From the NCBI GenBank assembly GCA_014879845.1, contig JACSRI010000223.1:1-37977 (forward strand): a stretch of 37,977 bases of DNA, in the 5' to 3' direction. Both the position numbers and the translations under genes were made by a program. The stretch is from Opitutaceae bacterium (GTDB lineage Bacteria > Verrucomicrobiota > Verrucomicrobiia > Opitutales > Opitutaceae). Shown here one piece after another: positions 1 through 37,977 of this stretch; within the stretch, counting starts at the first letter, position 1, and every line of letters starts with the position of its first letter. The notes under the pieces are model-generated. The model searched no databases and had not been told where the DNA came from. It saw nothing but the letters and a program-made list of their open reading frames with translations.

Positions 1-147
1 AAACTCATCGGCGCGGGCGGCGGCGGTTTCCTCATGTTCTACGCCGGCGACAAGAAACGCCTGCGCCTCGCCATGCGCGAGAGGGGCCTGCAGGAGGTGC
101 GCTTCCGTTTCGACTTCGAGGGCACGCGCATCGTGGCGCAGGACTGA
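1..147 (+). CDS. GHMP kinase C-terminus, heptose 7-phosphate kinase-like (partial)
   Basis: The open frame runs in from the window edge and gives the last 48 residues of a protein ending in TGA at 145-147. It contains KLIGAGGGGFLMFY, the glycine-rich motif 3 of GHMP kinases in the form typical of D-glycero-D-manno-heptose 7-phosphate kinases (HddA type), followed by a basic helix and a VRFRFDFEG strand that also fits that group. Members phosphorylate heptose 7-phosphate at C1 in the cytoplasm. The SIS isomerase at 2061 and nucleotidyltransferase at 1172 support a heptose-activation pathway. The start and motifs 1 and 2 lie outside the window, so the substrate cannot be fixed; another sugar kinase of the same superfamily is possible. 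Confidence 0.75.
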   Translation, partial: KLIGAGGGGFLMFYAGDKKRLRLAMRERGLQEVRFRFDFEGTRIVAQD

Positions 148-152
148 CCTCC

Positions 153-1154
153 ATGCCGGGCGATTCCATGCGGGCCTGCATCGACCGGCCGACACCCGAG
201 ACGGTGTGCGACCCGCTCCACGTCGCCATCACCGGGTGGGTCCTCGCCGGCGGCGTGTCCGCGGCGCAGCGCGTCGAGGCCTACGACGGCGATCGCCTCG
301 TGGGAGGCACGACGCTCCTCTATGACCGTCCGGATGTCTGCGCGGCGCACGGCCTGACCGCACCGGTGCCGGCCGGGTTTACTGTCGTGGCCACACTGCC
401 CCACCGCATCGGCGAACGGTCGGTCACGCTCGAGCTGCGCGCCGCCACGGCGACCGACGCCGCAGCCGTGTCGATCGCCACAGTCAACGTTGTGCTGGCC
501 ACGCGGGACTATCGCCACAACCATTTCGGCGCCGCCCTGACCGACACGCAGTCCGAGCCCTGGGATCGCTCCCAGGTCTTCGGCTCCGGCCCGTCGCTGC
601 GCGAGGGCAGTCCGGAATGCCTCGCGCTGCTGATGCGCTATCTCGGTGCGCCGCCATGCGCGGTCATCGATATCGGCTGCGGCCTCGGCTATTACGGCAG
701 GCACCTGCTCGCCGCCGGCTACGCGTGGCTCGGCGTCGAGCGCAAGGACGACGACTGCCGCGAACTCGCACGCATGGGGCTGCCGCATCGTCGCGTCGAC
801 GGCCGCACGCTGCCGTTCGAGGCAGGCGCCTTCGAATGCGGCCTTTGTATCGAAGTCCTGGAGCACGTGCGCGACCTCGATGCGTTTCTCGCCGAGGTGC
901 GCCGCGTCGTGCGCCGCCGGTTCATCGTCTCCGTGCCGAACGCCGAGCTGATCGCCTACCTGCAGGATGTCTCGGCCGTGCCGTGGCACATGCTCGAGGC
1001 CGACCATCACCGTTTCTTCAGCCGGCCGACACTGGCCCGCGTCCTGGGCCGGCATTTCCGCTCGGTCGAGGTCTTCGACTATGCGCCTCATCCCATTCGG
1101 ACCTCCGAGGGGCTCGAGCTGCCCTACCACCTCCTCGCCGTGGCGACAGCCTGA
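153..1154 (+). CDS. Class I SAM methyltransferase with N-terminal beta-rich domain
   Basis: The protein has 333 aa. Residues from about 170 form a Rossmann methyltransferase: VIDIGCGLGYYG (171-182) is SAM motif I, FECGLCIEVLEHV is the motif around the conserved EVLEH, and FIVSVPN is a post-II strand, as in Methyltransf_11/25 families. Residues 1 to about 125 are a separate beta-rich region (CIDRPTPETV, a GWVLAGG strand, YDRPDV, PAGFTV) resembling the Ig-like accessory domain often joined to glycosyltransferases and methyltransferases in polysaccharide loci. The gene starts 5 bp after the kinase stop, with ATG at 153 or 168. It lies 17 bp before the nucleotidyltransferase, so one operon is likely. 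The acceptor, probably a sugar, is unknown. Confidence 0.85.
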   Translation: MPGDSMRACIDRPTPETVCDPLHVAITGWVLAGGVSAAQRVEAYDGDRLVGGTTLLYDRPDVCAAHGLTAPVPAGFTVVATLPHRIGERSVTLELRAATATDAAAVSIATVNVVLATRDYRHNHFGAALTDTQSEPWDRSQVFGSGPSLREGSPECLALLMRYLGAPPCAVIDIGCGLGYYGRHLLAAGYAWLGVERKDDDCRELARMGLPHRRVDGRTLPFEAGAFECGLCIEVLEHVRDLDAFLAEVRRVVRRRFIVSVPNAELIAYLQDVSAVPWHMLEADHHRFFSRPTLARVLGRHFRSVEVFDYAPHPIRTSEGLELPYHLLAVATA

Positions 1155-1171
1155 CACGCCCTCTCGATCCC

Positions 1172-1912
1172 GTGAACAAACCGCCCGCCCGTCCCGTCCA
1201 TGATCTCCCGGTCGCGCTGCTCGCCGGCGGCCTCGCCACGCGCTTGCGGCCGATCACCGAAAAGATCCCGAAGCTGTTGGTCGAGGTTGCGGGCGAACCT
1301 TTCTTTTCGCATCAGCTGCGACTGCTGCGGCAGGCCGGGCTCACGCGGATCGTCCTCTGCGTGGGTCACCTCGGTGAGATGATCGTCGATCACTACGGCG
1401 ACGGATCACGCTGGGGCATGCAGCTCGAATATTCGTTCGACGGCGACCGGCTGCTCGGCACGGGCGGAGCCCTGATCCGCGCGCTACCGCGGCTCGGCGA
1501 GAGCTTCTACGTGCTCTACGGAGATTCCTACCTGCCGATCGACTACGCGGCCGTGGGCCGCGCCTTCCTCGACTCCGGCAAGCAGGGCCTGATGACCGTC
1601 TACGAAAACCGCGGGCGCTACGACACGAGCAACGTGTGGTTCGAGGACGGAAACATCCGCGTCTATGACAAGCGGACGCACCTGCCGGAGATGCACCACA
1701 TCGACTATGGTCTCGGCTTGCTGCGCGCCTCGGCGCTCGCCGCCTACCCGCGCGACCAGGTCGTCGACCTCGCCGCGGTCTACGGCCGCCTTGTGGCCGA
1801 GGATCAACTCGCCGGCTACGAAGTCGCCCAGCGGTTCTACGAGATCGGCTCGCACGAGGGCCTGCGGGAGCTCGACGCGGTTCTGAGAGGTAATGAGGGA
1901 GTGAGGAAATGA
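1172..1912 (+). CDS. Sugar-phosphate nucleotidyltransferase, HddC-like
   Basis: The protein has 246 aa from a GTG start at 1172; the open frame extends much further upstream, but only as a shadow of the methyltransferase gene. LLAGGLATRLRP (16-27) is the NTP-binding signature of the NTP_transferase family, followed by KIPKLL with the usual lysine (K34), GTGGAL and YGDSYL with the metal-binding Asp. The length and the signature with Ala-Thr-Arg match D-glycero-alpha-D-manno-heptose 1-phosphate guanylyltransferases (HddC). Such enzymes join a sugar 1-phosphate to a nucleotide in the cytoplasm. Kinase and SIS neighbours fit. UTP/CTP-using relatives cannot be excluded by eye. The last residues (GNEGVRK) are encoded by a repeat arm described separately, so the C-terminus may have been extended by a repeat. 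Confidence 0.8.
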   Translation: MNKPPARPVHDLPVALLAGGLATRLRPITEKIPKLLVEVAGEPFFSHQLRLLRQAGLTRIVLCVGHLGEMIVDHYGDGSRWGMQLEYSFDGDRLLGTGGALIRALPRLGESFYVLYGDSYLPIDYAAVGRAFLDSGKQGLMTVYENRGRYDTSNVWFEDGNIRVYDKRTHLPEMHHIDYGLGLLRASALAAYPRDQVVDLAAVYGRLVAEDQLAGYEVAQRFYEIGSHEGLRELDAVLRGNEGVRK

Positions 1913-2034
1913 GGAAAGCGGCCAAAGCCTCGCGTCGCTTCTTGGATGACCACGACCAGCCACCATCCATCCACATTTCCCGATTCCAGCCACGTGCCCG
2001 CACCGCTTTGCTGAGAAGTCACCTCACTCCCTCA
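1894..2034. repeat. Nested inverted-repeat element spanning gene end and leader
   Basis: Three pairs of complementary arms are nested around one centre. TGAGGGAGTGAGG at 1894-1906 is exactly complementary to 2022-2034 (13 bp). AAAGCGG at 1915-1921 pairs with 2003-2009. TGGATG at 1943-1948 pairs with 1964-1969. The outer left arm overlaps the last codons of the nucleotidyltransferase; the right arm lies 26 bp before the SIS gene. The whole could fold as a long RNA hairpin or be a small non-autonomous palindromic element. No coding potential is evident in between. Confidence 0.55.
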
Positions 2035-2060
2035 ATCCCATACTCCCTGCCCCCTTCACC

Positions 2061-2657
2061 ATGTCCTACGCCGCCCAGCACCTGAAGGAAACCGCCGAGA
2101 TCATCGCCCGCATCGCCCCCGCTGACTGCGAGAAGTGCGTTGCCGAACTGCGCGCCGTGCGCGAGCGCGGCGGGCGCCTCTTCATTCTCGGCGTCGGAGG
2201 CAGCGCGGCCAACGCCTCGCACGCGGTGAACGACTTCCGCAAGATCGCCGGAATCGAGTGCTACGCACCGACGGACAACGTATCCGAACTCACGGCACGG
2301 ACCAATGACGAGGGCTGGGCCAGCGTCTTCGTCGAGTGGCTGCGCGGCTCGCGGCTCAACACGAAGGATGCCCTCCTCGTCTTCTCCGTGGGCGGCGGCA
2401 GCCTCGAGAAGAACGTTTCCCCCAACCTCGTGCACGCCCTGCAGCTCGCCAAGCAGGTGGGCGCGCGCGTAATCGGCATCGTGGGCAAGGACGGCGGGTT
2501 CACCGCGCAGGTCGCCGACGCGTGCGTGATCGTGCCGGTCGTCAACCCCGGCAACATCACGCCGCACTCCGAGGCGTTCCAAGCGGTGCTCTGGCACCTC
2601 TTCGTCTCCCACCCCGACCTCAAGGTGGCGCAGACGAAGTGGGAAAGCGTGCGTTGA
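2061..2657 (+). CDS. SIS-domain phosphosugar isomerase, GmhA-like
   Basis: The protein has 198 aa and is a single SIS domain. GVGGSAANASHAVND (44-58) is the phosphate-binding first loop, a second Ser/Gly loop (VGGGSLEKN) follows strand beta, and PHSEAFQAVLWHLF near the end corresponds to the C-terminal catalytic Glu/His helix of GmhA. Length matches sedoheptulose-7-phosphate isomerases (about 190-200 aa). GmhA converts sedoheptulose 7-phosphate to D-glycero-D-manno-heptose 7-phosphate, the first heptose step. The second loop differs from the canonical GmhA TSGNS form, so this is a divergent branch and another keto/aldo phosphosugar is possible. The leader is pyrimidine-rich with no Shine-Dalgarno. 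The gene converges on the YfhO-like gene downstream. Confidence 0.8.
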   Translation: MSYAAQHLKETAEIIARIAPADCEKCVAELRAVRERGGRLFILGVGGSAANASHAVNDFRKIAGIECYAPTDNVSELTARTNDEGWASVFVEWLRGSRLNTKDALLVFSVGGGSLEKNVSPNLVHALQLAKQVGARVIGIVGKDGGFTAQVADACVIVPVVNPGNITPHSEAFQAVLWHLFVSHPDLKVAQTKWESVR

Positions 2658-2699
2658 TCCCCGAGTCCTGATCCGCGATCCCCGAGGAAGGCCCGGGCC
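2656..2699. other. Convergent spacer with direct repeats and palindrome
   Basis: The 68-bp gap between two converging genes carries the 10-bp direct repeat GATCCCCGAG at 2656-2665 and 2677-2686 and the perfect palindrome GGCCCGGGCC at 2690-2699. No T-tract follows, so intrinsic termination is not clearly indicated. Confidence 0.35.
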
Positions 2700-2725
2700 A
2701 GGTCGGCGCGCACCCGCGGTGACGT

Positions 2726-5700
2726 TCAAGACACGCCGGATCGCGGCACCTGGCGCCACGCCCAGACGAAGGACACCAGCCCGAGCAGGATGCCGACAGC
2801 CGACATCGCGAGGGCGCGGTTCATTTCCTTGGGCCAATAGGAGAACCGCACCTCGTGGTCCCCTGCGCCGGGGATGACGATGCCCTTGAACGCGTGGTTG
2901 GCGCGGAAGTAGTCGACCTGACGGCCATCGAGAGTCACCCGGAAATCCTCAGGCACGAACCCCTCCGTCAAGACCACGACCCCGGGCCCGTCGGACCGCA
3001 CGCGAAATGTCGTGGTGTTGTTGGTCAGCCGGTAGTCGGTCGCTGCATACGCGGTCACCGGCGCCGGACCGCCGGCATCGAGCACGCCCTCCGGAAGCGA
3101 CACGCCGTCGAGGTCGCGAGCCTGGATCGCGGCGAACGGCTGGCCGAGGGGACCTGACTTCAGGCGCCCCACAAACTCATCCACCGACCCATAGGACCAG
3201 AGTCGGCTGGCGAAAAAGGCGCGCGGCCACGCGGTCTCGCTCTCGTAGATATCGAGATCCGCCGAAAGGCGGGGCGTGAGCCCGCTCATCCGCTCCGCCG
3301 GAGTCCCGGGAGGAGCAAGGTGATAGCGCACGTTGAGCGCATCCAGCGCCGGACGAAGCGTCGCGGCCTTGTCCTCGTTCCATTGGCTCCAGTCGCCGAC
3401 ACCCAGGCCCCAGAAGAGTTTCAGGATGCCGGCCGCGCGCGCGAACTCGTCGAGGTAGCCGTTGCGCAGGGGATCGGCGCCGTAGATCCCCTCCCAGCCG
3501 AACATCGTGTTGAATCCCGAGAAGAGCGCGTACCGAAGGCCGTTGGGTCGCGAGGGCTCAGTCATGTGCTCATCGACAAACGCCACGGACGGCGGCCTCA
3601 CGTGAAACGACGCCCGCACCTTGGGATTCACGACGTAGGCGTCGAACGGCGTGCGCAGATACGTGCCGTGTCGCCACACCATCACGACCGCGGCCGCGCC
3701 CAGAAGGAACACCGCCAGACCCGGCGACCGGCGGAGGCGCGCCGAGCTGAGGACAAGGATCACCACGGCGAGGGCGAGAGCCACGGATGGCAGGTAGGCG
3801 CGGAAGAAGGGGCTGTAGGTCGTCGCCGGCGCGGAGCCGAAATAGAGCCAGCCGAGCAGGATCACCCCAGCGGCGAACTTCAGGCAGTCCCGCGCCGCGG
3901 CCGGTCCGCCCGTCCCGGTGCACATCAGGCGGATGCCCCCGCCGGCGAGCACGGTCGCGATCACCACGAGGGCGGTCGCGAAGGTGCTGTCGACGTGGTT
4001 GATGTTGGCGACCAGCGGCACCTTCAGTATCCAGGATGCGGGCACCAAGCCGAAGACGACCGCCGCCGTGGCGGCGAACCCGACCGCCAATGCCACGGCC
4101 CCGCGATCGCCGAACGCCTCACGCGGCCGGATGACGATCCACCCCAGGCCGCAGAGCACGACCAGATTGGCCGCAGGCATCGCGTACGGCTCCCCGGGCC
4201 ACAGCGCGCGGAAGAGCATGTCCTCGAACAGCCCCGCGAACTGCCACGGCTTGGCCTGCACGACGGCGGCCACCGTGTGCACGGTCGCCGTCCGTTCGAG
4301 CGTGCCGAGAAAGACCATCCAGGTCGGCGCCGTGGCGAGCACATAGGCGCATCCCCAGAATCCGGCCCAGCCTGCGCGCACCAGGCGCATGCGCCACGGC
4401 GCGCGATCGACCAGCACCAGGACCAGACCGGTGAAGTTGAGGCAGACCATGATCATGGCCGCCTCCTTCACCGTGCCGCTGACGTGCACCTGCCAGTTGG
4501 CCAGCGCGAGCAGCGCCCCGCGGACCGCGAGCTCGCGCGGACCGGAGGCCGAGCGCAGGCCGAGCCACGCGACCAGGATCCAAGGCGCCGCCGTGAGCGA
4601 GAATTGGGCGGGATGATTGAGCCGGAACCCGAAGAAGCCGATGAACACCGCGGTCGCCGCGATGATCAGCGCGCTGGGCAGGTGCCGGATCCACAGCCAC
4701 ACGGCCAGGCCACACCCGAACGCGTACATCCATCGTGCCACGACGTACCGCACATCCCAGGCCCACGCTTCGCCGCCCGAAAGCACGACCGGGATGCTGA
4801 GGAGTTCGCCAAACATCAGCTGCCCCTGACCCAGCGCGGGCACGCCGCACATGGTGTAGCGATTCCAGAGCGGGAGTTCGCCGTCGCGGAGGATCGCGTC
4901 GCGGACGATCTTGGGCGCAAACAGGTGCCCGTAGAAGATGGCTCCCGTATCCGAACCTTTCGGATCCTCCAGAGGCTCCGTCTGGTATCCCGGAAGCGTG
5001 GGAAACCCCTCGTAGAGCAGGTACGTGCCGATATCCGGAGAGACGTAACTCTTGCCGAAGAAGATCACGGGGTGGCACTGGACGGCCACCGCCACGACAC
5101 TCACGACGGCGAGGCCGGCCACGGGATGTCGGGCCAACACCGGGGCCACGCGCCCGGCGAGCCGCGCCCAGGCCATGTGAACGAGCCATCCCCCGATCAG
5201 GAGAACCCCGGCAAAGGTCGCCCACCGCGACGCGTGCCGCCACACTGAGTTCCCGCGCAGGAGGATCAGGCGATGGGCCGGCTCGAGGCGCACCGTGAGG
5301 ATCGGGTCCCGTTGGCCCGGCTCGATCTCGACCCGAAATCCGTCGGCCCGGACCTCAGTGGATCGCACCTGTTGCACGGCCTCGAAGTTCTCCGGCCCGA
5401 TGCGCCCGAGCAGGCGACCCTCGGCCTCCTCGAATCGAGGATTCGTGACTTCGACCCATGTCGCGGTATCGGTCGGATCGAAACGCAGGGCCGTCACGCC
5501 GAGGTCCGGCAGCGGAAACCGGCACGTGACCGGCGGTCCGCCGGCCGTCACCGCCACGCTGACCGCGTCGCGGGCGTTGAAATGCTCGCCGGCGTCGTAG
5601 AACAGCTCCGCCCGTCCGGGCGCGTCGGCCGCGATCTCGGCGACGAACGCGACGCGCGACTGCGTGCGCGGGTCAATGGCGAAAAACGGCAGCGCCGCCG

Positions 5701-5848
5701 CGACTGCAAGCAGGCAGCAGATCAGCACAAACACCAGGGCCGGGCCGCGGGACACACGCACGGGGCGACAGTGGATCGCCCGCCCGCCGGATCCACTCCG
5801 AAACGCCACCCGCTCAGCCCGGCCCGCCCTCGTGCGCACCGATGACAT
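2726..5848 (-). CDS. YfhO-like polytopic membrane protein (paralogue 1)
   Basis: The protein has 1040 aa from the ATG; GTG codons at 5761 or 5755 would give an N-terminus closer to its paralogues. After one membrane helix (about 36-56) comes a beta-rich module (about 66-197; LFYDAG, FPLPDLG, LRFDP), a second helix, then a multi-spanning core with the YfhO hallmarks CHPVIFFGKSYVSPD, ELPLWNRYTMCGVPALGQGQ and FGFRLNHPA. A final periplasmic part has WPRAFF, YRLTNNTTTF and DFRVTLDGRQVDYFRANHAF, ending in a last helix. Characterised YfhO proteins use polyprenyl-linked sugars to glycosylate envelope polymers on the outer face of the membrane. Role here is inferred from family and from the GT2 genes nearby. 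It is divergent from the transaldolase gene. Confidence 0.8.
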   Translation of the reverse strand: MSSVRTRAGRAERVAFRSGSGGRAIHCRPVRVSRGPALVFVLICCLLAVAAALPFFAIDPRTQSRVAFVAEIAADAPGRAELFYDAGEHFNARDAVSVAVTAGGPPVTCRFPLPDLGVTALRFDPTDTATWVEVTNPRFEEAEGRLLGRIGPENFEAVQQVRSTEVRADGFRVEIEPGQRDPILTVRLEPAHRLILLRGNSVWRHASRWATFAGVLLIGGWLVHMAWARLAGRVAPVLARHPVAGLAVVSVVAVAVQCHPVIFFGKSYVSPDIGTYLLYEGFPTLPGYQTEPLEDPKGSDTGAIFYGHLFAPKIVRDAILRDGELPLWNRYTMCGVPALGQGQLMFGELLSIPVVLSGGEAWAWDVRYVVARWMYAFGCGLAVWLWIRHLPSALIIAATAVFIGFFGFRLNHPAQFSLTAAPWILVAWLGLRSASGPRELAVRGALLALANWQVHVSGTVKEAAMIMVCLNFTGLVLVLVDRAPWRMRLVRAGWAGFWGCAYVLATAPTWMVFLGTLERTATVHTVAAVVQAKPWQFAGLFEDMLFRALWPGEPYAMPAANLVVLCGLGWIVIRPREAFGDRGAVALAVGFAATAAVVFGLVPASWILKVPLVANINHVDSTFATALVVIATVLAGGGIRLMCTGTGGPAAARDCLKFAAGVILLGWLYFGSAPATTYSPFFRAYLPSVALALAVVILVLSSARLRRSPGLAVFLLGAAAVVMVWRHGTYLRTPFDAYVVNPKVRASFHVRPPSVAFVDEHMTEPSRPNGLRYALFSGFNTMFGWEGIYGADPLRNGYLDEFARAAGILKLFWGLGVGDWSQWNEDKAATLRPALDALNVRYHLAPPGTPAERMSGLTPRLSADLDIYESETAWPRAFFASRLWSYGSVDEFVGRLKSGPLGQPFAAIQARDLDGVSLPEGVLDAGGPAPVTAYAATDYRLTNNTTTFRVRSDGPGVVVLTEGFVPEDFRVTLDGRQVDYFRANHAFKGIVIPGAGDHEVRFSYWPKEMNRALAMSAVGILLGLVSFVWAWRQVPRSGVS

Positions 5849-5890
5849 CGTCCTTGCCGAACGGACGCCGGCACCGCTCTATTCCAGCAC
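5849..5890. promoter_or_regulatory. Short divergent intergenic region
   Basis: Only 42 bp separate the ATG codons of the YfhO-like gene (minus) and the transaldolase gene (plus), so both promoters would have to overlap here or inside coding sequence. If the YfhO-like gene starts at a GTG near 5755-5761 the gap grows to about 130 bp. No clear -35/-10 pair can be read. Confidence 0.35.
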
Positions 5891-6610
5891 ATGTCCTCGC
5901 TGGGGAACCTCAAAATCCAGATCTATGCCGACGGCGCCGACAAGGCCGGCATCCTGGACCTCTACGCCAAGCCCTACATCAAAGGTCTGACGACCAACCC
6001 GACCCTGATGCGCAAGGCGGGGATCGCCGACTACGAGGCCTTCGCGCGCGATATCCTGCAGCACGTCACGGCCAAGCCCATCTCGTTCGAGGTCTTCTCC
6101 GACGACTTCCCCGAGATGCGACGCCAGGCGCTGAAGATCGCGGGCTGGGCCCCGAACGTCTTCGTGAAGATTCCGATCACCAACGCGCGCGGCGAGAGTT
6201 CCGTGCCGCTGATCGGCGAACTCGCGCGCGAGCGGGTGCAGATCAACGTCACGGCCATGCTCACGCTCCAGCAGCTGCGCGAGGTCGCCGCCCTGCTGCA
6301 TCCCGAGGTGCCGTCGATTGTCTCGATCTTCGCGGGGCGCATCGCGGACACCGGAGTGGATCCCGAGCCGATCGTGCGCGAGGCGCTCACGATCATCCGT
6401 CCCCTGCCCAAGTGCCAGTTGCTCTGGGCCAGCGTGCGCGAGGTGCTCAACATCATCCAGGCCGAGCAGGCGGGTTGTCACATCATCACGGTGACGCACG
6501 ACGTGCTGGCCAAGGCGGCCAAGCTCCTCGGCATGGACCACACCGCGCTGTCGCTCGACACCGTGCAGATGTTTGCGCGCGACGCCGCGGCGGCCGGCTA
6601 CCGGCTCTAG
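5891..6610 (+). CDS. Transaldolase-family aldolase (short, TalC/Fsa-like)
   Basis: The protein has 239 aa and is a TIM-barrel class I aldolase of the small transaldolase branch. IYADGAD (11-17) carries the N-terminal Asp, GLTTNPTLM (32-40) is the transaldolase signature, FEVF (66-69) follows, and VFVKIPITN holds Lys93, placed as the Schiff-base lysine. The length is near TalC/Fsa (about 215-240 aa) rather than the 310-340 aa TalB type. True transaldolases interconvert sedoheptulose 7-phosphate plus glyceraldehyde 3-phosphate with erythrose 4-phosphate plus fructose 6-phosphate. Placement beside heptose-pathway genes suggests supply or reshaping of a sugar phosphate for the polysaccharide; a fructose-6-phosphate aldolase or a dedicated sugar synthase is also possible. 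Confidence 0.85.
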   Translation: MSSLGNLKIQIYADGADKAGILDLYAKPYIKGLTTNPTLMRKAGIADYEAFARDILQHVTAKPISFEVFSDDFPEMRRQALKIAGWAPNVFVKIPITNARGESSVPLIGELARERVQINVTAMLTLQQLREVAALLHPEVPSIVSIFAGRIADTGVDPEPIVREALTIIRPLPKCQLLWASVREVLNIIQAEQAGCHIITVTHDVLAKAAKLLGMDHTALSLDTVQMFARDAAAAGYRL

Positions 6611-6690
6611 CGTCACCCGACGCCACCAGCCCCATCGCATCCGATGCGCGCGAGAATCCGCACGCGGACGAAGCCGCCGAGGAAGCACCA

Positions 6691-6708
6691 GGGCGCGGGT
6701 GCGCGCCC
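6691..6708 (+). terminator. GC hairpin after transaldolase gene
   Basis: GGGCGCG (6691-6697), a GGTG loop and CGCGCCC (6702-6708) form a perfect 7-bp stem, 80 bp after the transaldolase stop and 57 bp before the next start. There is no T-tract, so it may be a weak terminator or an mRNA-stabilising structure. The surrounding 155-bp spacer shows nothing else recognisable. Confidence 0.35.
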
Positions 6709-6765
6709 CGCCGCGCCCGGGGCCGCGCGGATCCATAGATGCCTGGATTGAGTCAATTCGCCGCC

Positions 6766-9303
6766 ATGAACACCCCGGCCACACCTCAAACCGCACCGTG
6801 GCCCTTCCGGCGCTGGGTGCTCGCGCTCGCCTGCTTCCTCGCGGTGTTTGGCGCCCGCGTGTGGTTCGTCGACCGCTTCGGCTCCGACCTCCCGACCTGG
6901 GACCAATGGGGCGCCGAGGGCGAGAGCCTGCTGCTTCCCTTCGAACAGGGACGCCTGCGGCTCGCAGATCTCTTCATCCCGCACAACGAACACCGCGTCG
7001 TCGCCACCAAGCTGCTCGCGCTCGGCCTCTATCGGGTCAACGGCCAGTGGGACGCCCGCCTGGAGTGCGTGACGAACGCCGCGATGGTCGGCGTCTTCGT
7101 CGCGGTGCTTTTCCTCTTCGGCCGTCGCCTCGTGCCGCCCCGCTGGGAACTCGCCTGGCTCGCCGCATTGCTCGCGCTCTTCGCCGCCCCGATGTCGTGG
7201 CAGAACATCCTCGGCGGTTTCCACACGCAGCAGACGTTCCTGATCGCCTTCTCGTTCGCCGCGATCGCGGGCCTGGGCACGTGTCGCGCCCTGTCGGCGG
7301 GCTGGTGGCTGGGCGGTCTCGCTGCGTTCGCGGCGCTGTTCACGATGGGCTCGGGTCTGCTGGCCGCCGCCGCGGCCGCCGCGACGGTGATCCTGACCTA
7401 CGCCCCGCGCGAGGTGGTGCGCAGGCACGCGGTCACCGTGGTGGTCTGCGGCGCGGTCGTGGCTCTTGGTCTGCGCCTCCACACCTCGGTTTCCTACCAC
7501 GACTATCTCAAGGCCCATTCGGTCCAGGATTTCCTGCTCTGCTTCTGGCGCAGCCTGCAGTGGCCGCAGGTGAAGGTGCCGGTGTATGGCCTGGTGAGCT
7601 GGCTCCCTTGGGCGATCGTGGCGTGGACCGTACGTCGGCGCGGTGAGGCTGCACCGGCCGGCGAGCGCCTGCTGACCGGCGCCGGGATCTGGGTGCTCCT
7701 GCAGTTCGCCGCCTCGGCCTACGCGCGCGGCGCCGACGGCGCCTGGCCGGCTGACCGCTACCTCGACACGGTCGCGTTTGGCATCGCGCTCAACCTCCTC
7801 GCGCTCCTGCGTCTTCTCAGCCGCACGACGCCGACCGGCTGGCGACGTCCGGTGCGCGCGCTCGCCTGCGTCGCGGGCGCCGGCATGCTCGCACACGGCT
7901 GGTGGGGCCATGTGTCCAGGATGATCGGGGTAGAGGGCCCCACCCTTCGCGCCGAGCACATCGACCGCGAACAGCACACCCGCGCCTACCTGCTCACCGG
8001 CGATCCCTCGTGGCTGAAGGAGGGACACATCCCGTATCCGAACGCCTATGACCTCAGGAAGTTCCTCGATCACGACGAGATTCGTCGCGTGTTGCCGGCG
8101 AGCGTGCGCGCACCAATCGCGGTCCCGGGCATGGCGGCGCCCGACGGTGGGTTCGTCGTTCCAGGACTGCCGGCGGCGGTCGGGACACTGACCGGATGGC
8201 CGATGGTCGGGACCTTTGCCGTGGACGGGGCCGCGACGACGGCTACGTGGCAGAGTGGACCACTTCCGCAGTCCCGATTCAGCCGGTGGCTGCTGCCCAC
8301 GGTCTCGGAGACACCGAACGCATCGGGACTCCAGGTCGAGATCCTCGAAGGCCCGGCCACGCGGCCCATCGTGCTGTCCGCGGCGAACGATCCGCGCCTG
8401 CCCCACCCCGGATGGAACCTGGCCGTCGTCGCGGCTCCGGGCGCCGGCGCGCTCCTTCGCGCGCGCGATGCCTCGCCCGACGCCTGGCTCGCGGTGGGCG
8501 CCCCGGTGGAGATGGCGCCCGGGTCGTATTGGGCGTGGCAGCTGGCGCGGTGCGGTCTGTCCCTCTTTTGGACCGGCGTGATCGGGGCCGCATGCTTAGG
8601 CCTGGGCTTGGTCGCACCAGGTGTATCCGCGGCGGCGTTGTTGGCGCGCTGGCGCACGACCGTGGCCCGTCAATCGCGGCGCAGCTCCGTCGCGGTCGCG
8701 GCTGCCGCGGCTGCCGTCGCCGGCGGCATGGCCTTCCTCGCGACCGACCCCCGGGACCCTGCGTTTTTCGTCGCGACGATCCGCGGCGACCTCAAAGGCA
8801 ACAGCGTCGAGCTCTTCTACGATCGCGGACACGGCATCCGCGGAGCCGATTCGGCCCAGTGCTGGTTCGACCACGACCTCCACGAGCGCGCGATGCGGCT
8901 GCCGCTGCCGGCGGGCAACTATCGCAAGCTTCGTTTCGACCCCATGGACTACGGCGCCGCCACCCTGATCGAAGCTCCACGCATCGAGGACGCGGATGGA
9001 AGCGTCCTGCTCGAAATCACCCCCGCGATGTTCGAACCGCGGCGGGACATCGCCGACGTGCGCGCACAAGGGCGCGACACCCTCGTCGTCGCCACGCCGG
9101 ACGGCGGCGACCCGCAGCTGATGGTCGCATTGACTCCGAAACTGCGGACGATCCCGATCGCCTACTCTCCCTGGCCCCGACGCATCGTGATCGTCCTGAG
9201 CGCCATCCTCGCGGCGGTACTGGCGCCTCTTGCGATCGCCTGGATCACTGCCCGCCGCGCCCCCGCGCACACCGAACCCAAGACCGTACATCATCCGGCA
9301 TGA
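6766..9303 (+). CDS. GT-C-like polytopic membrane protein with C-terminal beta module
   Basis: The protein has 845 aa from ATG 6766 (an in-frame ATG at 6739 would add nine residues). The N-terminal half has about ten membrane helices. After helix 1 lies a periplasmic loop with TWDQWGAEGE (44-53) and IPHNEHRV (71-78), the DQW..E and HNEHR motifs of a widespread uncharacterised bacterial family resembling GT-C glycosyltransferases. Residues about 450-600 are a soluble beta-rich region. Residues about 640-665 are a helix, 667-798 a beta-rich module shared with the YfhO-like neighbours (ELFYDRGHGIRG, MRLPLPAG, LRFDPMDYG, DPQLMVAL), then a final helix. The stop overlaps the next start (ATGA), so the two are probably translated together. 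A role in envelope glycan transfer is inference. Confidence 0.75.
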   Translation: MNTPATPQTAPWPFRRWVLALACFLAVFGARVWFVDRFGSDLPTWDQWGAEGESLLLPFEQGRLRLADLFIPHNEHRVVATKLLALGLYRVNGQWDARLECVTNAAMVGVFVAVLFLFGRRLVPPRWELAWLAALLALFAAPMSWQNILGGFHTQQTFLIAFSFAAIAGLGTCRALSAGWWLGGLAAFAALFTMGSGLLAAAAAAATVILTYAPREVVRRHAVTVVVCGAVVALGLRLHTSVSYHDYLKAHSVQDFLLCFWRSLQWPQVKVPVYGLVSWLPWAIVAWTVRRRGEAAPAGERLLTGAGIWVLLQFAASAYARGADGAWPADRYLDTVAFGIALNLLALLRLLSRTTPTGWRRPVRALACVAGAGMLAHGWWGHVSRMIGVEGPTLRAEHIDREQHTRAYLLTGDPSWLKEGHIPYPNAYDLRKFLDHDEIRRVLPASVRAPIAVPGMAAPDGGFVVPGLPAAVGTLTGWPMVGTFAVDGAATTATWQSGPLPQSRFSRWLLPTVSETPNASGLQVEILEGPATRPIVLSAANDPRLPHPGWNLAVVAAPGAGALLRARDASPDAWLAVGAPVEMAPGSYWAWQLARCGLSLFWTGVIGAACLGLGLVAPGVSAAALLARWRTTVARQSRRSSVAVAAAAAAVAGGMAFLATDPRDPAFFVATIRGDLKGNSVELFYDRGHGIRGADSAQCWFDHDLHERAMRLPLPAGNYRKLRFDPMDYGAATLIEAPRIEDADGSVLLEITPAMFEPRRDIADVRAQGRDTLVVATPDGGDPQLMVALTPKLRTIPIAYSPWPRRIVIVLSAILAAVLAPLAIAWITARRAPAHTEPKTVHHPA

Positions 9304-12300
9304 AACGCCCCACCTTCACCGAGCTGCTCGCACTCGCCGCGTTCTGTCTCGTCGCGGTCATCCCTTTCCATCCGCAGCGCGACGAGGTCGTCGCCGAGTA
9401 TCTGTTCGAGGTGCGCATGGCCTCGACCACCACCGGTGAACTCCGGCTCTACTTCGACGATGGGGCCGGCCTGCGCGAGTCGCTCGCCTCGGCGACGCAG
9501 GTCTTCGCCGGGCCTGACCTGGTGGACTATCGCCTCCGCGTGCCCGCGCGCGAACTGCGTGCCATCCGGGTGGACCCCATCAACACCCCGGCGACGCTCG
9601 ACCTCACCGGCGCCCGCATCACCGCGGCCGACGGCACGGTCGTCCGTACCTTCGCCCTGGAAGAGTTCAAGCCCGCCTTCCAGATCGACGCGCTCGCGAT
9701 CGAGGGCGACCGTCTCCATGTCGTCACGACACCGGGAGGCATCGATCCGCAGCTGATGCTCAGCTTCGATCCTCCCCTGCGCCTGGAGTCGGCGCTGCCC
9801 CAGCCGCTCCGCGTCTCGCTCTGGCGCGCGCTCGGCCTGTTCGCGGTCGGCCTCATCGCGCTCATGACCGCGGGCCGTCACCCGGCCGCCCGCGAACTCG
9901 GAAACCGCGTGCGCGCCTGGGCCGCCGCCCGGCCCGGACGCGCGGTCGCTGCGATCGCCTTCGCCGCGGCCGTCTTCAGCTGCCACCCCGTCGTCTTCCT
10001 CGGGCGCAGCTTCGTGTCGCCAAACTTCTCGGACGGCACGATGCTGCTCTACGAGCGGTTTCCCACGCTGCCTGGATACACCGACGCACGCGTCACCGAC
10101 GCCAACGGCTCCGACGTCGGCGCGATCGCGTGGCACCACCATCCGCTCTCGATCATCGAGCACCGCGCGCTCTTCCGCGACGGCGAGCTGCCGCTGTGGA
10201 ATCGCTATGACTCGGCCGGCGTGACGCTGCTCGGCCAGGGCCAGTCGATGTTTGGCGACCCGCTCCACATCGTGCCCATCGTCTTCAATGGCGCGGGCTG
10301 GGCCTGGGACGTGAAATACGTCCTCGCGCGCTGGCTGTTCGCCTGCGGCCTCGGGCTCGTCGTTCTGCGGCTCACGCGCCACGCGCCGTCGGCGTGGATC
10401 ACCGCGCTTTCGAGCGCGTTCGTCGGCTTCTTCCTCTATCGCGTCAACCACCCGGCCTACTTCTCCTTCTGCTACGCGCCGTGGATGCTCTACGCCTGGG
10501 CGCGCATCGCCGACGCGCCGACGGCGCGCCGCGCGATACTCTGGATCTGCGCGCTGATCGTCGCCACCTTCGCCGAACTCACGAGCGGCACGGCCAAGGA
10601 GGCCTACATGCTGCTCATCGGGCTCAACTTCACCGGCGCGGTCCTGGCGCTGGTGCAGCCCGAGCCGTGGCGGACGACTGCGGCGAAACTGGGCCTGAGC
10701 GCGGCCGGCGGCGTCGTCTTCGCGATGCTCAGCGCCCCGATCTGGGTCACGTTCATGGACGCCCTCGCGCGCGCCTACACCTCGTACAACAACCCGGCCG
10801 CCTTCCAGATCCTGCCGACCCTGCTCCCCGGCTTGTTCGACGAGTTGTTCTACCGCCCCATCCACGCCGAACTGCGCGTGCTCAACCCGTCGGCCAACTT
10901 CCTCGCGCTCGCCGGCGTGCTCTACGCGGTGGCCACCCTGCGGCGGGTGCGCATCGAGCGGGCGTTCCTCGCGCTCGGGATCGGCGCGGCGGTGCCCTTC
11001 CTCATCGCGTTCGGCGTGGTGCCCCCGCAGTGGCTCGTGAAGATTCCCTTCCTCGCCAACGTTGTGCACATCGACAACACGTTCTCGTGTCTGTTGATCG
11101 TCCACCTGCTCGTACTGGCCGGATACGGCTACCGCACCGCGGCGGCGCGCCTTGGCACCCCGGAGGGCCGCGGCGACATCGTCGTGGTCGCGGCTCTGCT
11201 CGTCGCCCACTTCATCCCCTACCTCGCCTACCTGCACACAGTACTGCGCGAGCCGTTCGGGCCGGGCACGGTCTTCAAAACGCTGGCGTGGGGCCAGCGC
11301 GTCCCGCTCCCGGCATTCGTCCTGGTCGACCTCGTCGCCCTGCCGGCCGCCTTGCTCGGGGGCCTCCTGCTCGTGCGCCGCGCGCTGCGCCTGCCGCGGG
11401 GATGGACGACCTCGGTCGTGCTGGCTCTGGCGACCTGCACCGTGGTCCTGCTCTGGCGCCACGGTCAGCAAACCTCGAACGCACTCAAGCCCTACGTCTT
11501 CTCGCCGGCCACGCGCGTGGATTTTCACGCCGTGTCTCCAGCGATCGCCTACATGCGCGCCCAAAGCGCCGAGCCGTACCGCGTGGTGGGGTTCAATGGC
11601 AACCTCTTCCCGGGCTGGAGCGCGGCCTACGATGTCGAGAGCATCTCCGGACCGGACGCCGTGGCCAACGCGCACTACCGGGAGTTCGCCGAGGCCTGCG
11701 GCATCACTCGCATCTGGGACTGGCGCCTCTACGTCGAGGCCGAGTCGCTCGGACGCCTTCGCCGCGTCTACGATGCGCTGGGCGTGCGCTATTTCCTCGA
11801 TCCGGGCACGGATGACCCGCGCATCACCCGCGAACTGCCGCGCGTGCTGCGCGGCGACCTCGATGTCTACCGCAGCGACACGGCGTGGCCGCGGGCCTTC
11901 TTCACCAACCGCATCGCACCCTACACCGATGCCGCCGCGCTCGGGCGGATGATCCGCGAGGGCGACGGCAGGCCGTTCGCGGCCATGCAAGCGGGCGACA
12001 CGCGGCCGCCGGTCGACGTGGCGGAGTCGCTCGACGGTCGCGTCGTGACACCGGCCAGGGACTACGCGCTAACGACCAACTCCACCAGCTTCACCGTCGA
12101 GACCTCGGGCCCGGGACTCATCGTCCTGCACGAGGCCTGGCTCAAGGGTGACTTCCGCGCGACGCTCAACGGCGAGCGTGTCAAATACGTGCGCGTGAAC
12201 CACGCCTTCAAGGGCATCGTCGTCGATCGCGCCGGTACCTACCGCGTGTCGTTCGCGTATTGGCCGAAGCGATTCACCGAGACGCTGATTGCAGCCGGCA

Positions 12301-12386
12301 TCGCAGCCGCCGTGCTGCTCGCCGCAACGGTGTTCGCCCTGCGTGACGCGCGGCGGGTCTCCGCACCCGCGGCCCCTCAGGCCTGA
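9300..12386 (+). CDS. YfhO-like polytopic membrane protein (paralogue 2)
   Basis: The protein has 1028 aa from the ATG that overlaps the preceding stop as ATGA; the open frame upstream of 9300 is a shadow. Its layout is that of paralogue 1: helix (about 8-24), beta-rich module (31-164; LRLYFDDGAGLRE, IRVDPIN, DPQLMLSFDP), helix, then the YfhO core with CHPVVFLGRSFVSPN, ELPLWNRYDSAGVTLLGQGQ, YRVNHPAYFSFC and ELTSGTAKEA. The C-terminal extracytoplasmic part has WPRAFFTNR, YALTTNSTSF and DFRATLNGERVKYVRVNHAF, then a last helix. It is probably in the same transcript as the gene before it. Its end overlaps the end of the convergent methyltransferase gene by 10 bp. Substrate unknown. Confidence 0.82.
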   Translation: MKRPTFTELLALAAFCLVAVIPFHPQRDEVVAEYLFEVRMASTTTGELRLYFDDGAGLRESLASATQVFAGPDLVDYRLRVPARELRAIRVDPINTPATLDLTGARITAADGTVVRTFALEEFKPAFQIDALAIEGDRLHVVTTPGGIDPQLMLSFDPPLRLESALPQPLRVSLWRALGLFAVGLIALMTAGRHPAARELGNRVRAWAAARPGRAVAAIAFAAAVFSCHPVVFLGRSFVSPNFSDGTMLLYERFPTLPGYTDARVTDANGSDVGAIAWHHHPLSIIEHRALFRDGELPLWNRYDSAGVTLLGQGQSMFGDPLHIVPIVFNGAGWAWDVKYVLARWLFACGLGLVVLRLTRHAPSAWITALSSAFVGFFLYRVNHPAYFSFCYAPWMLYAWARIADAPTARRAILWICALIVATFAELTSGTAKEAYMLLIGLNFTGAVLALVQPEPWRTTAAKLGLSAAGGVVFAMLSAPIWVTFMDALARAYTSYNNPAAFQILPTLLPGLFDELFYRPIHAELRVLNPSANFLALAGVLYAVATLRRVRIERAFLALGIGAAVPFLIAFGVVPPQWLVKIPFLANVVHIDNTFSCLLIVHLLVLAGYGYRTAAARLGTPEGRGDIVVVAALLVAHFIPYLAYLHTVLREPFGPGTVFKTLAWGQRVPLPAFVLVDLVALPAALLGGLLLVRRALRLPRGWTTSVVLALATCTVVLLWRHGQQTSNALKPYVFSPATRVDFHAVSPAIAYMRAQSAEPYRVVGFNGNLFPGWSAAYDVESISGPDAVANAHYREFAEACGITRIWDWRLYVEAESLGRLRRVYDALGVRYFLDPGTDDPRITRELPRVLRGDLDVYRSDTAWPRAFFTNRIAPYTDAAALGRMIREGDGRPFAAMQAGDTRPPVDVAESLDGRVVTPARDYALTTNSTSFTVETSGPGLIVLHEAWLKGDFRATLNGERVKYVRVNHAFKGIVVDRAGTYRVSFAYWPKRFTETLIAAGIAAAVLLAATVFALRDARRVSAPAAPQA

Positions 12387-13183
12387 CCGGGGCCTGACTG
12401 CACGCGCGGCTTCCGTCCGATCGCGATCACCTGCCAGCCGAAGCGGCTGTCCGCGGTGTTGAACCGGAAGAGAAACCGGTAAACCGCCATCGCCGCAGCC
12501 GCCAGCCCGCCCGGACCACGGTCGGCCCGCTGCTCGATGTCCGCCGTGAGCCGCTTGCCGCGCGCGATGACCGTGAGGCGGTAGAGATTGAAAAACGGGA
12601 AGCCCGCCATGCGCACGCGCTCGACAGCGTAGCCGGCGGCATGAAACACGGCGGCGATGGAGTCGCGCGTGAAATGCTGCCGGTGGCCGATATGGCGATC
12701 AAAGGCCGACATCGGCCCCGAGGGCACGGTCACGACCACGGCGCAGTCGTCGCCCAGGCAGACCGATGCGGCGCGCAGAAACGCCTCGGGCGAGTCGACG
12801 TGCTCGAGCACCTCCGAACACACCGCATGCGTGGCCCATCCGGCGAAACGCTGCAGTTCAGCCGGCGGTGAGAACAGGTCGGCCACGAGCAAGGTCGCAT
12901 CCGGCACCTTGGCCCGGGAGATCTCGACACCGGAGTGGCTCAGCTCGAGCCCGAGCAACTCCGCCTCCGGGAAGGCGGCACGGAGTTTCACGAGCAGGTC
13001 ACCCTGCCCGCTGCCGAGGTCGACGATGCGCAGCGGACCGGATCCCCTCCGTGCACGGATCTCCGCGACGACGGCGTCGTGGCGCATCTGCTGGGCGGGA
13101 TTGAGGCTCGCCGCGGCGGCGTAGCGGTCCCAGTGCGTGTCCCAGTCGTCGTGGGCGGCGCGCTGCGGGTTCTCCGTGGACAT
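12377..13183 (-). CDS. Class I SAM-dependent methyltransferase
   Basis: The protein has 268 aa. IVDLGSGQGD (53-62) is SAM motif I, LLGLELS motif II, and AVCSEVLEHVDSPEAFL the EVLEH segment, with a VVVTVPSGPM strand after it, as in Methyltransf_11/UbiG-like enzymes. The later part (RQHFTRDSIAAVFHAAGY, PFFNLYRL, FRFNTADSRFGWQVIAIGRK) is typical of methyltransferases in polysaccharide and lipid clusters. The ATG at 13183 was chosen over upstream in-frame sequence because that sequence is antisense to nothing conserved and overlaps the GT2 gene 26 bp upstream. It is the last gene of a minus-strand trio after the SDR and GT2, so a modified sugar or its lipid carrier is a likely acceptor. That is inference. 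Confidence 0.85.
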   Translation of the reverse strand: MSTENPQRAAHDDWDTHWDRYAAAASLNPAQQMRHDAVVAEIRARRGSGPLRIVDLGSGQGDLLVKLRAAFPEAELLGLELSHSGVEISRAKVPDATLLVADLFSPPAELQRFAGWATHAVCSEVLEHVDSPEAFLRAASVCLGDDCAVVVTVPSGPMSAFDRHIGHRQHFTRDSIAAVFHAAGYAVERVRMAGFPFFNLYRLTVIARGKRLTADIEQRADRGPGGLAAAAMAVYRFLFRFNTADSRFGWQVIAIGRKPRVQSGPGQA

Positions 13184-13209
13184 CGTTGATGCGTGGCGGC
13201 CGGACGCCC

Positions 13210-14427
13210 TCACGCCCCGCGCTGCTCGACGAGGCGCTTGGACATCTCGAGCAGCAGCGTGAATCCAAACGTCTGGAAACCCGCGAGGATGAGCATCAGG
13301 CCGAGGATGGCCGGGTAGGACACCGACGTGAGTGCGAGGTCGCGCTGGATCCAGGTCCACGCCAGGACGCCGTCGAGCAGCGTGCCGATGGCCGCGAGCA
13401 CGATGGCCAGCCAGACGCCGCGGTTGTAGGTGAGGTGCCGCGCCAGCCACGTGTCGAGACCGGGGCGCAGACCGTGCATGACACGGGCGATCACCGCGAT
13501 CTGGATACAGCTGTAACCGAGCGTCGCGCTGGTCATGCCGAGCAGCATCCAGTGCAGGTTGAAGCCGATGCGCCCGATCGTAAGCGGCCCGGCGAGCCCC
13601 AGCGGCAGCGCCAGCGCGAGGCCGAGCACGAGCAGCAGGATGCCGGGCTTCATCAGGAACGAATCCGGCGAATAGATCAGCATCGCCCGCAGGTTGATCC
13701 AGCCGGCGATCCACGGGGACAGCCAGCCGGCGCGGCGATGGTGGCTGATGCGCCCCTCCCGGTCCTTGTAGAACTTCACCGGGACCTCGGCCAGCTTCAG
13801 GTGCAGTCGCGCGGCCTTCAGAACCATCTCGGAGGCGTATTCCCAGGACTGCGAGCGCAGGTCGATCTTGAGCAGCGCCTCGCGCGTGAGCCCGCGCATG
13901 CCGCAGTGGATGTCGCTGTAGCGGCTCTTGTAGATCCGATTGAGGATCCACGTGGTCAGCGGCGTGCCGAAGTAGCGGTGCAATGCCGGCATGGCGCCGT
14001 CCTCGATGGAGCCGCGGAAGCGGCTGCCCATGACGAACTCCGCGCCGCGACGGAACTCATCCACGAATTTGTCGAGTTCACGAAAATCGTAAGTGAGGTC
14101 GGCATCGCCCATCACGATCCACTTCCCGCGGATGAACGGGATCGCGTCGATGTAGGCGCGGCCGAGTCCGCGCTTGGGCACGCGCAGGACCTCGCCGCCA
14201 CGGGCGAGCACGATGTCGGGCGTCTCATCGGTCGAGCTGTCGACGATGAGGATCTGCGCGGAGACGCCGGCGCGGCGGATGCCCTCGTGACACCAGTCGA
14301 CGAACTCACCGACGGTCAGCGCCTCATTGAGCGCCGGGACGACGATCGTCAGTTCCACGGGCTCGGGCACCAGACCCGCGGGCAGCAGGTGCTCGATCCG
14401 GTCCGGGGCGCGGCGCGCGTCAGCCAC
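13210..14427 (-). CDS. GT2 glycosyltransferase, DPM/GtrB-like with C-terminal membrane helices
   Basis: The protein has 405 aa from GTG 14427, which overlaps the SDR stop by eight bases. LTIVVPALNEALTVGEFV starts the GT-A fold, ILIVDSSTDETPDIV carries the nucleotide-binding Asp, GDADLTYDF is the DXD metal site, and SRFRGSIEDGAMPALHRYFG with YSDIHCGMRGLTREAL is characteristic of dolichyl/polyprenyl-phosphate sugar synthases. The last third holds about four membrane helices, as in GtrB and related proteins. Such enzymes move a sugar from a nucleotide to polyprenyl phosphate on the inner membrane face. It lies between three YfhO-like genes, which could be the downstream transferases. The longer reading frame to 14526 is rejected because it would run 107 bp into the SDR gene. 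Confidence 0.85.
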   Translation of the reverse strand: MADARRAPDRIEHLLPAGLVPEPVELTIVVPALNEALTVGEFVDWCHEGIRRAGVSAQILIVDSSTDETPDIVLARGGEVLRVPKRGLGRAYIDAIPFIRGKWIVMGDADLTYDFRELDKFVDEFRRGAEFVMGSRFRGSIEDGAMPALHRYFGTPLTTWILNRIYKSRYSDIHCGMRGLTREALLKIDLRSQSWEYASEMVLKAARLHLKLAEVPVKFYKDREGRISHHRRAGWLSPWIAGWINLRAMLIYSPDSFLMKPGILLLVLGLALALPLGLAGPLTIGRIGFNLHWMLLGMTSATLGYSCIQIAVIARVMHGLRPGLDTWLARHLTYNRGVWLAIVLAAIGTLLDGVLAWTWIQRDLALTSVSYPAILGLMLILAGFQTFGFTLLLEMSKRLVEQRGA

Positions 14428-15382
14428 GGCGGATTTCCTCCCGCATCGCCGCCATCGCATCGTGCACGGCCTGCCGCGACGTGCGCCGGCAGCGCCAACC
14501 GAGCGACTCGATCTTCGCGCAGTCAAAGCGCACGATCGGCACGTCGCCCTTCCACCCGCGGTCGCCGCCGGTGTATTCGAAACGCACGCTTCCCGGCTCG
14601 AGGCCGCAGACCTCGACCGCGAGCTCCGCGATCTCGGTCACGGTAATGTAGTCGCCGGTGGCGACATTGAAAATATCGTAGCGCGCCGGGCAGCGCTCAC
14701 CCGCGGTGAAGACCGCGTCGAGGATGTCGTCGACGTGGATGTAGCTCTTGCTCTGGCTGCCGTCGCCGAGGATGCGCAGGCGCGTCGGGTCGGCCTGGAG
14801 ACGGCGGACAAAGTCGTAGCCCACGCCGTGCGTCTGGCGCGGGCCGACGACATTGGCGAAGCGGAAAGCCCGCGCCTCGAGCCCGAACATGTGGCAATAG
14901 GCGGCGATGAGAGCCTCGCACGCGAGTTTGCTCGCGCCGTAGGTGGAGATCGGGATGCACGGCCCGTAGGATTCGGCGAAAGCGACGCCGGCATTCTCGC
15001 CATAGACGCCGCTGCCGGAGGTGTAGAACATCCGCCGCACGCCGGTGACACGCACGGCCTCCAGCACGTTTTGCAGGAGGTAGGTGCCCTCCCAGAAATC
15101 GATGTCGGGCTGGGTCACGGCCTTGGCGATGTCGGGATTGGCGGCGAGGTGGAAAACCGTGTCGCAGCCGGCCATCGCCGCCTCGATCTTGGCGCGGTCC
15201 TTCAGGTCCTCGGTGACGATGCGCAACCGCGGCTCCCCCGCCACACCCGCGAGATGCGTGTGCGTACCGGAGGAGAAGTTGTCGAAGACGACGACCTCGC
15301 GAGTTTCCGGGCGCGCGAGCAACCGCGCCACCAGGTGGCTGCCGATGAAGCCGGCGCCTCCGCTAACAAAGATGCGCTGCAT
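14420..15382 (-). CDS. NAD-dependent sugar epimerase/dehydratase (extended SDR)
   Basis: The protein has 320 aa. [14 protein letters not shown] (4-17) is the extended-SDR NAD-binding motif, FHLAANPD the strand-beta4 motif, YTSGSGVYG carries the catalytic Ser/Thr, and YGASK the catalytic Tyr and Lys. FANVVGPRQTHGVGYDF and QSKSYIHVDDI match UDP-glucose/UDP-N-acetylglucosamine 4-epimerase relatives. It acts on a nucleotide sugar in the cytoplasm. It is the first gene of the minus-strand trio and overlaps the GT2 gene by eight bases, so its product is plausibly the GT2 donor. The exact sugar cannot be read from sequence. Confidence 0.88.
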   Translation of the reverse strand: MQRIFVSGGAGFIGSHLVARLLARPETREVVVFDNFSSGTHTHLAGVAGEPRLRIVTEDLKDRAKIEAAMAGCDTVFHLAANPDIAKAVTQPDIDFWEGTYLLQNVLEAVRVTGVRRMFYTSGSGVYGENAGVAFAESYGPCIPISTYGASKLACEALIAAYCHMFGLEARAFRFANVVGPRQTHGVGYDFVRRLQADPTRLRILGDGSQSKSYIHVDDILDAVFTAGERCPARYDIFNVATGDYITVTEIAELAVEVCGLEPGSVRFEYTGGDRGWKGDVPIVRFDCAKIESLGWRCRRTSRQAVHDAMAAMREEIRRG

Positions 15383-15611
15383 GGCTCGTGTGAGGTCTGC
15401 GTTGGTTCAGCTCCATGGACGAACCGCGACTGCAAGCCCCCGCCCACCCCGCCGCAAGCCGATTCGCCCCCGTGAAACCGGCGCGCGACCCGCGAGCTTC
15501 TTGCCTCTCTTATCCGTCCACCCAAGCTCCCCGGGTGGCCCATCGGAGACACCTCGTCGAACTCGTCCTCGGACTGCGTCGCGTCCGCACACGCCGGAGC
15601 CGAGCCGCGCG
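15383..15611. promoter_or_regulatory. Divergent promoter region
   Basis: This 229-bp gap separates the start of the minus-strand SDR-GT2-methyltransferase operon from the third YfhO-like gene on the plus strand, so at least two outward promoters are expected. A 6-bp inverted repeat (CCACCC and GGGTGG, about 15518-15538) is visible. No convincing sigma-70 boxes, operator or riboswitch can be identified, and no Shine-Dalgarno precedes the ATG at 15612. Confidence 0.4.
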
Positions 15612-18600
15612 ATGACCACGGGCACCCGCGCGTTCCGGCCGTGGCTGCATCGGGCAATCGCCGCCGTGGTGCTCCTCGCGATCGGCCATGTCGTGTACGT
15701 CGAGGACGACCCGCGCCACCAGCCGTCGAGCTACGTCCTGGAAATCCAGCTCGCGACAAGCGCGAGCGGCTCCGCCCAAGTGTTCTTCGATCGTGGGGCG
15801 GGTTTCCGGCAGGAGGACTCCAGCTCGGCCGCGGTCGCGGCGTCGAGCGAACTTAGGTCGATGCGTTTCCCACTTCCGCTCGGACCGGTTCGTCGTCTCC
15901 GCCTGGACTATGTCAACGGCGCGGACGCGGCGGCGACACTGCGCGATATGCGTGTCATCGACGCGGCGACCGGTGCGGTGATGAGGCACATCGCGGCGGC
16001 CGACCTCCGGCCCAACGACCACATCGCTGCGTATCGCGTCGACGGTGACACCGTGCACGTCACCGCACGTCCGGGCGCCGACGATCCTCACCTGGTGGCA
16101 GCGCTGGACCCGGTCCTGCACCTGGGACCCTCGGGGCCCGCGCGGTTGCGCGGACGACTCCCGATCTACCTGGGTCTCGTGGGTGTGTTTGTGACGCTGG
16201 CATGGGTGATCGATGCGGCCGGAAATCGGAGGCAAAGGCGCGAGTGCGCCGGCCGGCCCGGCTGGCTCGACGGGCTGAACGCGCGACCGCGCCTGGTCAT
16301 CACGGCTGCCGCGGTCGTCGCCACCGCAGCCTGTTGCCACCCCGTGATCTTTGCCGGACGCAGCCTGGTTTCGCCGGACTACGGCGTCGCGCTCCTTCAT
16401 CCCGACCACGGCGACGCTGGCACAGACGACCGCCGCATACGCGCGAACGATCACGGTTCGGACACGGGCGCCATGTTCTGGCAACACCTGCCCTACAGCG
16501 TCGTGCAACACCGGGCCCTGGCCGGCGAGGCGGCGCTGCCCCTGTGGAATCGCTACAACTCCTGCGGTGTCGCGCTGTTCGGCCAGGGACAATCGATGCT
16601 CGGCGATCCGCTGCATCTGCCGGTCATCCTGGCCGGCGGCGCGGCTTGGGCGTGGGATGCGAAGTTTGTCGCCGCGCGACTTCTCTTCGCGCTCGGCGTC
16701 GGGCTGGCAGCCTTCGCCGCGACGCGCCGTCTCGGTCCGTCGGCGTTGGCGACCGTGTGCGCGCCGTTCATCGGATTCTTCAGCTATCGCCTCAATCATC
16801 CGGCCGTGATCACCGTGTGCTACTCGCCGTGGCTCCTCGTGGCGTGGCTGGAGCTGGCACGCGTGCGGGAGGTCCGCGCCAGCGGCCGTTGGTTCGTGCT
16901 GCTCATCACAGCCAACGCCTGTGTGTTGACCAGCGGCACGGTCAAGGAGGCGGCGATGCTCGCACTCGTGCTCAATGCGACCGGGCTCCTCGCCGTGTGC
17001 TTCGCTCCGCAGGCTCGCGCCGTGAAGACCCGCCTCACGGGAATCGCGCTCGTGCTCGGCCTCGGCGGTGTGCTGCTCGCGGCCCCGTGGTGGACGGCGT
17101 TTGCCCACACCCTGGCCTCGGCCTGGACCGCCTACGATACGCCCTATGCGGCACGCATCCCGATCGGGCGCCTGGCCGGACTGTTCGACGGCCTGCTCTA
17201 CGCGGAATACACGAGAGAGCGCTACGTCTACGCCCCGTCGGCGAACTTCCTTGTGCTGCTCGGCGTGCTCCTCGCGCTCCTGCGGTGGCGTGCGCTGCCC
17301 GGGCAGCGGTCCGCGGCCGCGCTCGCGGCGGGCCTGGCGGTCGCGATCTCGCTGGCGTTTGACGTACCGTGGATTCCCGACTCATGGATCCTCGCGGTGC
17401 CGGGCCTGCGCAGCGTCGGACATCTGGGAAACACCTTCTCGTGCGTGGCACTGCCGCTCCTGGCCGTGCTGGCGGCTCAAGGACTCGCGGCGGCGATCGA
17501 GGCCGTGGCATCGGACGCGGCGGATCGGCGCAGCACGGGACGATGGAGGGATGCGCTCGGCATCGCCGTCCTCGCCGCCGTCTTGGTGGCGCCGATGCTG
17601 CGCGATCTCACACGCACCTGGACGGGTGCGAGTCCGGGGCGCGGGCCGGCTTCGCTCTGGACCGACCACGGCTACCTCTGGCTCTCGCTCGTCGGGGCGC
17701 TCGTCGGCTGGGCCGTACTCGGGCTGGCGCTACGAAGGCTGGAGGGGCGCCCGAAAGAGACGGGGGCCGGCATCATGCTGCTGATCGCGGGGCTCGTGCC
17801 CCTGCTGGCCCGCCACGGGCAGGTGCTCGGCGACGACTACGCGGCCTACTTCGTGCGACCGGGAATGCGGGCGAACCTCTCGGCCGGGTCGCCGGCCCTC
17901 AATTGGGTCCGTTCCACCGCAGGCGAACCGTTCCGGCTCGTCGGTCTGTCGGGCCACGTCGTGGCCGGATTTGCAGCCGTGCACGGCATCGAGAGCCCGA
18001 ACGGACCCGACGCGCTCGCGCATCGACGCTATCGCGAGCTGGCCGAGGCGACCGGACTGGCCCCCACGGTCGACTGGTATTTTCCGACCGAACGGTCCGA
18101 TCTCGCCACCCGACGCCGCATCCTCGACGCGTTGAACGTGCGTTTCTATGCGACCTGCGACGCATCGGCGCCTGCACCCGACTGGATGCGGCCCATACAC
18201 GCCGCCGATCTCGCGATCCTTGAGAGCCCGAGCGCCTGGCCGCGGGCGTTCTTCGTCGATCGTCTCGCGACCGGCGCCACGGCGGCGGATTTTGTCCGCC
18301 TGCTCGAGGCCGGAGATGGGCGCCCGTTCGCCGCGGTCGCGCCCGAAGACCTGCAGCCGGGCGACGCGCCGGCGGGGGTCGACTTGGCCGATCGCATCGT
18401 CGTGCCAGCGACGGACTATCGACTCACCACGCAAGCCAGCGAATTCAGCATCGCAGCACCGGGGCCGGGGCTGATCGTCCTCCTCGAGGCGTGGCAGGCG
18501 GGCACGTGCCGGATCACCATCGACGGCGCACCGGCCGAAATGGTCCGAGTCAACCATGCGTTTGCCGGCCTGCGAATCGACCGGGCGGGGTTTCATCGCA

Positions 18601-18719
18601 TCCGATTCGAGGCCTGCCACCCGGCCCCGATCCTCGCGCTGGGCCTGGCCGCGGTCGGGCTCGTGACGCTCGTCTTCACGCTCGTCGGCCTGTGCCGCCA
18701 CCCCGTGCCGCCGCCCTGA
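15612..18719 (+). CDS. YfhO-like polytopic membrane protein (paralogue 3)
   Basis: The protein has 1035 aa; ATG 15612 is chosen because it gives an N-terminal helix placed as in the paralogues, whereas the open frame upstream overlaps the divergent SDR gene. Helix (about 12-30), beta-rich module (41-171; QVFFDRGAGFRQED, FPLPLGPV, LRLDYVNG, DDPHLVAAL), helix, then the YfhO core with CCHPVIFAGRSLVSPD, ALPLWNRYNSCGVALFGQGQ, FSYRLNHPAV and LTSGTVKEAAML. The end has AWPRAFFVDR, YRLTTQASEF and CRITIDGAPAEMVRVNHAF before the last helix. It differs from the other two in an AWQAGTCRITIDG segment and several short deletions. Function as for the family; the three copies may act on different sugars or acceptors. 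Confidence 0.82.
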   Translation: MTTGTRAFRPWLHRAIAAVVLLAIGHVVYVEDDPRHQPSSYVLEIQLATSASGSAQVFFDRGAGFRQEDSSSAAVAASSELRSMRFPLPLGPVRRLRLDYVNGADAAATLRDMRVIDAATGAVMRHIAAADLRPNDHIAAYRVDGDTVHVTARPGADDPHLVAALDPVLHLGPSGPARLRGRLPIYLGLVGVFVTLAWVIDAAGNRRQRRECAGRPGWLDGLNARPRLVITAAAVVATAACCHPVIFAGRSLVSPDYGVALLHPDHGDAGTDDRRIRANDHGSDTGAMFWQHLPYSVVQHRALAGEAALPLWNRYNSCGVALFGQGQSMLGDPLHLPVILAGGAAWAWDAKFVAARLLFALGVGLAAFAATRRLGPSALATVCAPFIGFFSYRLNHPAVITVCYSPWLLVAWLELARVREVRASGRWFVLLITANACVLTSGTVKEAAMLALVLNATGLLAVCFAPQARAVKTRLTGIALVLGLGGVLLAAPWWTAFAHTLASAWTAYDTPYAARIPIGRLAGLFDGLLYAEYTRERYVYAPSANFLVLLGVLLALLRWRALPGQRSAAALAAGLAVAISLAFDVPWIPDSWILAVPGLRSVGHLGNTFSCVALPLLAVLAAQGLAAAIEAVASDAADRRSTGRWRDALGIAVLAAVLVAPMLRDLTRTWTGASPGRGPASLWTDHGYLWLSLVGALVGWAVLGLALRRLEGRPKETGAGIMLLIAGLVPLLARHGQVLGDDYAAYFVRPGMRANLSAGSPALNWVRSTAGEPFRLVGLSGHVVAGFAAVHGIESPNGPDALAHRRYRELAEATGLAPTVDWYFPTERSDLATRRRILDALNVRFYATCDASAPAPDWMRPIHAADLAILESPSAWPRAFFVDRLATGATAADFVRLLEAGDGRPFAAVAPEDLQPGDAPAGVDLADRIVVPATDYRLTTQASEFSIAAPGPGLIVLLEAWQAGTCRITIDGAPAEMVRVNHAFAGLRIDRAGFHRIRFEACHPAPILALGLAAVGLVTLVFTLVGLCRHPVPPP

Positions 18720-18720
18720 C

Positions 18721-18735
18721 CGACCCATCGGGTCG
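18721..18735 (+). terminator. Short hairpin directly after YfhO-like gene
   Basis: CGACCC, a 3-nt loop and GGGTCG form a 6-bp stem beginning two bases after the stop codon. No T-tract follows. The rest of the 130-bp spacer to 18849 is GC-rich with no recognisable gene or site. Confidence 0.3.
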
Positions 18736-18849
18736 CACGGCCGCACGCCGAAGACGCTCAAGGCGAGCCGTTTCGGCGCCTGTCGGGCCGCGGCGCGGGC
18801 CGGGTTTTCCCTTGGCGGAAGGTGAGCCGGGCCTTTGTCTCCTTCGGAT

Positions 18850-19911
18850 ATGGCAAACACGCTCCTGGTGACCGGCTCCTCCGGCCTGATCGGTTCGGAG
18901 GTCTGCGCGCATTTCGCGGCGCTCGGCTGGACCATCCATGGCGTGGACAACAACCAGCGCGCAGTCTTCTTCGGCCCGCAGGGCGACACTCGCTGGAACC
19001 AGCAGCGCCTCGAGTCGACGCTGCCGCAGTTTCATCACCACGAACTGGATATCCGCGACCGCGCTGGCGTGCTGGCACTGCTGCGCGAGGTCAAGCCCGC
19101 CGCCATCGTCCACACTGCGGCCCAGCCCTCGCATGATCGCGCCGCGGCCATCCCGTTCGACGACTTCGACACCAACGCCGTCGGCACACTCAACCTGCTC
19201 GAGGCGGCGCGCCAGGCCTGCCCGGAGTCGCCCTTCGTGCACATGTCCACGAACAAGGTCTACGGCGACGCCCCGAATCGCATCGCCCTGACCGAGCTCG
19301 ACACGCGCTGGGATTACGCCGAGCCGGCCTACGCGCACGGTATCCCGGAGACCTTCACCATCGACCAGTCCAAGCACTCGCTCTTCGGCGCCTCCAAGGT
19401 GGCCGCCGACGTGATGGTGCAGGAGTACGGCCGCTACTTCGACATGCCCACCTGCTGCCTGCGCGGCGGGTGCCTCACCGGTCCCAACCACAGCGGCGTC
19501 GAGTTGCACGGCTTCCTCAGCTATCTCGTGAAGTGCAACCTCGAGGGTCGCGAGTACCGGGTCTTTGGTTACAAGGGCAAGCAGGTGCGCGACAACATCC
19601 ACTCGCTCGACGTCGCACGGTTCATCCACGCCTTCATCTCGGCGCCGCGGCGCGGCGAGGTCTACAATCTCGGCGGCGGCAAGGACAACTCCTGCTCCAT
19701 CCTCGAGGCCTTCAAGATCGCGGAAAACTTCACCGGCCGCGCGCAGCAGTTCACCTACGTCGACCAAAACCGCATCGGCGACCACATCTGCTACTACAGC
19801 GACCTGCGCAAAATGCGGGCGCACTACCCGGGCTGGGACATCACCAAGTCGCTCGAGCAGACGATTCGCGAGATCGTCGAGGCCTGGCAGCGCCGGGAGG
19901 CGCACGCGTGA
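18850..19911 (+). CDS. CDP-tyvelose-2-epimerase-like SDR, catalytic Tyr replaced by Phe
   Basis: The protein has 353 aa from ATG 18850 (a TTG at 18835 is less likely). [14 protein letters not shown] (5-18) binds [15 protein letters not shown] is the Ser/Thr segment; [19 protein letters not shown] and [14 protein letters not shown] are hallmarks of the CDP-paratose/tyvelose 2-epimerase group. At the YxxxK site the sequence is LFGASK, with Phe179 and Lys183, so the usual Tyr is missing. Family members epimerise a nucleotide dideoxy- or hexose sugar in the cytoplasm; no CDP-glucose dehydratase genes are seen nearby, so the substrate is open. The stop overlaps the next GTG start as GTGA, indicating coupling to a second, related SDR. 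Confidence 0.82.
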
Positions 19912-20978
19912 ATCTGCTCGTCACCGGCATCTGCGGTTTCGTCGGCTCGACGCTGGCGCGGGCGCTGCTCGAGGCGCGCCCCGGCCTGAAGATCGTCGGC
20001 CTCGACAACTTCATCCGCCCGGGCAGCCAGTCGAACATCACCGACCTCAAGCGCCGCGGCGTCGCGCTGCACCACGGTGACGTACGCGCGGCGAGCGACT
20101 TCGAGACGCTGCCCGCCGCCGACTGGGTGATCGATTGCGCGGCCAACCCCAGCGTGCTCGCTGGCGTGGATGGTCGCACGAGCAGCCGTCAACTCGTCGA
20201 GCACAACCTCGCCGGCACGGTGAACATGCTCGAGTTCTGCAAGCAGCACCGCGCCGGATTCATCCTGCTGAGCACGAGTCGCGTCTACTCGATCCCGCCG
20301 CTGGCCGCGCTGCCCGTGGTCGCCCGCGACGGAGCCTTCGCGGTCGATACGAGTTGCGCACTGCCCGCCGGAGTTTCCGCCGTAGGCGTGAGCGAGACGT
20401 TCTCGACGGCCGCGCCGGTCTCGCTCTACGGCGCGACCAAGCTCGCGAGTGAGGCCCTCGCGCTCGAGTATGCCGCGACTTTCGGCTTCACCACCTACAT
20501 CAACCGCTGCGGCGTGATGGCCGGCGCCGGGCAGTTCGGCCGGCCGGACCAGGGCATCTTTGCCTACTGGATACACTCCTGGGCGTGCCGCCGGCCGCTG
20601 CGTTACATCGGGTTCGACGGTCAGGGACACCAGGTGCGCGATTGCCTGCACCCGGCCGACCTCGCGCCGCTGGTGCTCGCGCAGATGGACGCCACGACAC
20701 CGCCGGGCGAGCGGGTCCTCAATATCTCGGGCGGCGCCGCCTCCGCGCGTTCGCTGCGCCAGATCAGTGCCTGGTGCGAGTCGCAGTTCGGGCCGCACCC
20801 CGTGACGAGTGACCCCGCGCCGCGGCCATTCGATATCCCGTGGATGGTTCTGGATTCGTCCGCCGCCGCACGCGTCTGGAACTGGCGTCCCGCCCGCTCC
20901 GTGGAGTCGATCATGGCCGAGATCGCCGACCACGCCCGCGCTCAGCCCGACTGGCTCGACCTCTCCGCCCCGCTGTGA
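19908..20978 (+). CDS. Second CDP-tyvelose-epimerase-like SDR, catalytic Tyr present
   Basis: The protein has 356 aa from GTG 19908, which overlaps the preceding stop; the longer frame upstream is a shadow. [14 protein letters not shown] (3-16) is the NAD motif, LLSTSRVYS the Ser/Thr segment and LYGATK gives Tyr174 and Lys178. [19 protein letters not shown] and [17 protein letters not shown] are specific to the same epimerase group as its neighbour. The two SDR proteins and the GT2 that follows (again a GTGA overlap) form a tight translational unit. They may act in sequence or as a heteromer on one nucleotide sugar used by that GT2. This is inference from gene order. Confidence 0.82.
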
Positions 20979-21769
20979 GCACGTCGTCCACCACGGTCCC
21001 GACCGGCCAGCCGGAGCTCAAGCGCCTCTCCATCGTCATCCCCGCGCGCGACGAGGAGGGCTGCATCGCGGCCACGGTCGAGCACCTGCACCTCGAACTC
21101 CGGCTCAATGGCATCCCGCATGAGATCGTCGTGGTCGACGACGGCAGCTCCGACCGCACGTGGCCGATCCTGTGTGAACTCAAGGCGCGGATACCGGAAC
21201 TCGCGCCGATTCAGAACACCGGCCTGCATGGATTCGGCCGCGCCATCATCCACGGACTCGACCACATGACCGGCGACGCCGTCGTCATCATGATGGCCGA
21301 CGAGTCGGACGACAGTCGCGACGTCGTGCGCTACTGGCGCCTGTTGCAGGAAGGCTGGGACTGCGTCTTCGGCAGCCGCTTCGTCAAGGGTGGCGGCGTG
21401 ATCGACTACCCGCGCGTCAAGCTCTTCGTCAACCGCATGGCCAATGCATTCATCCGCCTGCTCTTTCGCCACGGCCTGAACGACACGACCAACGCCTTCA
21501 AGGCCTACCGCAAGACCGTGATCGACGGTTGCCGCCCGTTGCTCTCGCCGCACTTCAACCTCACCGTCGAGATCCCGCTCAAGGCCATCGTGCGCGGCTT
21601 CAGCTTCACGACCATGCCCATCACCTGGCGCAACCGCCGCACCGGCGAGGCCAAGCTCAAGATCAAGGAAATGGGCAGTCGGTACTTCTTCATCTGCATG
21701 TACGTCTGGCTGGAAAAACGCTTCAGCCGCGGAGACTACCGGACCAAACCGCGCACACCAGCATCCTGA
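20975..21769 (+). CDS. GT2 glycosyltransferase, polyprenyl-phosphate sugar synthase-like
   Basis: The protein has 264 aa from GTG 20975, overlapping the SDR stop. LSIVIPARDEEG opens the GT-A fold, EIVVVDDGSSDRTW is the nucleotide site, and MMADESDD (Asp109 onward) stands where the DXD motif is expected. SRFVKGGGVIDYP, LNDTTNAFKAYRK and ITWRNRRTGEAKLKIKEMG match the dolichol-phosphate-mannose synthase-like branch. One weak hydrophobic helix (FFICMYVWL) near the end may tether it to the membrane. It probably attaches the sugar made by the two SDR proteins to a polyprenyl phosphate. Unlike the GT2 at 13210 it lacks the multi-helix tail. Confidence 0.83.
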   Translation: MSTSSTTVPTGQPELKRLSIVIPARDEEGCIAATVEHLHLELRLNGIPHEIVVVDDGSSDRTWPILCELKARIPELAPIQNTGLHGFGRAIIHGLDHMTGDAVVIMMADESDDSRDVVRYWRLLQEGWDCVFGSRFVKGGGVIDYPRVKLFVNRMANAFIRLLFRHGLNDTTNAFKAYRKTVIDGCRPLLSPHFNLTVEIPLKAIVRGFSFTTMPITWRNRRTGEAKLKIKEMGSRYFFICMYVWLEKRFSRGDYRTKPRTPAS

Positions 21770-21805
21770 CCGAATCGCACCCGCATTCACATCGATCCGC
21801 CAACC

Positions 21806-22351
21806 ATGAACATCATCCGCTGCGAAATCTCCGGTCCGCTCATTCTCGAGCCCGCCGTCTTCGGCGATGCCCGCGGCTTCTTCGTCGAGTCGTTTAACAA
21901 GACCCGCTATGCCGCCGCCGGCCTCGACCAGGAGTTCGTACAGGACAACTTTTCCTTCTCCCGGCGCGGCACGCTGCGCGGCCTACATTTCCAGAACCCG
22001 AATGCCCAGGGGAAACTGGTCTCGGTCTGGCAGGGCGAGGTCTGGGATGTCGCGGTCGACCTGCGACGCAGCTCGCCCACCTTCGGCCAGTGGATCGGGG
22101 TGACGCTCTCGGCCGAGAACAAGCGCCAGTTCTGGGTCCCACCGGGATTCGCCCACGGCTTTGTCGTGACCAGCGAGACGGCCCTCTTTCACTACAAGTG
22201 CACGGCCATGTATTCTCCATCAGACGAGCGCGGCATTCGCTGGGACGATCCAGCCCTTGGCATCAAGTGGCCGATCGCGGAGCCGATTCTCTCCAAACGC
22301 GATGCCGCCGCGCACCTCCTCGCCGACGCGCCCGCCGCCTGGCTCTATTGA
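21806..22351 (+). CDS. rmlC: dTDP-4-dehydrorhamnose 3,5-epimerase
   Basis: The protein has 181 aa, the normal RmlC length, and is a cupin. DARGFFVESF (21-30), QDNFSFSRRGTLRGLHFQ (46-63, catalytic His61), the KLV strand at 70-72, GEVWDVAVDLRRSSP (77-91), FWVPPGFAHGFVV and YSPSDERGIRWDDPALGI are the family landmarks. It epimerises C3 and C5 of dTDP-4-keto-6-deoxy-glucose, the third step to dTDP-L-rhamnose. It opens the rmlC-rmlD-rmlB-rmlA block. No Shine-Dalgarno is visible ahead of the ATG. Confidence 0.96.
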   Translation: MNIIRCEISGPLILEPAVFGDARGFFVESFNKTRYAAAGLDQEFVQDNFSFSRRGTLRGLHFQNPNAQGKLVSVWQGEVWDVAVDLRRSSPTFGQWIGVTLSAENKRQFWVPPGFAHGFVVTSETALFHYKCTAMYSPSDERGIRWDDPALGIKWPIAEPILSKRDAAAHLLADAPAAWLY

Positions 22352-22410
22352 CTCGTTCGCCACCTCCACCTTTCCAACGTCCGACCTTTTCACCCTTCAA
22401 CTCTCTCGCG

Positions 22411-23289
22411 ATGACCCTCCCTCGCATCCTCCTCTTCGGCAGAATCGGCCAAGTCGGCTGGGAACTGCGCCGCACGCTCAGCCCACTCTGCGACCTCGCC
22501 TGCGTCGAGTATCCGGAAGTCGACTTCACCAAGCCCGCCACGGTCCGCCAGGCGATTGCCGGCGCCCGCCCGCAGATCATCATCAACGCCGCCGCCTACA
22601 CCGCGGTCGACAAGGCCGAAACGGAAGTCGCGCTCGCCACGGCGGTCAACGCCACAGCCCCCGCCATCATGGCCGAAGAGGCGAAAAAGCTCGGTGCGCT
22701 GCTCGTCCACTACTCGACCGATTACGTCTATGACGGCGCCAAGACCACGCCTTACGTTGAGTCCGATCCGACCGGCCCGCTCGGGGCCTACGGGCGCACC
22801 AAGCTCGAAGGCGACCAGGCCATCGCCGCGGTTGACTGCAACCACCTGATCTTCCGCCTTTGCTGGGTCTATGGTGCGCGCGGCGCCAACTTCATGCTGA
22901 CCATGCAACGCTTTGCGCGCGAACGGGAGAAGCTGCGCGTGGTGGCCGACCAGTTCGGCAGCCCTTCGTGGTCGCGCATGATCGCCGAGACCACCGCCCT
23001 CGCCCTCGCCCGGATCCAGTCGCCCGACCATGCTGCCAAACTGAAAGGCGTCTACCACCTCTGCTCCTCCGGCCACACGAGCTGGCACGGTTTCGCCTCG
23101 GCCATCATCCAGGCGATGCCCGAGACCGAGCGGAAGTGCCGCGAAATCGAGGCGATTCCCACCTCCGCCTACCCGACACCAACCCAACGACCAGCCTACT
23201 CGGTCATGTCCTGCGCCAAGCTGGAAAAAGCCTTTGGCCTCCGACTGCCGGACTGGAAACACTGCCTCGATCTGGTGCTCGAGAGATAG
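22411..23289 (+). CDS. rmlD: dTDP-4-dehydrorhamnose reductase
   Basis: The protein has 292 aa from ATG 22411; upstream in-frame sequence overlaps rmlC and is not conserved. [13 protein letters not shown] (7-19) is the RmlD nucleotide-binding motif, [12 protein letters not shown] (59-70), STDYVYDG (102-109) and YGRTK (127-131) supply the active site, and [13 protein letters not shown] the substrate segment. It reduces dTDP-4-keto-L-rhamnose with NAD(P)H, the last step of the pathway. A pyrimidine-rich leader of about 50 bases precedes the start in place of a ribosome binding site. Confidence 0.95.
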
Positions 23290-23365
23290 CCAAGCCCAGA
23301 GGCCAGCTCCGAAGCGCCGAAGGACGTCCCCTGCCCTTCGTACCATTCAAGACTCCGCCAACGCC

Positions 23366-23434
23366 CTCAGTCCCTCACTCCTTCTTTCCCTCCCTCTCGC
23401 CTATCGCCCCTCGCCCCAAACCCTGCCTTTCCCT
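23366..23434 (+). other. Pyrimidine-rich leader before rmlB
   Basis: About 70 bases made almost wholly of C and T, including CCCTCACTCC, run up to the rmlB start with no purine-rich ribosome binding site. The same CCTCACTCC-type words occur in the leader of the SIS gene at 2022-2034. The remaining upstream spacer (23290-23365) shows no recognisable element. Confidence 0.4.
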
Positions 23435-24502
23435 ATGAACATCCTCGTCACCGGCGGAGCCGGTTTCATCGGCTCGAACTTCGTGCGCCAGCGCCTCACC
23501 GAGTCGGGCTCACCGCTCAAGAAACTGGTCAACCTCGACAAGCTCACCTACGCGGGCAACCCCGCCAATCTCGCCGACCTCGCCGGCGATCCCCGCTACG
23601 TCTTCGCGCACGGCGACATCGGTGACGAAGCTCTCGTCGCGAAGCTCCTCGCCGACCACGACATCGATGCCGTGGTCAACTTCGCCGCCGAATCGCACGT
23701 CGACCGCTCGATCGACTCGCCCGAGCCCTTCGTGCAGACCAACGTCGTCGGCACGTTGCGCCTGCTCAACGCCACCAAGCGTCACTGGGCCGCGCTGCCC
23801 GAGCCGCGCAAGAGTGCGTTCCGTTTCCTGCATGTCTCGACCGACGAGGTCTACGGCACGCTCTCGCCCACCGACCCGGCCTTCACCGAGGAGACGCCGT
23901 TCGCACCGAACTCGCCCTACGCCGCCTCCAAGGCCGCCAGCGACCACCTCGTGCGCGCCTACCAGCACACCTTCAAGCTGCCGACGCTCACGACGAATTG
24001 CTCGAACAACTACGGGCCCTACCATTTCCCGGAGAAACTCATCCCGCTGGTCATCCTCAACGCGCTCGACCAGAAGCAGCTGCCCGTCTACGGCGACGGC
24101 CAGCAGATCCGCGACTGGCTCTATGTCGAGGATCACGCCGCCGCCATCTGGCTCGTGCTGCGCCAGGGCCGCGTTGGCGAGACTTACAACGTCGGCGGCC
24201 TGAACGAGCGTCCGAACCTCGAGGTCGTGCAGCGCATCTGCGCACTCCTCGACGAAAAGTCTCCGCGCAAGGACGGCAAGAGCTACGCGACGCAGATCAC
24301 CTTCGTCGCCGACCGCCCCGGCCACGACCGCCGCTACGCCATCAACTGCGACAAGCTCCAGCGCGAACTCGGCTGGAAGCCCCAGCAGACCTTTGAGACC
24401 GGCCTGGCGAAGACCGTCGATTGGTATCTCGTGCACCGCGACTGGTGCAACGACATCACCCAGAAGAAATACTCCCGCGAGCGCCTCGGCACCAAGGCCT
24501 GA
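23435..24502 (+). CDS. rmlB: dTDP-glucose 4,6-dehydratase
   Basis: The protein has 355 aa from ATG 23435. [15 protein letters not shown] (3-17) binds [16 protein letters not shown] and [12 protein letters not shown] are RmlB signatures, STDEVYG carries the catalytic Thr136-Asp137-Glu138, and YAASK holds Tyr162 and Lys166. [18 protein letters not shown] and [16 protein letters not shown] complete the match. It converts dTDP-glucose to dTDP-4-keto-6-deoxyglucose. It is followed 14 bp later by rmlA, in the same operon. Confidence 0.97.
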
Positions 24503-24516
24503 CCCTCTTCTCCACC

Positions 24517-25398
24517 ATGTCCTCACGCAAAGGCATCATCCTCGCCGGCGGCTCCGGCACTCGGCTCTATCCGTTGACCATCGCTGTCTCCAAACAGCTG
24601 ATGCCCGTCTACGACAAGCCGATGATCTATTATCCGCTGTCGGTCCTGATGCTCGCTGGCATCCGCGAGATCCTGATCATCTCCACGCCCTACGATCTCC
24701 CGCTCTTCCGCAAGCTCCTGGGCGACGGCGCCAACCTCGGCGTGAAGTTCTCCTACGCCGAACAGCCCAGCCCCGACGGTCTCGCACAGGCGTTCACGAT
24801 CGCAGGCGACGTTGGCTTCCTGAAGGACGAACCGGCCGCCCTCGTCCTGGGCGACAATCTGTTCTACGGCCACAATTTCGTCGACTCGATCCAGGCCGCC
24901 TCCGCCCGCGCCGATGGCGCCACCATCTTCGGCTACCACGTCGCCAACCCCACCGCCTACGGCGTCGTGGAGTTCGCGCCGGACGGCCGCGTCATTTCCC
25001 TCGAGGAGAAGCCCGCGAAACCGAAATCCAACTACGCCGTCCCCGGCCTCTACTTCTACGACGCCTCGGTCGTGCCCCTCGCCCGCAGCCTCAAACCGTC
25101 CGCGCGCGGCGAACTCGAGATCACCGACCTCAACCGCCTCTATCTCGAGGCCGGCAAACTCCGCGTCGAACTCCTCGGCCGGGGCACCGCCTGGCTCGAC
25201 ACCGGCACGCACGACTCCCTCGTCGAGGCCGCACAGTTCGTCAACGTCCTCGAGAACCGCACCGGACTGAAGATCGCCTGCCTCGAGGAGATCGCCTACA
25301 AGGCCGGCTGGATCGACCGTGCCGGCCTCGAGGCCAACATCAAGAAACTCGGCAAGTCCTCCTACGGCGCCTACCTGCGCGGACTCCTCGCGCCGTAG
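24517..25398 (+). CDS. rmlA: Glucose-1-phosphate thymidylyltransferase
   Basis: The protein has 293 aa from ATG 24517. [16 protein letters not shown] (6-21) is the nucleotide-binding loop, [18 protein letters not shown] the adjoining active-site segment, [11 protein letters not shown] the metal-binding Asp region, and [13 protein letters not shown] the C-terminal landmark. Length is normal for RmlA. It makes dTDP-glucose from dTTP and glucose 1-phosphate, completing a full four-gene dTDP-L-rhamnose set. Strong hairpins follow the stop directly, marking the likely end of the operon. Confidence 0.97.
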
Positions 25399-25401
25399 AC
25401 G

Positions 25402-25477
25402 GTCTGACGCGGTCGCCCGCGGACCGCGCCTGCCAGACGCGGCTACGGACTCGCGAGCGGACCGCGAGTAGCCGTGT
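25402..25477. repeat. Twin GC-rich hairpins after rmlA
   Basis: Hairpin 1 has stem CGCGGTC/GACCGCG (25408-25414 with 25422-25428) inside GTCTG/CAGAC (25402-25406 with 25434-25438). Hairpin 2 pairs CGGCTA (25440-25445) with 25469-25474 and CTCGCG (25450-25455) with 25463-25468, leaving a 4-nt bulge, and can extend three more pairs to 25437-25477. They could end rml transcription, though no T-tract follows, or be a REP-like doublet. The other bases to 25576 hold nothing recognisable. Confidence 0.55.
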
Positions 25478-25576
25478 TTGCCCAAGGCGGCATTCTTCGC
25501 GTCCGGCTCGGTCGTCCCCTCCTTCTGGCTTCCCCTCGCGGCGGCGTTTCGGGTTCACTCCACGAGCACGACCGCC

Positions 25577-26518
25577 GTGGACGTCTCGTTCATCATCCCG
25601 CTGTTCAACCGCCTCGATCTCACGCGCCCGTGCGTGGAGTCGCTGCAGGCGTGCCTGCCGGCGGGACTCGGACACGAGATCATCCTCGTCGACGACGGCA
25701 GCACCGACGGCACGCGCGAGTGGCTGGCGACACTCCCGGCGCCACCATTTGTCGTTCAGCTCAACGCAGCCAACCGGGGCTACGCCCACGCCAACAACTC
25801 CGGCGCCCGCCTCGCCCGCGGGCGTTTCCTCGCGCTGGTCAACAACGACCTCGTGTTCGCGCGCGGGTGGCTCGAGCCGATGCTCGCGGGGTTCACCCGG
25901 TTCCGCGACACCGGCATCGTCGGCAACCTGCAGTTCCGCGCCGCCACCGGCGCACTTGATCATGCCGGCCTGGTGATTGATCCCAAGGGCCGTCCGGAAC
26001 ACCTCGACCACCGGCGCGGCTGGCTCCTGCTCCCCACCGCGTATTCGGTCCGCCCCGCCATGACCGGCGCCTGCTGCCTGATCGAGCGCGAGCGATTTCT
26101 CGGCCTCGGCGGCTTCGACGAAGGCTTCGTCAACGGCGGCGAGGACGTCGATCTCTGCTACCGTCTGCGCCGCGCGGGGCTGAAGGTGCGCGTCGCCAAC
26201 CGCAGCCGCGTCCTGCACCACGTCAGCGCCTCGCCCGGCCGCAAGGCGCGCGACGAGCAGAACAGCCGCCGGCTCTGCCGCAAGTGGCGCGAGCAGCTCA
26301 TCGAGGACGGCGCGCGCTTCTGGCCGCACGTCTACCTGCACGAGCACTGGCTCAACCCGCGCGAGTACGATCACACCTTGCTCTTCACCGCGGTGCCGCG
26401 GATCCTCGGATTGATCCGCCGGCCATCCCCGCGCGCGCTCGACCTCGTCGCCCGCAACATCGACCTCGAGGAACAGCGCTGGCTCGCGATGTTCGGTCCG
26501 ATGCCCATCCATCCGTGA
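25577..26518 (+). CDS. GT2 glycosyltransferase, rhamnosyltransferase-like
   Basis: The protein has 313 aa if GTG 25577 is used, which places VSFIIPLFNRLDLT at the N-terminus as in the family; a TTG at 25478 would add 33 unconserved residues and is less likely. LGHEIILVDDGSTDGT is the nucleotide site, ALVNNDLVFARGWLEPM carries the NND form of the DXD motif (89-91), TGACCLIERERFLGLGGFDE and GGEDVDLCYRLRRAG (Glu189, Asp190) are typical of cytoplasmic GT2 enzymes of the WbbL/RfbF-like type. Following directly after the rml genes, it is a candidate rhamnosyltransferase. That donor assignment is inference. No membrane helix is seen. Confidence 0.85.
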   Translation: MDVSFIIPLFNRLDLTRPCVESLQACLPAGLGHEIILVDDGSTDGTREWLATLPAPPFVVQLNAANRGYAHANNSGARLARGRFLALVNNDLVFARGWLEPMLAGFTRFRDTGIVGNLQFRAATGALDHAGLVIDPKGRPEHLDHRRGWLLLPTAYSVRPAMTGACCLIERERFLGLGGFDEGFVNGGEDVDLCYRLRRAGLKVRVANRSRVLHHVSASPGRKARDEQNSRRLCRKWREQLIEDGARFWPHVYLHEHWLNPREYDHTLLFTAVPRILGLIRRPSPRALDLVARNIDLEEQRWLAMFGPMPIHP

Positions 26519-26548
26519 AGCTCGTCCCGCGATCCATGCAAGCCCCAC

Positions 26549-26623
26549 GATGGAGGGCCGGGCTCCCGCCCGGCCGCGAATGCGTTCCATTCACGCGTCC
26601 CGGCTGGAGCCGGGCCCTCCATC
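26549..26623. repeat. REP-like palindromic doublet
   Basis: Two outer arms of 17 bases (26549-26565 and 26607-26623, GATGGAGGGCC core) are inverted copies with one mismatch. Inside them sit two separate hairpins: GGCCGGGC/GCCCGGCC (26556-26563 with 26568-26575) and CCCGGCT/AGCCGGG (26599-26605 with 26608-26614). This doublet fills most of the 130-bp gap between the GT2 and GT4 genes and resembles bacterial REP/BIME elements. Confidence 0.6.
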
Positions 26624-26648
26624 AGTCTCCGTCGGCCATCCTCATCGC

Positions 26649-28298
26649 ATGAAACCCATCCCGTCAGGCACCATGCGCAGCCCGCTCGGCACCGGTTTCC
26701 GGTGGACGGGCCTGTTCCTGAGCGCGGACGTCTCGGATTCGATGTGGATCCGCGAGCATGCCGAGGTGCACCTGCCGTGCGCGCTCGAGCACGACAATAT
26801 CGTCGTTGACGGCGAGCTGCGGCCCGATGGCGGCGCGCCCGAGGCCGCGGGACGCCTCGGTCTCGAACTGCGCGTCGGCGGCCGCACGTTGGCCACGTTC
26901 TTCCCGCCCGAGGGGCCATTCACCTGGTGTGTGCCGCTGCCGCCCGAATCGCGACAGGCGCCGGTGCGGCTCGAGCTGCGTTTGCTTGGCGCGTTCGCCT
27001 CGAACATGCGCGCGTGGCTCGGCCGCGTTTTCGCCCAAGCAGCCTTCGCCCGCCGCTGGCAGCCCTATCGTCTGCAGCCGCTGAACAAGCGTCTGCGCAT
27101 CCGCCGCCTCGGCGCCGGTGACGAGACCATCGCCGATTTCAACACCAGCGCCTCGGCCTTCGACATCCGCTTCATCACGCGCCACGCGAACATCGGCATC
27201 AACCTCGTCGGCTGGTTCCAGGCCGCGCTCGGTGTCGGCGAGTCGGTGCGCTGCGCCGCCCGAGCCGCCGCGGCCGCAAAGATCCCGCACGCCCTCGTGC
27301 CGCTGAAGCTCTACTGCAAGGCCGCGCAGGCCGAGCACGCTTTCGACGATCGTCTCCAGGAAACGAATCCGTATCCGGTCAACGTCATCCACGTCGACGC
27401 CCCGCAGACGCGCGACATCGACCACCACCACGGCCCGGCCTTCTCCCGCGGCAAGCACACGGTCGGCTACTGGGCCTGGGAGCTGCCGGAATTTCCGGAC
27501 GGCTGGGTGCGCTACTTCGCCCACGTCGACGAGGTGTGGGCGCCATCGCGCTTCGCCCGCGAGGCCATCGCCGCGAAGTCGCCCGTGCCGGTGTTCGCCA
27601 TGCCGCACGCGATAGACTTTCGGGTGCCGCCGACCGCCGGGGCGCGCGCCGCGCTCGGCCTGCCCGAGGATCGTTTCCTGTTTCTCTTCGTCTACGACCT
27701 CAACAGCTACGCCGAGCGGAAAAACCCGCGCGCGGTGATCCGCGCCTACCGCGAGGCGTTCGGCGCCCAGGGCCGGCGCGACACCGGGCTCGTGATCAAG
27801 GTGCACGGTGTGGCAGGCAACGAGCGCGACCTCGCTGCGCTGCGCGCCGAGATCGCCGACCTCGATGGCTGCACGCTTCTCGCCGAGACGCTGCCGCGCC
27901 CGCAGGTGACGCTGCTGCAGGCGACGTGCGACGCCTTCGTCTCGCTGCATCGCTCCGAGGGCTTCGGGCTCAACGTCGCCGAGTGCATGTTTCTGGGGAA
28001 ACCGGTTGTCTCGACCGACTGGTCCGCCACGGCGGAGTTTGTCACGGCGGACAACGGCTGCCCGGTGCGCGCCTCGATCATCGAGCTGACGGAGAACCAC
28101 GGCCCCTACACCAAGGGCCAACGCTGGGCTGATCCGGAGATCGAACACGCCGCCTGGCACATGCGCCGTCTCGTCGAGGATCGCGCGCTGCGCGAACGTC
28201 TCGGCGCGGCCGCAGCGGCGACGATCCGGCACGAGTTCTCGCCCGAGCGCATCGGCGCGATGTACGCCGAGCGGCTGCGCGCGATGGCGCTGTGGTAA
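26649..28298 (+). CDS. GT4-type glycosyltransferase with N-terminal extension
   Basis: The protein has 549 aa from ATG 26649 (ATG 26673 is possible); the frame open further upstream is the REP-like repeat. Residues from about 185 form a GT-B enzyme: INLVGWFQAALGVGESVR, VIHVDAPQTRD, VGYWAWELPEFPDGW, VWAPSRFAREAI, FVYDLNSYAERKNP, and SEGFGLNVAECMFLGKPVV with the EX7E motif (Glu437, Glu445). These match Glycos_transf_1 proteins common in O-antigen and exopolysaccharide loci. The first 180 residues are a different, beta-rich region (VHLPCALEHDNIVVDGELRP, LGLELRVGGRTLATF, VRLELRLLGAF) of unknown role, perhaps binding glycan. It converges on the GT-C-like gene with a gap of 21 bp. Confidence 0.85.
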   Translation: MKPIPSGTMRSPLGTGFRWTGLFLSADVSDSMWIREHAEVHLPCALEHDNIVVDGELRPDGGAPEAAGRLGLELRVGGRTLATFFPPEGPFTWCVPLPPESRQAPVRLELRLLGAFASNMRAWLGRVFAQAAFARRWQPYRLQPLNKRLRIRRLGAGDETIADFNTSASAFDIRFITRHANIGINLVGWFQAALGVGESVRCAARAAAAAKIPHALVPLKLYCKAAQAEHAFDDRLQETNPYPVNVIHVDAPQTRDIDHHHGPAFSRGKHTVGYWAWELPEFPDGWVRYFAHVDEVWAPSRFAREAIAAKSPVPVFAMPHAIDFRVPPTAGARAALGLPEDRFLFLFVYDLNSYAERKNPRAVIRAYREAFGAQGRRDTGLVIKVHGVAGNERDLAALRAEIADLDGCTLLAETLPRPQVTLLQATCDAFVSLHRSEGFGLNVAECMFLGKPVVSTDWSATAEFVTADNGCPVRASIIELTENHGPYTKGQRWADPEIEHAAWHMRRLVEDRALRERLGAAAAATIRHEFSPERIGAMYAERLRAMALW

Positions 28299-28319
28299 GG
28301 AGCCTCCGTCGAACACACC

Positions 28320-29948
28320 CTACCGGTCGACGATCAGGTCGAGTGCGAAGATGCGAAGGGCGAGCGGCCGCCCTTCGGCGTTGGTGACGATTTCGCCCTG
28401 TCCCGCGGCGATCTCCAGGGCGGTGACACCCGGCGGCAGGTCGAACGTGGCCGTCTCCACGTCCTGGTGCCCTGCGGTCACCTCGCCCGCCCAGACATCC
28501 GCGCCGTGCACCCGCAGCACCACCACACGCGGACTGGGGCTGCGCAACTCCAGGCGCACGCGCGCGCGACAGGCGGTGGGCGCGGTGTTGTGCAGGCGAA
28601 CGACGGCGTCGCCCGAGGTCCATTGCCAGGTGTTTGAGCCGCGACCCTCGAGGCCGTAGAAGCCGTCGCCCATTTCGACGCTGATCGCCGCACGCCGGTC
28701 GTGTCCGCCGGCCAGCGGCGACGAGCCCTGCACCGTCCAGACGGGCTGGGGCGGGCCCGACATCTCGAGCATGCCGGAGAAGATCGAAAGATTGCCGGCG
28801 ACCAGCAGCACCAGCCCGCGGCGGCCGCGCGGCGCGAGGAGGTTGAATGCCAGCACGAGCGGCAGGAGCACGCGCGCCGAGGCGCCGGGATAGCCCTCCC
28901 AGACCTGGGTGTTGAGCGCGGCGAGCAGCAGCACGTGCACTGCGCCGATGCGCCACCAGCGGTCGGTCCAGCGCGGACGCACGAGGATCCAGAGCATGTT
29001 GACCGTGAGAGCGAGATGCGCGAGCAGCGCGGCCCCGGCCGTCTTCTGCCAGCCGCGCTCGAGGAGCGTGTGCACCAGCTCCGCCCAGCGCTCGACGAAG
29101 CCCGCGAAGGGCCAGGTGAAGTTCGCGACTCCGGAATTGTGATACGCAGTCGACGAGGCGAGGTCGCGCAGGCGCCACATCCACAGGGCGAGCGGCAGCA
29201 CGAGGATCGCGCCCTCGGCGACGGCGCGGAGCCAGCCGCGACCATCGCGCCAGCGCTGCGGCAGGAAGGCCGCGCCCAGCAGCACCGAGGTCTCGCGGGT
29301 CAACCCGGCCGCCGCGCCGGCGCCGACCGCGGCCCAGCGCCGGCCTGATTCGGCGAGCGCCACGGCGCCGGCCAGCGCGAGCAGGGCCGGGCCGTCGGTC
29401 ACGGCGTGTCGCATGCTCGAGAGCATGCCGGCCGAGAGGAGCACGCCGGCCCAGCGCACAAGGCTGTCGACCCCGTCGCGTGGCGAAAACCAGCGCAGGA
29501 GCAGGACCGAGAGCGCGAGCCAGCAAGCGAGATTGAGGCAGGCGTGCACATTGAGCACCCACCACGGGCGACCGAATCCAAGCACCCACGACACCCAGCC
29601 CATGAAGGCGCGCCGGGCACGGTAAGGCGGGTTGTCGATCACCCGCAGCAACTCGGGATCATCCGCCGCAGGCCGCAGGGCCAGCTGCGCGTACATCTGC
29701 CCGTCGTAACCCGGCACGGCGGGATGGATATACGTCGGTGTCGCGTCGATCTCCGGCAGACGAGGCAGTCCGAGCGTCTCCCCGAAATCGAAGACGTAGG
29801 TGAACCCATGCCCGGGCAGCCGGAACTGCAGGAAGGCGAACACGACCGTCAGCGCGATCGCACCCGCGGCCACCAGCCAAGCCAAGCGCGGCCAGAGGCC
29901 AATGCGCACGGGCGCGGGCTGGGATGGATCGGGAGTCGAACCTGCCAT
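28320..29948 (-). CDS. GT-C-like polytopic membrane protein with C-terminal beta domain
   Basis: The protein has 542 aa from ATG 29948; a GTG at 29999 would add 17 residues, but GGGGAT sits well placed before the ATG. A helix near the N-terminus is followed by an extracytoplasmic loop with PTYIHPAVPGYDGQMYAQLA, the GYDGQ motif of a GT-C-like family in many polysaccharide loci, then about eight more helices with RHAVTDGPALLALAGA and LTRETSVLLGAAFL. Residues about 420-542 are a soluble beta-rich domain starting FYGLEGRGSNTWQW. Probably it transfers a polyprenyl-linked sugar, but no member with the same domains is known to me. It follows the ABC binding-protein gene by 83 bp and may be read through from that operon. 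Confidence 0.72.
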   Translation of the reverse strand: MAGSTPDPSQPAPVRIGLWPRLAWLVAAGAIALTVVFAFLQFRLPGHGFTYVFDFGETLGLPRLPEIDATPTYIHPAVPGYDGQMYAQLALRPAADDPELLRVIDNPPYRARRAFMGWVSWVLGFGRPWWVLNVHACLNLACWLALSVLLLRWFSPRDGVDSLVRWAGVLLSAGMLSSMRHAVTDGPALLALAGAVALAESGRRWAAVGAGAAAGLTRETSVLLGAAFLPQRWRDGRGWLRAVAEGAILVLPLALWMWRLRDLASSTAYHNSGVANFTWPFAGFVERWAELVHTLLERGWQKTAGAALLAHLALTVNMLWILVRPRWTDRWWRIGAVHVLLLAALNTQVWEGYPGASARVLLPLVLAFNLLAPRGRRGLVLLVAGNLSIFSGMLEMSGPPQPVWTVQGSSPLAGGHDRRAAISVEMGDGFYGLEGRGSNTWQWTSGDAVVRLHNTAPTACRARVRLELRSPSPRVVVLRVHGADVWAGEVTAGHQDVETATFDLPPGVTALEIAAGQGEIVTNAEGRPLALRIFALDLIVDR

Positions 29949-30031
29949 GATCCCCACGAGTGGGGCGGACGCGCCGGAGTGTGACAACTCCGTTCCCACC
30001 TCCAGCCTCGAGGCGCCCGCGGGCGGATCGC

Positions 30032-31027
30032 CTACGGGGCGAGGCCGAACGCCGCGACGTCCTCGACCGCAAGCGGTTTCCCGAGTTGGCCGAGCGACTG
30101 CAGGATCTCGATCTGACGCGCGATGCGTTCGCGCGTGATCAAGCCGGTGCGCTCGCCGCGCGCCGGATCGCCCTGCACGAGGCGCAGCGATTTCATCGCC
30201 TCGCGGGAGAAGGCCATGACGTCGGGCGTCATGAGGGCGTTGGCTTTCTGCAATGCGGCAAAGGCCGGCGCGGGATCGCCGTCGAGCAGGTCGTCGAAGC
30301 CACGCACCGTCGCCGCCAGGAACGTCCGCACGACCTCGGGCCGGCGCGCGAGATACTCACGGCTCGTGTAGATGACGCGGTAGGGCGAGTATCCGGAATC
30401 GGCGATAAGCAGCGTGCCGACCTTGGCGCCCTTTTGGCGCGCGAAGAACGGCTCCTGCGTGACGAAGCACTGGCGCACCATCGTCTCGTCGGCGAGGAAG
30501 CTCGTGAGATCGGCCGTGAGCGGCAGCAGGTCGAAACGGATCCCCTGGCTGCGGCGCAGATATTCGACCCATGCGCTGCCCGGTCCGGCCATGAACGTGC
30601 GCCCCTGCAGCGCGCGGAAATCCGCGAGCGGATGCGATTCGTGGAAGAGGATGCCCTGGGGGTTGCGCTGCATCTCCGCCGCAACGATCACGAGCGGCAC
30701 GCCGCGCGAAATGGCCACGATCACGTCGTTGCCGTCGGTGCAGCCGATCTCGGCGCGCTCGAGCGCGACTGTCTCCTTGAAGGGCACTCCGGGCCCGCCG
30801 CTGATGATCTCCACGTCGAGACCGGCCTCGCGATAGAAACCGCGCTCGAGCGCCTGGTAGTACCCACCGTATTCGGTCTGAGGATGCCAGTCGAGGTGCA
30901 GCCGCACGCGCTCCAGGGCCGGACCGGAGGCGGCTGCCGATGGCGCATCCTTCCGGCCGCAGCCGGCGGAGATGAGCGCCACGAGCGCGGCGCAGACGAC
31001 GGCGAGGATTCGGATCGGATTATGCAT
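30032..31027 (-). CDS. ABC transporter substrate-binding lipoprotein, NMT1/ThiY-like
   Basis: The protein has 331 aa from ATG 31027, whose first bases overlap the permease stop (ATGCATAA). A signal peptide ends in ISAGC with Cys23 as the likely lipidated residue. The mature part opens with VRLHLDWHPQTEYGGYYQA and GFYREAGLDVEIISGGPG, the NMT1/THI5 signature seen in ThiY-type proteins that bind pyrimidine precursors of thiamine; SsuA/TauA-like sulfonate binders are related. No thi-box element was found ahead of the operon, so ligand is uncertain. It should work with the permease and ATPase upstream. Confidence 0.85.
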   Translation of the reverse strand: MHNPIRILAVVCAALVALISAGCGRKDAPSAAASGPALERVRLHLDWHPQTEYGGYYQALERGFYREAGLDVEIISGGPGVPFKETVALERAEIGCTDGNDVIVAISRGVPLVIVAAEMQRNPQGILFHESHPLADFRALQGRTFMAGPGSAWVEYLRRSQGIRFDLLPLTADLTSFLADETMVRQCFVTQEPFFARQKGAKVGTLLIADSGYSPYRVIYTSREYLARRPEVVRTFLAATVRGFDDLLDGDPAPAFAALQKANALMTPDVMAFSREAMKSLRLVQGDPARGERTGLITRERIARQIEILQSLGQLGKPLAVEDVAAFGLAP

Positions 31028-31808
31028 CGGCAGGAGTAGCGGAGGCATGCCAGCGGCGCAGGAGCAGACGGTTCACAGTCGCGATCACGGCGAGAAAGAC
31101 AAATCCGAGCACGCAACTGGTCAAGGCCACCGCCAGCAGTTCGGCGCGCATCTGCCGCTGGTTGAAGACGGAGGCGAGGAAACCCAGGCCACCCGTTCCT
31201 CCCGCGATGGAGCCGGTGACGTACTCGGCGAAGATCGCGCCGATGGGCGCGAGGGTCGCGGCGATGCGCAGGCCCGCGAAGTAGTACGGCGTGGCGAACG
31301 GCAGGTGCAGCAGGAAGATGCGCTGCAGCGGGCCGGCGTTGCACACGTCGAAGAGTTCCACGAGCCCGCGGTCGGTCGAGACCATGCCGTGCGTCGTGTT
31401 CACCACGACCGGGAAGAAACTCACGATGAACGTGACGATCACGATGCTCCCCATGCCGCGGCCCGCCCACAGCACGATGAAGGGCGCGAGCACGATCACC
31501 GGGGTCATCTGCAGGATGAGCAGGTAGGGATAGAGCGCGAGCCGCACCGGCCGGCTGCTCGCCAGAAGGATGGCGCATACCAGTCCTCCCGCGGCGGCCG
31601 AGAGGAATCCCAGCAGCGCGCTCTGCGTGGTCTGCCAGGCCGCCGCGCCGATCAGCGCACGTTCGCGCCCGAGGGCCTCGAGGATCTCGTGCGGCACGGG
31701 CAGCAGCCAGGCCGGGATTCCGAAGGCATGGCGCAGCGCGTACCACAGCCCGACCAAGGCCGTGCCGCCGGCCATCGGAAGGAGCCAGCGCAGGAGCCGT
31801 CCGTTCAT
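31020..31808 (-). CDS. ABC transporter permease, SsuC/ThiX-type
   Basis: The protein has 262 aa with about six membrane helices of the BPD_transp_1 fold. LLPVPHEILEALG after helix 1, MTPVIVLAPFIVLWAGRGMG, IVSFFPVVVNTTHGM and ATLAPIGAIFAEYVTG are typical of the permeases for sulfonate, nitrate and pyrimidine importers; the EAA loop lies around LQRIFLLHLPFATPYYFAGL. The ATG overlaps the ATPase stop (ATGA), and the purine-rich GGGGAGGGG just ahead is one of the few clear Shine-Dalgarno sequences in the window. Confidence 0.9.
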   Translation of the reverse strand: MNGRLLRWLLPMAGGTALVGLWYALRHAFGIPAWLLPVPHEILEALGRERALIGAAAWQTTQSALLGFLSAAAGGLVCAILLASSRPVRLALYPYLLILQMTPVIVLAPFIVLWAGRGMGSIVIVTFIVSFFPVVVNTTHGMVSTDRGLVELFDVCNAGPLQRIFLLHLPFATPYYFAGLRIAATLAPIGAIFAEYVTGSIAGGTGGLGFLASVFNQRQMRAELLAVALTSCVLGFVFLAVIATVNRLLLRRWHASATPADA

Positions 31809-32641
31809 CGCCCCTCCCCTTTCTCGCCGGCGCGCAGCAACTGCGCGACGCGGTCGACGAGGTCGTGGTAGTCGCGCTGCTCACGCAGCTCCGGGCCGCG
31901 TGGATACGCGAAGGGCACGGGCACGTCGGCGACGATGCACCCCGGCCGCGCCGCCATGACGAGGATGCGGTCGGAGAGAAACACCGCCTCCGCCACGGAG
32001 TGCGTCACGAAAAACGCCGTCCACCGTTCGGCCTCGCGGATCTCGAGCAGTTCCTCGTTGAGGTGATGCCGGGTCATCTCGTCGAGCGCGCCAAAGGGCT
32101 CGTCCATGAGCAGCAGGCGCGGCGACTGCACGAGCGCGCGGGCGACGGAGACGCGCATCTTCATGCCGCCGGACAGCTCGCGCGGGTAGTGCCCGCGGAC
32201 ATGCTCGAGGCGCACGAGCCGGAGCATCTCGGCGGCCCGGCGCTCGCGCTCGGCGCGCGCCACTCGACGGATACGCAGCGGCACCTCGATGTTGGCCTGC
32301 ACGGGCAGCCAGGGCAGGAGCGTCGGTTCCTGGAAGATGAACGCCACGCCGGGCTGGCCGCGCTCCGGGCTGCGGCCGTCGATGAGGATCTCGCCCGAGG
32401 TCGCCGGGCTGAGCGCGGCGATCATGCGCAGGAGCGTGGACTTGCCGCAGCCGCTCGGTCCGATGAGCGAGACAAACGAGCCGAGCTGCACCGCGAAGTC
32501 GACCTGCGCAAGCACGGGCGGACCGTCGCCGAAGCGCTTGGCCACGCCGCGGAGGACGACGTGGGCGTCGAGCGGTACCGTCACCGGCGCTCGAGGCGCG
32601 GCCGGAGGCCGCGCCCTACCCTCGGGCTGTCCCACGCTCAC
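31805..32641 (-). CDS. ABC transporter ATPase, SsuB/ThiZ-type
   Basis: The protein has 278 aa from GTG 32641, which overlaps the M16 peptidase stop as GTGA. Walker A is LIGPSGCGKSTLL, the Q-loop FIFQEPTLLPWL, the signature ELSGGMKMRVSVARAL, Walker B RLLLMDEPFGALDE and the switch His lies in FFVTHSVAEAV. This set is that of NitT/TauT family importers. The first 22 residues (EGRARPPAAPRAP) precede the usual family start and are encoded partly by a perfect GC palindrome, so a later start is possible. It powers the permease and binding protein downstream. Confidence 0.92.
   Translation of the reverse strand: MSVGQPEGRARPPAAPRAPVTVPLDAHVVLRGVAKRFGDGPPVLAQVDFAVQLGSFVSLIGPSGCGKSTLLRMIAALSPATSGEILIDGRSPERGQPGVAFIFQEPTLLPWLPVQANIEVPLRIRRVARAERERRAAEMLRLVRLEHVRGHYPRELSGGMKMRVSVARALVQSPRLLLMDEPFGALDEMTRHHLNEELLEIREAERWTAFFVTHSVAEAVFLSDRILVMAARPGCIVADVPVPFAYPRGPELREQRDYHDLVDRVAQLLRAGEKGEGR
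32595..32615. repeat. Perfect GC palindrome inside the ATPase start region
   Basis: GGCGCGGCC, a GGA loop and GGCCGCGCC form a 9-bp perfect stem with a 3-nt loop. It lies about 26-46 bases inside the annotated ATPase gene and encodes a low-complexity Arg/Pro/Ala stretch, suggesting a REP-like insertion at the gene junction. Confidence 0.5.
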
Positions 32642-35574
32642 TCGTAAGCCTGCCCCTTCTTCCAGAGCGCGCGGTCGCCGATGGTGGGCTCGACAGGCTC
32701 GGCCATCTCGTGGTCGCGCGAAAAACCGAGGAACGTGCGCATGCGCCGGGTCTCGGGCGCGAGAGCCGCGGCGAGAATCTCCGCGAGGCGTTCCTTGTTG
32801 AGCTTGAGCAGCGCGGCAAGGGTCTCCTCGCGCCGGTCCCAGTCTCCATCGTAGTCATACGCGAGGCCGAAGAGGCAGCCGGCGCGCTCGGCGATACTTT
32901 TGTCCTTCTTCTCGAGTTCGGCGCGCACGCCGCCGACCAGCGTGGCCCAGTCCTCCTCGGTGAGGGACGGCAGCATGCCGGGGATCTGCGCAATGAACGC
33001 CTCGGCCCGGGAGCGCAGCTCGCCGGCCGGATGGTCACCGGACTGGATGATGAAGAACGCGAAACACGAGTTCTCCTCGTCGCCCGCGCCGCCGAAGACG
33101 ATGTAGCCGAGCTGCTGGCGCGTGCGCAGCTCGCTGTAGAACGGCTCCTCGATCAGGTTCGCGAGCATCATGGTCGCCGCGCGAATCTCGGGCGTGGCCT
33201 CGCCGAGCAGGTATTCCTGCCGGTAGGCGGAGTTGTTCACCACGAGCTTCTCGGTCGTGAGGATGGTCGAACCGGGCGCCATGGTGAGGAGGCGGCGACG
33301 GAGCACATCCGCCGGTGCGATCGCCTGCGAGTGGAGCGCGGCGACGAGACGGCGCGTGGCGGCCACGGCATCGTCGGCCGTGACGTTGCCGTGGATGAGC
33401 GCCTCGACCCGGCCGCGCGAGTAGAGGCGCGCGGCGAACTCGCGGACCTGGGCGAGCGTGACCGTGCGGGCGGCCTCGAGCTGCTCGTCCGGGCGGTAGT
33501 GAAACTCGCGCACCACGGCGCGGCGCGTCTCGGCGAGGATCTGCCAGGCATCGGCGCGCGGGAAGTTGGCGAGGTCGCGCACGATCTTGTCCTTGAGCGC
33601 GGTGAAGCGCTCCTCGGAGAGTTCGAAAGCGATGAGGTTCTTCGCCACCACCTCGAGCAGGCGCGGGGCCGATTCGTCGTAGCCCTCGATCGTCACGGTC
33701 ACGCCCTCGAGCGAGGCGCCGAGCTGGAACTTCAGCCCGGCCTCGGCGGCAGTGTAGGCGACCTCGTTGAGCGCCTCGTTCACGCAGGTCGCGTAGTAGC
33801 GCAGCAGCACGGCAGTCTCGACTGAGGCGAGTTCGCGCGGCAGGCGGAAGCGGTAGACCTGCGCCACCATCGGCCGGCGGAACTCGGCATCGGGCAGGTA
33901 GAACAGGCTCAGGCCCGGCTCATCGATGAGGCGCTGCGGATCCTTCACGTCGGCCGGCGCATCGAGGAGCGCGGACTTGGTCGGGATGAAGGGATTGGGC
34001 TTGGGCACGTGGATCGCGGCCACGGGCGCCGGGCGCGCCAGCGCCTCGAAGGCCGGGCCGGTGATCTCGGTGTAGCTGTATTTGGTGCCGTAGTACTTCT
34101 CGGTCCGGTCGGTCGGCACACCCTTGGCGACGAGCATGGCGATGGTGTTTTCCGGGCGGACGTGGTCGAGCAGGCCGAGGTAGGCGGCGGCGTCCCGCTG
34201 CAGCCAGAGGTAGGGCTCACGCTCGGCGACCTCGATCGGGTAATTCATCACCTGGTTGGCGAGGAACGTCGCGCGGTCCGCGCCCTCGCCCTTGTCGGCG
34301 TAGAGTTCGTCGAGACCGGCCATCGTCGCACGCTCCTGGAACGTCACGGCCGGGAAGCCGGCGCGGCGCATCGTCTCGATGCCGGAGTAGAAGATCTCGA
34401 GCACGCGCTGGTATTTTTCCTGGCCGGCGGGCGTGAGCGAGATGTTGACCGGCAGCATGCCGTAGTCGGCGGTCTCGTCCCAGATGCCGGAGCCCATGCC
34501 GGTGGCGAGGCCCTCGGCCTTGAGCGCCGAGAGGATGCTGCCCTCGCCCTCGTAGCCGACGAGGAAGCTGATGAGGCGCTCGGGCTTGGCCGCCCACTTG
34601 TCGAAGAAACCCGGCACCGGTATCCAGAGCACCAATTCACGGAGATCCTTGACCGGCTCGACGTGCACGAGGCGGAGGGCATCCTTCCCCTCGAGGAGGT
34701 CGGAGGGATAGCGGAGCGTCGGGAGGTTGCGGTTGACGATGGGCGAGAAGTACTGGCGCGCCCATTTCTCGAGTTCGTCGAGGGTGGCGCGCCCGGTGAG
34801 TGCGAGCGTCATCTGGTTGGCCGAGTAGTAGGACTCGTAGAACTTGAGCAACTCCTCGCGCGTCACGCCGCCGAGCGTCTCGCGGCTGCCCGTGCCGAAG
34901 CGGTTGGCCGGGTGGTCGGGCCGGTAGAGCGAGTTGGCCAGCTGGTACTGGCGCCACATGTCGTTCTCGAGGTTCTTCTGGTTCTCGGAATTGACCGCGT
35001 TCATCTCGCGGTCGGTGAACTCCGCGGTGAAGAGCGGCGCGATGAAGAACTGGGAGAAGCGGTCGATCGCGCCCTCGAAGGCCTCGTGGCGGATCTCGAA
35101 GTGGTAGTTGGTGTGGCCGCGCGAGGTGTAGGCGTTGGAGTAGCCGCCGTTGGTCTTGAGGTAGTTTCCGTACTCGGCCTCGTCGGGATACTTCTCGGTG
35201 CCGAGGAAGAGCATGTGCTCGAGGAAGTGCGCGAGGCCCTGGCGCTCCATCGGGTCCTTGAGGTTGCCCACGCCGACGGCGATCGAGGCGGAGGACTTGT
35301 TGAGCTTCGGGTCGGAGAGGAGGATGACCTTCAGGCCGTTTTCGAGGACGAGGCGGCGGTAGCTCGCGGTATCGTTCGACGCCTGACGCAGCGGCGGGAT
35401 GGCCGGCAGCGACGCCGAGGCGGCAGCGGGAGCGGCGGCCGGGACGGCGGGCGAGGCCGTGGACGCAGCCGGCGGCGGTGCGGGACTGGCGGGCTTGTCA
35501 CCCCGGGGGGCGACACATGCGGCGACGGCGACCAGGACGAGGGAGAGGACGGCGAACGAGCTGAGTTTGCGCAT
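32638..35574 (-). CDS. M16 family zinc metallopeptidase lipoprotein (pitrilysin/insulysin-like)
   Basis: The protein has 978 aa from ATG 35574; the open frame upstream has no signal peptide and runs into the next gene. A signal peptide ends at VAVAAC with Cys20 as lipidation site, then a Pro/Ala-rich linker (about 26-62). HFLEH (116-120) is the inverted zinc motif HxxEH, and NAVNSENQKN supplies the third ligand Glu. Four M16 repeats are expected; RQQLGYIVFGG near residue 810 is the conserved C-terminal-half element of insulysin-type enzymes. It would degrade peptides at the envelope, outside the cytoplasm. It is coupled to the ABC importer genes by a GTGA overlap, an odd pairing. Confidence 0.92.
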   Translation of the reverse strand: MRKLSSFAVLSLVLVAVAACVAPRGDKPASPAPPPAASTASPAVPAAAPAAASASLPAIPPLRQASNDTASYRRLVLENGLKVILLSDPKLNKSSASIAVGVGNLKDPMERQGLAHFLEHMLFLGTEKYPDEAEYGNYLKTNGGYSNAYTSRGHTNYHFEIRHEAFEGAIDRFSQFFIAPLFTAEFTDREMNAVNSENQKNLENDMWRQYQLANSLYRPDHPANRFGTGSRETLGGVTREELLKFYESYYSANQMTLALTGRATLDELEKWARQYFSPIVNRNLPTLRYPSDLLEGKDALRLVHVEPVKDLRELVLWIPVPGFFDKWAAKPERLISFLVGYEGEGSILSALKAEGLATGMGSGIWDETADYGMLPVNISLTPAGQEKYQRVLEIFYSGIETMRRAGFPAVTFQERATMAGLDELYADKGEGADRATFLANQVMNYPIEVAEREPYLWLQRDAAAYLGLLDHVRPENTIAMLVAKGVPTDRTEKYYGTKYSYTEITGPAFEALARPAPVAAIHVPKPNPFIPTKSALLDAPADVKDPQRLIDEPGLSLFYLPDAEFRRPMVAQVYRFRLPRELASVETAVLLRYYATCVNEALNEVAYTAAEAGLKFQLGASLEGVTVTIEGYDESAPRLLEVVAKNLIAFELSEERFTALKDKIVRDLANFPRADAWQILAETRRAVVREFHYRPDEQLEAARTVTLAQVREFAARLYSRGRVEALIHGNVTADDAVAATRRLVAALHSQAIAPADVLRRRLLTMAPGSTILTTEKLVVNNSAYRQEYLLGEATPEIRAATMMLANLIEEPFYSELRTRQQLGYIVFGGAGDEENSCFAFFIIQSGDHPAGELRSRAEAFIAQIPGMLPSLTEEDWATLVGGVRAELEKKDKSIAERAGCLFGLAYDYDGDWDRREETLAALLKLNKERLAEILAAALAPETRRMRTFLGFSRDHEMAEPVEPTIGDRALWKKGQAYE

Positions 35575-35743
35575 ACGATGAGAGACTGCCCGGGATCGGG
35601 CGGGTTTCGCACGAAAGCCGTCAGCGAAACGAAATCCCGCGGCGGCGCAACTGGCATGCGCGACCGCCGCCCACGCCGGACGTGCGCCGCGACCGACCGC
35701 CCCCAGACCCGTCGCACCTGCGGGCGGCGCGTCGCCCGGCCGC

Positions 35744-37102
35744 CTACAGCTCGTAGGTCTGGCCGGGCACCGGGTCGAGCACGCGGACCTTGGAATCGGC
35801 CCCGGCGATCTGCTCGGCGAACCAGGCTCGCGCCGGCGGATCGCCATGCGTGAGCACGATCTGGCGCGGCTCGCCGTGCAGGGCGAACTCGAGCAATTCC
35901 TCGCGGTCGGCGTGGCCGGTCATCTCAAAACGCTCGATCGAGCAGCGCACGGGCGTCTGGAACTGCAGCGCGTCGAAAACAAAGGTCTCGCCCTTGCGCG
36001 CGGCGAGCAGGCGCCCGCCCGGGGTGTCCGGGTCGCTATAGCCAACGAAACAGATCGCGTTGGCCGCGTGGCCGAGGAGCGAGGCTGCCATGGCGTAGGA
36101 CGGCGTGTTCTCCACGAGCATGCCGCTGCTGAGGACGTAGATGCCCTTCTCGCCGGGCTCGCGGCCGGGCGTGAGCTTGCGCGGCGGCGGCTTGACCTTG
36201 AGTTCCTTGGTGACGGCGCGCGTGAAGTGGCACAGGCCGGTCTTCTTCGCGACGTCGTCCATCAGGTCGCCGAGATCCATGCCGAGGCCGGCGGCAAACA
36301 CCGGCACGGGCGGAAGTTTCTTTGTGAGCCGCGCCTCGTGCAGCAGGAGGAAAATCTCCTGCATGCGCCCGAGCGCGAAGACCGGAATCAGCACGGAGCC
36401 GCCGCGGCCGATGACGTGGTCGATGGTGCGGATGAGCCGAGCGACCTCGCTCGCGCGGTCCTTGCCGCTGTCGCGCTCCGTCGCGCCGCGCGTGGTCTCG
36501 GTCACGACGACGTCGAAGCGTTTGGAAGGGAACTTCGCCCCACCGACCAGGCGCTGGTCGTCGAACTGCACGTCGCCGGTGAAGAAAAACGTGCGGTGCT
36601 TGTGCGCGAGTTGCACGCCGGCGGCGCCGGGCACGTGCCCCGAGGGGAAGAAGGTGATCTCGACGTCGTCGTGGCCGACCGAGAGCTTGCGCGGCTGGCC
36701 GTAGAGCATGGGGACGATGCGCGCGACCGTCGCGTCGACCTCGGCCATGGTATAGAGCGGCAGGTCGAAGGCGCTTTTCTCCTCGCGCTCGCGCTTCATG
36801 ACGTTGACCGAGTTGCGTAGCAGGCGTTCAGCCAGCAACTGGCTCGGGACGGACATGAGCACGGGCACATTCGGACACTGGCGCACGACCAGCGGGAGCG
36901 AGCCCAGATGATCGAGGTGGCAATGCGTCACGATGATGAGATCGGGCGGCCGCTGCTCGAGCAGGCGCAAGTCCGGCGTGGCGTCGCGGCCCGAGCGCTT
37001 GGGATGCAGGCCGGCATCGATGAGGATGCGCGCGCCGCCGAGCTCGACGAGCATGCTGCTGGCCCCGACGCCGCCGTAACGATTGAGATCCGTCAGTTTC
37101 AT
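35744..37102 (-). CDS. Metallo-beta-lactamase fold beta-CASP ribonuclease-like protein
   Basis: The protein has 452 aa. THCHLDHLG (59-67, HxHxDH) is motif 2, GHVPGAAG motif 3, FTGDVQFDD motif 4, then the beta-CASP domain with VVTETTRGATERD (motif A), GSVLIPVFALGRMQEI, IYVLSSGMLVENTPS, FEMTGHADREELLEF (motif B) and IVLTHGDPPARAWF (motif C). This is the YSH1/CPSF73-like bacterial branch, thought to be RNA endonucleases or exonucleases using two zinc ions. It is a stand-alone gene, 169 bp upstream of the M16 gene on the same strand. The 169-bp spacer shows only a weak GCCCG/CGGGC repeat near 35587. Confidence 0.92.
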   Translation of the reverse strand: MKLTDLNRYGGVGASSMLVELGGARILIDAGLHPKRSGRDATPDLRLLEQRPPDLIIVTHCHLDHLGSLPLVVRQCPNVPVLMSVPSQLLAERLLRNSVNVMKREREEKSAFDLPLYTMAEVDATVARIVPMLYGQPRKLSVGHDDVEITFFPSGHVPGAAGVQLAHKHRTFFFTGDVQFDDQRLVGGAKFPSKRFDVVVTETTRGATERDSGKDRASEVARLIRTIDHVIGRGGSVLIPVFALGRMQEIFLLLHEARLTKKLPPVPVFAAGLGMDLGDLMDDVAKKTGLCHFTRAVTKELKVKPPPRKLTPGREPGEKGIYVLSSGMLVENTPSYAMAASLLGHAANAICFVGYSDPDTPGGRLLAARKGETFVFDALQFQTPVRCSIERFEMTGHADREELLEFALHGEPRQIVLTHGDPPARAWFAEQIAGADSKVRVLDPVPGQTYEL

Positions 37103-37218
37103 TCAGAAAGGCGCCGAGCGCGGCCAACACGAGGGACCGCGCGGCGGTTGCTGCCAAGTTCCAAGTTTCGGGGAGTCGCCTCGCCTCGCGCCGTTCGCGC
37201 CTCACCCGCGCCGCGCGC

Positions 37219-37944
37219 TCACATCCCGCACCACTCGCGCACCTGCATCCACACGCCGGGCAGCACGCCGTGCAGCCAGTGCCGGCCCTCGGGAAAGGCC
37301 CGCAGGATCGTGAAGACGCCGAAGACCACGAGCAGCACACCGGTCACACGCACAAGGATACGCCGCCAGCGCATGCTCCACGCGCTCGCCAGCCAGCCGA
37401 AAAGGAAAAGGCCCGGAAAGGTCGCCGCGCCAAACACCGCCGCGCCGAGCGCCGCGGCGAGGACCGCGCCCTGGCTCGCCGCCTGGAAGAGCACGGCCAG
37501 GAGCAGGCCGCAGGGCAGGAAACCATTCAGCCAACCCGTGGCGAACGCCGGCAGGACCCCGCGCGCCGCGATCACGGCGGCGATCGCGCGACACGCCGGC
37601 AGCGGTTCGGCCAGGCGCCGCCACCAACCGGAGGCCCGCACTTCCGCGGCCTGCATCAACCCATACAGCACCATCACCGCGCCCGCCACCACCGCCAGAA
37701 CGGTCTGCGCCGAGGAAAACCACCCGGCCCGTCCGACCACGCCGAGTCCCGCGGCCAGCAGCGCCGCGAGCGACGCATAGGTCAGCGCCTTGCCCGCCTG
37801 ATAGGCCGCGTGGCGCGCGAGCAATCCGGGCGCGCCCGCCGCGCCTTCACCAATCGCGAGCGCGAACCCACCGCACATGCCCACGCAATGCCCCGAGCCC
37901 GCGAGGCCGAGCAGCACGAAAGCGGTGAGTTCCGACCACGACAT
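37219..37944 (-). CDS. SafE/UreH-like (DsbD-type) membrane protein
   Basis: The protein has 241 aa with about six helices. FVLLGLAGSGHCVGMCGGFA (residues 9-28) is the signature GHC.GMCGG of the UreH_2/TauE-SafE-like family, repeated in degenerate form as FATGWLNGFLPCGLLLA in the second half, as in the DsbD transmembrane fold. Relatives sit in cytochrome cbb3 oxidase (cco) operons and are linked to metal or redox maturation; the genes upstream are outside the window, so this cannot be checked. The 116 bp between it and the beta-CASP gene hold nothing recognisable. Confidence 0.85.
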   Translation of the reverse strand: MSWSELTAFVLLGLAGSGHCVGMCGGFALAIGEGAAGAPGLLARHAAYQAGKALTYASLAALLAAGLGVVGRAGWFSSAQTVLAVVAGAVMVLYGLMQAAEVRASGWWRRLAEPLPACRAIAAVIAARGVLPAFATGWLNGFLPCGLLLAVLFQAASQGAVLAAALGAAVFGAATFPGLFLFGWLASAWSMRWRRILVRVTGVLLVVFGVFTILRAFPEGRHWLHGVLPGVWMQVREWCGM

Positions 37945-37977
37945 ACGCGCGCAGCGTCGCGCCCGTCCGGCCCCGGA

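Follow-up and report, generated by a model that had tools for sequence, protein, structure and literature searches.

Four membrane proteins encoded in a polysaccharide cluster in the window (the whole analysed stretch of 37,977 nucleotides from an Opitutaceae bacterium) share a module of ~130 residues that is a family without a name in Pfam or NCBIfam. We think it rather probable that this is a new CBM-like family, which would hold the acceptor glycan near the active site of GT-C enzymes. The four copies (Table 1) have pairwise identities of 26.7–35.4% and 16 invariant columns in their alignment. When HMMs built from three copies were searched against the 312 ORFs of the window, the fourth was recovered at E-values of 1.6e-21 (copy A), 6.2e-26 (B), 1.2e-26 (C) and 2.6e-31 (D), and the top unrelated ORF reached 0.24–0.95. 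The genes and module segments are all present where the initial annotation had placed them, and the pattern that it had read in them is one homologous domain, far beyond chance. The motif spellings that it gave are looser in copies C (LYFDDG, LRVP and IRVDP) and D (LRLDY, without P).

Table 1. Features of the window discussed in the text.
Feature	Position	Strand	Remarks
YfhO-like protein (P0001)	2726..5848	-	1040 aa; N-terminal module
Module copy A	5255..5674	-	residues 59-198 of P0001
Second GT-C-like protein (P0002)	6766..9303	+	845 aa; DQW...HNEHR; GT-C by motif only
Module copy B	8746..9165	+	residues 661-800, C-terminal in P0002
YfhO-like protein (P0003)	9300..12386	+	1028 aa; predicted GT-C core
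Predicted TM helix 1, before copy C	9315..9368	+	residues 6-23, model
Module copy C	9375..9803	+	residues 26-168 of P0003
Predicted TM helix 2, after copy C	9798..9872	+	residues 167-191, model
GT2, candidate polyprenyl-phosphate-sugar donor synthase	13210..14526	-	weak similarity to dolichol-phosphate mannose synthase, E 8.4e-5; hydrophobic helices at the C-terminus, judged by eye
YfhO-like protein (P0004)	15612..18719	+	1035 aa; N-terminal module
Module copy D	15708..16142	+	residues 33-177 of P0004
Second GT2, dolichol-phosphate mannose synthase type, candidate donor synthase	20969..21769	+	E 3.2e-23; start codon provisional

Sequence searches of Pfam, NCBIfam and the PDB gave no match covering the module, in agreement with the initial annotation, which could assign it to no named family; matches to hemoglobin were noise. 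A Pfam scan of 71 module sequences gave a best E-value of 0.011, with at most one member per family, and matched no named CBM. The family is separate from the CBM-like domains known on GT-C enzymes, and may be named in CAZy/dbCAN, CATH, InterPro or AlphaFold DB. In the literature searched (most subscription journals lie outside it) we found no description of the module and no paper on DUF7657.

The module is predicted to be an all-beta sandwich of 11 strands (AlphaFold2, copy B fragment, pLDDT 93.0, pTM 0.87), consistent with the beta-rich character first ascribed to it. Its structural neighbours include vCBM60 (2xfd, Z 7.0, 2.9 Å over 100 residues; 2xhh, Z 6.5), and when taken from the whole-protein model it matches vCBM60 at Z 8.1 (2.8 Å over 99) and 8.0. 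These vCBM60/CBM36-type domains are beta-sandwiches of similar size, with identities of 6–13%, and the Z-scores of 6.5–8.1 are in the range of common arrangements. Lipoxygenase PLAT domains, the alpha-toxin C-domain and lipase C-domains are also among the best neighbours (Z 6–7). A score of 7–8 for a small beta-sandwich may reflect no more than a common arrangement; PLAT-type and alpha-toxin domains score equally. Two further observations count against a CBM: Foldseek found no match of the module model in the PDB at E ≤ 0.001, and the near-invariant residues (D26, G28, G30, P55, R63, D65, P66 and D122, numbered as in the fragment of copy B) seem as likely to support the structure as to bind a ligand.

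P0003, the gene for which starts within an overlap with the stop of the gene before it, is the sole window host that was modelled whole (pLDDT 76.5). From residue ~205 on, its core aligns with AftD (6w98) at Z 19.8 over 592 residues (12% identity), the best match, and with other GT-C enzymes at Z 19.3 (OST), 15.4 (ArnT) and 11.0–12.4 (Emb). The core of the YfhO-like hosts, named as such in the initial annotation, is accordingly a predicted GT-C fold in the one protein modelled. Pfam YfhO (PF09586) matches P0001 with 14.6 bits (E 0.01), below the gathering score of 28.5, and neither P0003 nor P0004, so that all three window proteins are below the Pfam cut-off; it matches nine of the 13 members of their immediate family (A3) at E ≤ 1, the best at 3.6e-9. 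The window also has GT2 genes of the donor-synthase type, as do the CsbB-GtcA-YfhO three-component systems. Three ORFs (L106, L132 and one in L137) begin right at the core, without the module. Judged from these ORFs, the module is optional, which speaks in favour of the CBM reading, whereas the persistence of the core in relatives lacking the module counts against it.

The strands of copy C (residues 34–161) lie between two predicted membrane helices. Among 72 YfhO-like relatives the same position is indicated by hydropathy and by charge, with K+R of 2.5 against D+E of 0.5 before TM1, and 5.0 against 0.8 after TM2; the hydrophobic stretches flanking copies A, B and D were judged by eye. This layout of a beta-sandwich between TM1 and TM2, followed by a GT-C core and a C-terminal beta part (residues ~848–987 in the model of P0003), resembles that of mycobacterial EmbA/B/C. 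The Emb chains align to the core of P0003 from Emb residues 251–270 onward, and in EmbB a periplasmic jelly-roll is reported to lie between TMH1 and TMH2 (PMC7305291). Unlike the Emb case, where the EmbC C-domain is described as a shown CBM (PMC3044687), the window module would be a CBM by inference, and we found no sequence match between the two. In AftD, one domain matches the module at Z 3.8, and the whole-protein alignment, in which the model range starts at 211, leaves the module unmatched.

The module is not restricted to the two architectures of the initial annotation; YfhO-like and GT-C-like hosts stand, and at least nine host types were seen. The same genome has four further copies. 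A module-only membrane protein adjoining a Wzt ABC transporter has two of them; another lies between a GT2 and a GT4 domain, and the last is on a kinase-like protein (P0007). This last copy was first placed by eye, and profiles made without P0007 cover only its body (i-E 3.5e-9 for A4 and 4.8e-4 for A1, with three proteins searched). Another weak match in this genome (C244, E 0.36), by eye the frame of a PQQ-type dehydrogenase, was dropped. Elsewhere, hosts include PMT_2, DUF7657, sulfatase, WbsX-like and E. coli GT2 proteins. Pfam names 11 of 18 other module-bearing proteins, of which eight are glycosyltransferases, PMT_2, sulfatases or WbsX-like, and three are DUF7657, F5/8-type-C and APH kinase; the seven nameless hosts count against a CBM. 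In the phylum survey the module was found in at least 38 of 288 genomes; the survey counts are lower bounds because at most 14 candidates were scored per genome. Copies come from no fewer than three phyla: Verrucomicrobiota, Planctomycetota and Pseudomonadota. The profile check proposed at the outset thus recovered the copies and many relatives, and no Pfam family. A search for DUF7657 in 115 genomes of the phylum gave one match (controls, none of 14). The GT2-module-GT4, kinase-like and E. coli GT2 copies would be cytoplasmic, judging by their enzyme domains, and some other hosts are probably secreted. Therefore, the family is not confined to the extracytoplasmic side: the location first proposed agrees with model and charge in the YfhO-like hosts, and does not extend to the family as a whole.

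The family seems to occur in two circularly permuted forms, a suggestion supported by profile tests. The 'G.DP.l' strand is N-terminal in copies of the sulfatase/WbsX type and C-terminal in those of the YfhO and GT2-GT4 types, as if one edge strand had moved between the chain ends. An HMM of only the N-segment of the sulfatase type, searched against nine proteins, finds the strand after the module body in P0006 (i-E 4.5e-6) and P0005 (1.6e-3), and has no match above 3 bits in any of the four window hosts, in P0007 or in either E. coli GT2 protein. That the strand is N-terminal in the E. coli copies rests on a 20-bit alignment and on reading by eye. The vCBM60/CBM36-type domains are also a permutation pair; the title of entry 2xhh refers to a circular permutation between two calcium-dependent CBM families. 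The ASRAH beta-sandwich family, considered as a comparison owing to its own permutation, is reported to be permuted relative to CBM4 (PMC2739507).

Copy B looks like a local acquisition: the C-terminal module is absent from the 31 distinct ORFs found to be related to the core of P0002. It joins copy A at 89/90 in a tree of the 71 modules, with long branches and below the starred level, which is only a hint at transfer within the cluster. Relatives of the P0002 core adjoin YfhO-like genes: a P0002-type gene is directly upstream of a YfhO-like gene in 26 distinct loci, and the two are neighbours in most loci having both. This neighbourhood gives only indirect support to the early suggestion that the module holds partner transferases together.

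Glycan binding, also suggested in the initial annotation, is the best fit to the predicted fold, position and host context: the module is a predicted beta-sandwich, presumably non-catalytic, appended to carbohydrate-active enzymes. The cluster's GT2 enzymes would charge polyprenyl phosphate with a sugar, which the GT-C core would transfer outside. In the window proteins the module, placed between two helices on the outside of the inner membrane and beside the core, would bind the acceptor polysaccharide and thereby present the chain to the active-site groove or keep it there, the role reported for CBM domains of EmbC, AftD and ORF12. Computation gives the homology, the fold class, the membrane position, the permutation and the GT-C core of one host; we infer glycan binding itself, the preference for acceptor over donor and the biochemical step. 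ORF12 (GT136) of C. youngae O1 is described as a GT-C enzyme with a beta-rich CBM that binds unmodified O-polysaccharide and is dispensable for transfer (PMC11127046), the latter counting against acceptor holding. By description, that CBM is C-terminal and immunoglobulin-like, whereas the module of the YfhO-like proteins is N-terminal. The same family would also serve cytoplasmic (by domains) and probably secreted enzymes.

The module could instead be a structural or assembly domain, packing on the C-terminal beta domain or on a partner GT-C and stabilising the enzyme or the complex without binding glycan. We regard this as a minority possibility, albeit a serious one. The N-terminal jelly-roll of EmbB is a precedent, reported to touch the C-terminal tail and perhaps to stabilise the periplasmic part (PMC7305291); the C-terminal strands of the YfhO-like protein, the recurrent pairing with P0002-type genes and the prevalence of G, P, R and D among the conserved residues point the same way, whereas the GT2/GT4, sulfatase and WbsX-like hosts have no evident common partner. 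It is quite improbable that the module is a PLAT/C2-like domain seating the protein on lipid head groups or on the polyprenyl donor: the PLAT, alpha-toxin and lipase neighbours and the membrane position of the four window copies would fit, but vCBM60 ties or leads among the neighbours, and sulfatases and soluble-type glycosyltransferases also carry the module. Chance resemblance in GC-rich, alanine-rich proteins, favoured by shared composition and nothing further, is rejected because of the leave-one-out E-values relative to those of the best unrelated ORFs; the matches across the phylum and the single confident predicted fold also speak against it.

A broader and less probable reading is that a single glycan-recognition family, existing in two circular permutations, works along an entire polysaccharide pathway, each member gripping the same nascent chain. 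Inside, it would act with soluble polymerising transferases and with methyltransferase/kinase terminators; the two-module membrane protein would, as an adaptor, link a Wzz-like protein to the Wzt exporter; and outside, GT-C enzymes would decorate the chain.

CBM-like domains on GT-C enzymes were already known (Emb, AftD, ORF12); what is new is a family missed by the profile libraries searched, carried by enzymes from more than one compartment. With a name for the family, many large glycosyltransferases would gain an annotation for a stretch now left blank, and acceptor recognition could be approached in YfhO/DUF7657-type proteins. It would also bring to notice the two-module protein as a candidate for a new component of ABC-transporter-dependent O-antigen assembly.

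The four segments in the window membrane proteins (copies A to D) are genuine homologues, as the initial annotation had proposed, with 16 invariant aligned columns and 26.7-35.4% pairwise identity. Profiles built from any three copies retrieved the fourth among 312 window ORFs (E 1.6e-21 to 2.6e-31), the best unrelated ORF scoring E 0.24 or worse. The motifs by which the copies had been described hold as a shared pattern but not strictly, e.g., copy C reads LRVP and IRVDP, and copy D LRLDY. No match covered the module stretch in Pfam scans of the module hosts, and 71 module sequences searched alone against Pfam gave nothing under E 0.011.

The AlphaFold2 model of copy B, built with 71 sequences (pLDDT 93.0, pTM 0.87), has 11 strands, and no helical stretch in it is as long as four residues. 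Its top neighbours in VIA-align 2 were vCBM60 (Z 7.0, 2.9 A over 100), the clostridial alpha-toxin C-domain (also Z 7.0), lipoxygenase PLAT domains (Z 6-7) and 2xhh (Z 6.5); Foldseek found no match in the PDB at E ≤ 0.001. Within the full model of P0003, the host of copy C, residues 34-160 matched vCBM60 (Z 8.1) and residues 33-163 matched 2xhh (Z 8.0). The predicted fold is a beta-sandwich of the CBM/PLAT class, and the structural matches support no finer assignment.

The module is present in at least 38 of the 288 genomes sampled from the phylum (E ≤ 1e-4), and within the family, counting the genome of the window, in at least 14 of 25; these are lower bounds, since up to 14 candidates were scored per genome. 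A genome scan with the YfhO-like alignment, from which 80 of 138 confirmed loci were kept, gave 79 loci in lineages of Verrucomicrobiota, among them one from Chthoniobacter flavus, and a single locus in Planctomycetota. The module occurs in 79 of their 90 YfhO-like core ORFs. The 11 remaining ORFs comprise some starting directly at the core (L106, L132, one ORF of L137), fragments or ORFs starting at the stretch edge (L092, 561 aa; L097, 154 aa; L093, L105, L124, L136), L130, which carries a diverged copy (34.7 bits), and L116. Among 72,556 plasmids, tblastn gave two weak matches (E 4e-3 and 5e-3), both on E. coli IncHI1B plasmids (L142, L143). These encode a GT2 protein of 804/805 residues with the module near its N-terminus (E 1.6e-12 and 2e-11 against the module profile, eight proteins searched), and the gene belongs to an ABC-exporter polysaccharide cluster. 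Across 5,426 E. coli genomes, DNA 74-100% identical to this plasmid region turned up in 15, and 12 of these 15 places lie on plasmids.

Module hosts and other genes (window coordinates unless a locus is named)
Location	Protein	Remarks
2726-5848	P0001, YfhO-like	copy A, N-terminal
6766-9303	P0002, GT-C-like by motif	copy B, C-terminal
9300-12386	P0003, YfhO-like	copy C, N-terminal
15612-18719	P0004, YfhO-like	copy D, N-terminal
L009:3505-4773	two-module membrane protein, 422 residues	tandem copies, little beyond membrane helices
L052:7055-8311	two-module membrane protein	
L009:7537-8940	kinase-like protein	P0007 at its end
L009:8999-11419	GT2-module-GT4 protein, 806 residues	Pfam GT2 at 21-191, GT4 at 627-780
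L041	PMT_2	Pfam
L056:4856-7513	DUF7657+DUF7654	Pfam; N-terminal stretch before DUF7657, left blank by Pfam, is the same module
L060	GT2	Pfam
L057, L059	sulfatases	Pfam
L028	WbsX-like	Pfam
L038	F5/8-type-C	Pfam
L040, L043, L051, L054	hosts without Pfam name	
1187-2657	nucleotidyltransferase and adjoining SIS-domain protein	suggestive of a nucleotide-activated heptose pathway
21806-25398	dTDP-rhamnose-type genes	by eye
26550-28298	GT4-type glycosyltransferase	N-terminal part beta-rich by eye, different from the module

In the same genome, the four-copy profile found three more copies on another contig (locus L009; E 1.0e-16, 4.3e-13 and 0.0037). A fourth, P0007, was placed by eye, and its body is matched by profiles built without it (A4, i-E 3.5e-9; A1, 4.8e-4; three proteins searched). 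Pfam gave no hit in its kinase-like host, a relative of which in L053 matches APH (Pfam, 2e-6). Next to the module genes of L009 lie a methyltransferase gene and one for an ABC ATPase that contains Wzt_C. The order Wzz-like gene (so labelled from layout, with no Pfam hit), two-module protein, Wzt, methyltransferase, kinase-like gene is conserved in L052, and its last three members in L053. With its methyltransferase, kinase and Wzt, this set is similar to WbdD, the chain terminator of E. coli O9a (PMC11127046). Tandem two-module membrane proteins of 419-422 residues lie between the Wzz-like gene and the Wzt ABC transporter in two genomes, and may be a new part of ABC-dependent O-antigen assembly.

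The module seems to exist as two types related by circular permutation. The strand 'g.L.i.S.G.DP.l' precedes the rest of the module (the body) in 15 copies, from sulfatases, WbsX-like and unnamed proteins; in YfhO-type and GT2-GT4-type copies an equivalent strand comes after the body. When their profiles were compared with each other, the two types aligned over the body alone (probability 99.3%, score 115.2), a likeness that is partly by construction because the bodies were collected with the module profile; the moved strand, at its N-terminal place, lay outside that search. Rotating the first profile, so that its N-terminal segment follows the body, raised the score to 131.8 and carried the match in the copy B fragment as far as residue 124, against a mean score of 115.4 (sd 1.1, maximum 121.0) in 150 column shuffles of the segment. 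The segment alone scored 24.4 when compared with the C-terminal portion of the YfhO-type profile (200 shuffles: mean 6.9, sd 1.6, maximum 11.3). A segment-only HMM located the strand after the body in two hosts outside the window, P0006 (i-E 4.5e-6) and P0005 (1.6e-3), and gave no hit above 3 bits in the four window hosts, P0007 and the E. coli proteins. In the E. coli GT2 proteins a GT-type body seems to go with the unpermuted strand order, so this order would not strictly track function.

Copy B stands apart from the other three. Relatives of P0002 amounted to 32 ORFs in 31 of 101 loci examined (the 80 of the genome scan above and 21 others), many of them cut, or 31 ORFs in 30 distinct loci, since L048 and L080 are one contig. 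In 26 of the 30, the P0002-type ORF ends at most 0.8 kb upstream of a same-strand YfhO-like ORF or runs into it (exceptions: L041, L044, L061, L078). ORFs of 1295-1389 residues occur in four distinct loci (L041, L048, L081, L090), and the two that were read, in L041 and L048 (1332-1389 residues), each consist of two fused P0002-type units. None of the P0002-related ORFs in the 101 loci carries the module, so the lineage of the window probably gained the TM-module-TM tail of P0002 itself. The tail derives perhaps from the neighbouring YfhO-like gene of copy A, on a weak tree signal (89/90).

Pfam YfhO matches nine of 13 proteins in the full-length family (best 3.6e-9), yet no window protein reaches its cut-off. 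From about residue 205 onwards, the P0003 model (pLDDT 76.5) aligns with GT-C enzymes, i.e., AftD (Z 19.8 over 592 residues), OST (19.3), ArnT (15.4) and Emb (11.0-12.4), which shows, by computation, a GT-C core in this one host. Among 72 YfhO-like rows whose module match is full-length, TM1 and TM2 have positively charged flanks on the cytoplasmic side, and this charge pattern locates the module outside the cytoplasm. The extracytoplasmic location initially given to the module stands for YfhO-like hosts; the GT2-GT4 and kinase-like copies would be cytoplasmic, judging from the enzyme domains of their hosts.

The jelly-roll domain of EmbB, between TMH1 and TMH2 (PMC7305291), occupies exactly the place of the module in YfhO-like hosts (TM1-TM2). 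A review raises the suspicion that S. aureus YfhO has an extracellular domain that binds carbohydrate (PMC8035078). The CBMs of EmbC and AftD are reported to interact with the acceptor (PMC11127046; EmbC also PMC3044687), and it is reported that the ORF12 CBM binds O-polysaccharide and is dispensable for transfer (PMC11127046). Two GT2 genes of the window resemble dolichol-phosphate mannose synthase (13210-14526, minus strand; 20969-21769, plus strand; E 8.4e-5 and 3.2e-23), a kind of gene required by a three-component system. Homology, fold class, position, permutation and the GT-C core of P0003 rest on computation, whereas glycan binding, the ligand and its use are inferred. Glycan binding by the module is more likely than not, and a purely structural role rather unlikely. 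Most likely, the module would keep the acceptor glycan close to the GT-C active site, as in Emb, AftD and ORF12.
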